The notes under the pieces are model-generated. The model saw only the letters and a list, made by a program, of their open reading frames with translations. It did no database searches and was not told the origin of the DNA. 64,000 nt of DNA. It comes from Leucobacter rhizosphaerae. Lineage in GTDB: Bacteria > Actinomycetota > Actinomycetes > Actinomycetales > Microbacteriaceae. The stretch is taken from positions 1,054,001 to 1,118,000 of the forward strand of contig NZ_CP095043.1 of NCBI RefSeq assembly GCF_022919175.1, read 5' to 3'. Of the stretch, positions 1 through 64,000 are shown piece by piece (the first letter of the stretch is position 1; each line of letters opens with the position of its first letter). Made by a program: the position numbers and the translations under genes.

Positions 1-781
1 TGCGCACGCCGACGCCGTCACGTTCCTGGGCGCGCACGTCGTGCCCGCCGGATCCGATCCGGCCGCCTACCTCGATCTCGTCACCGGCGAGATGCTCGAC
101 GCCGTCGCCCCGCACGTGAGCGCCGTCGACGTGTTCTGCGAGCGCGGCGCCTTCGACGCGGCGGGCACCGCGCGGGTGCTCGCCGCCGCCCAGGCGCGCG
201 GCCTCGCCACGCGGGTGCACGGCAATCAGCTCGGGCACGGCCCCGGGGTGCAGCTCGCGGTGGCGCACGGATCGCTGAGCGTCGACCACGTGGGCTTCCT
301 CGATGACACGGACATCGCCGCCCTGGCCGACTCGTGGTCGCCACGGCGCGGCGGGTCCGCACCTCGCGGCACGGTCGCCACCGTGCTCCCGGCCTGCGAT
401 CTCTCCACCCGCATGCCGCTCGCGCCGGCCCGCGCGCTGCTCGACGCGGGGGTCGAAGTGGCGATCGCCTCGAACGGCAACCCGGGCACCTCGTACACGT
501 CGTCGATGGCGTTCTGCGTGGCGACGGCGGTGCTGCAGATGGGCCTGACCGTGCAGGAGGCGGTGCGGGCGGCCACGCTCGGCGGCGCCATCGCGCTCGC
601 CATGGACGAGGACGGCTGGACCGACCCCCGGGGTCTCGCGCAGCCGGCGGTCGGGCGGATCCGCGTAGGCGCGCGAGCCGACCTGCACCTGCTCGACGCG
701 CCGTCGATCACGCACCTCGCCTACCGGCCGGGCATGCCCCTCACCGCCGCCGTCTGGCGCGCCGGGGGCCGGGTGGCCTAG
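1..781 (+). CDS. hutI: Imidazolonepropionase, C-terminal part (5' end outside window)
   Basis: Hydrolyses imidazolone-5-propionate to N-formimino-glutamate, the third step of histidine breakdown. The reading frame is open from base 2 and has no start in the window, so the N-terminus lies to the left. About 260 C-terminal residues are visible. Seen motifs are LGAHVVP near the left edge, the metal-site HGNQLG, a DH pair downstream and SNGNPGTS, followed by the closing composite-domain strand RIRVGARADLHLLD. These match the amidohydrolase-family HutI. It converges on the IclR gene and shares a neighbourhood with hutH and hutG. Urocanase (hutU) is not in the window and could lie to the left. Identification is firm; only the length is incomplete. 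Confidence 0.93.
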   Translation, partial: AHADAVTFLGAHVVPAGSDPAAYLDLVTGEMLDAVAPHVSAVDVFCERGAFDAAGTARVLAAAQARGLATRVHGNQLGHGPGVQLAVAHGSLSVDHVGFLDDTDIAALADSWSPRRGGSAPRGTVATVLPACDLSTRMPLAPARALLDAGVEVAIASNGNPGTSYTSSMAFCVATAVLQMGLTVQEAVRAATLGGAIALAMDEDGWTDPRGLAQPAVGRIRVGARADLHLLDAPSITHLAYRPGMPLTAAVWRAGGRVA

Positions 782-800
782 CGCGGTCCCGCCTACCACT

Positions 801-884
801 CCGCCCCGCACCGCGCGACCCCGCCCCTCGCTCCCGCACCCTCCGCCCCGCACCGCGCGACCCCGCCCCTCGCTCCCGCACCCT
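801..884. repeat. Two perfect 42-bp tandem copies in the hutI-iclR gap
   Basis: Bases 801-842 and 843-884 are identical GC-rich units beginning CCGCCCCGCACC. The 12-mer across the unit junction (836-847, GCACCCTCCGCC) is complementary to 966-977, so the gap can also fold on itself. No coding function is apparent. The rest of the 232-bp gap holds inverted arms (next entry) and a run of 7-nt GAGGCGA-like units at about 978-1005. Confidence 0.85.
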
Positions 885-887
885 CCA

Positions 888-967
888 CCGAACGCCTCCT
901 TTCTCGCCGAGCGCCTCCGAAGTGAGCGCGCAGATCAGAGGCGTTCGGCATTGTGGGAGGCGTTCGG
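888..967. terminator. Inverted repeats between convergent hutI and iclR
   Basis: The arm CCGAACGCCTCC (888-899) is perfectly complementary to GGAGGCGTTCGG (956-967). Its inner 10 bases also match a second copy of AGGCGTTCGG at 939-948, so two alternative hairpins are possible. The position between two convergent genes fits a bidirectional terminator. There is no clear U-run, so this is an inference from symmetry and location. Confidence 0.5.
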
Positions 968-1013
968 CGGAGGGTGCGAGAGGCGAGAGGCGAGAGGCGA
1001 GAGGCCGGTACCG

Positions 1014-1793
1014 CTAGCCGGCCGCGCGGCCGTGGATGCGGTGCGACAGCGTCTCGGCGGTGCGCAGCACCTCCGAGGCGAGCTCGGGCAGTCGCGCGTC
1101 CGGCACCGAGTCCTCGGGAAAGGTGACCGCGATGGCCGCGACCGGCCAGCCGCGGTGATCTCGCACCGGCACCCCGATCGAGCAGAGCCCCGCCGTCACC
1201 GAACCCCGCTCCAGCGCGAAGCCGCGGGTGCGCGTGTCGTCGAGCACCGCGCGCAGGCGAGAGTAGCGGTCGATGCCCTCCGGGTCCTCGTGGCGGTGCA
1301 CGAACGCCTCGCGATCGGGGAAGAGCGCGCGCACCTGCGCCTTGGGCAGCGCCGCGAGGATCGCCCGACCGCTCGCCGTGAGCTGCATCGGCAGCCGCAC
1401 ATCGACGTCGGTGATGAGCGGCGGCGCCCCCACGGCGCGCTCCTCGATCACGTAGAGCACGTCGCGCCCGTGCGGCACGGCGAGGTGCCCGCTCTGCCCG
1501 ACGGCGTCGACGAGCTGGGCCACGAGCGGCCGGCCGAGGCGCGCGAGCGGCTCCTGCCGGGCGTACGCAGAGTTGAGCTCGACCGCCGAGAGCCCGAGGC
1601 CGTACCGCCGCTCCTCGGGCAGGTGCATGACGTACCCGTGCGTCTGCAGCGTCGCGAGCAGGTGATAGACCGTCGAGCGCGGCAGCGCCAGGCGAGCCGC
1701 GATGATGCTGGCGGGCAGCGGACCCCGCGAGCGCGCGAGCAGGGTCAGAATGCGCAGCGTCTGATCCGCCGCCGGCACCTTCGCGTCACCCAT
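1014..1793 (-). CDS. IclR-family transcriptional regulator, probable hut regulator
   Basis: A 259-residue protein with an N-terminal winged helix-turn-helix (about residues 8-65, including PRSTVYHLLATLQTHGYV) and a C-terminal IclR ligand-binding domain (about 80-250) with GRAILAALP and GSVTAGLCSIGVPV. Length and domain order are normal for IclR. It lies 71 bp downstream of hutH on the same strand and converges with hutI. By position it probably controls histidine utilisation genes, which is an inference. A 12-bp palindrome just upstream of hutH (3457-3468) is one possible operator. An effector such as urocanate cannot be deduced from the sequence. Confidence 0.85.
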   Translation of the reverse strand: MGDAKVPAADQTLRILTLLARSRGPLPASIIAARLALPRSTVYHLLATLQTHGYVMHLPEERRYGLGLSAVELNSAYARQEPLARLGRPLVAQLVDAVGQSGHLAVPHGRDVLYVIEERAVGAPPLITDVDVRLPMQLTASGRAILAALPKAQVRALFPDREAFVHRHEDPEGIDRYSRLRAVLDDTRTRGFALERGSVTAGLCSIGVPVRDHRGWPVAAIAVTFPEDSVPDARLPELASEVLRTAETLSHRIHGRAAG

Positions 1794-1809
1794 GCTCGCA
1801 GCCTAGCGC

Positions 1810-1854
1810 GAGGCGAGCGGGCTCAGGCACACGACGTGAGGCAAGCGGGCTCAG
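1810..1854. repeat. Imperfect 17-bp direct repeat between iclR and hutH
   Basis: GAGGCGAGCGGGCTCAG (1810-1826) recurs with one change as GAGGCAAGCGGGCTCAG (1838-1854), just beyond the hutH stop codon. A third, weaker echo (GGGTCAGGCAAGC) follows into the hutH 3' end. It belongs to the set of short duplications found beside gene 3' ends in this window. Confidence 0.6.
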
Positions 1855-1864
1855 ACGAGCTGGG

Positions 1865-3442
1865 TCAGGCAAGCTGCGTGCCGAGCGCGCGCTCCACCGC
1901 GTCGCGAACCGCACCCGATCCCACGAACTCCGCGGCGGCGGTGATGGTGGGCGACAGGAACGTGTCCGTCTCCGGCGCGGGGATCCGCGTGCGGAAGAGC
2001 GCGTGCACCGCGGCCGTCGCCGCGCTCGGCCGCCCCGCCTCGGGATCCTGAGCCCGGAAGTCGAGCGCGCGCGTGGACGCGAGCAGCTCGATCCCGAGCA
2101 CCCGGGCCAGCCCGTCGAGCGATCGCCGCAGCTTGCGACCGGCGTGCCAGCCGAGCGAGACGTGATCCTCCTGCATCGCCGACGACGGGATCGAGTCGAC
2201 CGAGGCCGGGGCCGCGAGCCGCTTGAGCTCCGCGACGATGCCTGCGGCCGTGTACTGCGCGATCATCAGACCGGAGTCGAGCCCGGCGTCGGCGGCGAGG
2301 AACGGCGGCAGGCCGTGGTTGCGGGAGACGTCGAGGAACCGATCCGTGCGGCGCTCGGAGATGCTCGCGAGGTCGGCCACCGCGATGGCCAGGAAGTCGA
2401 GCACGTAGGCGACGGGGGCGCCGTGGAAGTTGCCGTTCGACTCGACCCGGCCGTCGGGCAGCACCACGGGGTTGTCGATCGCCGACACGAGTTCGATGCC
2501 CGCGACGCCGGTCGCGTGTGCGGCGGTGTCGCGGGCAGCGCCGTGCACCTGGGGGGCGCACCGGAGCGAGTACGCGTCCTGCACCCGCGTGAACTCGCCC
2601 TCGCGGGGGCGCTGGATGAGCGTGGACCCCTCGAGCACCCGCAGCATGTTCGCCGCGGAGGCCCCCTGGCCCGGGTGCGGGCGCAGCGCGTGGAGGTCGG
2701 CGGCGAACACCGCGTCGGTGCCGGTCAGCGCCTCGACGCTCGCGGCCGCCGCGACGTCCGCGACCCGGAGCAGGCCGCCGAGGTCGTGCAGCGCGAGGCA
2801 GAGCATGCCGAGCATGCCGTCCGTGCCGTTGATCAGCGCGAGGCCCTCTTTCTCCGCGAGCACGATCGGCTCGATGCCCGCGGCGGCGAGCGCGTCGGCC
2901 GCCGGAATCGTCGGCGCGTGCGGATCCTCACTCACCCGCACCTCGCCCTCCCCGAGCAGCGTCAGCGCGCAGTGCGCCAGCGGGCTGAGATCGCCCGAGC
3001 AGCCGAGCGAGCCGTACTCGTGCACGACCGGCGTGATGCCGGCGTTGAGGATCGCCGCATACGTCTCGGCGACGACGGGGCGCACGCCGGTGCGACCGCT
3101 CGCCAGGGTGTTGAGGCGCAGCAGCATGAGGGCGCGCACCACCTCGCGCTCCACCTCCGGCCCCGTGCCGGCGGCGTGCGACCGGATCAGGCTGCGCTGC
3201 AGCTGCTGGCGCTTCTCGATCGGGATCTGCACCTTGGCGAGCGCCCCGAAGCCCGTGGAGACGCCATAGTGCGGGCGCGTGTCGCTCGCGAGCTCGGCGA
3301 TGACCCGCTGACTCGCCGCGACGCGCTCGAGGGCGCGGGCACCGAGCGCGACGGTGGCGCCGTTGCGCGCGACGTCGACGACGTCGCTGATGGTGAGCGG
3401 GGCGTCGCCCAGGACGACCGAGGTGCGTGCACGAGATTCCAT
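1865..3442 (-). CDS. hutH: Histidine ammonia-lyase
   Basis: Deaminates histidine to trans-urocanate, the first step of the hut pathway, in the cytoplasm. The 525-residue protein has the aromatic-amino-acid-lyase signature: the region GSLGCSGDLSPLAH around the self-processed MIO cofactor, plus GNFHG, RTDRFLD and SAMQEDHVS. The MIO tripeptide reads Cys-Ser-Gly rather than the usual Ala-Ser-Gly. I recall CSG in other actinobacterial HutH proteins, so this is probably lineage-typical. It is transcribed away from hutG across a 124-bp divergent promoter, with the IclR gene downstream. Tyrosine or phenylalanine lyase cannot be excluded by motif alone, but the hut neighbours make HutH the best call. 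Confidence 0.93.
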   Translation of the reverse strand: MESRARTSVVLGDAPLTISDVVDVARNGATVALGARALERVAASQRVIAELASDTRPHYGVSTGFGALAKVQIPIEKRQQLQRSLIRSHAAGTGPEVEREVVRALMLLRLNTLASGRTGVRPVVAETYAAILNAGITPVVHEYGSLGCSGDLSPLAHCALTLLGEGEVRVSEDPHAPTIPAADALAAAGIEPIVLAEKEGLALINGTDGMLGMLCLALHDLGGLLRVADVAAAASVEALTGTDAVFAADLHALRPHPGQGASAANMLRVLEGSTLIQRPREGEFTRVQDAYSLRCAPQVHGAARDTAAHATGVAGIELVSAIDNPVVLPDGRVESNGNFHGAPVAYVLDFLAIAVADLASISERRTDRFLDVSRNHGLPPFLAADAGLDSGLMIAQYTAAGIVAELKRLAAPASVDSIPSSAMQEDHVSLGWHAGRKLRRSLDGLARVLGIELLASTRALDFRAQDPEAGRPSAATAAVHALFRTRIPAPETDTFLSPTITAAAEFVGSGAVRDAVERALGTQLA

Positions 3443-3566
3443 GCTTCGATCTCATCGCACGAGCGTGCCTCGCGGCAGGGCTCCGTCTCGCGATCCGTCT
3501 GGGATCCCGGACGATCGACGGGGGCAGGATCACCGCGACCATCCCCCGCTTGCTAGCGTCGCAGCT
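3443..3566. promoter_or_regulatory. Divergent hutH/hutG promoter region
   Basis: A 124-bp gap between the divergent hutH and hutG starts. It holds GCACGAGCGTGC (3457-3468), a perfect 5-bp inverted repeat with a 2-nt centre, 15 bp upstream of the hutH start. This could be an operator for the nearby IclR protein. I see no convincing -35/-10 pair by eye. Confidence 0.4.
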
Positions 3567-4583
3567 ATGAGCCCCGACACTGAGCCCATGCCCTCGCCCT
3601 CGCCCTCGTCCACGCCCGCCCCCGTCCTCGCGCACGATCCCGAGTGGCCGCGCACGGGCGGCTGGGCGGCGGCGAGCGACGTCCCCGGCACCGAGCGGGT
3701 CGACCTCGCGGTCCTCGGCATCCCCACGTCGCGGACCTCGCTGTCGCCGAGCAACGCGCACGTCACACCCGCCGCGGTGCGCGCGGCGCTGCGGCGGTAC
3801 TCCGGGCACGTCGTCGCCCTCGGCGATCCCGAGGATCGCGGCGCCGAGGCGCAGCTCGTGCTCGACGAGGCGCTCCGGATCGTCGACGCCGGGGACGTCG
3901 CGGACCCCGACACCGAGGCCGGCGAGCGTGCCGCGACGGCGGCGGTCGCGGCCCTCGCGGCACGCGCCGACCTGGTCGTCGCCCTCGGCGGCGACAACGC
4001 GCTGACGGTGCCCGCCGCGCTCGGGATCGCCGGCGTCGGAACCCCGCACGACACGCTCGCGACCGCGGGGCTCATCACCCTCGACGCGCACCACGATCTC
4101 CGCACCGGCCGCAGCAACGGCTCCCCCGTCCGGCGCCTGATCGAGTCGGGCCTCGACCCGCGCCGCGTCGTGCAGATCGGCATCGCCGACTTCGCGAACT
4201 CCCGCGTCTACCGCGACCGGGCGCGGGCGTGGGGCATCACGGTGATCCACCGCGACGAACTGCACGACCGAGCGCTCGGCGACGTCGTCGCCGAGGCGCT
4301 CCGGATCGCGGGAGCAGCCGGCGGCCCGGTGCACGTGGACCTCGACGTGGATGTCTGCGACCGCTCGGTCGCCCCGGGCTGCCCCGCCTCGATCCCGGGC
4401 GGGCTTCAAGCCCACGAGCTGCGTCGGATCACCCGACTGCTCGCCGCCGACACCCGGGTCCGAGGCATCGACCTGGCCGAGGTCGATGCCTCCGCGGACA
4501 CCCCCGACGGCCGCACGGTGCGGCTCGCGGCGCTGTGCGTGCTCGAGGCGGCCGCGGGGCTCGCCGAGCGGCTGGGGCGGTAG
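3567..4583 (+). CDS. hutG: Formimidoylglutamase (ureohydrolase family)
   Basis: Hydrolyses N-formimino-L-glutamate to glutamate and formamide, the last step of the five-carbon hut pathway. The ATG at 3567 is chosen because an upstream in-frame extension would run into hutH on the other strand; this gives 338 residues. Arginase-family manganese motifs are present: GGDNALTVP, DAHHDLRTG and HVDLDVDVCDRSVAPG. The first motif has Asn where many arginases have His (GGDH); I believe this occurs in formimidoylglutamases. It converges on ung with a 6-bp gap. Agmatinase is an alternative within the family, but the hutH/hutI context favours HutG. Confidence 0.88.
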   Translation: MSPDTEPMPSPSPSSTPAPVLAHDPEWPRTGGWAAASDVPGTERVDLAVLGIPTSRTSLSPSNAHVTPAAVRAALRRYSGHVVALGDPEDRGAEAQLVLDEALRIVDAGDVADPDTEAGERAATAAVAALAARADLVVALGGDNALTVPAALGIAGVGTPHDTLATAGLITLDAHHDLRTGRSNGSPVRRLIESGLDPRRVVQIGIADFANSRVYRDRARAWGITVIHRDELHDRALGDVVAEALRIAGAAGGPVHVDLDVDVCDRSVAPGCPASIPGGLQAHELRRITRLLAADTRVRGIDLAEVDASADTPDGRTVRLAALCVLEAAAGLAERLGR

Positions 4584-4589
4584 GCGCCC

Positions 4590-5297
4590 TCAGAACAGCC
4601 GGGCCTCGTCCACGTCCGGCAGTGCCCAGTCGATGCCCGGCGCCCCCTGCGCTGCGAGCGCGGCGTTCGCGCGGCTGAACGGGCGGGAGCCGAAGAAGCC
4701 CCGCGACGCCGACAGCGGCGACGGGTGCGCGCTCTCGATGCGCGGCACCCCGCCGAGGAGCGGCGCGAGCGCGCGCGCATCGGCACCCCAGAGGATCGCG
4801 ACGAGCGGGCCGCCGCGCGCGGCGAGGGCCCGGATCGTGTGCTCGGTGATGTCCTCCCAGCCGCGCCGCCGGTGCGATCCCGCCTCACCCGCGCGCACCG
4901 TGAGCACCCGGTTGAGCAGCAGCACCCCCTGGTCCGCCCAGGGCGTGAGGTCGCCGTGCACGGCGGGCGCGATCCCCAGGTCGTCCTGGCGCTCCCGGTA
5001 GACATTGCGCAAGCTGCGCGGGATCGGCCGCACCTCGGGCGCCGTCGCGAAGGAGAGCCCGATCGGGTGCCCGGGGGTCGGGTACGGATCCTGCCCCACG
5101 ATGAGCACGCGCACCCCGGCGAGGGGCCGCTGCAGCGCCGCGAGCACCCGGTCGTCATCGGGCAGCACCTCCGCACCGGACGCGCGCTCCGCCGTGACGA
5201 AGGCGCCCACCTCAGTGAATCGATCCGCCATCGGGGCGAGCGCGGCGGCCCAGTCCGAGGCGATCCCGGACCGCGCCCAGGGGGTGCCCTGCAGCAT
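4590..5297 (-). CDS. ung: Uracil-DNA glycosylase, family 1
   Basis: Removes uracil from DNA to start base-excision repair. The 235-residue protein has the family-1 motifs in order: the catalytic-Asp water-activating loop [17 protein letters not shown], the strand [12 protein letters not shown], and the minor-groove loop [17 protein letters not shown]. An ATG at 5297 is preferred over an in-frame GTG three bases earlier. It is 11 bp downstream of the SDR gene on the same strand, so the two may be cotranscribed. Nothing unusual is seen. Confidence 0.95.
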
Positions 5298-5308
5298 CAC
5301 GGGTCCGC

Positions 5309-6079
5309 TCAGGTCCGCGGCGCGAGCGGGCCGCGGTGCACGTGGAAGACGCTCGACTGCGCGACCGGCCGGAGCACGATCAGGTCCTGATTCACGTGCG
5401 GCGGCTGCTCGAAGGCCCCGACGAGCACCTCCGCCACGTCCTCCGCGCGCAGCGGCTCCACGTCGAGATACGGCTTGGCCGCCGCCTCGGCGTCGCCCCG
5501 CAGCCGGTTGAGGGTGAACTCCTCGGTGTGCACGAGGCCGGGTGCGAGCTCAAGCACGCGGATCGGCTCGCCCGCGAGCTCGAGCCGGAGCACGTTCGAC
5601 ACCGCGTGGGCGCCGAACTTGGCGGCGTTGTAGCCCCCGCCTCCCGGGTAGGCGTCGAGCCCGGCGGTCGAGGTGACGTTCAAGATCGAGGCCGAGCCGG
5701 CGCGTCGCGCACCCTCCCGGAGCACGGGCAGGAGCGCCGCGGTCACCGAGCGCAGCCCGATCACGTTCACCTCGAACATCGCGCGCCAGTCATCGTTTGA
5801 GGAGTGCTCGACGGAATCCGCGCCGAACGCGCCCCCGGCGTTGTTCACGAGTCCGGTGGCCCCGCCCGTCGCCGCGACGTCGGCGGCGAGCCGCGACACC
5901 TGCTCCTCGTCCGTGACATCGCAGACCACGACGTGCGCTCCGGTCTCGTCGGCGAGCGCGCGCAGCCGATCCTCCCGGCGCGCGACGGCGACGGTCTGCC
6001 ACCCGAGCGCTGCGAATCGCCGCACGGTCGCGGCCCCGATCCCGGAGCTCGCCCCGGTCACCACCACTCGTTTCTGCAC
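5309..6079 (-). CDS. Short-chain dehydrogenase/reductase, YdfG-like
   Basis: A 256-residue classical SDR oxidoreductase. It has the Rossmann nucleotide motif TGASSGIG near the N-terminus, NNAGG in the middle, the catalytic Ser in LNVTSTAG and the YNAAK active-site Tyr/Lys pair. The GTG at 6079 is chosen because AGGAGG precedes it by five bases and the TGxxxGxG fold begins six residues later; a longer ATG start at 6217 would run into the metY leader. The arginine in VARREDR after strand 2 suggests NADP(H). The substrate is not predictable; the closest general description is the serine/3-hydroxy-acid dehydrogenase type. It is divergent from metY. Confidence 0.85.
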
Positions 6080-6219
6080 CCGCGCCTCCTCGCTTCTCCG
6101 CCTGTACGTCTGCAGATATAGATTACGCGTCGTGTCTCGGGCCGTTGCTCTTCCCAGGGGCACTCCGTACGCTCGGGTGCAGCACCACCCACACTCATTC
6201 CGTCTCCGAGGAGTCATTC
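6080..6219. promoter_or_regulatory. Divergent SDR/metY promoter region
   Basis: A 140-bp gap containing the only A+T-rich tract nearby (GCAGATATAGATTACG, about 6112-6127), a likely -10 region for one of the two genes. GAGGAG just upstream of 6220 serves as the metY ribosome-binding site. I looked for a SAM riboswitch and did not find one. Confidence 0.4.
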
Positions 6220-7545
6220 ATGACAGACCAGTCCACCTGGGGCTTCGAAACCCAACAGATCCACGCCGGCCAGCAGCCCGACCCGACCACCGGCTCCCGC
6301 GCGCTCCCGATCCATCAGACATCGTCGTTTGTGTTCGAGGACACCACGCAGGCCGCCAACCGATTCGCGCTCGCCGAGCTCGGTCCGATCTACACGCGGA
6401 TCACGAACCCGACCCAGGCCGTTGCCGAGGAGCGGATCGCCGCGCTCGAGGGCGGCACCGCGGCCCTGCTGCTGTCGAGCGGCCAGGCGGCCTCGACGTT
6501 CGCCGTGCTGAACATCGCGAACGCCGGCGACCACATCGTGTCCTCGAGCTCGATCTACGGCGGCACCTACAACCTCTTCAAGTACACGCTCGCGAAGCTC
6601 GGCGTCGAGGTCACGTTCGTGGAAGACCAGGATGACCCGGCGGCGTGGCAGCGCGCCGTGCGTCCGAACACGAAGCTGTTCTTCGCGGAGAGCATCGCGA
6701 ACCCGCGCTCGAACGTGCTCGACATCCGCACCGTCGCCGACGTGGCGCACGAGAACCACGTGCCCCTCATCATCGACAACACCGTCGCGAGCCCGTACCT
6801 CGTGCGCCCGCTCGAGCACGGCGCCGACATCGTGCTGCACTCGGCCACCAAGTTCCTCGGCGGTCACGGCACCACCCTCGGCGGCGTCATCGTCGACGGC
6901 GGCACCTTCCCGTGGTCGCAGCACGCCGACACGTTCCCCGGCCTCACGGAGCCCGACCCGTCCTACAACGGCGTCAGCTACACGGGTGCCGTGGGCGACG
7001 GCATCGCGTACATCATCAAGGCCCGCGTGCAGCTCCTGCGCGACCTGGGATCCTCGATCGCACCGCTCAGCGCCTGGCTGCTGCTGCAGGGCATCGAGAC
7101 GCTGTCGCTACGCATCGAGCGCCACGTGCAGAACGCGCAGGAGGTGGCCGAGTGGCTGGACTCCCACGAGGACGTCGCCACCGTCTACTACTCCGGTCTG
7201 CCGTCGAGCCCGTGGTACGCGGCCGCCAACCGGTACGCCCCGAAGGGCGTCGGAGCGGTGCTCGCGTTCGAGCTCAAGGGGGGCGTCGACGCCGGTCGCG
7301 CGGTCGTCGAGAACGTGGAGCTGTTCAGCCACGTCGCGAACATCGGTGACGTGCGCAGCCTGATCATCCACCCAGCATCGACGACGCACTCGCAGCTCAC
7401 GCCGGAGCAGCAGCTCACCGCGGGTGTGACGCCGGGCCTCGTGCGCCTGTCAGTGGGTCTCGAGCACATCGACGACATCAAGGCCGATCTCGAGCAGGGC
7501 TTCGCCGCCGCGCGTGCCGTCGTGGCAGCCGCCGCGAACGCGTAG
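6220..7545 (+). CDS. metY: O-acetylhomoserine (thiol)-lyase
   Basis: Makes homocysteine from O-acetylhomoserine and sulfide (direct sulfhydrylation) in methionine synthesis, using pyridoxal phosphate. The ATG at 6220 follows a GAGGAG ribosome site and begins [17 protein letters not shown], the usual family start; total length is 441 residues. The PLP lysine is in [13 protein letters not shown], and the substrate-binding stretch IYTRITNPT is typical of Cys/Met-metabolism PLP enzymes. metX, which makes its substrate, lies 1.8 kb downstream on the same strand, separated by two genes on the opposite strand. So the pair is linked but not an operon here. Confidence 0.95.
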
Positions 7546-7559
7546 TCCGATCGATTCCT

Positions 7560-7594
7560 GCAACGGGGTTCGCCGATCCGGCGGGCCCCGTTGC
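7560..7594. terminator. Bidirectional terminator after metY
   Basis: GCAACGGGG (7560-7568) pairs perfectly with CCCCGTTGC (7586-7594). The 17-nt loop contains a smaller CGCC/GGCG stem. It lies between the convergent metY and AlkD-like genes. The left arm and loop start closely match the sequence beginning at 60483, downstream of groES. Confidence 0.75.
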
Positions 7595-7628
7595 GTCGTT
7601 CAGCGGCGCTCAGCCGTGCATCCCGCGT

Positions 7629-8333
7629 TCAGCCGTCCTTGCGGCGGACCATCTCGGCGATGGCGATCGGCGCGAACGGCGAGGTGCACCCCGGAGGGGT
7701 CGGGTAGTCCCGCAGCACCCCCAGGCGCTCGCCGATATCGATGGCCCGCGGCCGCAGTGCCGCATCGTGGATCCCGATCTGGGTGAGGCTCCAGTTCATG
7801 GCCCACTGCAGCCGATCCGGCGCCGCCGGCATCTCCGCCTCAATGGTGTCGAGATACGCCGTGAGGTCGAGCCCCTCGGGCTGCTTCCCGATGCGGTCGG
7901 AGGTGAGAGCCCAGCCCGCGCTCGCGACGACGGGATCGGGATCCGCGAGCCACCGCTCGCGCAGCTCCTCCGCGTGCGGCCCCTTGCCCACGATGTAGTT
8001 CACGAGCCAGTCGTGCACCTTCGGCACGCGGGACTCGCGCAGCATCGTGTCCAGCTCGCCGGCGGAGAACTCGCGCGGGCGGGCGATGAGGAGCGCCACG
8101 AGGCGGGCCGGCGTGACGTCGGTCGCCCACAGCTCGCGCGCGAGCGGCTGGTTCTTCTTCAGCCGCTTCGCGATGGCGCGCAGCTTCGAGAGGTTCACCC
8201 CGTGATCGTCGCCGTGCTTCTCGTTCACGGCGCGGGCGCGCGGATCCTCGAGGGCGGCGAGCTCGGCGAGCAGCGCGTCGACGGTCTCGACGGTCTCTGC
8301 GGGGGCGGCGTCTGCGGCGTCTGCGGCGTTCAT
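7629..8333 (-). CDS. DNA alkylation repair family protein (AlkD-like HEAT repeat)
   Basis: A 234-residue, mostly helical protein. The segment DDHGVNLSKLRAIAKRLKKN near residue 45, then FSAGELDTMLRESRVPKVHDW, LVNYIVGK and a late WAMNWSLTQIG, fits the AlkD-type alkylation repair family (PF08713). Members remove or bind alkylated bases through HEAT-like repeats. The first 25 residues are Ala-rich and low-complexity. It starts 9 bp after the CPBP protease stop, so the two are probably cotranscribed. Catalytic activity is not proven by the sequence; some members only bind DNA. Confidence 0.72.
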   Translation of the reverse strand: MNAADAADAAPAETVETVDALLAELAALEDPRARAVNEKHGDDHGVNLSKLRAIAKRLKKNQPLARELWATDVTPARLVALLIARPREFSAGELDTMLRESRVPKVHDWLVNYIVGKGPHAEELRERWLADPDPVVASAGWALTSDRIGKQPEGLDLTAYLDTIEAEMPAAPDRLQWAMNWSLTQIGIHDAALRPRAIDIGERLGVLRDYPTPPGCTSPFAPIAIAEMVRRKDG

Positions 8334-8342
8334 GGTGTCACC

Positions 8343-9197
8343 CTAGTCGCTCGTGGCGGGCGCGACGGGTGCGACCTTCGTCCGATTCGTGACCAGGAAG
8401 ATGGCGACCAGCGCGAACGCGACGTAGACGAAGCTGAAGATCCCCGCGACACCGATCAGACCCGATGTTCCCGCGGTCGCGGCGTTGTGGGCGTCGATGC
8501 CTCCGGTCGCGAGGATCGTCGTCGGATCGGTCGCGGCGTGCAGCAGGATCGCCCACACCAGGCGACCCGTCACGCGCAGGGACAGGTACATCAGGGCGCC
8601 GAATCCGAAGGTGTACACGACGGTGCCCAGCACCGTCGACAACGGCTGCCCCTGCAGCGCGTTGCCCGCGTGCATGATCGCGAAGTACGACGCGGACAGC
8701 ACGAGCACCGCCCGCTCGCCGTATCCGCCGGACCGGAGGATATTCACGACGAACCCGCGGGTGAGCAGTTCCTCGGCGAACCCGACGCAGAGCCCGAGCG
8801 CGAGGATCGCGAGCACCGTCGCGACGGCGTAGGCGGACCATCGGGTCCCGATCAGGCGGAGCACGATCGGGATCAGGACCAGCAGCACGGCGAGCCACAT
8901 CCACCGGCGTCCCGGGAGCGACTCCCGGCGGAAAAGCCCGCGGGCCCACCCGAGCGAGGCCGCCAACACGATCAGCAGGAGGCCCGAGAGCAGGATCGGG
9001 AGCGCGACGCCGAAGAAGATGCTCGCGGGGCTGCTGAGCGGGTCCGCGACGTCGATCACGTCGTGGAACAGCGCCGACGTGCCGAGGCCGATGAGCTGAT
9101 AGACGAGCCAGTACCCGACCACGAGGAGCAGCGCCTTCCACCAGGTGCCCCGGTGCCAGAAGCGCCGCCAACCGTTCGAGTGCTGCGGATCGGACAT
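8343..9197 (-). CDS. CPBP-family intramembrane metalloprotease
   Basis: A 284-residue membrane protein with about eight hydrophobic segments and the CPBP (CAAX protease/bacteriocin-processing) motifs: EELLTRGFVVNIL (EExxxR), FAIMHAGNAL (FxxxH) and a late HAATDP. These residues would form the metal site inside the membrane. In other bacteria such proteins handle prenylated peptides or bacteriocin immunity; no peptide gene is visible here, so the substrate is unknown. It is divergent from metX across 114 bp and precedes the AlkD-like gene. Confidence 0.85.
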   Translation of the reverse strand: MSDPQHSNGWRRFWHRGTWWKALLLVVGYWLVYQLIGLGTSALFHDVIDVADPLSSPASIFFGVALPILLSGLLLIVLAASLGWARGLFRRESLPGRRWMWLAVLLVLIPIVLRLIGTRWSAYAVATVLAILALGLCVGFAEELLTRGFVVNILRSGGYGERAVLVLSASYFAIMHAGNALQGQPLSTVLGTVVYTFGFGALMYLSLRVTGRLVWAILLHAATDPTTILATGGIDAHNAATAGTSGLIGVAGIFSFVYVAFALVAIFLVTNRTKVAPVAPATSD

Positions 9198-9311
9198 GGG
9201 GGCTCCTCGCTGTCGTCTGAGAGTTCCAATCTAGAGGATTCAGCGGGCGCACCCCGAGACTCCGCGTAACACTCCCCCGGCGGCCCCGCGAGCCGGGCAG
9301 AATGGTCAACT

Positions 9312-10517
9312 ATGGACTGGCAGACGCCCGAGGACTCGTTCCCGACCGATTTCATCACCGATGCGCAGCTGCGGGCGCTGCTCGGTCGCCCCCCGATCTC
9401 GGGCGGCTGGCGCGACGGCGACCCGGTCGGCGAGCGCACGTTCGTCTCACTGGGTCCGCTCACGACGGAGGCCGGCGAGGAGATCCCGAACACCCGCATC
9501 GCCTACGAGTCCTTCGGCGAGCTGAACGAGGCGCGCAACAACGCCATCCTCGTGTTCCACGCGCTCACCGGTGACAGTCACCTCGTGGGCAGTGCGGGAC
9601 CCGGGCACCCGACCGACGGCTGGTGGACGGAGATCGTCGGTCCCGGCAAGCCGCTCGACACGAACCGGTACTGCATCATCGCCCCGAACGTGCTCGGCGG
9701 CTGCCAGGGATCGACGGGTCCGGGATCGCTCGACCCGACGGGCCGCGAGTGGGGTGGCCGCTTCCCCTACTTGACGATCCGGGATCAGGTCGCGGCGACG
9801 GCCAGGTTCGCCGACGAGCTGGGCATCGATCGCTTCCGCGCCGTCATCGGCGGCTCGATGGGTGGGATGCACGCGCTGGAGTGGGCGATCGCGCACCCCC
9901 AGCGAGTCGAGCGGCTCGCGGTCATCGCCGCGCCGCCCGTGACGACCGCGGATCAGATCGGGCTGAATCTCGTGCAGCTCGAGGCGATCCGATCCGACCC
10001 CTTCTACCGCGGCGGCAACTACTACGACGCCCCCGACGGGATCGGCCCCCACCACGGGCTCGCGACGGCCCGCCGGCTCGCGCTGCTCAACTACCGCAGC
10101 AACACCGAACTCGACGAGCGCTTCGGCCGCGCCTGGCAGTCGGCCGTCAGCCCGCTCGGCAAGGGCGGGCGCTTCGCGGTCGAGTCGTACCTGGACTTCC
10201 ACGGCAACAAGTTCACCCGCCGATTCGACGCCAACAGTTACGTCACGCTCGTGCAGGCGATGAATTCGCACGACGTCGGGCGCGGTCGGGGTGGCGTCCG
10301 CGCCGCGCTCTCCACCCTCGATCTCCCCACCCTGGTGCTCGGGATCCCGAGCGACCGGCTGTTCACGCTGGAGGGGCAGGACGAGATCGCGCAGCACACC
10401 CCGGGCAACCTCGACGGCGACCGGGCCACCAGGATCGAGTCCCCGTTCGGGCACGACGCCTTCCTCATCGAGTTCGCCCTGGTCGGCGCCCAGCTCACCC
10501 GGCTGCTCGCCCACTGA
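9312..10517 (+). CDS. metX: Homoserine O-acetyltransferase
   Basis: Transfers an acetyl group from acetyl-CoA to homoserine, giving the substrate of MetY. The 401-residue alpha/beta hydrolase has the nucleophile elbow GGSMGGMHALEW, the acid in IPSDRLFT and the catalytic His in PFGHDAF. ALTGDSH and PNVLGGCQGSTGP are typical MetX motifs. No strong ribosome site precedes the ATG at 9312, so it may be weakly translated or leaderless. Some family members use succinyl-CoA; I cannot distinguish this reliably from the sequence. The 3' end is tandemly duplicated (see 10493-10560). Confidence 0.92.
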   Translation: MDWQTPEDSFPTDFITDAQLRALLGRPPISGGWRDGDPVGERTFVSLGPLTTEAGEEIPNTRIAYESFGELNEARNNAILVFHALTGDSHLVGSAGPGHPTDGWWTEIVGPGKPLDTNRYCIIAPNVLGGCQGSTGPGSLDPTGREWGGRFPYLTIRDQVAATARFADELGIDRFRAVIGGSMGGMHALEWAIAHPQRVERLAVIAAPPVTTADQIGLNLVQLEAIRSDPFYRGGNYYDAPDGIGPHHGLATARRLALLNYRSNTELDERFGRAWQSAVSPLGKGGRFAVESYLDFHGNKFTRRFDANSYVTLVQAMNSHDVGRGRGGVRAALSTLDLPTLVLGIPSDRLFTLEGQDEIAQHTPGNLDGDRATRIESPFGHDAFLIEFALVGAQLTRLLAH

Positions 10518-10560
10518 TCGGCGCGCGCTCACCCGGCTGCCCGCCCACTGGTCGCCGCGC
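10493..10560. repeat. 34-bp tandem duplication of the metX 3' end
   Basis: Bases 10493-10526, which contain the last metX codons and the TGA stop, are repeated with three changes at 10527-10560. In the copy the stop position reads TGG. A third partial echo (GCTCACACC) starts at 10561. The rest of the gap to 10640 shows TGCTCCCAC twice but no gene. Confidence 0.8.
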
Positions 10561-10639
10561 GCTCACACCCTGCTCCCACGTTGCTCCCACTTTGCCCCCG
10601 TAGGCTCTGGACAGGTCCACACGGCAGGGAGTCACCAGG

Positions 10640-11227
10640 GTGTTACGCACGCACGCACCGCGCACGGCGCGCAGGATCGGCGTGTTCGCGACGGTGACGA
10701 TGACCCTCCCGCTCTGCCTCGTCTCCTGCGCGTCCCCGGGGATCTCAGGCCCACCCGCAGCGGAACTGCGCGCCGCCACCGGCTCCGACCTGCTCGACGT
10801 GCAGACGGAGCAGGTGTACCACGTGTCCGAGGTCCAGCTGCTCGCGCCGATCGACACGACGGAACTCGGCGCCGATGTGCAGGATCAGGTCACGCCCTCC
10901 GGGTACATGATCATGCAGGACGGGGTCATCACGGCCGCCGAACTCGGGGTCTCCGTCGCCGGGATCACCGAGGCGACGTTTGTGCTGACCGAACCGACGG
11001 TGCTCCGTCGCGAGGGACGCGACGAGGGCGTCGTCTACGCGACCGGCACGCTCTCCGTGAACGGGCTCGAGCAGCACGGCACGAGCGTCCGCCTGCTGCC
11101 GAGCGTGCTCACCGATCGCGCGGCCGAGTTCGACGTGACGTTCGCGATCCCGGGCAATCTGCTCATGGCGGGCGACCACCCGGGCATCGAGGAGATCTCG
11201 GCCCACGTGGCGCTCACCGCGGAGTAG
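10640..11227 (+). CDS. Putative lipoprotein of unknown function
   Basis: A 195-residue protein starting with GTG after GGCAGGGAG. A basic N-terminus (RTHAPRTARR) and hydrophobic stretch lead to a lipobox-like LVSC with Cys at about residue 30, so it is probably exported and lipid-anchored. The remainder has no motif I recognise; it looks like alternating strands and could be a small beta-rich domain. It stands alone between metX and the convergent CNNM genes. Existence as a gene is well supported; the function is not. Confidence 0.7.
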   Translation: MLRTHAPRTARRIGVFATVTMTLPLCLVSCASPGISGPPAAELRAATGSDLLDVQTEQVYHVSEVQLLAPIDTTELGADVQDQVTPSGYMIMQDGVITAAELGVSVAGITEATFVLTEPTVLRREGRDEGVVYATGTLSVNGLEQHGTSVRLLPSVLTDRAAEFDVTFAIPGNLLMAGDHPGIEEISAHVALTAE

Positions 11228-11233
11228 TCCCCG

Positions 11234-12280
11234 CTAGGAGAAGCGCCGCCGCCGCGTGGCGTCGTGCACCTCGCCGACGAGCTCCTCGATGACGTCCTCC
11301 AGGAAGACGACCCCGAGCTCCTCGCCCGACTTCTCGTAGATGCGCGCCAGGTGGATCCCGCGGGCCTGCAGCCGCGCGAGCACGTCCTCGAGCTCGGTAT
11401 CGGCGTGCATCGACACCATCTCGCGGATCCGCTTCGCCGGGATCGGCTCACCGATCCGGTCCTCCCCCAGCCGCACGAGATCCTTGATGTGCACGTACCC
11501 CTCGAGGTCGCCGGTCGGCCCCGCGATGAGATACCGGGAGAACCCGTGTCGGGCGACCGCGGTCTCGACGTCGAGTGGGGTCGATCCGGCGGGGAGCACG
11601 ACCAGGCGGTCGAGCGGCACCAGGAGGTCGCGCGCCTGCTTCGTCGTGAACTCGAACGCCGCGGTCAGCGCGCCGCTGCGGTCCTCCAGCACCCCCTCGC
11701 GGGTGGAGTGGCTGACGATGCTGGCCACCTCCTCCAGCGTGTAGGTGCTCGTGGTCTCGGACTTGGGCTCGACCTTGAACAGCCGCAGCACGCCGTTCGC
11801 GATGGCGTTGAGCGCCGCGATGACGTGGCGCAGCACGTGCGACACCCACACGAGCGGGGGCGCGAGGAGCAGCACGGCCTGATCCGGCATCGAGAAGGCC
11901 GCGTTCTTCGGCACCATCTCGCCGAACACCACGTGCAGGTACGAGACGCCGAGCAGCGTCAGCACAAACGCCACGATGCTCACGACCTCGGCGGACATGC
12001 CGGTCCAGGCGAGCGGCCCCTCGAGCAGGTGGTGGATCGCGGGCTCGGAGACGTTCAGGATCAGCAGCGAGCACACGGTGATGCCGAGCTGGCTCGTCGC
12101 GAGCATGAGCGTCGCGTGCTCCATCGCGTACAGCGCGGTCTTCGCGCGTTTGGATCCCGCCTCGGCCTTCGGCTCGATCTGCGAGCGCCGCGCCGAGATG
12201 ACGGCGAACTCCGCGCCCACGAAGAACGCGTTGGCGATCAGCAGCAGGACCAGCCAGAGAATGCCCAACCAGTCGCTCAT
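11234..12280 (-). CDS. CNNM/CBS-domain membrane protein, hemolysin-C-like (second of pair)
   Basis: A 348-residue member of the HlyC/CorC/CNNM family. The N-terminal DUF21 domain has about four membrane segments and the signature GEMVPKN; two cytoplasmic CBS motifs follow (about 200-320, including LVPLDRLVVLPAGSTPLDVE). It ends after the CBS pair and lacks the C-terminal CorC/HlyC domain that its partner has. It overlaps the upstream paralogue by 4 nt (ATGA), so the two are translationally coupled and possibly heteromeric. Related proteins are linked to magnesium or cobalt efflux; that role here is an inference. The old name hemolysin is not evidence of toxicity. Confidence 0.87.
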   Translation of the reverse strand: MSDWLGILWLVLLLIANAFFVGAEFAVISARRSQIEPKAEAGSKRAKTALYAMEHATLMLATSQLGITVCSLLILNVSEPAIHHLLEGPLAWTGMSAEVVSIVAFVLTLLGVSYLHVVFGEMVPKNAAFSMPDQAVLLLAPPLVWVSHVLRHVIAALNAIANGVLRLFKVEPKSETTSTYTLEEVASIVSHSTREGVLEDRSGALTAAFEFTTKQARDLLVPLDRLVVLPAGSTPLDVETAVARHGFSRYLIAGPTGDLEGYVHIKDLVRLGEDRIGEPIPAKRIREMVSMHADTELEDVLARLQARGIHLARIYEKSGEELGVVFLEDVIEELVGEVHDATRRRRFS

Positions 12281-13611
12281 GCGCGTCCTCCGTCGTTCGG
12301 CTCCGCGTCGCCCACGACCGGGGGGCTCGTGTAGCGCAGTCGGGCGATCCGCCGCCCGTCCATCCGCTCGACGCGCAGCGTGCCGCCGTCGGGCAGCGTC
12401 GCCTCGGCCCCGACCTCGGGGATGCGGCCGAGCTCGCGCAGCACGTAGCCAGCGACCGTGTCGTACTCGTCGTCCTCGGGCACGACGATCCCCGTCTGCT
12501 CCAGGACCTCGTCGGGCCGCAGGTCGGCGGGGAACGTCATCTCGTCGGCCGTGCCGACGACCCCGGCCGCGGCGCGATCGTGCTCGTCGGCGACCTCGCC
12601 CACGATCTCCTCGACGAGATCCTCGAGGGTGACGATGCCGGCGGTGCCGCCGTACTCGTCGACGACGATGGCGACCTGGAAGCCGGCGTTCCGCAGTTCC
12701 TCCAGGAGCTGGTCGAGCCGCATCGTGTCGGGCACGCGCACCACGTCCTCCGCGAGCGCCGCGACCGGCACTTCCGCCCGCTTCGCGCGCGGCACGGCGA
12801 CCGCCTGCTTCACGTGCACGACGCCGATCACGTCGTCGCGATCCTCGTCGATGACGGGGAACCGCGAGAGCCCCGTGCGCCCCGAAAGCTCGAGTACCGC
12901 CTGAGCCGGTTCGAGTCGCTGCACACTCTCGATCTTCAGTCGGGGCGTCATGACATCGCCCGCAGTGCGCTCGGCGAAGCGGAGCGTACGATCGAGCAGG
13001 GTGGCCGTGTCGGCCTCGAGCAGCCCCGCGCTCGCCGAGTGGCGCACGAGGGAGGACAGCTCCTCCGCCGAGCGGGAGCCGGAGAGCTCCTCCTTCGGCT
13101 CGATGCCGATGCCGCGGAGGATCCCGTTCGCGCTGCCGTTCAGCAGTGCGACCGCGGGCTTGAAGGTCGTCGTGAACGCGGCCTGCGCGGGCATCACGAG
13201 CTTCGCCGTCGCGAGCGGCTTCGAGATCGCGAAGTTCTTCGGCACGAGCTCGCCCACGATCATCGAGAACACGGTCGCCACGATGATGGCGAGCGGGGCG
13301 CTGATCGTGCGCCGGAGCTCCGCGGGCACCCCGATCGCCCCGAGCGGCCCGTCGAGGAAGCCGCTGATGGCGGGTTCGAGGGTGTAGCCCGCAAGCAGGG
13401 TGGTGAGAGTGATGCCGAGCTGGGCGCTCGAGAGATGCGTCGACGTGCGGGAGAGGCCGCGGATGACTCGATCGAGGCCGCCCTCACCCCCGGAGCGCCG
13501 CCGCTCGAGGTCTTGCCGGTCGAGTGCGACGAGCGAGAACTCCGACGCGACGAAGATGCCCGTGCCGACGGTGAGGAGAATGCCGATGCCGAGGAGAGCC
13601 CAGTCGTTCAC
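12277..13611 (-). CDS. CNNM/CBS-domain membrane protein with CorC domain (first of pair)
   Basis: A 444-residue protein with an N-terminal DUF21/CNNM membrane domain (GELVPKNFAISKPLA), a pair of CBS domains (about 205-330, with RFPVIDEDRDDVIGVVHVKQ and VDEYGGTAGIVTLEDLVEE) and a C-terminal CorC_HlyC domain (about 350-430). It is the first gene of a two-gene unit, overlapping its shorter paralogue by 4 nt. It is divergent from kgd. Expected role is a membrane transporter or regulator of divalent metals, based on family knowledge only. Confidence 0.88.
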   Translation of the reverse strand: MNDWALLGIGILLTVGTGIFVASEFSLVALDRQDLERRRSGGEGGLDRVIRGLSRTSTHLSSAQLGITLTTLLAGYTLEPAISGFLDGPLGAIGVPAELRRTISAPLAIIVATVFSMIVGELVPKNFAISKPLATAKLVMPAQAAFTTTFKPAVALLNGSANGILRGIGIEPKEELSGSRSAEELSSLVRHSASAGLLEADTATLLDRTLRFAERTAGDVMTPRLKIESVQRLEPAQAVLELSGRTGLSRFPVIDEDRDDVIGVVHVKQAVAVPRAKRAEVPVAALAEDVVRVPDTMRLDQLLEELRNAGFQVAIVVDEYGGTAGIVTLEDLVEEIVGEVADEHDRAAAGVVGTADEMTFPADLRPDEVLEQTGIVVPEDDEYDTVAGYVLRELGRIPEVGAEATLPDGGTLRVERMDGRRIARLRYTSPPVVGDAEPNDGGRA

Positions 13612-13859
13612 CGGATGCCTCGGACAGAGAGAAGCCGCGCTTCAGCGCGGCCGGTACTCGGGGGGTCTGACGGTCTGCGAGAGTCTACGTCCATAATCAC
13701 GACCACTCTACACAGACCGCGCTGAAGATTCACCCGGTTCGTATTCATGTGCGAGCCGCACGGAGGGCGTAGGCTTGTCTGTGGTGCGGCTATGGTGTCG
13801 GCACCCCCGGGTACCCCCCCTTTTGCCACCCTTCGGCATGACAACGAGAGGAAGTCGCT
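13612..13859. promoter_or_regulatory. Divergent promoter region upstream of kgd and the CNNM pair
   Basis: A 248-bp gap. The tract TCCATAATCACGACCACTC (13691-13709) is A+T-richer and may hold the CNNM promoter. AGAGGAAG at about 13847-13854 is the kgd ribosome site. No operator symmetry stands out. Confidence 0.4.
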
Positions 13860-16800
13860 TTGGCTGAGCGCACGGAGACCACCGGTCAGGATGGTCCCGC
13901 AGGAGATTTCGGTGCAAACGCTTGGCTTGTCGATGAGCTGTGGAAGCAGTATCAGGTCGACAAGAACTCCGTGGATCAATCGTGGTGGCCCGTGCTCGAG
14001 CAGTACGCGAGCTCTCCGGCAGCGGCTGAGGCCCAGTCCGCGCCCCCCGCTGCGACGCCCGCCGCAGCGCCCGCGCCGACCGCCGCTCCGGCCGCGACCA
14101 GTCACCCCGTGACCTCTCCGATCACCACCCCCACGCAGACCGCGCGCACGACGAACGCAGCCCCGCGCACGGCGCCGATCCCGGCCGACGCCCCGCGCGC
14201 GACCCCGTCGTCGAACGCGCCGCTCGCCCCCGCCGAAGAGGACCGCGTCACCCCGCTGCGCGGCATGGCCCGGACGCTCTCCAAGAACATGGATCAGAGC
14301 CTCGCGGTGCCGACGGCCACGAGCGTCCGCACGATCCCCGCGAAGCTCCTCATCGACAACCGCATCGTGATCAACAACCACCTGCGGCGCAGTCGCGGCG
14401 GCAAGGTGTCGTTCACGCATCTCATCGGCTGGGCCCTGATCCAGACGCTCAAGGAGTTCCCCAGCCAGAACGTCGCCTACGCCGAGGTCGACGGCAAGCC
14501 CTCCGTCATCGCCCCGGCGCACGTGGGGCTCGGGATCGCGATCGACGTCCCGAAGCCGGACGGCACCCGCTCGCTGCTCGTGCCGTCGATCAAGCGCGCG
14601 GAGACGCTGGACTTCAACGAGTTCCTGGCCGCGTACGAGGACCTGGTGAAGCGCGGCCGCGACAACAAGCTCGGCGCCGACGACTTCCAGGGCACCACCA
14701 TCTCCCTGACGAACCCCGGCGGCATCGGCACCGTGCACTCGGTGCCCCGCCTCATGCAGGGCCAGGGCAGCATCATCGGCGCGGGCGCCCTCGAGTACCC
14801 GGCCGAGTTCCAGGGCTCCTCCCCCGAGGTCCTCACGAACCTCGGCATCGGCAAGACCATCACGCTGACGAGCACCTACGACCACCGCGTCATTCAGGGT
14901 GCCGGCTCCGGCGAGTTCCTGAAGCTCGTGCACGAGCGCCTCATCGGCGGCCACAGCTTCTACGAGGACATCTTCTCGGCGCTCCGCATCCCCTACAAGC
15001 CTGTCCAGTGGGCGCACGACATCCACGTCGACATCTCCGGCGCCGTCGACAAGTCGGCCCGCGTCCAGGAGCTCATCAACTCCTTCCGGGTCCGCGGCCA
15101 CCTCATGGCCGACACCGACCCGCTCGAGTACCGCCAGCGCACGCACCCCGACCTCGAGATCGAGTCGCACGGCCTGACCTTCTGGGACCTGGACCGCGAG
15201 TTCGTCACCGGTGGCATCGGCGGCAGGCGCAGCATGAAGCTCCGCGACATCCTCGGCGTGCTCCGCGACTCGTACTGCCGCAAGATCGGCATCGAGTACA
15301 TGCACATCCAGGATCCCGTGCAGCGCACCTGGCTGCGCGAGCAGCTCGAGGTGCCGTACACGAAGCCGAGTCACGACGAGCACCTGCGCATCCTCGAGAA
15401 GCTCAACGAGGCCGAGGCCTTCGAGACCTTCCTGCAGACCAAGTACGTCGGGCAGAAGCGCTTCAGCCTCGAGGGCGGCGAGTCGGTGATCCCGCTCCTC
15501 GACGCGATGCTCATCGACGCTGCAGAGGACGGCGTCGACTCGGTCGACATCGGCATGGCCCACCGCGGCCGCCTCAACGTCCTCTCCAACATCGCGGGCA
15601 AGACCTACGGTCAGATCTTCCGCGAGTTCGAGGGCGCGCAGGCGACGAAGGCGGGGTCGGGCGACGTCAAGTACCACCTCGGCACGACGGGCATGTTCAC
15701 GGCACCCAACGGCACCCAGGTGCCGGTCCACCTCGCCGCGAACCCCTCCCACCTGGAGACCGTCGACGGCGTGCTCGAGGGCATCGTCCGCGCGAAGCAG
15801 GACCTGAAGCCGATCGGCTCGTTCACGACCCTCCCCCTCATCATCCACGGCGACGCCGCGATGGCCGGTCAGGGTGTGGTGTACGAGACGATGCAGATGT
15901 CGCAGCTGCGCGGCTACCGCACGGGCGGCACGATCCACGTCATCATCAACAACCAGGTCGGCTTCACCACGCTGCCCACCGACTCCCGCTCGGCGGTCTA
16001 CTCCTCCGACGTGGGCAAGGTCGTGCAGGCCCCGATCTTCCACGTGAACGGCGACGACCCCGAGTCCGTCGTGCGCGTCGCGAAGCTCGCCTACGCATTC
16101 CGCCAGCGGTTCCACGTCGACGTGATCGTCGACCTCATCTGCTACCGCCGACGCGGGCACAACGAGGGCGACGATCCCTCGATGACCCAGCCGCTCATGA
16201 CCGACCTGATCGAGGCGAAGCGCTCGACCCGTCGGCTCTTCACGAGCTCGCTCGTCGGCCGCGGTGACATCACCGAGGAGGAGTACGAGAAGGCGAAGCA
16301 GGACTTCCAGGATCGCCTCGAGCTCGCGTTCCAGGAGACGCACGCCGCGCAGACCGGCGCGATCCCGGTGATCGACCAGAGCGGGATCGGCGAGATCGCC
16401 GAGGCCGGCGGCCCCGGCCCCGCGCCGCTCCAGACGGCCGTCGACGTCACCGTGATCGAGCGCATCGGCGACGCGTTCGCGAACAAGCCCGAGGGCTTCA
16501 CCGTGCACCCGAAGTTGCAGCAGCTGCTCAACAAGCGCTTCACCATGACGCGCGAGGGCGGCATCGACTGGGGCTTCGGCGAGCTGCTCGCCCTCGGCGC
16601 CCTGCTCATGGAGGGCACCGCGGTGCGCTTCGCGGGCCAGGACGCGCGCCGCGGCACCTTCGCGCAGCGCCACGCGGTCTTCCACGACCGGGCGAACGGA
16701 CAGGAGTGGATCCCGCTGCTGAACCTCTCCGAGGAGCAGGCACGGTTCTGGATCTACGACTCGCTGCTCTCCGAGTACGCCGCGCTCGCCTACGAGTACG

Positions 16801-17597
16801 GCTACTCGCTGCAGCGCGAGGACGCCCTCGTGCTGTGGGAGGCGCAGTTCGGCGACTTCGTCAACGGTGCGCAGAGCGTCGTCGATGAGTTCATCTCCTC
16901 CGCCGAGCAGAAGTGGGGCCAGCAGTCCTCCGTCGTGATGCTCCTGCCCCACGGCTACGAGGGTCAGGGTCCCGACCACTCCTCGGCGCGCATCGAGCGG
17001 TTCCTCCAGCTCTGCGCCGAGGACAACATGATCGTCACGCGCCCTTCGACCCCGGCCAACTACTTCCACCTGCTGCGGCGGCAGGCGTACGCCCGCCCCC
17101 GTAAGCCGCTCGTGGTCTTCACCCCGAAGTCGATGCTGCGGCTGCGCGGCGCGACCTCGAGCATCGAGGACTTCACGACCGGCACGTTCCAGCCGGTGAT
17201 CGACGACCCGCAGGTCATCGACGCCAACGCGGTGACGCGCGTCGTCCTGGTGTCGGGCAAGACGTACTACGACCTCCGCGTCGCGCTCGACAAGAATCCG
17301 GATCCGCGCGTGGCCCTGGTCCGCGTCGAGCAGTTCTACCCGATGCCGGTCGCGCAGCTGGGGCGGGTGCTCACGCAGTACCCCGGTGCCGAGCTGGTGT
17401 GGGTGCAGGACGAGCCGGAGAACCAGGGCGCCTGGCCCTTCATCTCCCTGGAGCTGTCGAAGCAGCTGGCGAACGACCGCATCCGCCTGGTCTCCCGCGC
17501 GGCCTCGGCCGCGCCCTCAACCGGATCGGCCAAGGTGCACGCCATGGAGCAGGAGGCGCTCGTCTCCCGGGCGCTGCACTTCGACAGCGACGACTAG
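13860..17597 (+). CDS. kgd: Multifunctional 2-oxoglutarate dehydrogenase E1/E2-like (2-oxoglutarate decarboxylase)
   Basis: A 1245-residue actinobacterial fused enzyme that decarboxylates 2-oxoglutarate with thiamine diphosphate and passes the succinyl unit on in the TCA cycle. In order: a short E1-binding helix (AWLVDELWKQYQVD, about 21-34), an Ala/Pro linker (about 50-135), an E2-type acyltransferase core ending in DHRVIQGAGS at about 341, and a thiamine-dependent dehydrogenase with GMAHRGRLNVLSN, HGDAAMAGQG at about 664 and NNQVGFTT. No lipoyl domain is present, as is usual for this family. The start is a TTG with AGAGGAAG five bases upstream. sucCD, the next TCA step, lies 25 kb away. The FadR-type regulator begins 8 bp downstream. 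Confidence 0.97.
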   Translation: MAERTETTGQDGPAGDFGANAWLVDELWKQYQVDKNSVDQSWWPVLEQYASSPAAAEAQSAPPAATPAAAPAPTAAPAATSHPVTSPITTPTQTARTTNAAPRTAPIPADAPRATPSSNAPLAPAEEDRVTPLRGMARTLSKNMDQSLAVPTATSVRTIPAKLLIDNRIVINNHLRRSRGGKVSFTHLIGWALIQTLKEFPSQNVAYAEVDGKPSVIAPAHVGLGIAIDVPKPDGTRSLLVPSIKRAETLDFNEFLAAYEDLVKRGRDNKLGADDFQGTTISLTNPGGIGTVHSVPRLMQGQGSIIGAGALEYPAEFQGSSPEVLTNLGIGKTITLTSTYDHRVIQGAGSGEFLKLVHERLIGGHSFYEDIFSALRIPYKPVQWAHDIHVDISGAVDKSARVQELINSFRVRGHLMADTDPLEYRQRTHPDLEIESHGLTFWDLDREFVTGGIGGRRSMKLRDILGVLRDSYCRKIGIEYMHIQDPVQRTWLREQLEVPYTKPSHDEHLRILEKLNEAEAFETFLQTKYVGQKRFSLEGGESVIPLLDAMLIDAAEDGVDSVDIGMAHRGRLNVLSNIAGKTYGQIFREFEGAQATKAGSGDVKYHLGTTGMFTAPNGTQVPVHLAANPSHLETVDGVLEGIVRAKQDLKPIGSFTTLPLIIHGDAAMAGQGVVYETMQMSQLRGYRTGGTIHVIINNQVGFTTLPTDSRSAVYSSDVGKVVQAPIFHVNGDDPESVVRVAKLAYAFRQRFHVDVIVDLICYRRRGHNEGDDPSMTQPLMTDLIEAKRSTRRLFTSSLVGRGDITEEEYEKAKQDFQDRLELAFQETHAAQTGAIPVIDQSGIGEIAEAGGPGPAPLQTAVDVTVIERIGDAFANKPEGFTVHPKLQQLLNKRFTMTREGGIDWGFGELLALGALLMEGTAVRFAGQDARRGTFAQRHAVFHDRANGQEWIPLLNLSEEQARFWIYDSLLSEYAALAYEYGYSLQREDALVLWEAQFGDFVNGAQSVVDEFISSAEQKWGQQSSVVMLLPHGYEGQGPDHSSARIERFLQLCAEDNMIVTRPSTPANYFHLLRRQAYARPRKPLVVFTPKSMLRLRGATSSIEDFTTGTFQPVIDDPQVIDANAVTRVVLVSGKTYYDLRVALDKNPDPRVALVRVEQFYPMPVAQLGRVLTQYPGAELVWVQDEPENQGAWPFISLELSKQLANDRIRLVSRAASAAPSTGSAKVHAMEQEALVSRALHFDSDD

Positions 17598-17604
17598 GAC
17601 CCGC

Positions 17605-18390
17605 ATGCACAAGCCGCTCCTGGGGCACCCCGCGGTGCACGGCGACGGGGACGTCACCGGGCAGCAGGTCGGCGGGATCGCGCAGCGCATCGCGTCCGCG
17701 ATCTCCGTCGGCATGCTCACCGTGGGCGAGCGGCTGCCGCCCGAGGCGGAGCTCGCGAGCCAGTTCGGGATCGCGGTCGCGACCCTGCGCAAGGCGCTCG
17801 CGACGCTCCGCGCGCAGGGCATCGTCGAGACCCGGCGCGGCCGCAACGGCGGCACGTTCGTGGTGCAGGCGCCGTTCCCCTCGACCGAGTCGCTCACGTC
17901 GACCCTCCGCAGCACGAGCATCGTGGTGCTGCGCGACATCGCCGACGAGCATTCGGCGGTCTCGGGCATGGCGGCCCGACTCGCGGCCGAGCGCACACCG
18001 CCCGACTTCCGCACCCGCCTCGCGGAGCTCGCGTTCCGCGCTCGAGAAGCGCGCGGCGCCCAGGAGCTCTCGATGGCCGACAGCCGGTTCCACGTCGAGA
18101 TCGCGGTGCTGAGCCACTCCCAGCGCCTCCTCACCGCGGAGCAGGGTCTGCAGGCCGAGCTCGGCCCGTTCCTGTGGTGCGAGGACCTCACGCGCGCCTC
18201 CGGCCAGCTCGCGTTCACGGAACACCTGTCGCTGATCATGGCGATCGAGCAGCAGCGCCCCGATGACGCGCAGCGCATCGCGGTCGATCACGTCAGGGGG
18301 AACATCCGCATGATCATCGAAGCCAAACTGCGGCTCGGCGTCCGCGAGCTCCCGGCCCGCACGGCGCAGCGCACGGAGGCGGTGTCGTGA
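17605..18390 (+). CDS. GntR/FadR-family regulator of the catabolic island (probable)
   Basis: A 261-residue regulator. The winged helix-turn-helix spans about residues 20-85 (RLPPEAELASQFGIAVATLRKALATLRAQGIVETRRG) and is followed by an all-helical FCD-type ligand domain (about 110-240) with SRFHVEIAVLSHSQRLL. The ATG at 17605 begins eight bases after the kgd stop. It overlaps the next gene, a Cache-domain protein, by 4 nt, so the two are coupled. By position it is the only regulator in the 17.6-33.4 kb island and the best candidate to bind the shared ACATTCAC sites; this is not shown by the sequence. The ligand is unknown. Confidence 0.85.
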   Translation: MHKPLLGHPAVHGDGDVTGQQVGGIAQRIASAISVGMLTVGERLPPEAELASQFGIAVATLRKALATLRAQGIVETRRGRNGGTFVVQAPFPSTESLTSTLRSTSIVVLRDIADEHSAVSGMAARLAAERTPPDFRTRLAELAFRAREARGAQELSMADSRFHVEIAVLSHSQRLLTAEQGLQAELGPFLWCEDLTRASGQLAFTEHLSLIMAIEQQRPDDAQRIAVDHVRGNIRMIIEAKLRLGVRELPARTAQRTEAVS

Positions 18391-19130
18391 GCGGCGCGGG
18401 TTCGACCCCGCCGATGCCGGCTCCGGGTGCGGTGTCCGTCGACGAGACGCTCGATCTCCTCCGCAGCTGGTTCGCCGAGCGATTCGGGCACCTCCGCACG
18501 CTCGCCGACGAGTTGATCGCGTACCTCGGGTTCGACGCCGCGGGCAACATCGACCTGAGCGAGACCACCAAGCGCAAGCTCAAGGCCGCGGCCGTGCGCT
18601 TCCTCGCCGACAACGAGACCGTCGACGGCTGCGGCCTCATCTTCGCCCACTCGGCGCTCGGCACCGAGAACGGCCACCTCGAGTGGTGGGTGCGCGAGGA
18701 CGAGTCGCGCTTCGCGCGGTACTCCTTCGGTGTTGTGCCCGGCGCGGATCGGTACTACGACTACGAGCAGCACGAGTGGTTCATCCGCGCCTTCCACGAG
18801 GGCACGCCCGCCCTCGTGGGGCCGTACATCGACTACCTCGGCGTCGAGGCCTACGTAATGACCCTCACGGTGCCGGCCGAGATCGACGGCCGCCGGGTGG
18901 GCGCCGTCGGCAACGACATGCAGGTCGAGGATCTCGAGCGGGCGCTCATGCCGCTGCTCCTGCGGAGCCCCGTCGAGACCGTGCTGCTCGGGCGGCACGG
19001 CACGGTGCTCTTCGGCAACACCTCGCGCTTCCTCCCGGGCGACTGGGTGCCGCCCGTCGTCGACGGTTTCACCCGAGTACCGCTCGAACCGCTCTCGAGC
19101 GAAATCCAACTGCTCGTCGCGGCGGGCTAG
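18387..19130 (+). CDS. Soluble Cache-domain sensor-like protein
   Basis: A 247-residue protein starting with GTG inside the regulator's stop (GTGA overlap). The central part (about 80-195) resembles a PDC/Cache fold: YYDYEQHEWFIRAFHEG, then GPYIDYLGVEAYVMTLTVP, then RRVGAVGNDMQVEDLE. Cache domains usually sit outside the membrane in chemoreceptors and kinases. Here there is no signal peptide or membrane segment, so it should be cytoplasmic. An amphipathic helix-rich N-terminus (DETLDLLRSWFAERFGHLRTLADEL) precedes the domain. Coupling to a FadR-type regulator suggests an intracellular small-molecule sensor or co-regulator, which is an inference. Its stop shares a CTAG with the convergent hydrolase gene. 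Confidence 0.72.
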   Translation: MSGAGSTPPMPAPGAVSVDETLDLLRSWFAERFGHLRTLADELIAYLGFDAAGNIDLSETTKRKLKAAAVRFLADNETVDGCGLIFAHSALGTENGHLEWWVREDESRFARYSFGVVPGADRYYDYEQHEWFIRAFHEGTPALVGPYIDYLGVEAYVMTLTVPAEIDGRRVGAVGNDMQVEDLERALMPLLLRSPVETVLLGRHGTVLFGNTSRFLPGDWVPPVVDGFTRVPLEPLSSEIQLLVAAG

Positions 19131-19162
19131 CTGCTCGCCGCGGCGGGCTCGCTGCTCGCCGC
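19110..19162. repeat. 21-bp tandem repeat across two convergent stop codons
   Basis: CTGCTCGTCGCGGCGGGCTAG (19110-19130) recurs as CTGCTCGCCGCGGCGGGCTCG (19131-19151), and a third partial copy ends at 19162. Unit 1 carries the Cache gene stop (TAG) and, on the other strand, the stop of the hydrolase. The later units encode the Ala/Ser-rich C-terminus of the hydrolase. Confidence 0.8.
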
Positions 19163-19870
19163 CAGCTTCGCGAACCGGCGGGCCAGCTCCGACCACACGT
19201 CGGTGAGCGCGGGCTCGGCCTCGCGTACCCCGCGGATCACGGCGTCGCCCTCGATCCCGAGCTCGGCGAGGCTCTCCTCGTCCTCCTCCACCCACTCCGC
19301 CGCCGTCTGGCCGAGGGCCTCGGGGTGGAACTGCACGCCCCACGCGGCGGGGCCGACGCGGAAGGCCTGGTTCGCGCAGGCGGCGCTCGACGCGAGCAGC
19401 GTGGCCTGCTCGGGGAGGCGATCGGCCTCGAGGTAGTGCCACTGCACGACCGGCACGGAGGTCGCGCTGAGCTCGCCGAAGAGCGGGTCTCCCGCCGCGG
19501 TCTCGCTGAACGCGACGGAATGCAAGCCGATCTCGGGCCCCTCGGGCATCGTGCGCACGTGGCCGCCGGTCGCCGAGACCATGAGCTGCGCGCCGAGGCA
19601 GATCCCGAGCGTCGGGACCTGCTGCTCGATGCCGGTGGCGAGGAGGTGCCGCGTGGCGGGGAGCCAGGGCGAGGTGTCGTCCTCCATCGGGCCCATGGCA
19701 CCGCCGAGCACGATCAGGGCGTCGTAGCCGTCGAGCGACTCCGGCACGGCCCGTCCGACGTCGGGGCCGACGATGTCGAGCTCGGCACCGCCCTCGACCA
19801 GACTCGAGGTGAGCAGGCCGAGGCCGGCATTCTCCTGGTGCTCAACGACCAGCACACGTGCGCGACTCAT
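19127..19870 (-). CDS. Class I glutamine amidotransferase-like hydrolase
   Basis: A 247-residue class I GATase-fold protein with the nucleophile Cys in GICLGAQLM, the His-Glu pair in GVQFHPEALG, and VLVVEHQENAGLG at the start. It resembles GMP-synthase-like amidotransferases that act alone, such as gamma-glutamyl-amine or gamma-glutamyl-anilide hydrolases. The start at 19870 overlaps the upstream gene by 4 nt (ATGA). It is the last gene of the P450-GS-SBP-hydrolase operon. The probable role is removal of the gamma-glutamyl group from an oxidised intermediate, an inference from the GS-like gene. The last 15 residues are low-complexity Ala/Ser encoded by a tandem repeat. Confidence 0.8.
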   Translation of the reverse strand: MSRARVLVVEHQENAGLGLLTSSLVEGGAELDIVGPDVGRAVPESLDGYDALIVLGGAMGPMEDDTSPWLPATRHLLATGIEQQVPTLGICLGAQLMVSATGGHVRTMPEGPEIGLHSVAFSETAAGDPLFGELSATSVPVVQWHYLEADRLPEQATLLASSAACANQAFRVGPAAWGVQFHPEALGQTAAEWVEEDEESLAELGIEGDAVIRGVREAEPALTDVWSELARRFAKLAASSEPAAASS

Positions 19871-20580
19871 GTTGCGTCCCTTTCTGCGGCGCGATCCCGC
19901 GCCCGATCCACGATCCACCGGAAGATCGCGTGCTGTGTCACGTCGGTCGCCGCGGTGTCTTCCGGATGCCACTGTACAGCGATGAGGTCGGCGGTCGGGT
20001 GCTCGAGCGCCTCGACCACCCCGTCCGACGCCCGGCCCACGACCCGCAGGCCGTCGCCCACCCGGTCGACCGCCTGGTGGTGGTACGAGGAGACCGGCAG
20101 CTCGGACCGCCCGATCGCGGCGGCGAGCGCCGAGTCCGCGGCGAGCGTCACGTCGTGCACGCTGTTGCGGTGCGGACTGTCGGCGGGCACGTCTTGCACC
20201 AGGGTGCCGCCGTGCTCGACGTTCAGCAGCTGGAACCCGCGGCAGATCGCGAGCACGGGCACCCCCTGCGCGATCGCGGCCGCCATGAGGTCGGCCTCGA
20301 ACTGATCCTGCGCGGCGAAGTCGGCCGGGGAGGTCGCGGGATCGGGCTCCTGCCGGTAGCGCGCGGGATCGACGTCGGAGCCGCCCGGCACGAGCAGGCC
20401 GTCGAGATCCCGCACCCGCTCCTCGGCCGGCAGCGCGCTCTCCGCGAACAGGGTCAGCGGTTCCCCGCCGGCCCGGATCACGGAGCGCAGCACCGCGGCG
20501 GAGACCGCGCTGCCGTCGAAGCGCAGCCCGTGGATCTGGTTCGACCACATCCCGGTCACGCCGATCCGCGGGGTGCTCAC
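19867..20580 (-). CDS. Gamma-glutamyl-gamma-aminobutyrate hydrolase-like (peptidase C26)
   Basis: A 237-residue PuuD-type hydrolase. Seen features are GLLVPGGSDVDPARY, the nucleophile Cys in AICRGFQLLNVEHGGTL, SYHHQAVDRVG and the catalytic His-Glu in VQWHPEDT. The GTG at 20580 overlaps the upstream stop by 4 nt and the 3' end overlaps the next gene by 4 nt. E. coli PuuD releases GABA from gamma-glutamyl-GABA after a GS-like enzyme (PuuA) has glutamylated putrescine. The same logic fits here, but the substrate is unknown. A second C26 protein is at 26039-26833. Confidence 0.85.
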   Translation of the reverse strand: MSTPRIGVTGMWSNQIHGLRFDGSAVSAAVLRSVIRAGGEPLTLFAESALPAEERVRDLDGLLVPGGSDVDPARYRQEPDPATSPADFAAQDQFEADLMAAAIAQGVPVLAICRGFQLLNVEHGGTLVQDVPADSPHRNSVHDVTLAADSALAAAIGRSELPVSSYHHQAVDRVGDGLRVVGRASDGVVEALEHPTADLIAVQWHPEDTAATDVTQHAIFRWIVDRARDRAAERDAT

Positions 20581-21323
20581 GCGGCGCCGTTCCCCTCGAG
20601 CGCGGCGGCGGAGAGGGGGAAGGGCAGGAGCGGCATCCACTTCGTCCAGACCGCCTCGAGCGAGCCGTCGGCGATGACCGCCTCGAGCGCCGCGTTGATC
20701 TCGGACCGGAGCGCGTCGTTGCCCGGGGCGACCCCGATCCCCCAGCGATTGCCGGTGAGCACCGTGAAGGCCTCCACGAAGTCGGGGTCCTCCTGGCCGA
20801 GCGGGATCATCACGACGTCGTCGTCCACGAAGCCGTCGATCGCCCCGGAGCGGGTGGCCTCGATCATGTCACCGAAGACGTCGTCGCTCGCGCCGAAGCT
20901 CACGAGCTCGACGCCGGGGAACGTCTCGGCGAGCTTCATGTTCGTCGAGTTCGCGATCGCGCCGATCTTGTAGCCGGCGAGGGCGTCCGCGGAGCGCGCC
21001 GGATCGTCGGCCCGCACGATGAGCGTCTCGTTGAAGACCGCGTAGGGGTGCGTGAAGTCGACGAGCGCCGCGCGCTCCTCGGTCATGCCCTGACCGCACC
21101 AGACGGCGTCGGCGGCGCCGCTGCGCACGGACGGGATCATGTCGTCCCAGGGCACCATGACCCACTCGACGGCCGCGCCGAGCCGGTCGAAGACGAGCTG
21201 GGCGGCCTCGGGCTCGTAGCCGCCGCGCGTGCGCCCGTCGGTGCTCTTCGAGAAGAGCGGCAGCGCTTCCGAGTCGATGCAGGCGAGTCGGATGGTGCGG
21301 GTGGTGCGGGTGCTGTCGGTCAC
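20577..21323 (-). CDS. SBP_bac_3 solute-binding-fold protein without export signal
   Basis: A 248-residue protein of the amino-acid-type periplasmic-binding fold: GGYEPEAAQLVFDRLG, VPWDDMIPSVRSGAADA, GMTEERAALVDFTHPY and GNRWGIGVAPGNDALRSEINAAL are the usual family stretches. The GTG at 21323 overlaps the glutamine-synthetase-like stop by 4 nt (GTGA). The protein begins MTDSTRTTRTIRLACID with no signal peptide and no lipobox. A longer in-frame start at 21386 adds no signal either. No ABC permease or ATPase is nearby. It may therefore be a cytoplasmic ligand carrier, sensor or cyclohexadienyl-dehydratase-like enzyme rather than a transporter subunit. Function unknown. Confidence 0.75.
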   Translation of the reverse strand: MTDSTRTTRTIRLACIDSEALPLFSKSTDGRTRGGYEPEAAQLVFDRLGAAVEWVMVPWDDMIPSVRSGAADAVWCGQGMTEERAALVDFTHPYAVFNETLIVRADDPARSADALAGYKIGAIANSTNMKLAETFPGVELVSFGASDDVFGDMIEATRSGAIDGFVDDDVVMIPLGQEDPDFVEAFTVLTGNRWGIGVAPGNDALRSEINAALEAVIADGSLEAVWTKWMPLLPFPLSAAALEGNGAA

Positions 21324-22756
21324 GGAATTGCCTCCCAGTACTGATCGAATTCCCACTGCGTGATCAGGCCGCAGTAGCGAGCCCACTCATCCCGCTTGAG
21401 CTGGATGAAGATCTTGGTGAGCGCCTCGGGGATCGCGCCCATGAGGTACTCGTCGGCCTCGAAGGCCTCGATCGCCATGCCCAGGGTGTTCGGCACGACG
21501 ATGCCCGAGAGCACCTCGCTGTGCTCGCCGGGCTCCCCGGGGTCGAGCTTCGCCTCGAGCCCGTGCTCGATCGACGCGAGCAGGTAGAGGTGCGAGAGGT
21601 AGGGGTTCACGGAGGCGTCCGGCAGCCGGTACTCCATGCGCCCGTTCGAGGAGATCCGGATCGCCACCCCGCGGGTGTCGAGGCCCCAGTCGGCGCCGGA
21701 CGGCGCGAACTGCCCCGCGTCCCAGTACCGCTTGTAGGAGTTCACGGTGGATCCCATGACGAGCATCGAGCCCGGGGTGTGCAGCAGCATTCCGGCGATG
21801 GCGTGCCGGGCGAGCTCGGTGACGTGCAGCTCCACGCGGCCGTCCTCGATCACGTTCTCGGCCGTGCCGTCATCGGCGACCCGCCAGAGGCTGAGGTTGT
21901 GGTGGCAGCCGTTGCCCATCTTGCCGTTGTAGGGCTTCGGCATGAAGCTCGCCTGCAGGCCGAGCTCGCGCGCGACCTGCTTGCAGATCTGCCGGTAGGT
22001 GGTCATCCGCTCGGCGGTGAGATCCGCGCGGTCGTAGTTCCAGTTCAGCTCCACCTGCCCGTCGTCCTCGTAGTCCCCCTCGATCATGTCGAGTCCGAGC
22101 TCCTGGGCGTACGAGATGACCTTCTTGTACATGGGGCGCATCTTCTCGAGGTTCTCGACCTGATACGCGGGGCTCTGATCCTCCTTGGAGATGACCTCGG
22201 TGCCCGGGCCGCTCCACGTCATCTCCGGCTCGAGGCCGCTGCGCAGCTCGAGGCCCGTGCGCTCCGTGAATCCGGCGTGCGCGGCCTTGAAGAGGGCCCG
22301 GGTGTCGAGCGGCAGTAGGCGCCCACCGACCTCGCCGAGGTGCGGCGGCTCGTACGCGGTGCAGAAGATCCGCGCGACCTCCGGATCCCACGGCAGCACG
22401 TCGAAGGTCTCCGGCTCCGGGAGTCCCCAGAACTCGTGCGCGGCGACGCCTCCGCCGATGAGCTCGCCCTCGCGGCTCGTCTGAAGGTCGGTGAGCGCGG
22501 TGCGGTGGAACGCGATCCCCTTCTTCAGATTGCGCTCGAAGTGCTTCGCGGGCACGACCTTCGCGACGGTGCGCGATCCCACGGTCGGCAGCATATAGTA
22601 GATGTACTTCACGCCGTGCTCCCGGATCTTCGCGCCGAGGGCGGCGACGGTCTCCGGCCGGAGGTTCGCCTCCTGGTGCCGCGCGAAGGCGGTGTCGTCC
22701 GCGAGAATCTCGCGCAGCGCCGCGCCGAAGCGTCCGCCGGTCTTGAGGTCAGACAT
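21320..22756 (-). CDS. Glutamine-synthetase-like gamma-glutamyl-amine ligase
   Basis: A 478-residue protein of the glutamine synthetase fold. Recognisable parts are the beta-grasp N-domain, GLEPEMTW, EGDYEDDGQVELNWNY, the GNGCHHNLSLW stretch that replaces the usual GSGMHxHxSL, and NSYKRYWDAGQFAPS with AIRIS and MEYRLPDASVNPYL. The adenylylation-site Tyr motif of GlnA-1 is not seen. This is the divergence expected for enzymes that ligate glutamate to amines (PuuA, IpuC, gamma-glutamylanilide synthase). It is cotranscribed with the P450 upstream (30-bp gap) and three genes downstream. AAAGGA precedes the ATG. A genuine ammonia-using synthetase is less likely but not excluded. Confidence 0.82.
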   Translation of the reverse strand: MSDLKTGGRFGAALREILADDTAFARHQEANLRPETVAALGAKIREHGVKYIYYMLPTVGSRTVAKVVPAKHFERNLKKGIAFHRTALTDLQTSREGELIGGGVAAHEFWGLPEPETFDVLPWDPEVARIFCTAYEPPHLGEVGGRLLPLDTRALFKAAHAGFTERTGLELRSGLEPEMTWSGPGTEVISKEDQSPAYQVENLEKMRPMYKKVISYAQELGLDMIEGDYEDDGQVELNWNYDRADLTAERMTTYRQICKQVARELGLQASFMPKPYNGKMGNGCHHNLSLWRVADDGTAENVIEDGRVELHVTELARHAIAGMLLHTPGSMLVMGSTVNSYKRYWDAGQFAPSGADWGLDTRGVAIRISSNGRMEYRLPDASVNPYLSHLYLLASIEHGLEAKLDPGEPGEHSEVLSGIVVPNTLGMAIEAFEADEYLMGAIPEALTKIFIQLKRDEWARYCGLITQWEFDQYWEAIP

Positions 22757-22786
22757 GGGGGTCCTTTCGTCGTTGGAAGGTCGGGA

Positions 22787-24016
22787 TCACGCGCGGTCGC
22801 GCACGGTGAAGGTGATGGGGAGTCGCACGGGGCCGTGATTGCCCGAGTCCGGGAGCCAGGTGTCGCCGCCCGGGCAGGAGAGGTCCGTGAACGACTCGGC
22901 GAGGAGCGGGAGCGCGACGCTCATGTCGGCGCGGGCGATGTAGTGCCCGAGGCAGTGGTGCACGCCGCCGCCGAAGGTGTGGTGGGGCTTGCGGCCCTCC
23001 GCCTCGATGTCGATCTGGGGGTCGGGGTAGGCCTCGGGATCCGTGCCGCTCGACATCGTGAAGAGGTGCACGGTGGTGCCTTTCGCGATCCGCAGCCCCT
23101 GGTACTCGAAGTCCTCGTTCGCCTCGCGGGTCACCCAGCGGGTCGTCGGGTTGGCCCGCAGCGCCTCTTCGAGCGCCGGCTTCGCCAGCTCCGCCGGGCG
23201 CTCGGCCAGCAGCTCCCACTGCTCCGGGTTCCGCATGAAGGTCTGCAGGATGAGTCCGAGCTGGTTGCGGGTGGTGTCCATGCCGCCGAACAGCATCAGT
23301 ACGAGCGCGTTGCGGAGCTCGGCGTCCGTGAGCTTGTCTCCGGCCTCGGAGAACTGCACGAGCCGCGACACCACGTCCTGACCGGGGTCGGCTTTGCGCT
23401 CGCGGATCAGCTGATCGACGAAGTCGTAGAGCTCCTGCACCGCCACGTCGATCCGCTCGATGTCCTCCTTGATGGATACGCTGAGCGCGTAGCCGACCGT
23501 GTTCGCCCGGTCCGCGATGAACGGCCAGTGCTCGTGCGAGAGTCCCATCATCGCGCACAGGGCACGGGTGGCGAACGGCTCGGCGAAGTCGCCGACGAAC
23601 TCGATCTCCTCGCCGCTCGCCGCCTTCGCCTTCATGGCGTCGATGAGCTCGGTGGCGATCTCCGCGAACTCGGGCTCCAGGCGGCGGGCCACCGTCGGGG
23701 AGAACGCGGGGTTGAGGAGGCGGCGGATGCGGTGATGCTCCTCCCCTTCCAGCACCAGGAGATTCTTGGACCACCAGTCGTGGAACAGCCCGGAGTGCAC
23801 GCCGTGGTGATCCGGCCACTTCGCGCTGCCCTGGTTCAAGCTCGGGTGCTTGAGCAGCTCCGAGACCTCGCGGTACCGGAGCACGCCGTAGCCGTAGTTC
23901 GTCTCCGCGTACCAGCTGCGCTCGCGCGCTTCGCGCACCTGCTCCGAGCTCATGGCGAACTCGGGAGCGGCGATATCGAGGTACGGCACTTCGGTGTCGT
24001 CGGTCTGGGTGGCCAT
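22787..24016 (-). CDS. Cytochrome P450 monooxygenase
   Basis: A 409-residue soluble bacterial P450. The I-helix oxygen motif is GGMDTT (residues 244-249), the ExxR pair is E284/R287, and the haem loop is FGGGVHHCLGH with Cys355 as the iron ligand. No membrane anchor is present. It leads the operon with the GS-like gene, starts after AAGGAG, and is divergent from a reductase and flavodoxin that could feed it electrons. Morpholine and piperidine P450s (CYP151) of mycobacteria are also found near a GS-like gene, so oxidation of an amine or its gamma-glutamyl derivative is a reasonable inference. The CYP family cannot be assigned without alignment. Confidence 0.93.
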   Translation of the reverse strand: MATQTDDTEVPYLDIAAPEFAMSSEQVREARERSWYAETNYGYGVLRYREVSELLKHPSLNQGSAKWPDHHGVHSGLFHDWWSKNLLVLEGEEHHRIRRLLNPAFSPTVARRLEPEFAEIATELIDAMKAKAASGEEIEFVGDFAEPFATRALCAMMGLSHEHWPFIADRANTVGYALSVSIKEDIERIDVAVQELYDFVDQLIRERKADPGQDVVSRLVQFSEAGDKLTDAELRNALVLMLFGGMDTTRNQLGLILQTFMRNPEQWELLAERPAELAKPALEEALRANPTTRWVTREANEDFEYQGLRIAKGTTVHLFTMSSGTDPEAYPDPQIDIEAEGRKPHHTFGGGVHHCLGHYIARADMSVALPLLAESFTDLSCPGGDTWLPDSGNHGPVRLPITFTVRDRA

Positions 24017-24077
24017 TCGTACTCCTTCGTCGAATATCCGGTCTGCGTGTCACCGCGAAGCCCGTTGTCCAAATAAA

Positions 24078-24103
24078 CTATAGGTGAATGTATTCCAGCG
24101 CAA
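24078..24103 (-). promoter_or_regulatory. Shared ACATTCAC promoter block upstream of the P450 operon (site A)
   Basis: On the minus strand this reads TTGCGC, six bases, ACATTCAC, one base, TATAGT. The hexamers TTGCGC and TATAGT are 15 bp apart and could be the -35 and -10 boxes, with ACATTCAC between them. It lies 61 bp upstream of the P450 start codon. The same arrangement occurs at 28493-28518, and a shorter form occurs at 24141-24166. Confidence 0.6.
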
Positions 24104-24140
24104 GTCTCCGTAACGAACTCGCAGGAATCGCGAAACGCAA

Positions 24141-24166
24141 TCGCAATAAAACATTCACATAGTGAA
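24141..24166 (+). promoter_or_regulatory. Shared ACATTCAC block upstream of the reductase operon (site B)
   Basis: On the plus strand this reads TCGCAA, four bases, ACATTCAC, ATAG. It overlaps a perfect palindrome TTCAC-ATA-GTGAA (24154-24166), a plausible regulator site. It lies about 95 bp upstream of the reductase start and points the same way relative to its gene as sites A and C do to theirs. The 24017-24260 gap holds nothing else recognisable. Confidence 0.55.
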
Positions 24167-24260
24167 GATTTACGGGTACACTGGCCTCACCGGGTCCCCA
24201 GATAGGCTGCTGCGGACCCCTTCTCTCGCACCTCAGTCGCCCGCACGCAAAGGAGCCGCG

Positions 24261-25538
24261 ATGCCCGGATCCCCCGGCCCCCAGATCGCCATCGTGGGCA
24301 GCGGCCCCTCGGGGTGCTACCTGGCGCAGGCGCTCCTTCGGAGCCTGCCGCACGCCGAGATCACGATCATCGATCGCCTCGCGTCGCCGTTCGGCCTGAT
24401 CCGCTACGGCGTCGCCGCCGACCATCAGCACACGAAGGCCATCACCCGTCAGTTCGAGCGCCTGTTCCAGGCGGGCAATGTTCGCTTCGCTGGCAACGTC
24501 GAGCTGGGGCGCGACGTGGGTCTCGACGAGCTCCGCGCGCACTTCGACGCCGTGGTGCTCGCAACCGGGCTGAGCGCGGATCGTGCGCTCGCGCTCCCGG
24601 GCGGCGAGCTGCCCGGGGTGATCGGGGCCGGCACCGTGACCCGGGCGCTGAATGCGCACCCGGACGAGCCGACGACACTGCCCGACCTCGGCTCCGACGT
24701 CGTGCTGATCGGCGCCGGGAACGTCGCGCTCGATCTCCTGCGGTTTCTCGTGAAGGCCGAGAGCGACTACGACGCCAGCGACATCGCGGATCCCGCGCTC
24801 GAGCGGTATCTCGGCAGCCCGGCCGCACGCGTGACCGTCGCGAGCCGGTCCGATGCTGCGCACGCGAAGGGCGACGCGCAGATGCTCCGCGAGCTCGCCG
24901 CGCTCCCCCGTGCCGTCTACCGGTTGCCCGACGACCCCGGCAGTGCGCTCGCCGACGACGGCGCGCTCGACCGCGCCCAGGCCGGCCGCCTCGCCGCGGT
25001 CGAGGAGCTCGTCGCGAGCGAGCGCCCCGCGCATCCCGGCCCCGCGGTCACCCTGCGATTCGGGGTGATCCCCGTCCGGATTCTCGGCGAGGAGCGCGTC
25101 GAGGCCGTGGAATTCGCCGCGGGCGACGACGTGGTCGTCGTGCCGGCGACGAGCGTCATCACCGCCGTGGGGTTCGCTGCGTCCGACCCCCTCGCCGAGC
25201 TGCTCGCCGACCACTCGGAGGTCGGGGGGATCGAGCCGGGCCTGTACCGCACCGGGTGGGCCAAGCGCGGCCCGAGCGGTGGGATCCCTGAGAACCGCGC
25301 CTGCGCCAAGTCGGTCGCCGAGGAGATCGTCGCGGACGTCACGTCGGGCGCACTCCCGGGTTCGGAGACTAGACTCGGCTTCGACGGGCTGCCGGCCGAT
25401 GTCCGCGCCGCGTCCGTCGACTACGCGCAGTGGCTCCGACTCGAGCAGCACGAGCGCGAGCTCGCCCCGTCGGGCCGGATCCGCCGCAAGATCTCAGACC
25501 ACGACCGGATGGTCGCCATCGCACACGACCGGGCGTAG
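24261..25538 (+). CDS. FprA-type ferredoxin/adrenodoxin NADP+ reductase
   Basis: A 425-residue flavoprotein that moves electrons from NADPH through FAD to a small carrier. The FAD motif GSGPSG is at residues 13-18, GLIRYGVAADHQ follows, the NADPH motif GAGNVALD is at 151-158, and the C-terminal GWAKRGPSGGIPENRACAK matches the family's GWxKRGPxGxI signature. The ATG at 24261 is chosen because AAAGGAG lies six bases upstream and the Rossmann strand begins soon after. A flavodoxin follows 39 bp later, so flavodoxin rather than ferredoxin is the likely partner, serving the divergent P450. XplB of the XplA/XplB system is of this reductase type. Confidence 0.92.
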   Translation: MPGSPGPQIAIVGSGPSGCYLAQALLRSLPHAEITIIDRLASPFGLIRYGVAADHQHTKAITRQFERLFQAGNVRFAGNVELGRDVGLDELRAHFDAVVLATGLSADRALALPGGELPGVIGAGTVTRALNAHPDEPTTLPDLGSDVVLIGAGNVALDLLRFLVKAESDYDASDIADPALERYLGSPAARVTVASRSDAAHAKGDAQMLRELAALPRAVYRLPDDPGSALADDGALDRAQAGRLAAVEELVASERPAHPGPAVTLRFGVIPVRILGEERVEAVEFAAGDDVVVVPATSVITAVGFAASDPLAELLADHSEVGGIEPGLYRTGWAKRGPSGGIPENRACAKSVAEEIVADVTSGALPGSETRLGFDGLPADVRAASVDYAQWLRLEQHERELAPSGRIRRKISDHDRMVAIAHDRA

Positions 25539-25577
25539 ACCGGGCCCGTGCACACCCCAGACGAGAGGAAGACCCCC

Positions 25578-26042
25578 GTGAAGTTCACCGTTCTCTACGG
25601 CACCGAATCCGGCAACTCCGAGCTCATCGCCGAGGATCTCGGCGCCAAGCTCCGCGAGACCGAGCTCGACGTCGAGGTCGCCGACCTGCAGGACACCGAT
25701 CCCGCGAGCCTGGGCGCCGACCGCTTCGTGATCGTGGTCTGCTCCACGCACGGCGACGGCGACCTGCCGAACACGGCGATCCCGTTCGCGGAGGCCTTCG
25801 ATGCGGCACTCCCCGACCTGACGGGGATGCGCTACGCCATGTTCGGGCTCGGTGACACGTTCTACGAGGCCACCTACAGCCAGGGCAGCGAGCACATCGA
25901 CCGCCGGTTCGCCGCGCAGGGCGCGATCCGTGTTGGCGAGTACGGTCGGCACGACGCCTCGTCGTGGGACCTCGGCAGCGACGTCGCGCTCGAGTGGCTC
26001 CCGGGCGTGCTCGAGGCCGCCGCCGAGCCCGCCTCCGCCTAG
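25578..26042 (+). CDS. Flavodoxin (FMN electron carrier), probable P450 partner
   Basis: A 154-residue short-chain flavodoxin. The FMN phosphate loop is TVLYGTESGNSE near the N-terminus, the isoalloxazine loops are CSTHGDGDLPNTA and FGLGDTFYEATYSQG. The GTG at 25578 has AGAGGAAG about seven bases upstream and places the first strand (KFTVLYG) at the N-terminus; a GTG ten codons earlier is less likely. It is cotranscribed with the FprA-type reductase and opposes the P450 operon. A stand-alone flavodoxin as P450 donor is known from cindoxin of the cineole system and, fused, from XplA. Its stop shares CTAG with the convergent hydrolase. Confidence 0.88.
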   Translation: MKFTVLYGTESGNSELIAEDLGAKLRETELDVEVADLQDTDPASLGADRFVIVVCSTHGDGDLPNTAIPFAEAFDAALPDLTGMRYAMFGLGDTFYEATYSQGSEHIDRRFAAQGAIRVGEYGRHDASSWDLGSDVALEWLPGVLEAAAEPASA

Positions 26043-26833
26043 GCTCTCCTCGCCCGCTCCACGAGCGCCCCGAACAGGCGCGCCCGATCCTCGAGGTCGG
26101 CCGCCGACTCCTCCGGGTGCCACTGGATGCCGAGCACCCAGCTCGCCGTGCGGTGCTGCGTGCCCTCGACGATGCCGTCGTGGGCACGAGCGGTCACGCG
26201 CAGCGCCGGGGCGACCTCGGCGACGGCCTGGTGATGCCCGTTCCGCACGGTCACCGCGGACGTGCCGAGGATCCGGGCGATCTCGGAACCCTCCTCGAGC
26301 CGCACCTCCTCGTCGATGAAGAGCGGGGATCCGGCGCCGCCGCGGTGCTGCGACCAGTTCTCGATGTCCGGGATCAGCGTGCCCCCGAACGCCACGTTCA
26401 GCAGCTGCGACCCCCGGCAGATCGCGAGCATCGGAAGATCCCGCGCCACGACCTCGTGCAGGAGCTCGATGCAGTACCGATCAGCGCGGAGGTCGACGCC
26501 GTACTCGTTCGCGGGTGGCGGGCCGGTGTACCCGTAGCACGAGCCGTCGACGTCTCCGCCGCCCAGGAAGAGCACCGCCGACGCCCCTGCGAGCACCGCG
26601 TCCGACGGCGTCAGCGAGACGGCCGCGGAGTCCACCAGGCGCGGACGCCCGCCCGCGGCACGCACGGCCTCGAACGCGGTGAGGGTGAACTCCCGCGTCA
26701 GGTCGTACGACAGCTGATTCATGCCGGGAGTGTTGAGCGAGACCACGACCGGGATGAGCGGACCCGCGGGATCCTCCGGGGACTCCCCCGTTCCCGGAGC
26801 GAAGAGTGCGGGATCGACCGCCAGATCGGCCAT
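26039..26833 (-). CDS. Gamma-glutamyl-gamma-aminobutyrate hydrolase-like (second peptidase C26)
   Basis: A 264-residue C26 hydrolase with the nucleophile Cys in AICRGSQLLNVAFGGTLIPD, NGHHQAVAEVAP and the His-Glu pair in IQWHPEES. It also carries an NEYGVDLRADRYCIELLHEV insert before the nucleophile. The ATG at 26833 is chosen over one at 26842 because GGAAAGGA is 8 bases upstream. It is clearly diverged from the C26 protein at 19867-20580, so this is not a recent duplication. It lies downstream of the permease, separated by a strong stem-loop. It probably cleaves a gamma-glutamyl intermediate; two such enzymes could serve two steps or two substrates. Confidence 0.85.
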   Translation of the reverse strand: MADLAVDPALFAPGTGESPEDPAGPLIPVVVSLNTPGMNQLSYDLTREFTLTAFEAVRAAGGRPRLVDSAAVSLTPSDAVLAGASAVLFLGGGDVDGSCYGYTGPPPANEYGVDLRADRYCIELLHEVVARDLPMLAICRGSQLLNVAFGGTLIPDIENWSQHRGGAGSPLFIDEEVRLEEGSEIARILGTSAVTVRNGHHQAVAEVAPALRVTARAHDGIVEGTQHRTASWVLGIQWHPEESAADLEDRARLFGALVERARRA

Positions 26834-26871
26834 CGGACACATCCTTTCCGCAGCGGGTCGCTGCGCAGAGA

Positions 26872-26908
26872 GAACTCCGGGCGGCCCCGCTGGAGCCGCC
26901 CGGAGTTC
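26872..26908 (-). terminator. Perfect 14-bp stem-loop between permease and hydrolase
   Basis: GAACTCCGGGCGGC (26872-26885) pairs with GCCGCCCGGAGTTC (26895-26908) around a 9-nt loop. It sits in the 91-bp gap between two genes on the same strand. A U-run is lacking, so it may be a partial terminator or an mRNA-stabilising hairpin that sets the permease/hydrolase ratio. Confidence 0.7.
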
Positions 26909-26924
26909 GGAGGAGCCGGTCGAT

Positions 26925-28424
26925 CTACGGGGCGACCGTCTTGATGGCCCCGCTGGCGTCGCCCGAGGGGGCGTCACCGCGCGCGTAGGCCTTGGAGACC
27001 AGCATGTAGATCCAGCCGACGACCACCACACCGACGGTGGTCATGATCAGCAGGTAGTCCTCCGCCCAGCCGCCGCCCGTGGGGCGCGGCCAGAGGATGT
27101 TGATGATCGCGATCGCACCCCAGAGCAGGGCGATGATGTTCACCGGGTAGGCCCAGGCGCCGAGGGTGAACCGACCCGCAGGCTTCCAGCCGAGGATGCG
27201 GGCCCGGAGTGCCGCCAGCACGACCATGCCGAAGCCGACGTAGATGCCGACCGTGCCGAAGCCGACCATCGCGGTGAGCGCCTCGGCGAGCAGGAGCGAG
27301 AACACGACCACGGCCGCGGGGAAGAGACCCGCCGCGAGCAGCGCGTTCTGCGGCACGTGCCGCGCCTCGTTGAAGCGGGCGAGCATCGTCGATCCCGGCA
27401 GGAACCGGTCACGCGCCATCGAGTAGAGCAGACGGCTCGCCGCGGCCTGCAGGCTCGTGATGCACGAGATGAAGGCGATGACGATGACGAGCATGACGAC
27501 CGGGAAGATCGGGCCGAAGGCATTGTGCAGCAGGTCGCCGATCGGATCCGTGGACTCGCCGCTCGCGACCGCTGCAAAGTCGGGCACCGCGAGCACCAGC
27601 GAGAAGACCAGGAGGTTCGCGGCGAAGCCGCCGATGTAGAGGGTGATCCGCATGGCGCGCGGCACCCGGCGACTGGGGTCCTTGATCTCCTCGGCGACGT
27701 CGCCGTTGGCTTCGAAGCCGTAGTAGGCGAAGAGGCCGATCAGCGCCGCGGCGGCGAAGGCTCCGAAGTAGCCGCCCGGGGCGTCGTTGCCGATGCCCTG
27801 GTTGTCGAAGAGCACCGAGAAGTCGTGCACCCGGCCGAAGATGAGCAGGTAGCCGCCGATGACCACGGAGCCCACGAGCTCGGCGATCAGGCCGATCGTC
27901 GCGGCCATGCTGAGCACGCGCGTCCCCATGAAGTTGAGGACCGTCGCGACGAGCAGCGTGCCGAGTGCGATGAGCACCGTGCCGCCGGCGTCGACCACCC
28001 CGCCGAAGACCGAAGCGACGAAGGGTGCGGCACCGTAGGCGACCGCGGCGATCGTGCCGATCAGGGCGACGACGTAGATCCAGCCGTTCATCCAGGCCCA
28101 CTTGCGGCCCCACAGTCGGCGCGACCAGGGGTAGACGCCACCCGCGACCGGGTAGTTCGAGACGACCTCACCGAAGATGAGGGCGACGAAGAACTGTCCG
28201 ACGAGGGCGATGACGAGCGCCCAGGCCATGGGCGGCCCCGCGGTCCCGAGCGAAATCGCGAACATCGAGTAGACGCCGGCGATCGGTGAGAGGTAGGTGA
28301 ATCCGAGCGAGACGTTTCCCCAGAAACTCATCTCTCGCTTGAAGGTCGTGTCGTAGGTGTAGCCGAGAGACGCGAGGTGGGCGGCATCCTCGTCGTGCTC
28401 GACTGGTGGGTTCGCGGTATCCAT
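26925..28424 (-). CDS. APC-family amino acid/amine permease
   Basis: A 499-residue integral membrane protein with about 12 hydrophobic segments. It starts with the cytoplasmic stretch SLGYTYDTTFKREMSFWGN followed by FTYLSPIAGVYSMFA, and has GEVVSNYPVAGGVYPWSRRL and YYGFEANGDVAEEIKDPSRRVPRAM, all typical of the amino acid-polyamine-organocation superfamily. By analogy with PuuP it would import the amine processed by the neighbouring GS-like and P450 enzymes. It carries the same upstream promoter block as the P450 and reductase operons. GGGAG precedes the ATG at a longish spacing. Substrate not predictable. Confidence 0.9.
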   Translation of the reverse strand: MDTANPPVEHDEDAAHLASLGYTYDTTFKREMSFWGNVSLGFTYLSPIAGVYSMFAISLGTAGPPMAWALVIALVGQFFVALIFGEVVSNYPVAGGVYPWSRRLWGRKWAWMNGWIYVVALIGTIAAVAYGAAPFVASVFGGVVDAGGTVLIALGTLLVATVLNFMGTRVLSMAATIGLIAELVGSVVIGGYLLIFGRVHDFSVLFDNQGIGNDAPGGYFGAFAAAALIGLFAYYGFEANGDVAEEIKDPSRRVPRAMRITLYIGGFAANLLVFSLVLAVPDFAAVASGESTDPIGDLLHNAFGPIFPVVMLVIVIAFISCITSLQAAASRLLYSMARDRFLPGSTMLARFNEARHVPQNALLAAGLFPAAVVVFSLLLAEALTAMVGFGTVGIYVGFGMVVLAALRARILGWKPAGRFTLGAWAYPVNIIALLWGAIAIINILWPRPTGGGWAEDYLLIMTTVGVVVVGWIYMLVSKAYARGDAPSGDASGAIKTVAP

Positions 28425-28492
28425 GGTCGTCAGGTACTCCCTCGTACATGTGACAGCTCAGCCGCACTCCCGTGAGTACGGTCGGATACAAC

Positions 28493-28518
28493 CTATATGT
28501 GAATGTTTTAACTTGCAA
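28493..28518 (-). promoter_or_regulatory. Shared ACATTCAC promoter block upstream of the permease (site C)
   Basis: On the minus strand this reads TTGCAA, six bases, ACATTCAC, one base, TATAGG, the same spacing as site A. It lies 68 bp upstream of the permease ATG. The surrounding 264-bp gap (28425-28688) is unusually A+T-rich for this genome. Confidence 0.6.
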
Positions 28519-28561
28519 GACACTGAGCGGGAAATCAACCGCATCGAAATGTAGAGGCTCT

Positions 28562-28587
28562 CAATTCATGCAAATGTGAATGAATTG
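28562..28587. promoter_or_regulatory. Operator-like palindrome upstream of the permease (site D)
   Basis: CAATTCAT (28562-28569) and ATGAATTG (28580-28587) form a perfect 8-bp inverted repeat around a 10-nt centre. On the minus strand it contains CATTCACAT, which is also found in sites B and C. It lies about 45 bp upstream of site C and could be an auxiliary operator. Confidence 0.5.
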
Positions 28588-28688
28588 TTTCCGAGTGATG
28601 ACGGCGCCGGAAGACGCCAGCGGGCGGGAATGGCGACCGCCATCCCCGCCCACTTCGCGCTGCAGATCTCTCCTCGAGTGACCCCTGC

Positions 28689-29045
28689 CTAGAGCATCAC
28701 GTAGAACTTCTCCAGCGTCTCCGTGATCTTCCAGGTGCCCGTCCACCCGGTCGGGAACGAGGCGACGTCGCCGGGGCCGAGCTCGACGGGCTGCCCGCCC
28801 TCCTCGGTCACCGTCATACGCCCGGAAAGCACGTGGATGACCTCTCCGAGGTCCGTGAAGTCCCACTCCGACTCACCCGGCTCGCACCGCCAGAAGCCGG
28901 TGTGCACTCCGCGCTCGCCATCCGAGGTGAACTCTTCGAGCCAGGTGCGGGTCGGGCCGGTCGTCGACGTGCCGAGCGGCGCCTCGAGCGGGCCGGATTC
29001 GGGGATACGCGCGAACACCTCGGAAACACTCACATGCTGCGTCAC
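28689..29045 (-). CDS. Cupin-domain protein (cupin_3/DUF861 type)
   Basis: A 118-residue single-domain cupin. The core shows GFWRCEPGESEWDFTD, EVIHVLSGRMTVTEEGG, LGPGDVASFPTGWTGTWKI and a final EKFYVML, matching the cupin_3 pattern that ends in a K-x-Y-V motif. The GTG at 29045 is preferred because GGAGG lies five bases upstream; an ATG at 29057 overlaps that site. PuuR, the regulator of the Puu pathway, has a C-terminal cupin domain, so a small stand-alone cupin here could bind an intermediate. An enzymatic role on nitrogen compounds is equally possible. It lies just upstream of the permease on the same strand. Confidence 0.8.
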   Translation of the reverse strand: MTQHVSVSEVFARIPESGPLEAPLGTSTTGPTRTWLEEFTSDGERGVHTGFWRCEPGESEWDFTDLGEVIHVLSGRMTVTEEGGQPVELGPGDVASFPTGWTGTWKITETLEKFYVML

Positions 29046-29105
29046 TGCAACCTCCATCGGTTCTGGGACCCCGTCGCGGGCCCGCGCGCAACACTCTAGC
29101 GCGCG

Positions 29106-29456
29106 CTATCGCGTCGTGAACACCTTGCTCGTGATGCGCCAGACGCCCTCGCGACGGACGAGCCCGAAGAAGTTCCGGAAGTCGGCCCCGAGGAACTGCC
29201 GCTCGTCGAGCACCGCGCTCGCCACGTCGCCGACCACCTCGATGCTGTGGATCTCAGCCGCGTACCCCGGGCCGGCCGGGTCCGCGGTGCCGATGACCTC
29301 GGTGGCGAACGCGCCCCCGGTCATCGTGACGAACTCCGGCCCGAGGTACCCCCACATGACCGCGTTTTCGTCGAACGCATCGCGCACCGCAGCGGGATCC
29401 GCGGCGCGGCACCCGTCGACGTAGCGTTGGACCGCGGCTCTCACATCTTCGTGCAT
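29106..29456 (-). CDS. NTF2-like (SnoaL/lumazine-binding fold) protein
   Basis: A 116-residue protein with the alpha+beta cone-fold pattern: an N-terminal helix pair (VRAAVQRYVDGCRAADPAAV), FDENAVMWGYLG, and late strands SAVLDERQFLG and FFGLVRREGVWRITSKVF. These proteins are often small isomerases, dehydratases or binding proteins. No catalytic residue can be named with confidence. It lies about 60 bp upstream of the cupin gene on the same strand and is divergent from the ornithine cyclodeaminase homologue. It may be part of the catabolic island or an independent gene. Confidence 0.75.
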   Translation of the reverse strand: MHEDVRAAVQRYVDGCRAADPAAVRDAFDENAVMWGYLGPEFVTMTGGAFATEVIGTADPAGPGYAAEIHSIEVVGDVASAVLDERQFLGADFRNFFGLVRREGVWRITSKVFTTR

Positions 29457-29594
29457 GCCCCCACCCTACGATCCGCCCCGATCCTCTCGGTAGCACCGGA
29501 GTGCAGGGCGCTTGTCGCGCCGCGCTCCGGGCCCGATCCCGGCGATACGATGGGCACGAGACGCTCTTCCGCTCCGACGCAGTGAGGACCCCCG

Positions 29595-30569
29595 GTGCCC
29601 CAGATCCCCTTCCTCGACGCCGCCGCGGTGCGCCGGGCGCTCCCCGCCGAGCGCGCGATGCAGGCCCTGGACGCGGCCCTGCGCACGGAGATCGACCCAG
29701 AGGTCGACGCGCCGCGCCTGTTCAGCCCGGCTCCGCACGGTGAGTTCCTCCTCATGCCCGCGCAGGGACCCGAGTTCAGCGGGCTCAAGGCGCTCACCGT
29801 CGCACCGGGCAATCCCGCCCGGAACCTGCCCAAGATTCAGGGCCTGTACCTCCTCATCGATTCCGACTCGCTCGCTCCGGTGGCGATTCTCGAGGGGTCC
29901 TCCCTCACCGCGATCCGAACCGCCGCCGTGACACTGACCGCGATTCGATACCTGGCCGCCGCGGCTCCTGCCACGGACCGGCCGCCGGCGCGACCAGAGT
30001 TCCTCGTGATCGGTGCGGGGGTGCAGGCGGAGAGCCACATCCGTGCGGCGCGGGCAGCCCTCCCCGGTGCGGAGTTCACCGTCGCCGGCCGCCGCCCCGA
30101 GCGCGTCGCGGCGCTCCGTGCGGCGCTCGGCGGCGACGACACCCGGGCCCTCGATCCTGCGCCCGGCGCCCTCGACCGAGCGGTCGCCGAGGCCGACGTG
30201 ATCCTCTGCGTCACGAGTTCGGACACCCCCGTCTTCGACGGCTCGCTCGTGCGCGGCGGTGCGATCGTCGCCGCCGTCGGCACGCACGGCCGCGACCGCC
30301 GGGAGGTCGACGACCGTCTCGTCGCCCGGGCGGACCTCCTGGTCGAGGGCCGCCGCTCCGCCGAGCGGGAGAACGGGAACCTGGCCACCGCGCTCGGCCC
30401 CGCCGACTGGGCGGCCCCCAGCGCACCCCGCAACCTGCGAGAGGCCGCGCTCGGCCGGCTCAGCCGCCGCCCGGGACACCCCGCGCTCTACACGGGCGTC
30501 GGGATGTCCTGGGAGGATCTCGTCTGCGCCGCCGCCGCCTTCACCGCGTCGACGTCCGGGCGCGAGTGA
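29595..30569 (+). CDS. Ornithine cyclodeaminase/mu-crystallin family protein
   Basis: A 324-residue NAD(P)-dependent protein starting with GTG. It has the substrate-domain stretch FLLMPAQGPEFSGLKALTV, the GSSLTAIRTAAVT loop, the nucleotide-binding VIGAGVQAESHIRA, and late VGTHGRDRREVDD. Family members include ornithine cyclodeaminase (ornithine to proline), alanine dehydrogenase of archaea, and imine reductases such as mu-crystallin. Given nearby agmatine deiminase and amine-type enzymes, a cyclic imine or ornithine substrate is plausible but unproven. It is divergent from the NTF2-like gene across 138 bp and precedes agmatine deiminase by 82 bp. Confidence 0.85.
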   Translation: MPQIPFLDAAAVRRALPAERAMQALDAALRTEIDPEVDAPRLFSPAPHGEFLLMPAQGPEFSGLKALTVAPGNPARNLPKIQGLYLLIDSDSLAPVAILEGSSLTAIRTAAVTLTAIRYLAAAAPATDRPPARPEFLVIGAGVQAESHIRAARAALPGAEFTVAGRRPERVAALRAALGGDDTRALDPAPGALDRAVAEADVILCVTSSDTPVFDGSLVRGGAIVAAVGTHGRDRREVDDRLVARADLLVEGRRSAERENGNLATALGPADWAAPSAPRNLREAALGRLSRRPGHPALYTGVGMSWEDLVCAAAAFTASTSGRE

Positions 30570-30651
30570 CCACCCGCACGTGCTTATTGGTCAACCCGCC
30601 AGTAAGGGCTAGACTGAGGCGACTCACGCGATCGATCCGGAGGAGACACTG

Positions 30652-31677
30652 ATGACCGCATGGCGCATGCCCATCGAGGGGCACGAACAGGAACGGCTGT
30701 GGATGGCCTGGCCGACCTCGGGTTACACCCTGGGCGACACCGAGGCCGAGGTCGAGGAGGCGCGGCGCACCTGGGCCGCCGTCGCGAACGCGGCGAGCGA
30801 GTACGAGGCGGTCACCGTCGTCGTCAACCCGGGTGACGAGGACATCGCCGCGAGGTATCTCGCGTCGCAGATCGACCGTCACGTCGCGCCGCTCAACGAC
30901 GCCTGGATGCGCGACATGGGTCCGAGCTTCGTCATCGGCGACAACGGCGAGCTCGGGGCGGTGAACTTCGTGTTCAACGGCTGGGGTGGTCAGGAGTGGG
31001 CCGAGTGGGAGCACGATCAGCACATCGGCCGGATCGTGGCCGAGGCGTCGGGTGCCACGCTCATCAACTCCGAGATGACCAACGAGGGCGGCGGGATCCA
31101 GGTCGACGGCACCGGACGCGTCATCCTCACCGAGACCGTACAGCTCGATCCGGGCCGCAACCCCGGGTGGACCCGTGCGCAGGTCGAGGCCGAGCTCGCC
31201 CGCACGATCGGCACGACGAGCGCCATTTGGCTCCCTCGCGGCCTGTTCCGCGACCACGACACGTTCGGCACACGCGGGCACTCCGACATCCTCGCCGCGT
31301 TCGCGACCCCGAGCCAGCTCCTCATGCACCGGCAGGACTCCGAGTCGCACCCCGATCACCAGATCGCCCGGACCAATCGCGACGTCGTGGAGCGCACCCT
31401 CGACGACACCTCGGCCGGCTTCGAGATCATCGACATGCCCGCGCCCACGGTGCTGCGCGACGCCGAGGGGTTCGTGGACTACAGCTACATCAACCACCTC
31501 GTGATCAACGACGCGGTGCTCGCGTGCGCGTTCGACGACCCCGCCGACGATCGGGCGCTCGCCACCCTGCGCGAGGTCTACCCCGGCCGCACCGTCGTCG
31601 GCATCGACGCGCGCCCGCTGTTCGCCCGCGGCGGCGGCATCCACTGCATCACGCAGCAGCAGCCGAAGGCCGCCTGA
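30652..31677 (+). CDS. aguA: Agmatine deiminase
   Basis: Converts agmatine (decarboxylated arginine) to N-carbamoylputrescine and ammonia. The 341-residue protein shows the Porphyromonas-type peptidyl-arginine deiminase fold motifs: NDAWMRDMGPSF, NEGGGIQVDG, the GHSD motif and the catalytic Cys in GGGIHCITQQQP. All core residues seem intact. The ATG follows GGAGGAG. It is next to an ornithine cyclodeaminase homologue and an aldehyde dehydrogenase, suggesting polyamine or guanidino-compound breakdown. No N-carbamoylputrescine amidase is in the window. A relative acting on a different guanidine compound is possible. Confidence 0.9.
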   Translation: MTAWRMPIEGHEQERLWMAWPTSGYTLGDTEAEVEEARRTWAAVANAASEYEAVTVVVNPGDEDIAARYLASQIDRHVAPLNDAWMRDMGPSFVIGDNGELGAVNFVFNGWGGQEWAEWEHDQHIGRIVAEASGATLINSEMTNEGGGIQVDGTGRVILTETVQLDPGRNPGWTRAQVEAELARTIGTTSAIWLPRGLFRDHDTFGTRGHSDILAAFATPSQLLMHRQDSESHPDHQIARTNRDVVERTLDDTSAGFEIIDMPAPTVLRDAEGFVDYSYINHLVINDAVLACAFDDPADDRALATLREVYPGRTVVGIDARPLFARGGGIHCITQQQPKAA

Positions 31678-31740
31678 GGCGGGAGCCGCACCCCGACGGA
31701 GCGCGCAGTCCCGCATGGTGGATTCATGCGGGACTGTGCG

Positions 31741-31749
31741 ACATTCACA
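31741..31749 (+). promoter_or_regulatory. ACATTCACA match upstream of the aldehyde dehydrogenase
   Basis: The nonamer ACATTCACA, shared with sites B and C, lies 78 bp upstream of the aldehyde dehydrogenase start and in the same orientation relative to its gene. The flanking TTGC-like and TATAG-like boxes are absent, so it could be a chance match. Confidence 0.3.
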
Positions 31750-31826
31750 CTCGGCAACCCCGTCTGACCTGCGAGACTGCAGTGACGCCACGCGCTGATG
31801 GCGACCGCTCGACACGAAGGAACCCC

Positions 31827-33350
31827 ATGCCTGCCGCTGCCCTCACCCCGGAACTCGAACTCGTCGTCGCGCGCGCCGCGGCCGCCGCGCCCGCGTTCGC
31901 CGCGACCAGTCCGACGGAGCGGGGCCGCGCGATCGTCGCCGTCGCCGATGCGCTCGAGGGCGCGAAGGCGTCTCTCGTCGAGATCGCCGCGCGCGAGACC
32001 GGGCTCACCGAGGCCCGGCTCACCGGGGAGGTGACGCGGACCGCGGTGCAGCTCCGTCTCTTCGCCGACACGCTCGTGCACGGCGGCTACCTCGACGCAC
32101 GCATCGACCCCGCGGACGACGACTTCGCGCTCGGCGTCCGCCCCGACGTGCGCCGCGTGCTGATCCCAGTCGGTCCGGTCATCAACTTCTCGGCGTCGAA
32201 CTTCCCCTTCGCCTTCTCCGTCCTGGGGGGCGATTCGGCGTCGATCCTGGCCGCCGGCTGCCCGCTCATCGTGAAGGCGCACTCGGGGCACCCGGAGCTC
32301 TCCGACGCCACGGCCGAGGTCGCCGCGACCGCCCTGCGCGCCGCGGGCATGCCGGAGGGGGTGTTCCAGCTGATCCACGGCCGTGAGGCGGGGGTCGCCG
32401 TGCTGCAGGATCCGCGGGTGCGCGCCGGCGCCTTCACCGGCTCGATCAGCGTCGGCCGCTTGCTCGCCGACCTCGCGGCGAATCGTCCGGCTCCGATCCC
32501 GTTCTTCGGCGAGCTCGGCAGCGTCAACCCGGTCTTCCTCACCGCCGCGGCGATCGCGGAGCGCGCTGCGGAGATCGCGAGCGGATACGTCACGAGCGTG
32601 TCCGGCTCCGCGGGGCAGCTCTGCACGAAGCCCGGCTTCGCGTTTGTGCCGGAGGACTCCGAGCTTCCGGCCGCGATCGCCGCGGCCGCCGTCGACCTCG
32701 CCGAGCACCGGCTGCTCGACCCCCGGATCTCTCGGAGCTTCGACGAGCGCCGTCAGGCGATCCTCTCGGCACCCGGGGTCCGGCCCATCGTCGAGGGCGG
32801 CATCCGCTTCGACGACGCGGGGCACGGCTGGGCCACCCCGACGATCGTCGCGGTGTCCCTCGAGGACTTCCGCACGAGCCGGGAGGCGCTCGTCGAGGAG
32901 GCGTTCGGCCCCCTCTCCATCGTCGTGGAGACGCCCGATGGCACCGACCTCGCCGCGCTCGTGCCGGAGTTCTTCGAGGGCAACCTCACGGGAACGCTGC
33001 ACGTGAGCGAGGCCGAAGGTGCGGGATCGACCGCCAACGCCCCGGCCCTCCGCGCGCTCGTCGAGGCGCTCAGCCAGCAGGTCGGCCGGGTCCTCTTCAA
33101 CGGCTGGTCGACCGGCGTGGCCGTCACACCCGCCCAGCAGCACGGCGGCCCGTGGCCCGCGACGACCAACGACACGAGCACTTCCGTCGGCACCGCGGCG
33201 ATCACCCGCTTCCTCCGGCCCGTCGCGTACCAGAACGCTCCGGCCGCGTTCCTGCCGCTCGCCCTCCAGGACGCGAACCCGCTGGGGGTCCCGCAGGCGA
33301 TCGCCCCCGCGGGCGAATCGCGGAGCTGGGGCAGCGCCGCAACCGCCTAG
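31827..33350 (+). CDS. NAD(P)-dependent aldehyde dehydrogenase, 2-oxoglutarate semialdehyde type
   Basis: A 507-residue aldehyde dehydrogenase. The coenzyme motif FSASNFPFAFSVLGGDSAS, FTGSISVGR, the general-base Glu in FFGELGSVNPVF and the catalytic Cys in SAGQLCTKPGF are all present. The ASNFPFAFSVxGGD variant is typical of 2,5-dioxovalerate (alpha-ketoglutaric semialdehyde) and related dehydrogenases rather than betaine-type enzymes. The ATG at 31827 follows GAAGGA; upstream reading frame is shadow of agmatine deiminase. It could oxidise the aldehyde made by the P450 or an amine oxidase step, like PuuC in the Puu pathway. That link is inference. Confidence 0.88.
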   Translation: MPAAALTPELELVVARAAAAAPAFAATSPTERGRAIVAVADALEGAKASLVEIAARETGLTEARLTGEVTRTAVQLRLFADTLVHGGYLDARIDPADDDFALGVRPDVRRVLIPVGPVINFSASNFPFAFSVLGGDSASILAAGCPLIVKAHSGHPELSDATAEVAATALRAAGMPEGVFQLIHGREAGVAVLQDPRVRAGAFTGSISVGRLLADLAANRPAPIPFFGELGSVNPVFLTAAAIAERAAEIASGYVTSVSGSAGQLCTKPGFAFVPEDSELPAAIAAAAVDLAEHRLLDPRISRSFDERRQAILSAPGVRPIVEGGIRFDDAGHGWATPTIVAVSLEDFRTSREALVEEAFGPLSIVVETPDGTDLAALVPEFFEGNLTGTLHVSEAEGAGSTANAPALRALVEALSQQVGRVLFNGWSTGVAVTPAQQHGGPWPATTNDTSTSVGTAAITRFLRPVAYQNAPAAFLPLALQDANPLGVPQAIAPAGESRSWGSAATA

Positions 33351-33383
33351 CCCGGCGGTGCACCCGCGGCATACACTGAGCAC

Positions 33384-33764
33384 ATGACCCGCGCCATGCT
33401 CCGAACCGCCGCCCTCGCCACCGCCGCCACCGCCGCGCTGCTGCTCTCCGCGTGCGCGGGCGGCGCGTCGGCCGGCATCGAGGGCGTCTGGGGCGATCCC
33501 GACGCGGAGGGTGCGCCGTCGCTCGAGTTCCTCGCCGACGGCACCTACGCCGGCACCGACGGCTGCAACCGCCTCGGCGGCGACTACACGCAGGCCGACG
33601 ACGGCACGATCGACCTCGGCATCATGCGCTCGACGATGATGTACTGCGAGGGGGTCGACACCTGGCTCGTGCAGGCCCACGAGGCCACGCTCATCTCGGA
33701 CGAACTGGTCTTCCGCGACGAGCAGGGTGCCGAGATCGGCACCCTCGCTCGCCACGATCAGTGA
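33384..33764 (+). CDS. META-domain lipoprotein
   Basis: A 126-residue exported lipoprotein with a hydrophobic N-terminus ending in the lipobox LLSAC (Cys about residue 24). The mature part has the META/HslJ-like pattern: GVWGDPDAEG, LEFLADGTYAGTDGCNRLGGDYT and MYCEG. Such domains form small beta sheets on the cell surface and are linked to stress resistance in other bacteria. It is convergent with the small membrane protein, with only one base between the stops. No partner is evident. Confidence 0.82.
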   Translation: MTRAMLRTAALATAATAALLLSACAGGASAGIEGVWGDPDAEGAPSLEFLADGTYAGTDGCNRLGGDYTQADDGTIDLGIMRSTMMYCEGVDTWLVQAHEATLISDELVFRDEQGAEIGTLARHDQ

Positions 33765-33765
33765 G

Positions 33766-34119
33766 CTAGTTCCAGAGCACCGCCAGCGCGACGTTCACCA
33801 CGGAGAGCCCGGCGATCGCGCCCAGCACCCCGCCCGACACGCTCGGCTTCTTGCGGTTCATCAGGATGATCACGATGATCGCGACCAGCACCAGCGTCTT
33901 CACACCGATCTTCATGTTGTTGGGTGCACCGCCCAGCATGTAGATCGACGCGACCAGCAGCAGGCCCGTCGCGAACAGGAGCGACGCTCCGTGCAGAATC
34001 CCGGGGGTGATGCGGGCACGGCCCGCCTTCACCGCCGGGAGCTGCGCCAACGTGCTGCCGAACACCGCACCGAACGCGATGAGGTGCAATACCACCAGAA
34101 TGCCTTTTATGATCTCCAT
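33766..34119 (-). CDS. Small four-helix membrane protein of unknown function
   Basis: A 117-residue protein with about four membrane segments (ILVVLHLIAFGAVFGSTLA, a segment around LLFATGLLLVASIYML, TLVLVAIIVIILM and a final GLSVVNVALAVLW) and a short basic NRKK loop. The ATG at 34119 is the only start that avoids an arginine-rich upstream extension. It lies 44 bp downstream of purH on the same strand. I do not recognise a named function; similar small proteins are widespread and unstudied in Actinobacteria. Confidence 0.72.
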   Translation of the reverse strand: MEIIKGILVVLHLIAFGAVFGSTLAQLPAVKAGRARITPGILHGASLLFATGLLLVASIYMLGGAPNNMKIGVKTLVLVAIIVIILMNRKKPSVSGGVLGAIAGLSVVNVALAVLWN

Positions 34120-34163
34120 GGCCCTATTCTTCCAGGTCCGGGAGGTCCGGTTCGACCGGAGGC

Positions 34164-35822
34164 CTAGTGGAAGAAGTGGCGCTCGCCCGTGACGTACATG
34201 GCCACGCCGGCGGCTTTCGCGGCCTCGATGACTTCGGGGTCGCGCACCGAGCCGCCCGGCTGCACGACGGCGCGCACGCCGGCGTCGAGCAGCACCTGCA
34301 GTCCGTCGGCGAACGGGAAGAACGCGTCGGAGGCCGCGACCGAACCGGCGGCCCGGTCCCCCGCCCGCTCCACTGCCAGGCGGCAGGAGTCGACGCGGTT
34401 CACCTGTCCCATGCCGACGCCGACCGAGGCGCCGCCGTTCGTCAGCAGGATCGCGTTCGACTTCACCGCGCGGCACGCGCGCCACGCGAACTCGAGCTCG
34501 GCGAGCGTCTCCTGGTCGACCGGCTCACCCGTGACGAGCTCCCACTCGGACGCCGGCGCGAAGGAGCGGTCCGTGTCCTGCAGCAGGAAGCCGCCGGAGA
34601 CCTGCCGCAGCTCCACGGGGTTCGCGGTGAACTCCGTGGGCAGCACGAGCAGGCGCACGTTCTTCTTCTGCGTGAGCACGGCAAGGGCCTCGGGCGCGAA
34701 ACTCGGTGCGATGATGACCTCGGTGAAGATTCCCGCGAGCGTCTCGGCCATGCCGCCCGACACCTCGCGGTTCGCCGCGACCACCCCGCCGTAGGCGGAG
34801 ACCGGATCGCACGCGTGAGCCAGCTCGTGGGCGGCCGCGATCGGATCGGCGGCGCCCTCCGGAGCGATCGCGATGCCGCAGGGGTTCGCGTGTTTGATGA
34901 TCGCGACGGCGGGGGCCTCGTGATCGAACGCCGCGCGCACGGCGGCGTCGGCGTCGACGTAGTTGTTGTACGACATCGCCTTGCCGTGGAGCTGGGTCGC
35001 CTGCGCGATCCCCGCCCCCTCGGTCTCGCTGAACAGCGCGGCGCGCTGGTGGCTGTTCTCGCCGTAGCGCAGCACGGACTCGCGCAGGCCGAACATCTCG
35101 TACCCGACGTACCCCTCGGTCGTCTCGAAGATGCTGTCGACCGACGCATCGGCGGCGACGTCCTCCGACACCGGCGCATCGCCCCAGGCCCGATCCTCCT
35201 GGTCGAGGAACCAGTTCGCCACCGCCGCGTCGTACTGCGCGGTGTGCACGAAGGCCTCGGTCGCGAGCGAGCGGCGCTGCGCGAGGGTCGTCCCGCCCGC
35301 GCGCACGGCCTCGATGATCTCGTCGTAGCGCGCCGGGGAGACGACGATGGCAGCGTTCGCGTGGTTCTTGGCCGTCGCGCGCACCATCGCCGGTCCGCCG
35401 ATGTCGACGTTCTCGATGACGTCCGCGGCGGGCTTGCCCGAGAGCACGGTCTGCTCGAACGGGTAGAGGTTCACGACGACGAGCTCGAACGCGCTGTAGC
35501 CGAGCTCCGCCATCTGCGCCCGGTGGTCGGCGAGGCGCAGGTCGGCGAGCAACCCCGAGTGCACGGCCGGGTGGAGCGTCTTCACCCGACCGTCGAGGGC
35601 CTCGGCGAACCCCGTCACCTCCGCGACGTCGGTGACCGCGTGACCAGCCTCGCGGATCGTGGCCGCGGTCGATCCGGTGGAGACGATCTCGACGCCGGAC
35701 TCGGCGAGCGCGCTCGCGAGATCGAGCAGACGGGTCTTGTCGCTCACCGAGATGAGCGCGCGGCGCACCTCGATCTGATCGCGGTGCTCGTAGAGGCTGG
35801 GATCGTGGCTCTGGACTGCCAT
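34164..35822 (-). CDS. purH: Bifunctional AICAR transformylase/IMP cyclohydrolase
   Basis: Catalyses the last two steps of IMP synthesis. The 552-residue protein has the N-terminal cyclohydrolase ([54 protein letters not shown]) and the C-terminal formyltransferase with the catalytic KHANPCG. It ends [14 protein letters not shown], typical of PurH. GAAGGA precedes the ATG at 35822. purN, which formylates GAR, lies 49 bp upstream on the same strand. The guaA and guaB genes that use IMP are 18-24 kb away in the window. Confidence 0.97.
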
Positions 35823-35871
35823 GGGGATTCCTTCGGTGGTCTCGCGCGGCGGAGGGTGACGCGCTGGGGCT

Positions 35872-36486
35872 CTAGCGGTACGTGGAGGGGTCGGTGAGAT
35901 CGATGGTGCCGTCGGCGATCGCGCGAACGGTGTCGACGAGCAGCGGGCGCTCGAGCTGCTTGATGCGCTCGTGGAGGTCGGTCTCGGACTCGCCGGGTCG
36001 GACCTGCACGCGCGCCTGGCGCAGCACGGGGCCGGTGTCGACGCCCTCATCGATGACGTGGACAGTCACCCCGGTCTCGGTCGCCCCGGCGGCGAGCGCG
36101 TCGCGCACGGCGTGGGCGCCGGGGAAGCTCGGCAGCAGCGCCGGGTGGGTGTTGATGAGTCGCGGCGAGAACGCGTCGACGAACCCCGGGGGCAGGATCC
36201 GCATGAGTCCGGCGCTCACGACGAGGATCGGCTCCGCATCCACGGCCTCGCTGTGCCGGCGGATCTCCTCGGCGAGCGCGCGCCCCCAGTCCGCCCGGGT
36301 CTCCGCGTCGGCGGGCCGCACGATGAAGGTCGGCACCCCGGCCGCGTGCGCGTGGGCGAGGCCCGGCGCATCGGTGTCGGAGCCGACGCAGACGACTCGA
36401 GCCGGGTAGGCCGGATCCGCGGCCGCGGCGAGCAGCGCTTCGAGGTTGCTGCCGCCGCCAGAGATCAATACCGCGAGTTTCAGCAC
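35872..36486 (-). CDS. purN: Phosphoribosylglycinamide formyltransferase
   Basis: Formylates glycinamide ribonucleotide with 10-formyl-tetrahydrofolate in purine synthesis. The 204-residue protein starts with GTG and shows the [10 protein letters not shown] phosphate loop, [10 protein letters not shown], and the catalytic region [20 protein letters not shown] followed by [17 protein letters not shown] with the conserved Asn, His and Asp. It begins four bases after the kinase-like gene and precedes purH, so the thi and pur genes may be read through as one unit. Confidence 0.96.
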
Positions 36487-36490
36487 CCGA

Positions 36491-37048
36491 TCAGTCTACC
36501 GGTCCTCTGGCCGGCTCCTCGATGCGGATGATCTCGTCGGCGAGCGTCTCCGGCTGCGTGCGCGCGAAGAGGCGATCCTCCTGCGCGGCCCAGCGCTCCC
36601 AGTGCGGCCGGAACGTCTCCCCGTCGCGGGCGAGTGCCCGGCCGCGACGGAGCTCGGCGCTGCCGTCGAGCCAGACCGCGTGCACCCGAGCCGGGCTCGC
36701 CGCGCCCGCGATCCTCTCGGCCCAGCGCTGCGCCGCCGCGAGGTTCTCCGCGGTCACGGCGCCGCAGCCCTCGACCACGAGCGGGCGGTCGGTGGTGAGG
36801 GCGATCCAGTCGCCGAACGTCTCCGCGTGCCAGTCGTAGCGCCGGTATCCGCCGGCATCGAGCGCGGTCGCGACCGATCGGGATCCCGCTGCGAGCCCGT
36901 CCCAGCCGGGATAGAGATCCTCGACGTGCAGCACCTGGATCCGGCCGCCGTCGAGCCGCTGGCGGGTCACGAGACGCTCGGTCAGCGAGGTCTTGCCCGA
37001 TCCGGATCGCCCGTCGATGAGGATCACGTCCAGCTCTCCGAGCTGCAT
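36491..37048 (-). CDS. Uridine-kinase-like P-loop NTPase in the thiamine transport operon
   Basis: A 185-residue protein with a Walker A motif (LIDGRSGSGKTSL, residues about 10-22), VLHVEDLYPGWDG and VVEGCGAVT, resembling small uridine kinase/uridylate-kinase-like ATPases. It has no ABC signature (LSGGQ) or Q-loop, so it cannot simply be the missing ThiQ. Its start overlaps the thiP stop by a few bases, so it is cotranslated with thiBP under the TPP riboswitch. It might phosphorylate a thiamine precursor or a nucleoside; no substrate can be named. The nearest confident description is P-loop kinase. Confidence 0.75.
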   Translation of the reverse strand: MQLGELDVILIDGRSGSGKTSLTERLVTRQRLDGGRIQVLHVEDLYPGWDGLAAGSRSVATALDAGGYRRYDWHAETFGDWIALTTDRPLVVEGCGAVTAENLAAAQRWAERIAGAASPARVHAVWLDGSAELRRGRALARDGETFRPHWERWAAQEDRLFARTQPETLADEIIRIEEPARGPVD

Positions 37049-38799
37049 CAGAACTCTCCTCTCTGGTCCGTGCGGAGCCGATCCGCCAGGAGCATCACGC
37101 CGGCGGCGAGCGCGCCGAGCAGCACGGCGCCCGCGAGGCCGGCACCGTAGCTCCCCGGCGCCTGGTGTCCGATCAGCTCGGCCACCACGACGGGCAGCGT
37201 CTGCTCCCCCGGTCGCACCAGGAACGAGGTCGCCCCGAACTCGCCGAGCGACACCGCGAACGCGAACCCGAGGGCGAGGCCCGCGGACCGCCCGAGCATC
37301 GGCAGATCGATCGTGCGCAGCACCGTCAGCGGGTCCGCCCCGAGCGAGCTCGCCGCGATCCGAAGGCGTTGGTCGATGCCGCGCAGCACGGGCAGCAGCG
37401 TGCGCACCACGAGCGGGAGTGCGACGAGCGCCTGCGCGATCGGGATCAGCACGATGGAGGTGCGCAGATCGATGCCGATGCCGAGCGGGCGATGCATGGT
37501 GAGCAGCAGACCGAAACCGAGCGTCACCGCCGACACCCCGAGCGGCAGCATCACGAGGCCGTCGAAGAGGTGCATCCCGCGCTGGAGCACCCGGGAGCGC
37601 GGCCGGCGCGACAGCACGAGCGCGATGATCATGCCGAGGATCATGGCGAGCGCCGCGGCGACGGCGGCGATCCGGAGCGAGAGCCAGATCGCCGCGGGCA
37701 CCGACCCCTCGATCGGCAGCGTCGAGGCGTCATCGACGAGGGCCGCGTAGTGCTCGAGTGTCCAGGCGCCGTCGGAGGTGCGGAGCGACCGCGCGAGCAG
37801 TGCGGCGATCGGGAGGGCGTGGAGGAGCAGCACGGTCGCCCCGAACACAAGGCAGACGGGGAGATCCCGGAGCCCGGGCCGCTGCTCACGACGGGGCTCG
37901 GCCCCGAGCTCGACCGCGCGCTCCCCCGACGCGCGCAGCCTCGCGGAGACCGCGAGGGCGGCCCCCACGATGGCGAACTGCGCGAGGGAGAGCACCGCAG
38001 CCCCGCGGAGATCGAGGAACTGGACCGTGAGCCGGTAGATCTCCGTCTCGACGTTGGCGAACTCTCGCCCGCCCAGGATCAGCACCACGCCGAACGAGGT
38101 CGAGCTGAACAGGAACACCAGCGCCCCCGCCGAGGCGATCGCGGGTCGGAGCGCGGGCAGCGTCACACTGCACCAGGCGCGGATGGCGCCGGCGCCGAGT
38201 ACCCGCGCGGCCATCACCGAGCGGTCGTCGAGTCGGGCCCAGAACCCCCCGACGGTGCGTGCCACCACCGTGACGTTGAAGAACGCGAGCGCCGCGACGA
38301 CGCCGACGAAGCTCCGATCGAGGCCGAGCCCCTCGAGCGGTCCGCCCACCCCGAGCAGCGCCGAGAACGCCACGCCGACGACGACGGTGGGCAGCACGAA
38401 CGGGATCGTGAGGAAGCCGCGCAGCAGCGCTCGGCCCGGGAACTCCAGGCGATAGAGCACGTACGCAGCAGGCAGCCCGAGCAGCACCGAGAGCACCGTC
38501 GCGCAACCGGCCTGGAGCACCGTCTGGCCGATGACGCGCCAGGTGCGATCCTGCCCGAACACCTCGGGGATCCCGCTCGGATCGAAGCGGCCGTCGGCGA
38601 CGAACCCGGTCGCGACGAGCGAGAGCACGGGCCACAGGAAGAAGATCGCCAGGAAGGCGAGCGGCACGAGGACGGCGACGGTCCACCCCGTGCCGCCGAG
38701 GATCCGGGACGGATCGATGCTGCGCCGGGACGGCGCGCTGTCGCGCCCCGGCCGATCGATACTGCGCCGGAGCGGCGCGCTAGAGCCCGATCTGCTCAC
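37048..38799 (-). CDS. thiP: Thiamine ABC transporter, fused two-domain permease
   Basis: A 583-residue permease with two copies of the binding-protein-dependent transport inner-membrane domain, each with about six helices. The EAA-type loops are RVLGAGAIRAWCSVTLPALRP in the first half and SLGADPLTVLRTIDLPML in the second. It transports the ligand delivered by the ThiB-like lipoprotein. The start is a GTG 20 bases inside the thiB gene, preceded by weak signals; translation is probably coupled. The first 30 residues are a charged Arg/Ser repeat encoded by a 28-bp duplication. Iron permeases (AfuB/FbpB) share this architecture; the TPP riboswitch upstream decides for thiamine. No ATPase gene follows. 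Confidence 0.85.
   Translation of the reverse strand: MSRSGSSAPLRRSIDRPGRDSAPSRRSIDPSRILGGTGWTVAVLVPLAFLAIFFLWPVLSLVATGFVADGRFDPSGIPEVFGQDRTWRVIGQTVLQAGCATVLSVLLGLPAAYVLYRLEFPGRALLRGFLTIPFVLPTVVVGVAFSALLGVGGPLEGLGLDRSFVGVVAALAFFNVTVVARTVGGFWARLDDRSVMAARVLGAGAIRAWCSVTLPALRPAIASAGALVFLFSSTSFGVVLILGGREFANVETEIYRLTVQFLDLRGAAVLSLAQFAIVGAALAVSARLRASGERAVELGAEPRREQRPGLRDLPVCLVFGATVLLLHALPIAALLARSLRTSDGAWTLEHYAALVDDASTLPIEGSVPAAIWLSLRIAAVAAALAMILGMIIALVLSRRPRSRVLQRGMHLFDGLVMLPLGVSAVTLGFGLLLTMHRPLGIGIDLRTSIVLIPIAQALVALPLVVRTLLPVLRGIDQRLRIAASSLGADPLTVLRTIDLPMLGRSAGLALGFAFAVSLGEFGATSFLVRPGEQTLPVVVAELIGHQAPGSYGAGLAGAVLLGALAAGVMLLADRLRTDQRGEF
38712..38781. repeat. 28-bp direct repeat at the thiB/thiP junction
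   Basis: GATCGATGCTGCGCCGGG... (38712-38739) is repeated with three differences at 38754-38781, a 42-bp period. The second copy reaches the thiB stop codon (38780-38782) and both encode the Arg/Ser-rich thiP N-terminus. Confidence 0.75.
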
Positions 38800-39895
38800 T
38801 CAGCGTCCGCAGCCATCCCTCGCGCCCCGCCTCGATCTCCGCCGCGGGGAGGTCGTGCGCCGCGCCGGGATCCGGGAGCGGGGCGAAGGTCGACCACGCC
38901 TCGGGGATCTGCGCCTCGGCGTCGACCGGATACATGTACATCGTGTCGGGGATCGTCTCCTGGAACTCGCGGGAGACGAGATAGTCGACGACGGCGCGGG
39001 CCCCCTCGGGGTTCGCCGCTCCGGCCAGCACCCCGGCGTACTCGACCTGGCTCGAGCAGGTGTCGAGCAGGGCGCGGGTCGAGGTCGCCGCCCCGTCGTC
39101 CGAGACCGTGAAGGCCGGTGACGAGCTGTAGGAGAGCACGATCGGCTTCGTGCCGTCGCCGCCGCCCTGGGTGAACTGCCCGTTGTAGGCCTCCGTCCAC
39201 CCCTGCTCGATGCGCGCACCGTTGTCGACGAGGCGCTGCCAGTAGTCGGCGAAGCCGTCCTCGCCGAAGGCCGCGACGGTGCCGACGAGCAGGGACGCGC
39301 CCGTCGACGACGCCGTCGGATCCAGGATCACCGTGAGGTCGCGGTACGCGGGATCTGCGAGGTCCTCGAACCCCGTGGGCTCCGCGAGGCCCTGCTCGGC
39401 GAACCACGCCGTGTCGATGTTGAAGCAGGTCGCTCCCCGATCGACCGGGGTGAGGCTGAAGGCGTCGGTGGTGTCGGAGTCAGTGTCGGCGATCGCGAGG
39501 TCCACGGCGCTCTCCGGGAACGCCTCCGGCCGGTACGGCTCCACCACGTCGTTGTCGACGAGACGCGAGGCGAAGATCGTGTCCACCCCGAAGAAGGCGT
39601 CCGCGATCGGCGCCCCCTTCGTCAGCACGAGCTTGTTCGTGAGCTCTCCACCGTCGCCCGCCGACACCACCTCGACCTCGTACCCGGTCGCAGCGCTCGC
39701 GGCTTCGGCGAACGCGTCGTTCGGAAAGGAGTCGTGGACCACAAGCGTGACCCGCTTCGATGCGGCCTCGTCGCTCGGGCCTTCGCCCGTCGCGCAGCCG
39801 GCGAGCGCGAGTCCGAGTACCGTTGCGCTGGTCAGCGCGCCGACGATCCGTCGACGGGTGGAGCGAGACGCTCCGGGGGTGTGCGGGTGCATCAT
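38780..39895 (-). CDS. thiB: Thiamine ABC transporter substrate-binding lipoprotein
   Basis: A 371-residue exported lipoprotein: basic start, hydrophobic stretch and lipobox LALAGC (Cys about residue 34). The mature part fits the ThiB/iron-type binding family: RVTLVVHDSFPNDAF, KGAPIADAFFGVDTIFA, and a late SREFQETIPDTMYMYPVDA, which is like the ThiB stretch that ends near the C-terminus. The start at 39895 (or 39892, a second ATG) follows GGAGGAAGGAAG, which lies directly after the TPP riboswitch. Upstream binding of TPP should hide this ribosome site. It leads the operon thiB-thiP-kinase-like. Confidence 0.92.
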   Translation of the reverse strand: MMHPHTPGASRSTRRRIVGALTSATVLGLALAGCATGEGPSDEAASKRVTLVVHDSFPNDAFAEAASAATGYEVEVVSAGDGGELTNKLVLTKGAPIADAFFGVDTIFASRLVDNDVVEPYRPEAFPESAVDLAIADTDSDTTDAFSLTPVDRGATCFNIDTAWFAEQGLAEPTGFEDLADPAYRDLTVILDPTASSTGASLLVGTVAAFGEDGFADYWQRLVDNGARIEQGWTEAYNGQFTQGGGDGTKPIVLSYSSSPAFTVSDDGAATSTRALLDTCSSQVEYAGVLAGAANPEGARAVVDYLVSREFQETIPDTMYMYPVDAEAQIPEAWSTFAPLPDPGAAHDLPAAEIEAGREGWLRTLSEQIGL

Positions 39896-39906
39896 TGAGG
39901 GCTTCC

Positions 39907-39998
39907 TTCCTCCGCTGGTATGACCCAGATCAGGTTGAACGGTCGGAGCACGCGTGCTCCCTCTCAGCCCCCGCGCAGGGACTCCCGTGGATTGCCCT
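39907..39998 (-). promoter_or_regulatory. TPP riboswitch (THI element) controlling thiBP
   Basis: Read on the minus strand, the leader contains CACGGGAGTCCC, GGGGGCTGAGAGGG, a self-complementary stem GGAGCACGCGTGCTCC, then ACCGTTCAACCTGATCTGGG and TCATACCAGCGGAGG. CTGAGA and ACCTGATCTGG...CCAGCG are the invariant thiamine-pyrophosphate aptamer parts. The aptamer ends immediately before the thiB ribosome-binding site, which suggests translational control. It lies in the 109-bp gap downstream of the DUF6350 gene. Confidence 0.95.
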
Positions 39999-40004
39999 CC
40001 TACC

Positions 40005-41657
40005 CTAGCGCTCCCGCCGCGGGAGGCGCCAACCGGGCCGCCGGGTCTGCGTCGGCGGTTCGGGATCGACGGCCTCGGTGCCGTCCCAGGCGAATGCTCG
40101 CAGCAGCTCGTCATCCGGTTCGCCCGCGGCGGGGCGCGGCTCCGAATTCGCCGGCTCCGGCGCGTCCGACACCTCCACGACCTCGTGCACTTCCACCGGC
40201 TCGTGGGTGTCGACGGTCTCGTGGATCTCCACCGTCTCGTAGGTCTCCACCGTCTCGTGGATCTCCACCGTCTCGTGGATCTCGACGGTCTCGTGCGCAT
40301 CGGCGGGGTCGTGCGCCGCGGCGACCCCGGGGAGTCCGAACGTCAACGGGGCGAATGCCTCGTCGCCCTCTTCGTCGCGACGTGCCGACGATCGGTGTCG
40401 CTCCGGTACCAGATCGGCGACGGAGGCGCGCATCCGCGAGGTATCCACGCGGCTCGCGAGGATCCCCGCGAGCGCGCCGAGTCCGAGCTCCCCGGCGGCG
40501 AGGCCCCCGGTCACCCAGGGGTCCGGTCCGACGAGGGCGAGGCGATCCGGGCCGATGGAGCCCGTGGCAAGGCCCGCGACCGCCGCGATCGTCACCCCGG
40601 CGAGCACCGCCGCGCCGATCCCGACCGCGAGCGCAACCGGCCAGCTTGCCCGCCGAAGCTCGGGCCGCCTGGCGAAGAGCACCCCGATGCACAGCCCACC
40701 GAGCACAAGGAGCGCCGGAGCGAGCACACCGGCGCTGCCCCACCCCTGGGGGATCGCCCCGAAGAGCGGGAGCGCCGGCAGCGGACCGAGCAGCGCGCCG
40801 AACGGAGACGCCGAACTGCCGGCGCCGACCGCGAATCCCGCGCCGGTGAGCCAGGACCCGCCCCACACCACCGCGGTCGGCAGCAGCGCGGCCTGCAGCA
40901 GGAAGACGAGGAGCGCACCGAGGGCGTCGAGCTGGAGGCTCTGCGTGAGCGTCGTGATGCTCACGTACCCCGCGACGATCGCCACCGCGACGGCCAGTGC
41001 GGCGAGGCCGATGAACACGGCCAGCAGTGCTGCCGCGAGTCGGATCGTCTCGCCGAGCCGTGCCGGAAGCGCGGCGGAACCCGCGACGCCGAGGCGTGCG
41101 AGCGCGCGCTGCTTCCACCGGATCGTCGCGGTCCACCACGGGTGTTCGTCTCGCGCGGCGCGCACGAGGAAGCCGCCCAGTGAGGGGACGGCGAAGCACA
41201 GCGCGGGCACGACGATCGCGAGCCAGGTCGGCCAGGCCGCCCACGCACTCGCGAGGGGCACGACGAGCGCGGAGACCGCCGCGAACCCGGCGGCTCCGCC
41301 GATCACGCCGGCGATCCCGACGCCGCCGCGCTGCGCGAAGCGCCAGCCCGAACGCGCCGCGAGCGCGACCGTGATGAGGGTGAGCCCGAGCGGGGCGAGC
41401 GAGAGCGTGAAGGCCAGGGGCTCAGGGGCGAGCCCGAGGGCGAGCGCCGCCTCGGCGGGCAGGGCGAACCCGAGCGGGACGAAGTGGGCGAGCAGCCACA
41501 CCCCGGCGGCGCCACCCGCGACGTCGAGGGGTTCGGCCGCCATGTCGAAGCCGATGAACCAGAGGAGCAGCGCGGGGATCGCGATCACCGCGAGCCCGGC
41601 CAGGGCGACGGCGACCGCCTCGATCGCAGCGATCACTGCCGTCAACGTGGGTCTCAT
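40005..41657 (-). CDS. DUF6350 multi-pass membrane protein (PerM-like)
   Basis: A 550-residue protein with about eleven membrane segments (residues about 1-430) followed by a charged, low-complexity cytoplasmic tail. This architecture, with Ala/Gly/Leu-rich helices and position near purH/purN, matches the actinobacterial DUF6350 family, which includes mycobacterial PerM, linked to cell division. The ATG at 41657 begins RPTLTAVIAAIEAVAVAL, the first membrane helix; a longer upstream frame is low-complexity shadow. The tail holds a six-residue repeat near HETVEI (see 40170-40302). Function here is inferred from family only. Confidence 0.78.
   Translation of the reverse strand: MRPTLTAVIAAIEAVAVALAGLAVIAIPALLLWFIGFDMAAEPLDVAGGAAGVWLLAHFVPLGFALPAEAALALGLAPEPLAFTLSLAPLGLTLITVALAARSGWRFAQRGGVGIAGVIGGAAGFAAVSALVVPLASAWAAWPTWLAIVVPALCFAVPSLGGFLVRAARDEHPWWTATIRWKQRALARLGVAGSAALPARLGETIRLAAALLAVFIGLAALAVAVAIVAGYVSITTLTQSLQLDALGALLVFLLQAALLPTAVVWGGSWLTGAGFAVGAGSSASPFGALLGPLPALPLFGAIPQGWGSAGVLAPALLVLGGLCIGVLFARRPELRRASWPVALAVGIGAAVLAGVTIAAVAGLATGSIGPDRLALVGPDPWVTGGLAAGELGLGALAGILASRVDTSRMRASVADLVPERHRSSARRDEEGDEAFAPLTFGLPGVAAAHDPADAHETVEIHETVEIHETVETYETVEIHETVDTHEPVEVHEVVEVSDAPEPANSEPRPAAGEPDDELLRAFAWDGTEAVDPEPPTQTRRPGWRLPRRER
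40170..40302 (-). repeat. 18-bp tandem repeats encoding HETVEI-like hexapeptides
   Basis: About seven imperfect 18-bp units resembling GTCTCGTGGATCTCCACC on the plus strand encode HETVEI, HETVET, YETVEI, HETVDT, HEPVEV and HEVVEV in the DUF6350 tail. The frame is conserved, so the repeat is a coding minisatellite and probably length-variable between strains. Confidence 0.85.
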
Positions 41658-41711
41658 CGCCCTGCAGTCTAGCGCGTTCGGGCGCGCCCATCGGGGCCCC
41701 GCACCGGCCGC

Positions 41712-42225
41712 GACGTCGTCACGATCGGACGCGCGGGTGCGGATCTCTCGTGGGAGGACCCCGGAGGCATCGCCTCGGCGGTCGACGGTGCCGCACTGGT
41801 GCTGGGCCTCGCGGGCAAGAGCGTGAACTGCCGGTACACCGCGCGCAATCGCGCCGGGACGCGTCGGGTCGCACTGCGCAGTGCGATCGTGCTCGGCCGG
41901 GGCGGAGTGCTCGGGCCGGTGCGGACGCTCGCGCGTCTCGGCCTGGGCGGCTCGCAGCACGACGGCTGGTGGCCCGTCTCACGCGCGCGTCGAGCAGCGG
42001 GGACCGCGCATCTGCCCGGCGCGATGGGCGGTCGCCAGCGATTCAGCTGGATCCACATCGCCGACGCCGCGGTGGATGCTGGAGCTCGGCGCGCTCGCCA
42101 TCCGCACCGAAACCGAGCTGGTGCTCAAGAGTCGCTGGGTGCTGCCCGGCAGGCTCCAGGAGGCCGGGTTCGCGTTCACGTATCCCGAGCTCGACGGCGC
42201 CCTACGCACGACCTGGGCCGGCTGA
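41712..42225 (+). pseudogene. Decayed TIGR01777-family NAD-dependent epimerase
   Basis: Fragments of a YfcH/TIGR01777 epimerase (normally about 300 residues) are joined out of order of length. The first frame gives LGLAGKSVNCRYTARNR followed directly by GTRRVALRSAIVLGRGG and QRFSWIHIADA, skipping about 110 residues. Then the frame changes and WMLELGALAIRTETELVLKS and RLQEAGFAFTYPEL follow to a stop at 42225. The N-terminal GxxGxxG nucleotide motif is missing. So there are losses at the 5' end and at two internal points. The remains are co-directional with nothing nearby and the rest of the 640-bp gap (41658-42297) holds only the sucD terminator. Confidence 0.8.
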
Positions 42226-42250
42226 AAGGCGTCCGTCGTCATGACAGACA

Positions 42251-42284
42251 CAACGGGGCCCGCGCCGTGGCGCGGACCCCGTTG
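42251..42284 (-). terminator. Terminator downstream of sucCD
   Basis: CAACGGGG (42251-42258) pairs with CCCCGTTG (42277-42284), with one mismatch then a further CCGCG/CGCGG stem inside. It follows the sucD stop on the minus strand by 13 bases. The CAACGGGG arm recurs in other terminators of this window. Confidence 0.75.
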
Positions 42285-42297
42285 TTGAGCGTGACGC

Positions 42298-43200
42298 CTA
42301 GCGCGCGGCGAACACCTCGCGAAGCAGCAGGGCGGTTTCGGACGGCGTCTTGCCGACCTTGACGCCCGCGGCCTCGAGGGCCTCCTTCTTCGCCTGGGCG
42401 GTGCCGGCGGAGCCCGAGACGATCGCGCCCGCGTGCCCCATCGTCTTGCCCTCGGGCGCCGTGAAGCCGGCCACGTAGCCGACGACCGGCTTGGTCACGT
42501 TGGCCTTGATGTACTCGGCCGCACGCTCCTCGGCGTCGCCGCCGATCTCGCCGATCATCACGATCGCCTCGGTCTCCGGGTCGGCCTCGAACGCGGCGAG
42601 CGCATCGATGTGCGTGGTGCCGATGATCGGGTCGCCGCCGATGCCGATGGCGGTCGAGAACCCGAGGTCCCGCAGCTCGTACATCATCTGGTAGGTCAGG
42701 GTGCCCGACTTCGAGACGAGCCCGATCGGGCCCTTGCCCGTGATCGTAGCGGGGGTGATTCCGGCGAGCGCCTCACCCGGCGTGATGATGCCGGGGCAGT
42801 TCGGACCGATGATCCGGGTGCGGTTCCCCGTCGCCTGGGCGTGCGCCCACAGCTCTGCGGAGTCCTTGACCGGCACACCCTCGGTGATGATCACGAGCAG
42901 GCCGATGCCCGCGTCGATGGCCTCGACCGCTGCGTCTTTGGTGAACGCCGGGGGCACGAAGGCGACGGACACGTCCGCGCCCGTCGCGGCCATCGCCTCG
43001 GCGACCGAGGCGAAGACGGGCAGCTCGACCGACGCGCCGGAGGCGTCGACGTGCGAGACGGTGGTGCCGGCCTTGCGCGCGTTCACGCCGCCGACGATCT
43101 GGGTGCCCGCGGCGAGCATGCGCGCCGTGTGCTTCGTGCCCTCGCCGCCGGTGATGCCCTGGACGATGACCTTGGAATCCTTATTCAGGAAGATCGACAT
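42298..43200 (-). CDS. sucD: Succinyl-CoA synthetase, alpha subunit
   Basis: The 300-residue catalytic alpha subunit converts succinyl-CoA to succinate with formation of a nucleoside triphosphate. Seen: the CoA-binding Rossmann start [39 protein letters not shown] and the active phospho-His region ending [27 protein letters not shown] precedes the ATG. It is 29 bp downstream of sucC and is followed by a strong terminator. With kgd in the same window it completes the 2-oxoglutarate to succinate section. Confidence 0.97.
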
Positions 43201-43229
43201 GGTGTTCCTTCTCTTCGTTCCAGCTCGGG

Positions 43230-44396
43230 CTATCGTGCGTTGGCGAGTTCGGCGGCCTTGTCGGCGCCCTCGTCCATGGTCTCCGCGAGCGTGACGAGCG
43301 GGTGCGCGGCATCGTTCAGGATCTGGCGGCCCTCGACGACGTTGTTGCCGTCGAGACGCACGACGAGGGGCTTGTTGGCCGCGTCGCCGAGCTTCGCGAG
43401 CGCTCCCACGATGCCGTTCGCCACGGCGTCGCAGGCGGTGATGCCGCCGAAGACGTTGACGAAGACCGATTTCACCTGCGGATCGCCGAGGATCACGTCG
43501 AGACCGGCGGCCATCACCTCGGCCGAGGCTCCACCTCCGATATCGAGGAAGTTCGCGGGCTTCACGCCGCCGTGGTTCTCACCGGCGTATGCGACGACGT
43601 CGAGGGTGGACATGACGAGGCCCGCACCGTTGCCGATGACGCCCACCTCGCCGTCGAGCTTCACGTAGTTGAGATCCTGCTCCTTGGCCTTCGCCTCGAG
43701 CGGGTCCTCCGCGGCCTTGTCGGCGAGTGCGTCGTGCTCGGGCTGACGGAACTCGGCGTTCTCGTCGAGCGAGACCTTGCCGTCGAGCGCGATGATGTCC
43801 CCGGCGCCGGTCAGCACGAGGGGGTTCACCTCGACGAGCGTCGCGTCCTCACCGGTGTAGACGGCGTAGAGCTTCTCGAAGACCGCAGCGACCTTCGCGA
43901 CGAGTTCCTCGGGGAAGTTCGCCGCGCGGGCGATCTCCTCGGCCTTCGCCGCATCGATCCCGACGATCGGATCCACCTCGATGCGCGCGAGCGCCTCCGG
44001 CTTCTCGACCGCGAGCTGCTCGATCTCCATGCCGCCCTCGACGCTGCAGAGCGACAGGTACGACCGGTTCGCGCGGTCGAGCAGCACGGAGAAGTAGAAC
44101 TCCTCCGCGATGTCCGCGCCGGCGGCGACCATGACGCGCTGCACGACGTGGCCCTTGATGTCGAGGCCGAGAATGGCCTCCGCCGCCGCGAACGCCTCGT
44201 CGGCGTTCTTCGCGACCTTGACGCCGCCGGCCTTGCCGCGGCCGCCGGTCTTCACCTGCGCCTTGACGACGACCACGCCGCCGATGCGTTCTGCAGCGGC
44301 ACGAGCCTCTTCCGGCGTATCGGCGGTGATGCCGGCGAGGACCGGTACGCCGTAGCGCTCAAAAAGATCTCGTGCCTGGTACTCGTACAGATCCAC
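43230..44396 (-). CDS. sucC: Succinyl-CoA synthetase, beta subunit
   Basis: The 388-residue ATP-grasp beta subunit. It starts [19 protein letters not shown] from a GTG at 44396 with AAAGGA six bases upstream; a longer frame upstream is noise. [37 protein letters not shown] and the C-terminal [17 protein letters not shown] are family hallmarks. It forms the operon sucC-sucD. A short inverted repeat (44443-44456) lies in its 82-bp leader. Confidence 0.97.
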
Positions 44397-44442
44397 GTAC
44401 TGTCCTTTGCTTGGGATTCTTCGGTGCCCGAGGCAGAAAATG

Positions 44443-44456
44443 TCTCGATGTCGAGA
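44443..44456. promoter_or_regulatory. Short inverted repeat in the sucC leader
   Basis: TCTCGA-TG-TCGAGA is a perfect 6-bp inverted repeat 47 bp upstream of the sucC start. It could be an operator. The symmetry is short, so chance is possible. Confidence 0.3.
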
Positions 44457-44478
44457 GAAGTCGACCGCAGGAAGTCTA

Positions 44479-45531
44479 TCACTGCGGTGCGGAATCAGCG
44501 TCGGCCGCGGTCTGGTCCACGGCACGCTTCGCGCGGTACAAACGGGTGTCCGCGTCCGCGATCGCCTCCGTGAGGGCAGCGCCCGGATCGAGCGGCGCGA
44601 CCCCCCAGGACCAGGCGTACTCCGATGCCGCTCGGAGGTCGCGCAACAGGGCGCTCGTCGCCGCGACATCCCGGCGGAAGACGAGTACGAACTCATCGCC
44701 TCCGAGTCGTGCGACGACACCGCCGCGTCGAGCGTGCGGGCCGCGTTTGCCGACGAGGCCCTGCCACGCGACCACGGTGTCGCGCAGCGCCGCATCTCCC
44801 GCGAGGTGACCGCCCCGCTCATTCAAGGTTCGGAAGTCGTCGAAGTCGACCACAGCGAGCGCCACCGGCTCTCCGCGGCGACGCGCGCTCGCTCGGAGTC
44901 GACGCGACTGGACGAGCAGTCCGCGTCGATTCACAGCCCCCGTCAGCGGGTCGGTGATGGATTGCAGGTGCGCCTGCCTGCGGACCGCCCGAGCACCCTC
45001 GAAGCAGAACACGGCCACGAGCAGCGCAGTTCCGACGGTGACCCCGGCGGACACCACCCCGTGCCCGAGTCCCGGGTGGATGACGAGCAGCACCACGTAC
45101 CGTGCAAGACTCAGCGCCATCATGATGCGCCCCACAAGGCTCCGATAGAACCAGCCGAGATAGAGCGCGATCATCGGGAGCTCGAGCAGTGCATTGATCT
45201 CAGCGTGAGCGTGTCCCGCGAACAGCAGGAAGTAGGTCGACCACCACTCGATGCCGGCGACGATCACGATTCCCGCCCAGCGCGGGAACCGGCGCCCGCA
45301 GGCGAGTGGGATGACGGCCGCGCAGACGTAGAGCACCAGCCACGAGGTGACCGCGGCACGTTCGATGTGGGGGTGTCCGAACACGAGGTCGGAGACGAAG
45401 ACGATGGCGAGCACGAGGGAGAGGAGACTGCTGAGGATCGAGAATGGGCTCTGCCAGCGCACGAACGCGTTCCAGAGCCGCACCGGGACGTCGTGGAGCG
45501 TCGGCGTCCGCGCTGCTGACCGCCTATCCAT
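44479..45531 (-). CDS. Membrane GGDEF protein (diguanylate cyclase), second of pair
   Basis: A 350-residue protein with about six N-terminal membrane segments (residues about 20-180) and a C-terminal GGDEF domain. The active-site loop is [11 protein letters not shown] and the domain opens with [15 protein letters not shown], so synthesis of cyclic di-GMP from GTP is expected. The ATG at 45531 overlaps the upstream paralogue by 8 nt. The middle of the domain has an unusual [11 protein letters not shown] insert before the active site. No EAL or PilZ protein is in the window. Confidence 0.87.
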
Positions 45532-46528
45532 GCAGGTGCCCGCGCTTGCAGCGCTTCTGCTCGAACAGCGCGGTGTCGGCACGGGCCAGCAGGGTCGTCA
45601 CGGTGTCGGCCTCGGTCGATTCCGCGATCCCGTAGGACCACGCGTGCGCAGCCGCGAGCTGCAAGCGATCCATGACCGCCTCCGCCGCCGCAGCGGTCGT
45701 ACCCGGGAACAGGATCACGAACTCGTCGCCGCCGATGCGGGCGACAATATCCTGGACCCGGATCCCCTCCCGCCACTCACGGACCGCTCCCGTGAGCGCG
45801 GCATCACCGGCCGCGTGCCCGAGATCATCGTTGAGCCGCTTGAAATTGTCGAAGTCGATCGCCACGAGCGCGCACGCTCCCCTCGAGGACCGACGGCGCA
45901 GCTCCGAGTCCAGATGCTCGATGAGCCCTGCACGGTTCACCGCGGTCGTCAGGGGATCGAGTCGGGCTTTCCGAGTGGTGCGGAGCCAGAGGTAGGTTCC
46001 CGCAAAGAAGCAGAAGAGCAGGCTCAGCAAGCCGTGTACGGCAACGGGCACCCCGATGTCGCCGTCGGGCCAGAACAGCGGGTTCGAGAGCATCGCCGCA
46101 CCGAACGCCAGGGAACACACCGCGATCAGCCAGGTGGCGACGCCCGGGCGCACGAACCAGCCGAGGTAGAACGCGACGACGGGCAGTTGCTGCACCGAGG
46201 ACACCACGGATTGAGGATCGTCCTGCAGGCTCAAGAAGTACGTCTGCGACGAGACGAAGACCCCGACCGCGGTGAGGCCGATCCACCGCGGCACCCGGGA
46301 TCCCAGCATGAACGCCGCAGCGCTGCCCGACAGGCAGATCACGAGGAGCGTCCAGAGCAGCCACCGATTCGTCATGTGGCGGTGGAAGATGAGATCGATC
46401 ACGAGGGTGAGACTCAGCAGCAGCGCCGCGCACGTCAAATAGAGCGAGTGCGCGTCCTGCCGACGAAAGAGCAGCGCGACCCTCGACACGCCCACCCGAT
46501 GCGCCCCAGCCACAGCTTCAGCGTACAC
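45524..46528 (-). CDS. Membrane GGDEF protein (diguanylate cyclase), first of pair
   Basis: A 334-residue paralogue of its neighbour, with about six N-terminal membrane segments and a GGDEF domain carrying RIGGDEFVILF and a DPLTTAVNRAGLIEHLD opening. Several segments align with the second copy (YLGWF, IDFDNF versus VDFDDF). A GTG at 46528 is preferred because farther starts would enter the divergent TetR gene; GGAAA precedes it. The tandem arrangement suggests an old duplication and coupled expression. The signal sensed is unknown. Confidence 0.85.
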   Translation of the reverse strand: MYAEAVAGAHRVGVSRVALLFRRQDAHSLYLTCAALLLSLTLVIDLIFHRHMTNRWLLWTLLVICLSGSAAAFMLGSRVPRWIGLTAVGVFVSSQTYFLSLQDDPQSVVSSVQQLPVVAFYLGWFVRPGVATWLIAVCSLAFGAAMLSNPLFWPDGDIGVPVAVHGLLSLLFCFFAGTYLWLRTTRKARLDPLTTAVNRAGLIEHLDSELRRRSSRGACALVAIDFDNFKRLNDDLGHAAGDAALTGAVREWREGIRVQDIVARIGGDEFVILFPGTTAAAAEAVMDRLQLAAAHAWSYGIAESTEADTVTTLLARADTALFEQKRCKRGHLHG

Positions 46529-46622
46529 ATCATTTCCAGAGGTTTTTAGGCCGAAGTCGAAAGTCCACCTCGAGGCCCCCCGGGCCGGGTGCTCCCAGGG
46601 TCCGCGAGTACACTCGACCGGA

Positions 46623-47285
46623 ATGGGGACCCCTCCGAGTAAGAGAATGAGACGAGTGCAGACACCCAATGAACCGAAGCCTGAAGGGCTTCGCGCGCGC
46701 AAGCGGCGCGCAACCGAAAACGCGATCGAAACCTCGGCCGTTCGACTGGCGCTGGACCTCGGCGTCGAGAACGTGACCGTCGAAGCGATCTGCGAGCGCG
46801 CGGACATTTCGCGCAGCACGTTCTTCAACTATTTTTCCTCGCGCGACTACGCGATCGTCGGCCGCGCCATCAGCATCCCCGAGGGCAGCGAGGCGCTGTC
46901 GGTGCTCGACAGCAGCCCCGACAACCTCCCGCTCGGCCTGTTCCGGTTGCTCTTCGCGGCGATCGGGCACAGCCACGTGAACGGCGAGGTCGCGCGTCTG
47001 CGCGCTGAGCTGATCGCGCAGCAGCCCAGCGCGGGCCGACTCACCATCACCTCGCTGCTCGAGTCGAGCTTCCAGCTCGTCTCGACCGCGGTGCTCTGGC
47101 TGCACCAGCACCCGGAGCACGCCAAGCTGGACTCCCCCGAGCTCGAGGCGACCCTCGCGGTCAATCTCGTGCACGGAGTGATCACCGCGCGGATGACGGA
47201 GTGGATGACGAGCACGGACGACGTCACGGCCGACGAGTCGGACTTCGTGCGGGTGATGGAGCAGGTCCGCCGGCTCATCGGCTGA
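46623..47285 (+). CDS. TetR-family transcriptional regulator
   Basis: A protein of up to 220 residues with an N-terminal TetR helix-turn-helix (about 30-75: TVEAICERADISRSTFFNYFSSRDYAI) and a helical ligand domain. The start could be 46623 or the ATG at 46647; neither has a strong ribosome site. It is divergent from the tandem GGDEF genes across about 95 bp, so it may regulate them or itself. The C-terminal part resembles the mycobacterial AcrR-type domains but no ligand can be named. Confidence 0.83.
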   Translation: MGTPPSKRMRRVQTPNEPKPEGLRARKRRATENAIETSAVRLALDLGVENVTVEAICERADISRSTFFNYFSSRDYAIVGRAISIPEGSEALSVLDSSPDNLPLGLFRLLFAAIGHSHVNGEVARLRAELIAQQPSAGRLTITSLLESSFQLVSTAVLWLHQHPEHAKLDSPELEATLAVNLVHGVITARMTEWMTSTDDVTADESDFVRVMEQVRRLIG

Positions 47286-47301
47286 TCGGCTGATCAGACC
47301 C

Positions 47302-47350
47302 CGCGGTCAGCGCGGCCGACGGCTCCCGCGCGGTCAGCGCGGCCGACGGC

Positions 47351-47352
<2 letters not shown>
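47302..47352. repeat. 24-bp direct repeat overlapping the pcrA stop codon
   Basis: CGCGGTCAGCGCGGCCGACG plus GCTC (47302-47325) is repeated exactly at 47329-47352. The second copy overlaps the pcrA stop region; the first lies in the gap beyond the TetR gene. Confidence 0.8.
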
Positions 47353-49912
<2,560 letters not shown>

Positions 49913-50005
49913 CGTGCTCCCAGTCTAGGAGCCCCCTCCGACATTCGCCGCGCCGGGGCACCCGGCCGGGCCGCGGCGGCACCGGCTTTCAGAGAGAATG
50001 GGGGG

Positions 50006-51007
50006 ATGGCAGGATCATCGACCCCCCGACCATCGGTGCTCGTGTTCGCGACGGGCGGCACGATCGGCATGCGCGCGACCGACAAGGGGCTCGCCCCGGA
50101 TCCCGATTTCCCGGAGGTGCTCGATGCGCTCGTCGCGGAGATCGCGGCACCGCTCGGGGTCGACTGGCGGGTCAATCACCTCCTGCCGTCCATCGACAGC
50201 GCGAACGCCGACGCCGGCACCGCCCCGCGCATCGCCCGCGCGGTCCGGGCGCGGGTGCGGACCCAGCGGCCCCGCGGCGTCGTGATCCTGCACGGCACCG
50301 ACACCCTCGCCTTCGCGGCGGCCCGGCTGGCGTTCGAGCTGAGCGACCTCGCCGTGCCCGTGGTGGTCACCGGCAGCCAGCTGCCCCACGGCGATCCCGA
50401 CACCGACGCCACCGCGAACCTGACCCTCGCCATGCGCACCGCGCTCCGCGCCGCTCCCGGGTCGCCGGTCTCGGTCGCGTTCGGCGGGTCGATCCTGCCC
50501 GCCGTGCGCGCGACGAAGCACAGCAGCGTCGCCCTCGAGGCCTTCCGCGCGGAGCTTCCGCTCGCCCCGTCCCCGGCGGGGGTGCCGCAGGTGCCGGGCG
50601 GGCAGGACGCCCGCGATCCCGCGCGTGTGCTGGCGTACTCCTTCGTACCCGCAACCATCGCGGCCGACCTGCGCGCCGCGACGGGCGGGCACCCCGACGG
50701 TCTGATCCTGGAGTGCTACGGCAGCGGGAACGCCCCCATGGGGCGGCCCGGCATGCTCGGCGTGCTGCGCGAGATCTGCGCCGAGATGCCGGTCGTGGCG
50801 ATCTCGCAGTGCACGACCGGAGGGGTCGACCTCCACCGCTACGCCGTGGGCCACGAGCTCGCGGCTGCGGGCGTGATCGACGGCGGCGACCTCACGATGG
50901 AGGCGGCCACCGCCAAACTCGGCTACCTCATCGATCACGGCTTCTCCGGCGCTGAGCTCGCGGAACAGCTGCGGCGCAACCTCGTCGGGGAGCGTATCGG
51001 CCGGTAG
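50006..51007 (+). CDS. ansA: L-asparaginase (type I family)
   Basis: Hydrolyses asparagine to aspartate. The 333-residue protein has both catalytic Thr motifs: ATGGTIGM near residue 15 and HGTDTLAFAAARL near 95, with FGGSILPA. No signal peptide is seen, so it is cytoplasmic. A GGGGGG run precedes the ATG. The GDPD gene converges on it nine bases downstream. Other small amides are possible substrates. Confidence 0.92.
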   Translation: MAGSSTPRPSVLVFATGGTIGMRATDKGLAPDPDFPEVLDALVAEIAAPLGVDWRVNHLLPSIDSANADAGTAPRIARAVRARVRTQRPRGVVILHGTDTLAFAAARLAFELSDLAVPVVVTGSQLPHGDPDTDATANLTLAMRTALRAAPGSPVSVAFGGSILPAVRATKHSSVALEAFRAELPLAPSPAGVPQVPGGQDARDPARVLAYSFVPATIAADLRAATGGHPDGLILECYGSGNAPMGRPGMLGVLREICAEMPVVAISQCTTGGVDLHRYAVGHELAAAGVIDGGDLTMEAATAKLGYLIDHGFSGAELAEQLRRNLVGERIGR

Positions 51008-51016
51008 TCGTCGGGG

Positions 51017-52069
51017 TCAGGATCCCGCGTCGCGGATCGCGACACCGAGATCCGGATGGTCCACGAAGATCCCGTCGACACCGGAGCTCACCACGAGCGC
51101 GAACTCGCTCTGCCAGTCCCCCCACTCGCCCCCGCGCACGGAGGTCTGGAAGCGGACGCTCAGATAGCGGTTCTCGGGTCGCAGCGTCCAGGTGTAGACC
51201 CGGAGCCCCCGGGCGTGGGCGCGCGCCACGAGATTCGTCGGCCCCACCGCGCGGCCGAGCGCGTTCACCCGGATCAGGTTGCCCTTCGCGACGCTCACGC
51301 CGTCGACGCGTCGGGCGAGGAAGTCGAGCCCGGCATCGCTGCGGTACCAGGCGTAACTGCGGGCGCGCGTCGGCCCGGCGATCTCGTCGGCCGGGGCTCC
51401 GAAGCGCTCCGCGAGGAACACCAGCTCGGCTCGCACGCCGTCATCCCGCAGCCGCTCGAGCACCCCGAGCTCGAAGGACTCGATCACGAGCCGCTCGGGC
51501 CGGTCGTCCCAGCCCGCGCGCGCCAGCTCGACGCGCAGCATCGCGGCCAGGTCGTGCCCGATCTCCCGGAAGAACTGCGCGTGCTTCACCTCCACGACGA
51601 CCCGGAGAGGCCGCCCGCGCCGGGCGCTCTCCTCGTCGATGATCGCGAACACGTCGCTGAGTCGGAGGATCGGCTCGGTGTCGTTGTACTCCCGGTTGTC
51701 GGGGCGCACGCGCGGCAGGCGCTCGCGGCAGCGCAGGGTCGCCAGCTCGGCCCAGGTGAAGTCCTCCGTGAACCACCCGGTGAGTCGCTTTCCATCCACG
51801 ACCTTGCTCGTGCGGCGCGCGGCGAACTCGGGGTGATCCGCCACATCGGTGGTGCCGGAGATCTCGTTCTCGTGCCGCACGACGAGCACGCCGTCGCGCG
51901 TCGCGACGATGTCGGGCTCCACCGCGTCGGCTCCGAGCTCGCAGGCGAGGCGGTACGACGACGCGCTGTGCTCCGGGCGGTACCCCGGGGCCCCGCGGTG
52001 ACCGATGATCAGCAGCGGGCTCGATGCCGAGGCGTCCGGGGACGGACGCGGCGTTCCTCGAAGGGGCAT
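51017..52069 (-). CDS. Glycerophosphodiester phosphodiesterase
   Basis: A 350-residue GDPD-family protein. The metal and catalytic motifs are GHRGAPGYRPEHS and EPDIVATRDGVLVVRHENE near residues 23-70, with a distal VEVKH and a final GVDGIFVDHPDLG. It hydrolyses glycerophosphodiesters to glycerol-3-phosphate and alcohols. There is no signal peptide, unlike many GlpQ enzymes, so it is probably cytoplasmic, or exported by an unseen route. It is convergent with ansA and divergent from the YccA gene. Confidence 0.9.
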   Translation of the reverse strand: MPLRGTPRPSPDASASSPLLIIGHRGAPGYRPEHSASSYRLACELGADAVEPDIVATRDGVLVVRHENEISGTTDVADHPEFAARRTSKVVDGKRLTGWFTEDFTWAELATLRCRERLPRVRPDNREYNDTEPILRLSDVFAIIDEESARRGRPLRVVVEVKHAQFFREIGHDLAAMLRVELARAGWDDRPERLVIESFELGVLERLRDDGVRAELVFLAERFGAPADEIAGPTRARSYAWYRSDAGLDFLARRVDGVSVAKGNLIRVNALGRAVGPTNLVARAHARGLRVYTWTLRPENRYLSVRFQTSVRGGEWGDWQSEFALVVSSGVDGIFVDHPDLGVAIRDAGS

Positions 52070-52208
52070 GGCACCAGCCTAGGTCACGCGGGGCCTGGGA
52101 TCGGGGGCTGCTGCGCTCCCGGCGAACGGCGCGGAAATCCACAGCCCCGACCAAGGCGCCCCCCGGTAGTCTGGACAAGACCCATACGCCTGGAAAGGAA
52201 TCCGACGC

Positions 52209-53075
52209 ATGAGCAACCCGGCTCTCAGCAACAACCCAGCACTCAACGGCAAGTCACTGTCCGCTGACGAGCTGCGCCGCATCTACGATCAGCCCGCCGC
52301 ACAGACCCAGCGCCCGGGCATCGACGCCCCGGTGACCGAGGCCGGCTTCGGGGGCCAGCAGCCGCCGACGATCCAGCCCTCCGACACGCCCATGACCTAC
52401 GAGAACACGATCTCGAAGACCGTGATGCTGTTCCTCGTCGTGCTCGCGTTCGGCGCCGTCGGCTGGTTCACGGCGCTCAACTTCGGAGCGCTCGGCATGG
52501 GCGTCGTCATCGTCTCGGCGATCGTCGGCCTGGTGCTCGGCCTCGTCAACGCGTTCAAGAAGGAGCCGAGCGTTCCGCTCATCGTGCTCTACGCCGTCTT
52601 CCAGGGCGTGTTCCTCGGCGGTATCTCCGGCATCTTCGAGTCGCAGTGGTCCGGGATCGTCGCGCAGGCGGTGATCGGCACCCTCGCCGTGTTCGGCGTG
52701 ACCCTGCTCCTCTTCCGCAGCGGCAAGGTGCGCACGAGCCCCCGCGCGAACAAGATCTTCCTCATCGCGATCGTGGGCTACGCGGCGTTCTCGCTCGTGA
52801 ACGTGATCCTCATGGTGACCGGAGCCAACACGGACCCTTGGGGCCTGCGCGGCGCGACGCTGTTCGGGATCCCCCTGGGTGTGCTCATCGGCGGCCTCGC
52901 CGTGCTGCTCGCCGCGTACTCGCTGGTGATGGACTTCGAGCTCATCCAGAACGGCGTCAAGAACCGCGTGCCCGAGAAGTGGGCGTGGTCCGCGGCCTTC
53001 GGCCTGATGGTCACGCTGATCTGGCTCTACGTCGAGATCCTGCGCATCCTCGCGATCCTGCGCGGCAGCAACTAG
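52209..53075 (+). CDS. Bax1-I/YccA-family membrane protein
   Basis: A 288-residue protein. The first 60 residues are cytosolic and Asn/Pro/Gln-rich (SNPALSNNPALNGKSL, then TQRPGIDAPV). Seven hydrophobic segments follow and the late NGVKNRVPEKWAWSAAFGL is the family signature region. Bacterial relatives (YccA, BsYetJ) modulate FtsH or leak calcium; actinobacterial ones are often annotated as Bax inhibitor-1. GGAAAGGA precedes the ATG. The function here is inferred from family only. Confidence 0.88.
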   Translation: MSNPALSNNPALNGKSLSADELRRIYDQPAAQTQRPGIDAPVTEAGFGGQQPPTIQPSDTPMTYENTISKTVMLFLVVLAFGAVGWFTALNFGALGMGVVIVSAIVGLVLGLVNAFKKEPSVPLIVLYAVFQGVFLGGISGIFESQWSGIVAQAVIGTLAVFGVTLLLFRSGKVRTSPRANKIFLIAIVGYAAFSLVNVILMVTGANTDPWGLRGATLFGIPLGVLIGGLAVLLAAYSLVMDFELIQNGVKNRVPEKWAWSAAFGLMVTLIWLYVEILRILAILRGSN

Positions 53076-53140
53076 CGCCGCACGTCCGCGCCGCTCCGCT
53101 CGCGCGCTTCGCGCCGAAGCAGCTCACGCGGTGCTCACCC

Positions 53141-53178
53141 CTCAGGCGGTTAGAATCTCTCGGTTCCGACCGCCTGAG
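53141..53178. terminator. Stem-loop between the YccA and DUF1801 genes
   Basis: CTCAGGCGGT (53141-53150) pairs perfectly with ACCGCCTGAG (53169-53178), 18-nt loop. The loop contains TTAGAATCTC, an A+T-rich tract that could be a promoter element. Terminator for the YccA gene is the likeliest role. The rest of the 156-bp gap holds nothing recognisable. Confidence 0.6.
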
Positions 53179-53231
53179 TCGTCTCCCCCGCATGACGTGC
53201 CGGGCGACGTGCCGCGTGGCATACTGCGTGT

Positions 53232-53606
53232 ATGAGCACGGCGCACCCGAACACCCAGGTGACCGACTACATCGCTGCCCTCCCGGAGACGGTCCGAGTC
53301 AGGGTTGCGAGCATCTACGCCCGAGCGCGAGAGGTCGTGCCCGATGCCGAGGAGGGACTGAGCTACGGCATGCCCGCACTCCTCTATCGCGGCAAGGGCC
53401 TGATCTCGGTCATGCACACGAAGAAGCACATCGGCGTGTATCCCTACGGCAATCTCGGCGATCTCGCCGACGCCGTGACCGCGGCCGGGCTGGGCAGCAC
53501 CAAGGGCTCGATCCACTTGGGGAGGGACCAGTCGATTCCGACCGAGCTGCTCGACCGCTTCCTGCACCGCCGCGTGGCCCAGATCGAGGAGCGCGCCGCG
53601 CACTAG
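53232..53606 (+). CDS. DUF1801-domain protein
   Basis: A 124-residue small protein of the DUF1801/YdhG-like fold: VTDYIAALPETVRVRVASI, EEGLSYGMPALLYRGKGL, MHTKKHIGVYPYG and a final GSIHLGRDQSIPTELLDRFL. The pattern is strongly conserved in bacteria. A few members are linked to iron chaperone activity, most are unstudied. It converges with guaA. Confidence 0.88.
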   Translation: MSTAHPNTQVTDYIAALPETVRVRVASIYARAREVVPDAEEGLSYGMPALLYRGKGLISVMHTKKHIGVYPYGNLGDLADAVTAAGLGSTKGSIHLGRDQSIPTELLDRFLHRRVAQIEERAAH

Positions 53607-53651
53607 GCTGCGTCCCCTCGGTCGGGGCCGAGCCGGCCTGACACACGAGAA

Positions 53652-53677
53652 AGGGGCCCGGTGAATGCCAGGCCCCT
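53652..53677. terminator. Terminator between DUF1801 and guaA
   Basis: AGGGGCC (53652-53658) pairs with GGCCCCT (53671-53677). A second perfect palindrome, TGACGCCG-C-CGGCGTCA (53690-53706), overlaps the guaA stop. Both lie between convergent genes. Confidence 0.65.
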
Positions 53678-53703
53678 CACTCCTTACCGTGACGCCGCCG
53701 GCG

Positions 53704-55287
53704 TCACTCCCACTCGATCGTCCCCGGCGGCTTCGACGTCACGTCGAGCACCACCCGGTTCACCTCGGGCACCTGGTTCGTGATGCGGTTCGAGATCCGC
53801 GCGAGCACGTCGTAGGGCACGCGGGTCCAGTCCGCGGTCATCGCGTCCTCGGACGACACGGGACGCAGCACGATCGGGTGACCGTACGTGCGGCCGTCGC
53901 CCTGCACGCCCACCGAGCGCACGTCCGCGAGCAGCACGACCGGGCACTGCCAGATCTCCGCGTCGAGCCCTGCCGCGGTCAGCTCCGCGCGCGCGATCGC
54001 GTCGGCCTCGCGCAGCGTCTCGAGACGGTCGCGCGTGACCTCGCCGACGATCCGGATCCCGAGTCCGGGTCCGGGGAACGGCTGGCGGCCGACGATCGCC
54101 TCGGGAATCCCGAGCTCGCGGCCGATCGCGCGCACCTCGTCCTTGAACAGCGTGCGGAGGGGCTCGATGAGTTCGAAGTCGAGGTCGTCGGGCAGCCCGC
54201 CGACGTTGTGGTGCGACTTGATGTTCGCGGTGCCGGATCCGCCGCCCGACTCGACCACGTCGGGGTACAGCGTGCCCTGCACGAGGAACTTGACCTGCTC
54301 GCCGTCGGCCTTCGCCTCGTCGACGAGATCGCGCTGCACCTGCTCGAACGAGCGGATGAACTCGCGCCCGATGATCTTGCGCTTCTCCTCGGGATCGGTG
54401 ACCCCAGCGAGGTGACCGAGGAACGTGTCGGCGGCCTCGACTGTGATGAGGTGGACGCCGGTCGACTGCACGTAGTCCTGCTCGACCTGCTCGCGCTCGC
54501 CCTTGCGGAGCAGCCCGTGGTCGACGAACACCGCGGTGAGCTGGTCACCGATCGCACGGTGCACGAGCGCCGTGGAGACCGCGGAGTCGACACCGCCGGA
54601 GAGCGCGGAGATGACGCGGGCCGACCCGACCTGCTCACGGATGCGGGCGATCTGCTCCGCGATCACGTTGCCGGCGTTCCAGTCGTTCGCGATCCCGGCG
54701 ACGTGGTGCAGGAAGTTCTCGAGGATCTCCTGCCCGTGGTCGGAGTGGCGCACCTCGGGGTGCCACTGCACGCCGTACAGACGCCGCTCGGCGCTGCCGA
54801 ACGCGGCGACCGGCGTGACCGCGGTCTTCGCGAGCACCTCGAAGCCCGCGGGGGCCTCCTGCACGGCGTCGCCGTGGCTCATCCAGACGTTCTGCGCCTC
54901 GGGCTGGCCGCCCAGGATCGCCCCGCCGCCGCCGAGGATCTGCGCGTCGGTGGCGCCGTACTCGCGGTCGCCGGTGTTCCCGACGGTGCCGCCGAGCGCC
55001 CGGGCCATCACCTGGAAGCCGTAGCAGATGCCGAGCGTGGGGATCCCGAGCTCGAAGATGCTGTCGTCGAACTGCGGGGCGCCCTCGGCGTAGACCGAGG
55101 AGGGTCCGCCGGAGAGCACGATGCCCAGGGGCTGCTTCGCCTGCACCTCGGCAGCGGTGATGGTGTGCGGCACGAGTTCGGAGTAGACCCCCGCCTCGCG
55201 CACGCGCCGAGCGATCAGCTGCGCGTACTGCGCTCCGAAATCGACGACGAGCACCGGGCGGTGCCCGGTACCGGATTGTTCTGTCAT
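53704..55287 (-). CDS. guaA: GMP synthase (glutamine-hydrolysing)
   Basis: Aminates XMP to GMP. The 527-residue protein has the class I amidotransferase domain (nucleophile Cys88 in [16 protein letters not shown]), the ATP pyrophosphatase P-loop [16 protein letters not shown] and the C-terminal dimer domain ending in [11 protein letters not shown]. The ATG at 55287 overlaps the DUF3817 stop by 4 nt. It is the last gene of a run that includes guaB3 and guaB farther upstream, a normal actinobacterial arrangement. Confidence 0.97.
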
Positions 55288-55802
55288 GACTGACCTTCCG
55301 AGGACTTCGCGGCCGAGGCCGCGGCGGGTGAAGACGTGGGAGTCGGGTCCGCGGCCAGAGCCGCCTCGCGCTCCGCCAGGAATCGGTTGACCTCGCGCAC
55401 GATCCGTGCCTCGAGGAAGAACGACATGAAGGGGATGACCCCTCCGAGCGCGATGACGAGGAACCGGAGGAAGCCCCAGCGCATCGGGCTCCAGAGCATG
55501 AAGTCGGAGATCAGGTACACGACGTAGAACCAGCCGTGCGCGATGAGGATCGCCTTGAAGAGATCGAACCCGGCCGGCTGGAAGTCGCCCTCGAGCCCCT
55601 CGGCGGGCAGCGGCTCGAACTTCGCGAACGCCTCGGGGCTGAAGAGGTACAGCTGCACGTTGAAGCCGTACTTCATGATCATCACGGCCGTGAGCAGCAG
55701 CAGCATCACGCCGGTGATCACGGAGGTCACCTTGTAGACGTTCAGCGCCTTGCGGATGCGCGGATAGTCGGCGGGCTTGGGCTGCAGTTGCATGGCTTCC
55801 AT
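55284..55802 (-). CDS. DUF3817 small membrane protein
   Basis: A 172-residue protein with about four hydrophobic segments and the family core [18 protein letters not shown] with [21 protein letters not shown]3817 proteins are small actinobacterial integral membrane proteins of unknown role; they are commonly found next to guaA. Two starts are possible (55802 and 55793); the first is used. The tail after about residue 145 is Ala/Ser/Pro-rich. It overlaps guaA by 4 nt. Confidence 0.85.
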
Positions 55803-55852
55803 TCTATTGGACTCGGGGCAGGGGGTCTCGCCGTGCCGGATCGCGCGGCCGC

Positions 55853-56650
55853 TCAGCGGGGGTCGGCCTCGGCGGCCTGGAGCTGTTGCAGTTCGTGCTC
55901 TTTCTCCCAGGCGTCGCGGGTGAGACGGAACCAGAAGAACACGGCGAAGCCGGCGAACACGACCCACTCGATCGCGTAGAAGACGTTCAGCCAGTTCACC
56001 GTCTCCGGCGGCAGCGGCGGCACGGAATCGATGGCGTCGAGAGCGCCCAGGAGCGGCGCGGCACCGGCACCGTCGTGCAGCACGAGGTACCCGGCGTAGA
56101 CCGGGGCGTCGACGCCCGTCCACAGGTTGGCGAGGTGGGCGGGCATCATGCTCTGCAGCGTCTGCGGGTCGGCCGCGTGATCCGGAATCTTCGGGCCGTC
56201 CGGCGGCATGAAGCGCCCCTCCAGGAGCCTCGATTCCGCGAACGCCGGATCGGCGTCGAGCTCGTCCAGGGCACGCTCGGCCGCGGCCTCGTCGGGTGCC
56301 CAGCCGATCGCCACGGCGAGGTGCGCCCCAGCTTCCGCCTCGGGCGCCTCCGTCACGAAGTGCCCGACGACCCAGGTCCCTGAGACACCGTCGTTCTGCC
56401 GCGGCGACAGGGTGCGGGAGTCGCCCGGAACGAACGCACCGCGCACCTCGACGATCGCCCCCGCCCCGAGCTCCGTCACCCCGCTGCCGGTCGACGCGGC
56501 CTCGGCCAGCGGCCGGACCACCTCGGTGTCGACCACCGGGTCGGCGTCGGTGCGGATCGCGTTGCTCATCTGCCACTGGCCGAGCCAGGCGAACACTCCC
56601 GCCACGACCAGCGCGAAGACGAGCGCCAGGATCCACTGCGGTCGCCGCAT
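55853..56650 (-). CDS. SURF1-family cytochrome oxidase assembly protein
   Basis: A 265-residue protein with one membrane helix at each end, the SURF1 hairpin topology: ILALVFALVVAGVFAWLGQWQ at the N-terminus and a late NVFYAIEWVVFAGFAVFFWFRL. The middle is an extracytoplasmic domain with FVPGDSRTLSPRQNDGVSG and WVVGHF. Family members help insert haem into cytochrome c oxidase. The ATG at 56650 is uncertain: the frame stays open upstream through GDPTLARV to a TTG at about 56704. No oxidase gene is in the window. Confidence 0.83.
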   Translation of the reverse strand: MRRPQWILALVFALVVAGVFAWLGQWQMSNAIRTDADPVVDTEVVRPLAEAASTGSGVTELGAGAIVEVRGAFVPGDSRTLSPRQNDGVSGTWVVGHFVTEAPEAEAGAHLAVAIGWAPDEAAAERALDELDADPAFAESRLLEGRFMPPDGPKIPDHAADPQTLQSMMPAHLANLWTGVDAPVYAGYLVLHDGAGAAPLLGALDAIDSVPPLPPETVNWLNVFYAIEWVVFAGFAVFFWFRLTRDAWEKEHELQQLQAAEADPR

Positions 56651-56715
56651 CACCCGCGCGAGCGTGGGATCGCCCAGGTACTCCGGTCTGCGCTGTGCCG
56701 ACAAGACGACTGCGA

Positions 56716-57837
56716 CTAGCGCTCGGCGTGGACGATGTCGATGCGCTGGAAGCTCTTGAGCTCCGAGTACCCGGTCGTCGCCATGGCGCGCCGCAGCGCG
56801 CCCATCAGGTTGGCGCTGCCGTCGGCGACGTGCGCGGGGCCGTTCACGATCTCCGCGAGCGGCGCAACGGGAGCGACCGGAACCCGGCGGCCGCGCGGCA
56901 GATCCTCGTGGTGGGCCTCCTGGCCCCAGTGCCAGCCCTTGCCGGGTGCGTCGGCGGCCCGTGCGAGGGCGGTGCCGAGCATCACGGCGTCGGCGCCGCA
57001 GGCCATCGCCTTGATCAGGTCGCCCGACGTGCCGAGGCCCCCGTCGGCGATGACGTGCACGTAGCGCCCGCCCGACTCGTCGAGGTAGTCGGAGCGCGCT
57101 CCGGCCACATCCGCGATCGCACTCGCCATCGGCGCGCGGATCCCGAGCGTCGCCCGCGTGGTCGACGAGGCGCCCCCGCCGAAGCCGACGAGCACGCCCG
57201 CTGCGCCGGTGCGCATGAGGTGCAGCGCCGACTGGTAGGTGGCCGCGCCGCCCACGATCACGGGCACATCGAGCTCGTAGATGAACTGCTTGAGGTTGAG
57301 CGGCTCGCGGCCGTCCTGCGCGACGTGCTCGGCGGACACCGTGTTGCCGCGGATCACGAACAGGTCGACGCCCGCGCCCACGACGGTCTCGGTGAACTCC
57401 GCGGTACGGTGCGGCGACAGCGCACCGGCGACGGTCACCCCGGCGTCGCGGATCTCGCCGAGGCGCGCGCGGATCAGCTCCGACTGGATCGGCGCGGCGT
57501 ACAGCTCGCGCATGCGCTTGACGGCGGCGACCTCGTCGGTGATCGTGGCCAGCTCGGCGAGCAGGGCCTCGGGCTCCTGGTGGCGGGTCCACAGCCCCTC
57601 GAGGTTCAGCACCCCGAGCCCGCCGAGTCGGCCGAGCTCGATGGCGGTCGCCGGCGACATCACCGAGTCCATCGGGGCGCCGATCACGGGAATCTCGAAC
57701 TGGAACGCGTCGATGGTCCAGGCGGTCGACACCAGTTCCGGGTCGCGGGTGCGCCGGGTGGGCACGATCCCGATCTCGTCGAAGGTGTATACGCGTCGCG
57801 CGCGCTTGCCGCGGCCGATCTCGATCTCGTTGCTCAC
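56716..57837 (-). CDS. guaB3: GuaB3-family IMP dehydrogenase-related protein
   Basis: A 373-residue TIM barrel without CBS domains. It shows PVIGAPMDSVMSPATAIELG, VIVGGAATYQSALHLM, VHVIADGGLGTSGDLIKAMACGADAVMLG, all IMPDH-like. At the position of the GuaB catalytic loop (SICTTR) the sequence reads ASSTTR, so the usual catalytic Cys is absent. This appears typical of GuaB3 proteins rather than a mutation. Its true role, IMPDH-like or regulatory, is debated. It starts with GTG and lies about 100 bp downstream of guaB. Confidence 0.87.
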   Translation of the reverse strand: MSNEIEIGRGKRARRVYTFDEIGIVPTRRTRDPELVSTAWTIDAFQFEIPVIGAPMDSVMSPATAIELGRLGGLGVLNLEGLWTRHQEPEALLAELATITDEVAAVKRMRELYAAPIQSELIRARLGEIRDAGVTVAGALSPHRTAEFTETVVGAGVDLFVIRGNTVSAEHVAQDGREPLNLKQFIYELDVPVIVGGAATYQSALHLMRTGAAGVLVGFGGGASSTTRATLGIRAPMASAIADVAGARSDYLDESGGRYVHVIADGGLGTSGDLIKAMACGADAVMLGTALARAADAPGKGWHWGQEAHHEDLPRGRRVPVAPVAPLAEIVNGPAHVADGSANLMGALRRAMATTGYSELKSFQRIDIVHAER

Positions 57838-57893
57838 CCGACTAGTCTATCCGTCACCCCAGACGGATCCTGCGACTCCGCGGAGAATGCAGC

Positions 57894-57923
57894 GGGGCCC
57901 GGACTCCGCAGAGTCCGGGCCCC
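57894..57923 (-). terminator. Terminator downstream of guaB
   Basis: GGGGCCCGGACTC (57894-57906) pairs perfectly with GAGTCCGGGCCCC (57911-57923), a 13-bp stem with a 4-nt loop, 16 bases after the guaB stop. It separates guaB from guaB3. Confidence 0.85.
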
Positions 57924-57939
57924 GGCACGAGGCGTTCGG

Positions 57940-59451
<1,512 letters not shown>

Positions 59452-59508
59452 CTAGGTAGATGATGAGCGGGTGAGTCTGGGCGCCGGGGTCTGGCGCCCC
59501 TCTGCGGA

Positions 59509-60432
59509 TCAGTCTAAGGGAATCGGACCGGTCGCCAACTGTGCTTGCGGCGAACGACGCAGCTGGCGCACCATGTCGATGATCAGCAGCACGAGCGCGA
59601 TCCAGACGGCGATGAACCCGATCCAGCGACCGAGGGACACCTCCTCGTGCATCACCAGATAGCCGTACAGGAACCCGAGGATCGGGGTCAGGAACTGGAT
59701 GAACCCGAGATATGACAGCGGCAGGCGGCGCGCGGCCTCGCCGAACAGGATCAGCGGCACGGCCGTCACGACGCCGCTGCCCAGCACGAGCAGCAGCACC
59801 CCGGGGCCGAAGGTGTGCGCGGTGAGGCCCGCGGTGGCCGCGACGATGATCATCTGCACGATCCCGACGGGCAGAGAAACGAGCGTCTCGACCGTGAGGC
59901 CGGTGATCCCGTCGACGTGCTCGCCCACGTGCTTGTGCACGGCGCCGTAGAGGCCGAAGGTGACGGCGAGCGCCACCGCGATCCACGGGAAGGCGCCGTA
60001 GGCGATGGCCGCGATGACCACACCGATCGTCGCGATCACCACCGCGGTCCACTGCAGGCGGGAGAGGCGCTCCCGGCGGACGACCACGCCGATGAGGATC
60101 GTGAACAGCGGGTTGATGAAGTAGCCGAGCGCGGTTTCGATCACGTGCCCCGTCATGACCCCGATCACGAAGATCTGCCAGTTCGCGTACAGCAGGATCG
60201 ACGACAGCGCGAACCACCCGAGCAGCTTGGGCCGGCGCACGATCGCCATCACCTGCGACCAGCGGCTCGTGACCGTCGCGAGGATCGCGCAGAACACGAG
60301 GGTCGCGCCCACGCGCCACGGAACGACCTCCAGCGGGCTCACCATCGCGATCAGTCCGAAGTAGAAGGGGAACGCACCCCAGATCATGTACGCGGTGACG
60401 CCGTATCCCAGCCCCGCCCGAATTCGCTTCAC
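59509..60432 (-). CDS. rarD: RarD/EamA-family transporter
   Basis: A 307-residue protein with ten hydrophobic segments in two EamA repeats. The first segment GYGVTAYMIWGAFPFYFGLI, YANWQIFVIGVMTGHVIETALGYFINPL and GFIQFLTPILGFLYGYLV are RarD hallmarks. RarD proteins are drug/metabolite transporters of unknown substrate, originally linked to chloramphenicol resistance. It lies between guaB and groES, all on the minus strand, each with its own terminator or gap. Confidence 0.9.
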   Translation of the reverse strand: MKRIRAGLGYGVTAYMIWGAFPFYFGLIAMVSPLEVVPWRVGATLVFCAILATVTSRWSQVMAIVRRPKLLGWFALSSILLYANWQIFVIGVMTGHVIETALGYFINPLFTILIGVVVRRERLSRLQWTAVVIATIGVVIAAIAYGAFPWIAVALAVTFGLYGAVHKHVGEHVDGITGLTVETLVSLPVGIVQMIIVAATAGLTAHTFGPGVLLLVLGSGVVTAVPLILFGEAARRLPLSYLGFIQFLTPILGFLYGYLVMHEEVSLGRWIGFIAVWIALVLLIIDMVRQLRRSPQAQLATGPIPLD

Positions 60433-60485
60433 CGAGACAGTCTACTCGCGTGGACGGCCCCGTCCTCACCCCCGCGGTCACAGCA

Positions 60486-60519
60486 ACGGGGCCGCCGATC
60501 CGAAGATCAGCGGCCCCGT
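60486..60519 (-). terminator. Terminator downstream of groES
   Basis: ACGGGGCCGC (60486-60495) pairs with GCGGCCCCGT (60510-60519), and an inner GATC-CGAA-GATC hairpin extends the stem. The stretch starting at 60483 is nearly identical to the metY terminator arm at 7560. Confidence 0.85.
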
Positions 60520-60540
60520 GCAGCACCCGTGGTGCGGAGC

Positions 60541-60837
60541 TTAGCGCTCGACGATCGCGAGGATGTCGCGAGCCGACAGCACGAGGTAGTCCTCGCCGCC
60601 GACCTTGACCTCGGTGCCACCGAACTTCGAGTAGATCACGACGTTGCCGACCTCGACGTCGAGGGGGATGCGGGTACCGCTATCCGAGACCCGACCGGGT
60701 CCGACCGCGACGACCTCGCCCTCCTGGGGCTTCTCCTTGGCGCTATCGGGGATCACCAGACCGGAAGCGGTGGTCTGCTCTGCCTCGACCTGCTTGATAA
60801 CAATACGATCTTCGAGCGGCTTGATGGCGACCGACAC
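60541..60837 (-). CDS. groES: Co-chaperonin GroES
   Basis: The 98-residue lid of the GroEL chaperonin. [44 protein letters not shown] and the ending [11 protein letters not shown] are full GroES hallmarks. The start is a GTG at 60837 with GAAAGAGG six bases upstream. A perfect CIRCE operator sits 77 bp upstream. No groEL follows, so the two are separated in this genome or groEL lies elsewhere; actinobacteria often carry extra unlinked groEL copies. Confidence 0.96.
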
Positions 60838-60913
60838 AGTTGACCTCTTTCCAAATTGCGAAGTGGATCTCGCGCCCGCCCAATGCGAGCACGCTTGCTC
60901 CGAGTCTATGGCT

Positions 60914-60948
60914 CCGGTTGGCACTCTCGCAAGGGGAGTGCCAACCGG
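60914..60948. promoter_or_regulatory. CIRCE operator (HrcA site) for groES
   Basis: TTGGCACTC-N9-GAGTGCCAA (60918-60944) is a perfect CIRCE element; with flanks the symmetry reaches 13 bp each side (CCGGTTGGCACTC / GAGTGCCAACCGG). HrcA binds this and releases it after heat shock. It lies upstream of groES in the divergent gap with the DUF4190 gene. The wild-type consensus arm is TTAGCACTC, so one base differs in each arm, symmetrically. Confidence 0.93.
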
Positions 60949-61055
60949 CGGGCGTGGAATCGCCGAGAGCGAACACCCCTGCGGTGCATTCCCTTCGCCG
61001 CCCCGCGGAGCGGCCTGGATAGGATGGACGAACACGCCCGACCCTGGAGGAAGCC

Positions 61056-61505
61056 ATGTCCACACCGAACGCCCCGCAGCAGTTCCCCGGCACTCCCGGC
61101 ATCCCCGGTGCCGACCAGCCGTTCACTGCGGACCAGTCGCCGTACACGGGCCAGCCCGCGGCACCGGTCCAGCCGAGTTACCAGCCGAACGCGGCGCAGT
61201 ACCCGCAGCCGAGCTACCCGGCCGCCTCGACCGCGACCACACTCGACAAGACGAACACCTTCGCGCTGCTCGCGATCATCTTCGCATTCCTCTCCCCCAT
61301 CGCCGGCATCATCTTCGGGCACATGGGCCTCAGCCAGATCAAGCGCAACGGCGACGCCGGCCGCGGGATCGCGCTCACCGGGCTCATCATCAGCTACGCC
61401 TACTTCGTGTTCCTGATCATCTTCATCGTGCTCTACATCGGCATGATCGCGGTCATGATCGGATCGCTGGGCGCGCTCTCCTCGGGTTACGATCCCTACT
61501 ACTGA
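61056..61505 (+). CDS. DUF4190 membrane protein
   Basis: A 149-residue protein. About 60 residues are Pro/Gln/Tyr-rich and cytoplasmic-looking ([33 protein letters not shown]), followed by two membrane helices around a conserved short loop [23 protein letters not shown], the DUF4190 signature. GGAGG precedes the ATG. Function unknown; a paralogue is at 62851-63225. The 218-bp groES gap upstream is accounted for by CIRCE and promoters. Confidence 0.85.
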
Positions 61506-61506
61506 T

Positions 61507-62814
61507 GTGACCCCCGCACGCACACCGGCCGGGGCCGCGGGCCCCGCGCCGGGGTGGGAGTTCCTCGGCACCGATGCCGGCCTCGACGAGCTCCGATGGA
61601 TTGCCGCCGAATCCCACCGCGGAGCGAACGGGCTGAACACCGAACTCCGCCGTCGCGGTCACCCCGCCGATCGGGTCGCGGCGCTCCTCACCCAGGCCGA
61701 GCTCCGCGTGCGCGCCGCGTCGAAGTTCGGCCCGATCGCGAGTGAGCTGCTCGTCACCCCCGCGGGCCTCGAGCAGGCGACCCGACACCGGGTCGCCGCG
61801 CATCACGCCGAGCGATTCCGCGCAGCGGGCTGCACCCGTGTCGCCGACCTCGGCTGCGGGATCGGTGCCGAATCCATGGCGTTCCTCGCGGCCGGACTCA
61901 CGCCGCACCCCGTCGAACTCGATCCGCTCACCGCGGCCTTCGCCGAACACAACCTCGCGGCCGTCGCCGCCCGGCACGGGCTGCCGGCACCCGAGGTGCG
62001 CGTCGGCGACGCCGAACGCCTCGGCCCCGGAGACGCCGACGGGGTCTTCCTCGATCCCGCGCGGCGGACCGCCGGGCACCGCGACACCCGCAGGCTCGCG
62101 TCCCCCGACGACTACTCCCCCTCGCTCACCTTCGCGTTCGATCTCGCCACCGCCCACGCCACCGGCATCAAGCTCGGCCCCGGCTTCGACCGGGAGTTGA
62201 TCCCGCCCCACGCCGAGGCCCAGTGGGTCTCGGTCGACGGCCAGGTCGTCGAGATGGCGCTCTGGTGCGGGGCGGCCGCGCGCCGCGGGGTCACCCGTTC
62301 CGCCCTGGTCCTCCGCTCGGAGTCCGGGATCGCGGAGCTGTCCGCGCCCGCAGACGCCCCGGACGCCGAGGTCCGCGACCTCGGGGAGTACCTCTACGAG
62401 CCCGACGGCGCGGTGATCCGGGCCCGGCTGATCGGCGACCTGGCAGCGCGCCTCGACGCCGGCATGGTGAGCCCGGCCATCGCCTACCTCACCTCGGACC
62501 GGCTGACCGCCACGCCGTTCGCGCAGGCCTTCCGGATCATCGAGACGCTCCCGTCGCGGGAGAAGGATCTGCGCCGCGCCCTCGCGGCGCGCGACATCGG
62601 CACCCTGGAGATCAAGAAGCGGGGCGCCGACGTGGATCCCGCGGCGCTGCGGAAACGGCTCCGCCTCCAGGGGTCGCAGCACGCGACCCTGTTCCTGACG
62701 CGCGTGGCCGGCCGGCACGTCGCGCTGCTCGCCGAGCGCTGCGTCGACGCGGGATCACCTGCTCCGTCTGCGCCGCCTGCGCCGCCCGGAAACGCCGAAC
62801 CGGACCCCAGCTGA
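61507..62814 (+). CDS. SAM-dependent methyltransferase with THUMP-like C-terminal domain
   Basis: A 435-residue protein starting with GTG, one base after the DUF4190 stop. It has the SAM-binding glycine loop VADLGCGIGAESMAFLAAG (about 115-135) and FLDPARRT as a later catalytic-side motif. The C-terminal third (ATPFAQAFRIIETLPS and EIKKRGADVDPAALRKRLRL) matches the THUMP-like domain seen in actinobacterial tRNA/rRNA-type methyltransferases. A nucleic-acid substrate is likely but not identified. The stop overlaps a terminator arm. Confidence 0.85.
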   Translation: MTPARTPAGAAGPAPGWEFLGTDAGLDELRWIAAESHRGANGLNTELRRRGHPADRVAALLTQAELRVRAASKFGPIASELLVTPAGLEQATRHRVAAHHAERFRAAGCTRVADLGCGIGAESMAFLAAGLTPHPVELDPLTAAFAEHNLAAVAARHGLPAPEVRVGDAERLGPGDADGVFLDPARRTAGHRDTRRLASPDDYSPSLTFAFDLATAHATGIKLGPGFDRELIPPHAEAQWVSVDGQVVEMALWCGAAARRGVTRSALVLRSESGIAELSAPADAPDAEVRDLGEYLYEPDGAVIRARLIGDLAARLDAGMVSPAIAYLTSDRLTATPFAQAFRIIETLPSREKDLRRALAARDIGTLEIKKRGADVDPAALRKRLRLQGSQHATLFLTRVAGRHVALLAERCVDAGSPAPSAPPAPPGNAEPDPS

Positions 62815-62829
62815 GCGCTGAGGTCCGGT
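62799..62829. terminator. Terminator between the methyltransferase and DUF4190 gene
   Basis: ACCGGACC (62799-62806) pairs with GGTCCGGT (62822-62829) with an inner CAGC/GCTG stem. It overlaps the methyltransferase stop and serves both convergent genes. Confidence 0.7.
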
Positions 62830-62850
62830 CCGTGTGCCGTGCGGCGAGTG

Positions 62851-63225
62851 CTACTGAGCGTTCTCGAGCTCCTGCAGCTGCTGCTGCAGCTCGGGATCGC
62901 TGAGCGCGGCGCCGATGATCATGGCGACGACGATCATCGCGATGACCGCGAGCACGATCGCCAGCGCACCCGTGATGATACCGGTGAGGGTCATGCCCTT
63001 CGACTGGCCCTTCTTGCGGCCGATGATGCCGAGGATCAGGGCGACGATGCCGCCGATGATGCCAACGATGCTGATCGGCCACGCCAGCACGAGGCTGACG
63101 ATGCCGACGATCATCGAGGAGAGCGCGAGGCCCTTGGACTCGGGAGCGGGTGCTGCGCCGTATCCGGGAGCAGCGGGCGGCGCGGTGTACGCGGGCGGGG
63201 TGTTCTCGGGCAGGTTCTCAGACAT
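62851..63225 (-). CDS. DUF4190 membrane protein (second copy)
   Basis: A 124-residue paralogue of the protein at 61056. After a Pro-rich start (ENTPPAYTAPPAAPGYGAAP) come two membrane segments around SKGLALSSMIVG and GRKKGQSKGMTLTGIITGALAI, then a long hydrophobic segment and a polar QQQLQEL tail. Family function unknown. It is upstream of tsaD on the same strand. Confidence 0.82.
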   Translation of the reverse strand: MSENLPENTPPAYTAPPAAPGYGAAPAPESKGLALSSMIVGIVSLVLAWPISIVGIIGGIVALILGIIGRKKGQSKGMTLTGIITGALAIVLAVIAMIVVAMIIGAALSDPELQQQLQELENAQ

Positions 63226-63311
63226 ACATTCTCCTAGGTATTCATCGTCGAAGTGGGTGTCTCCCCGTTTCGCTCTTCTAAGATAACGTTCAGGTTCATC
63301 TGATGTCGCGT

Positions 63312-63334
63312 GATTTGCACGAGATTTGCAAATC
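63312..63334. promoter_or_regulatory. GATTTGCAAATC palindrome upstream of the DUF4190 gene
   Basis: The 12-bp perfect palindrome GATTTGCAAATC (63323-63334) is preceded 11 bases earlier by a half site GATTTGCA (63312-63319). The region is unusually A+T-rich. It looks like a dimer operator with an extra half site. No regulator gene is adjacent. Confidence 0.45.
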
Positions 63335-63374
63335 AGATCTGTAGGAACCTCACGAACACCGCCGCTTCGGCGGG

Positions 63375-64000
63375 TCAGCGGACCTGGATCTCCTGCACGG
63401 GCAGGCTCGAGTCGGCGCCGAAGTCGAGCGTGGACGGCGCGTGCCCCGCCGCGACCAGCTGCGCGCCGAGCGAGGCGATCATCGCGCCGTTGTCGGTGCA
63501 GAGCGAGAGCGGCGGGACCCGGAGTGCGACCCCGGCCGCGTCGGCGCGCTGCTGCGCGAGCTCGCGCACCCGTGCGTTCGCCACGACACCGCCGCCGAGC
63601 AGCAGGCGCGGCACGCCGTGATCCCGACAGGCCGCGATCGCCTTCGTGAGCAGCACGTCGGCCACCGCCTCCCGGAAACTCGCGGCGACGTCGGCGACGG
63701 GCACCTCCTCGCCCGCGGCGACCCGCTTCTCCACCCAGCGGGCGACCGAGGTCTTCAGCCCCGAGAAGGAGAAGTCGTAACGGTGCTTCGCGAGGTCCTT
63801 CGGCAGCGAGAGCCCGCGCGGGAAGCGGATCGCCGCGGGGTTCCCGTCGGCGGCGACACGATCGATGTGCGGGCCGCCGGGGTAGGGCAGCCCGAGCAAT
63901 CGGGCGACCTTGTCGAACGCCTCGCCCGCGGCGTCGTCGATCGTCTCGCCGAGCAGCTCCACATCCGACACGAGATCCCGCACGAGCAGCAGGGAGGTGT
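63375..64000 (-). CDS. tsaD: tRNA N6-adenosine threonylcarbamoyltransferase, C-terminal part (5' end outside window)
   Basis: TsaD makes the t6A modification of ANN-decoding tRNAs. About 208 C-terminal residues are visible before the frame leaves the right edge, beginning [13 protein letters not shown] at the edge. [53 protein letters not shown] and [20 protein letters not shown] are TsaD hallmarks. The metal-binding His pair is not visible because it lies outside the window. The gap from 63226 to 63374 contains the palindrome above. Confidence 0.94.

What the first reader, a model, noticed from the sequence alone, without database searches (positions are those of the whole stretch)
17605..33350. 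P450-based gamma-glutamylation pathway for an unknown amine
In one island I see a permease, a GS-like ligase, a P450 with its own reductase and flavodoxin, three amidotransferase-fold gamma-glutamyl hydrolases and an aldehyde dehydrogenase. This is the part list of the E. coli Puu pathway (PuuP, PuuA, PuuB, PuuC, PuuD), except that no PuuB-type flavin oxidase is present. The P450 could be the oxidation step on a gamma-glutamyl-amine. Mycobacterial morpholine/piperidine P450 genes also lie near a GS-like gene, and aniline and isopropylamine degraders use GS-like ligases. The combination with flavodoxin, a soluble solute-binding protein and a soluble Cache protein is not one I know to be described.
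Basis: partly seen in the sequence, partly recalled or inferred. Interest (0 to 1): 0.85.

Follow-up and report, generated by a model that had tools for sequence, protein, structure and literature searches.

The report
P450 cluster for degrading cyclic amines
A conserved bacterial gene cluster looks like a pathway that opens ring-shaped amines with a P450 enzyme and then handles the product as a glutamate conjugate, with its own amine sensor; related clusters are partly described in mycobacteria and Gulosibacter.

Summary
The island is real and behaves as one unit. At 17.4-28.4 kb of a Leucobacter-like chromosome lie GntR, a soluble Cache protein, a class-I amidotransferase, two C26 hydrolases, an SBP-fold protein without evident signal peptide, a GS-like ligase, a P450, an FprA-like reductase, a flavodoxin and a permease. 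Of 83 P450 loci, 65 hold the GS; of these 60 hold the SBP, 60 a C26/GATase, 56 GntR and Cache, 53 the permease. Of 18 loci without GS none holds a similar SBP, C26, Cache or permease. AAAACATTCAC occurs twice in the genome, both here. The P450 is 75% identical to one of Gulosibacter molinativorax, whose two such P450s are published at 52-53% to PipA and MorA. So the amine is probably a cyclic secondary amine, and the P450 probably acts before gamma-glutamylation. Newer points: the redox partner was swapped to flavodoxin, the Cache protein models as an amine-binding domain, and RDX genes xplAB sit in a relative of this cluster. The chemistry is inferred; a published rival route through a lactam exists.

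The parts
17605..18390 (+). GntR/FCD regulator (ORF opens at 17386; HTH at residues 97-159 of that ORF, so the true start is probably nearer 17605)
   Evidence: Pfam GntR 54.8 bits, FCD 48.3 bits; directly upstream of Cache in 56 of 56 loci that hold both
18387..19130 (+). Soluble dCache protein, proposed cytosolic amine sensor for the GntR
   Evidence: Pfam dCache_1 32.5 bits, below the curated cut-off of 45; AlphaFold2 mean pLDDT 91.6; top folds are largely amine-binding dCache domains McpU-putrescine, CqsR, TlpQ
19127..19870 (-). Class-I glutamine-amidotransferase-like protein (C and HPE motifs present); ORF runs to 20548 but the domain lies in its last part; upper limit approximate
   Evidence: Pfam GATase 70.5 bits, C26 31.4 bits; CLGAQ and GVQFHPE in the sequence
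19867..20640 (-). Peptidase_C26 gamma-glutamyl hydrolase-like protein with CRGFQ and WHPE motifs
   Evidence: Pfam C26 178.7 bits; PDB relatives include PuuD 6vtv; motifs
20577..21323 (-). SBP-family-3 fold without evident signal peptide; keeps R105 and D189 of the amino-acid site (numbering of the ORF that opens at 21386; true start probably near 21323)
   Evidence: AlphaFold2 mean pLDDT 92.1; closest folds are amino-acid-binding SBPs
21320..22756 (-). GS-like ligase, nearest solved relatives glutamate-methylamine ligase and a type III glutamate-ammonia ligase entry
   Evidence: PDB 9qur E 3e-54, 7cql E 7e-50; E176, E178, E230, E236, H285, E375 conserved in at least 95% of 65 rows
22787..24016 (-). 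P450 of the CYP151 (PipA/MorA) kind
   Evidence: 71-75% to seven Brevibacterium/Gulosibacter/Zimmermannella rows, 50-54% to 13 mycobacterium-like orthologues; tree
24162..25538 (+). FprA/adrenodoxin-reductase-like NAD(P)H reductase
   Evidence: PDB 1cjc E 2e-46, FprA 1lqt E 7e-41
25548..26042 (+). Flavodoxin, nearest solved relative cindoxin
   Evidence: PDB 4oxx (Cindoxin) E 7e-24
26039..27031 (-). Second Peptidase_C26 hydrolase (domain starts at residue 93, true start further in)
   Evidence: Pfam C26 149.6 bits; CRGSQ and WHPE
26925..28424 (-). APC-family amino-acid/amine permease
   Evidence: Pfam AA_permease_2 152 bits
24084..24094 (-). Shared DNA element, P450 side (AATACATTCAC)
24148..24158 (+). 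Shared DNA element, reductase side (AAAACATTCAC)
28499..28509 (-). Shared DNA element upstream of the permease (AAAACATTCAC)
28576..28586 (-). Weaker copy of the element upstream of the permease (2 mismatches)

Best explanation
The cluster is a chromosomal catabolic pathway for a cyclic secondary amine (pyrrolidine, piperidine, azepane or the like). Proposed working: the permease brings the amine in; the soluble dCache protein senses it and, with the GntR regulator, controls three transcription units that share one DNA element. The reductase passes electrons through the flavodoxin to the CYP151-type P450, which hydroxylates the carbon next to nitrogen; the ring opens to an omega-amino aldehyde. 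The GS-like ligase caps the freed amine with glutamate, which keeps the aldehyde from closing again to the cyclic imine; an aldehyde dehydrogenase oxidises it, and a C26 hydrolase releases the amino acid and glutamate. The lower half would thus work like the Puu pathway, with the P450 entering at the aldehyde level. The SBP-fold protein probably binds the gamma-glutamyl intermediate through its amino-acid site. Shown here: gene content, conservation, kinship, the shared element, predicted folds, conserved sites. Inferred: substrate, order of steps, roles of Cache and SBP.
For: Conserved set in 65 GS-bearing loci of 83. None of the 18 loci without GS holds a similar SBP, C26/GATase, Cache or permease. 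Mycobacterium-like loci keep the set: GntR and Cache in 16 of 16, an ALDH in 14 of 16, a CoA-transferase in 11 of 16, a ferredoxin between P450 and GS in 12 of 20 loci checked. Two Gulosibacter molinativorax P450s are published at 52-53% to PipA/MorA; one (bioI) and its reductase are up more than 6 log2 on molinate against LB, and GS transcripts are also up. GS nearest to glutamate-methylamine ligase with the likely catalytic residues kept. C26/GATase motifs in 105 of 107 ORFs. Cache model ranks amine-binding dCache domains at the top. AAAACATTCAC twice in the genome, both here.
Against: No enzyme or growth data exist here. For Gulosibacter the published proposal is another route: hydroxylated azepane oxidised to caprolactam and then hydrolysed, and its second P450 (pipA) with reductase was not significantly induced. 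Another paper lists cyp151 of M. vanbaalenii PYR-1 among PAH-degradation monooxygenases (passages), so the family does not fix the substrate; nor do two Streptomyces plasmid relatives beside biosynthetic genes. The GS falls far below the NCBIfam cut-offs of the four GS models it matched. The window's ALDH is not shared outside Leucobacter and was found in 7 of 23 Leucobacter loci. PipA/MorA sequences were not compared directly. The DNA element is in 18 of 34 loci before the P450 and 4 of 30 before the permease.
Confidence: 0.55

Rival explanations
1. One reading: the GS-like ligase first glutamylates a primary or secondary amine, and the P450 then oxidises the gamma-glutamyl-amine, replacing PuuB.
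For: GS is held by 65 of 83 P450 loci, and C26/GATase by 60 of these. The GS is nearest to ligases for small free amines.
Against: Recombinant MorA with its redox partners oxidises morpholine itself, as reported in PMC9477822. Relatives of the P450, most at 44-51%, occur without GS.
Confidence: 0.15
2. Lactam route: the P450 product (cyclic hemiaminal) is oxidised to a lactam, which is opened by a lactamase; the GS-like gene only assimilates the ammonium set free, as the Gulosibacter authors propose.
For: Published proposal for azepane with caprolactam as intermediate; dehydrogenase, hydantoinase-like and GS transcripts rise on molinate.
Against: The genome has five other GS-like genes; this one is nearest to a methylamine ligase and travels with gamma-glutamyl hydrolase-like genes, which neither a lactam route nor ammonium assimilation needs. 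No lactamase was found among the window ORFs scanned.
Confidence: 0.15
3. Substrate is an N-methylated or other tertiary amine: the P450 demethylates it and the ligase captures the small primary amine (methylamine) as gamma-glutamylmethylamide.
For: Nearest solved GS relative is a glutamate-methylamine ligase. Paracoccus TOH's related cluster has a serine hydroxymethyltransferase next to it.
Against: The closest P450s with reported substrates act on ring amines. Methylglutamate-pathway genes were not searched for.
Confidence: 0.1
4. The P450 is a biosynthetic enzyme of an unknown natural product.
For: Two Streptomyces plasmid P450s inside this clade lie among ectA/ectB-like, adenylation and carrier-protein genes.
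Against: No biosynthetic family among the 20 window ORFs scanned; permease, regulator and hydrolases point to catabolism. The other loci were not annotated in full.
Confidence: 0.03

Closest known systems
CYP151 systems PipA (M. smegmatis) and MorABC (Mycobacterium HE5)
   Same: P450 of the same kind by published identities of Gulosibacter relatives (52-53%); P450-ferredoxin(-reductase)-GS order in mycobacterium-like relatives
   Different: Here the redox partners are an FprA-like reductase and a flavodoxin; C26, SBP and Cache genes have, as far as I recall, not been discussed for those systems (the pipA paper is not held)
Gulosibacter molinativorax BioI and PipA clusters (molinate/azepane, PMC9477822)
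   Same: A P450 of that species is 75% identical to the window's (P0096; that it is BioI or PipA is inferred); reductase, electron-transfer protein and GS nearby
   Different: That paper reads the GS as ammonium assimilation and proposes a lactam route; word searches of its main text find no flavodoxin, glutamyl, amidotransferase, Cache or permease
xplAB locus of RDX plasmid pGKT2 (Gordonia KTR9)
   Same: GntR (42%), Cache (29%), P450 (51%) and GS (57%) homologues lie upstream of XplB, the GS in one open frame with it
   Different: XplA is a flavodoxin-P450 fusion whose P450 is only 24% identical; its flavodoxin belongs to another lineage; SBP and C26 were not found in the 37-kb stretch
E. coli Puu putrescine pathway
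   Same: Same logic of gamma-glutamylation, aldehyde oxidation and C26 hydrolysis
   Different: No PuuB in the island; GS and C26 fall far below the PuuA and PuuD cut-offs
P450cin system (cindoxin)
   Same: Flavodoxin nearest to cindoxin
   Different: Different P450 and substrate (recalled)

Membership tests
CYP151 P450 family | More than 40% identity to a named CYP151 (nomenclature rule recalled) | tested here: inconclusive
   PipA/MorA sequences not compared directly; 75% to a G. molinativorax P450, and that species' two such P450s are published at 52-53% to PipA and MorA; 50-54% to 13 mycobacterium-like orthologues
CYP151 P450 family | Haem-thiolate P450 with Cys motif and I-helix Thr | tested here: met
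   FGGGVHHCLG at 348, GGMDT at 244 of the window protein (the family-wide pattern in that call was ill-chosen and is not used)
CYP151 P450 family | Oxidises morpholine, piperidine or pyrrolidine | not testable with these tools
   No assay
Puu pathway | PuuA equivalog (NF045547) | tested here: not met
   168.9 bits against a cut-off of 650
Puu pathway | PuuB-type FAD oxidase in the cluster | tested here: not met
   No DAO match between 17605 and 33350
Puu pathway | PuuD equivalog (NF008471) | tested here: not met
   75.7 and 67.4 bits against a cut-off of 266; C26 domain itself present
type III GS / gamma-glutamylmethylamide synthetase | TIGR03105 equivalog cut-off | tested here: not met
   262.8 bits against 469.6, though methylamine ligase is nearest in the PDB
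XplA/XplB | Flavodoxin fused to the P450 | tested here: not met
   Separate genes in the window; XplA P450 domain 24% identical
dCache_1AM amine sensor | Aromatic W, aromatic pair, S/T and terminal Asp at PctD-like spacing | tested here: inconclusive
   W100, T159 and D177 in 57 of 57 rows, W131 in 52 of 57; compared by spacing with positions printed in PMC10104139, not by direct alignment; the PctD R103/D133 pair not tested
dCache_1AA amino-acid sensor | Arg two residues before the motif Trp (position recalled) | tested here: not met
   R in 1 of 57 rows

The most novel reading that the evidence does not exclude
A complete, so far unassembled pathway type: P450 ring opening feeding a gamma-glutamyl shuttle, controlled by a free cytosolic dCache amine sensor coupled to a GntR regulator, with an SBP fold recruited inside the cell to hold or convert the gamma-glutamyl intermediate; and plasmid clusters of this type are the ground in which the RDX-degrading xplAB genes were assembled, the GS having been fused to XplB.
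Probability: 0.35. Interest if true: 0.75.

Novelty: new variant of a known kind. Interest (0 to 1): 0.55.

Why it matters
It turns scattered notes on a GS-like gene near morpholine and piperidine P450s into a testable pathway with a defined gene set, predicts why a ligase and a hydrolase are needed, and gives two unusual proteins (cytosolic dCache and SBP) a checkable role. It also offers a context for the origin of xplAB, whose ancestry is, as far as I recall, unsettled. If right, it helps to predict which bacteria clear cyclic amines (drug and herbicide fragments, corrosion inhibitors) from water.

Tried and rejected
Derivation of XplA's flavodoxin from a Leucobacter-type flavodoxin: rejected. 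XplA's flavodoxin domain is up to 62-63% identical to free-standing flavodoxins, several of them named as mycobacterial, but 42% to the window's, and the window-type flavodoxins form a separate starred group (24 of the 120 listed homologues were put into that tree, themselves picked by likeness to XplA). XplB's nearest other listed relative is 53% identical (best 120 of 1172 listed), the window's reductase 42%.

Orphan secondary-metabolite P450: thought unlikely because of the conserved neighbourhood, although two Streptomyces plasmid P450s in this clade are of that sort.

Gapped palindromes before the P450: weak (best in 4 of 34 loci against at most 2 in 20 shuffles); the direct element found next is stronger. 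It was picked by eye from the same sequences, so the genome-wide counts are the fairer test, yet these words too were chosen from the sites.

Control weaknesses. Of the 18 loci without GS, one (L055) is only 31% identical and one (L059) bears an annotated APC permease and FCD regulator beside its P450; the permease is not similar enough to the window's to be counted. Two of the 18 stretches are short (11.5 and 14 kb). The hydropathy test for signal peptides is crude: the permeases' own first 45 residues exceed the same mark in only 1 of 53, so it has no positive control.

Literature. Ten searches. Passages read: PMC9477822, PMC10104139, PMC10820124 (not used), PMC10301208, PMC8197338 (a table listing two CYP151 members of subfamily C in Alphaproteobacteria). 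All other papers were seen as listings only. Not held. Statements on cyp151C, on a published GS-XplB fusion and on the history of xplAB are recalled and come from no call.

Not done: direct comparison with PipA/MorA letters; GS phylogeny against PuuA, IpuC and TdnQ/AtdA1; search for the element in other whole genomes; search for methylglutamate-pathway or lactamase genes.

Rows dropped: SBP conservation used 46 rows (45 orthologues of 60 loci plus the window), the rest having stops from over-extended starts or lengths out of range; C26/GATase motifs used 107 of 121 ORFs; in the P450 tree ORFs with a stop were cut at it and two long ones (L047, L053) shortened; five ALDH hits that overlie the deiminase gene were dropped by hand.


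Full report
What is there. The window lies in a 3.34-Mb single-contig genome whose nearest named relatives by the P450 are Leucobacter. Between 17.4 and 28.4 kb, Pfam and PDB searches give, in order: GntR/FCD regulator and soluble Cache protein (+ strand); a class-I amidotransferase, a C26 hydrolase, a family-3 SBP, a GS-like ligase and a P450 (- strand); an FprA-like reductase and a flavodoxin (+); a second C26 hydrolase and an APC permease (-). The genes at 28.7-33.4 kb (cupin, SnoaL-like, cyclodeaminase, agmatine deiminase-like, ALDH) were met as close orthologues only in Leucobacter loci.

Is it one unit? The P450 orthologue occurs in 18 of 37 genomes of the genus at 77% identity or more (a nineteenth genome has a 47% relative). 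GntR lies directly upstream of Cache in 56 of 56, GS directly upstream of SBP in 57 of 60, and SBP upstream of C26/GATase in 55 of 59. As an internal control, the 18 P450 loci without GS hold similar SBP, C26/GATase, Cache and permease genes in 0 of 18 each, and GntR in 1; one of them, L059, does have an annotated APC permease of another kind. Twenty-three of the loci are Leucobacter, so the number of independent cases is smaller than the counts; but the set or most of it recurs in Brevibacterium, Gulosibacter, Arthrobacter, Paeniglutamicibacter and Actinomadura and in an unnamed genus that I take for Mycobacterium from genome size and P450 number (P450 in 33 of 297 genomes; clusters).

Aldehyde dehydrogenase. 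A close orthologue of the window's ALDH lies in 7 of 23 Leucobacter loci. A more distant ALDH lies in 3 of 11 other loci of the flavodoxin clade and in 22 of the 31 remaining GS loci; in all 32 of 65, after dropping 5 false hits over the deiminase gene.

A regulon mark. In the divergent P450/reductase region of 34 loci, CATTCAC occurs 24 times where the background rate of the same loci (0.039 per 360 bp) predicts about 1.3, in 18 of the 34 loci; it occurs upstream of the permease in 4 of 30. In the window, AAAACATTCAC with up to 2 mismatches matches six times against 0.92 expected, four of them in these two regions. In the whole genome the exact word occurs twice, both here, and ACATTCACNTATA occurs twice, both here. 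I chose the words after seeing the sites. Whether this is an operator or a promoter is open.

Which P450? The midpoint-rooted tree of 85 rows (83 loci, window, XplA) puts the window among the Leucobacter P450s, next to Gulosibacter and Brevibacterium. The loci with reductase plus flavodoxin sit among loci with a ferredoxin (12 of 20 checked) and a ferredoxin reductase (14 of 65 GS loci), so I read the redox partner as swapped on the way; 14 of 65 show neither pair. Two alphaproteobacterial loci have long P450 ORFs (962-963 aa from the start used); the one scanned, L047, is fused to a flavodoxin-reductase. PMC9477822 (passages read) reports two Gulosibacter molinativorax P450s, 72% identical to each other, 52-53% to PipA (induced by piperidine) and MorA (oxidises morpholine with its partners); one, with its reductase, is up more than 6 log2 units on molinate against LB, the other not significantly. 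A P450 of that species is 75% identical to the window's. The window's P450 is 50-54% identical to 13 mycobacterium-like orthologues, as one would expect of PipA/MorA; those two sequences themselves I did not compare. Against a single substrate for the family: PMC10301208 lists cyp151 of M. vanbaalenii PYR-1 among PAH monooxygenases (passages), and two Streptomyces plasmids have a relative among biosynthetic genes.

How it may work. The ligase is nearest in the PDB to a glutamate-methylamine ligase and keeps the residues I take for the metal site (roles recalled), but falls below the cut-offs of the four curated GS models it matches. The genome has five other GS-like genes at 35% identity or less, so this is probably not the housekeeping enzyme. 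With C26 hydrolases that keep their motifs the simplest reading is a gamma-glutamyl shuttle. Since MorA acts on the free amine and P450s of this family also occur without GS, I place the P450 first: ring hydroxylation, opening to an amino aldehyde, capping with glutamate, oxidation, hydrolysis. The ALDH (14 of 16) and CoA-transferase (11 of 16) beside mycobacterium-like loci would fit a dicarboxylic end product. The order is inference. The published rival for azepane goes through caprolactam, with the GS as ammonium assimilation; it leaves the conserved C26 genes unexplained.

The RDX link. On pGKT2, GntR (42%), Cache (29%) and P450 (51%) homologues stand before a GS homologue (57% over residues 22-409) that shares one open frame with XplB, followed by XplA. 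Its P450 groups with four mycobacterium-like P450s (support 99/62) whose clusters show no ferredoxin between P450 and GS. XplB and XplA's flavodoxin are not close to the window's reductase and flavodoxin. So xplAB appears to have been built into a cluster of this type rather than evolved from the Leucobacter form.

Verdict. A real, conserved, probably co-regulated cluster, most likely for amine catabolism; a new variant of the CYP151 cyclic-amine systems. Interest 0.55.

Noticed in passing
L056:19160-21748: On RDX plasmid pGKT2 a GS homologue without its last 70 or so residues shares one open frame with XplB, behind GntR, Cache and a P450 related to the window's. A GS-XplB fusion is, as I recall, in print.
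   Followed up: partly
L058:3979-13123 and L061:3878-13146: Two Streptomyces plasmids carry a P450 of this clade among ectA/ectB/ectoine-synthase-like, diaminopimelate-decarboxylase-like, adenylation and carrier-protein genes: perhaps a natural-product cluster that borrowed a catabolic P450.
   Followed up: no
L091:8243-10494: A small actinobacterial genome (one of 15 hits in one genus of 1.0-1.8-Mb assemblies, several incomplete) has a 44-45% identical P450 directly after a proline-racemase-family gene; the neighbourhood was read in this one only.
   Followed up: no
L047:9689-12886: Ciceribacter has a fusion of this P450 type with a flavodoxin-FAD-NAD reductase, next to two GS-like genes and an ALDH.
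   Followed up: no
L057:5058-19832: Paracoccus sp. TOH plasmid p2 has a related P450 cluster with two GS, two amidotransferases, two ALDHs, serine hydroxymethyltransferase and an FAD-binding oxidoreductase.
   Followed up: no
window 39890-39998 (-): TPP riboswitch (Rfam RF00059, 60.5 bits), outside the cluster.
   Followed up: no
window 29595-31677: Ornithine-cyclodeaminase-family gene followed by an agmatine-deiminase-family gene beside the cluster; the second recurs in 9 Leucobacter loci, the first in one.
   Followed up: no
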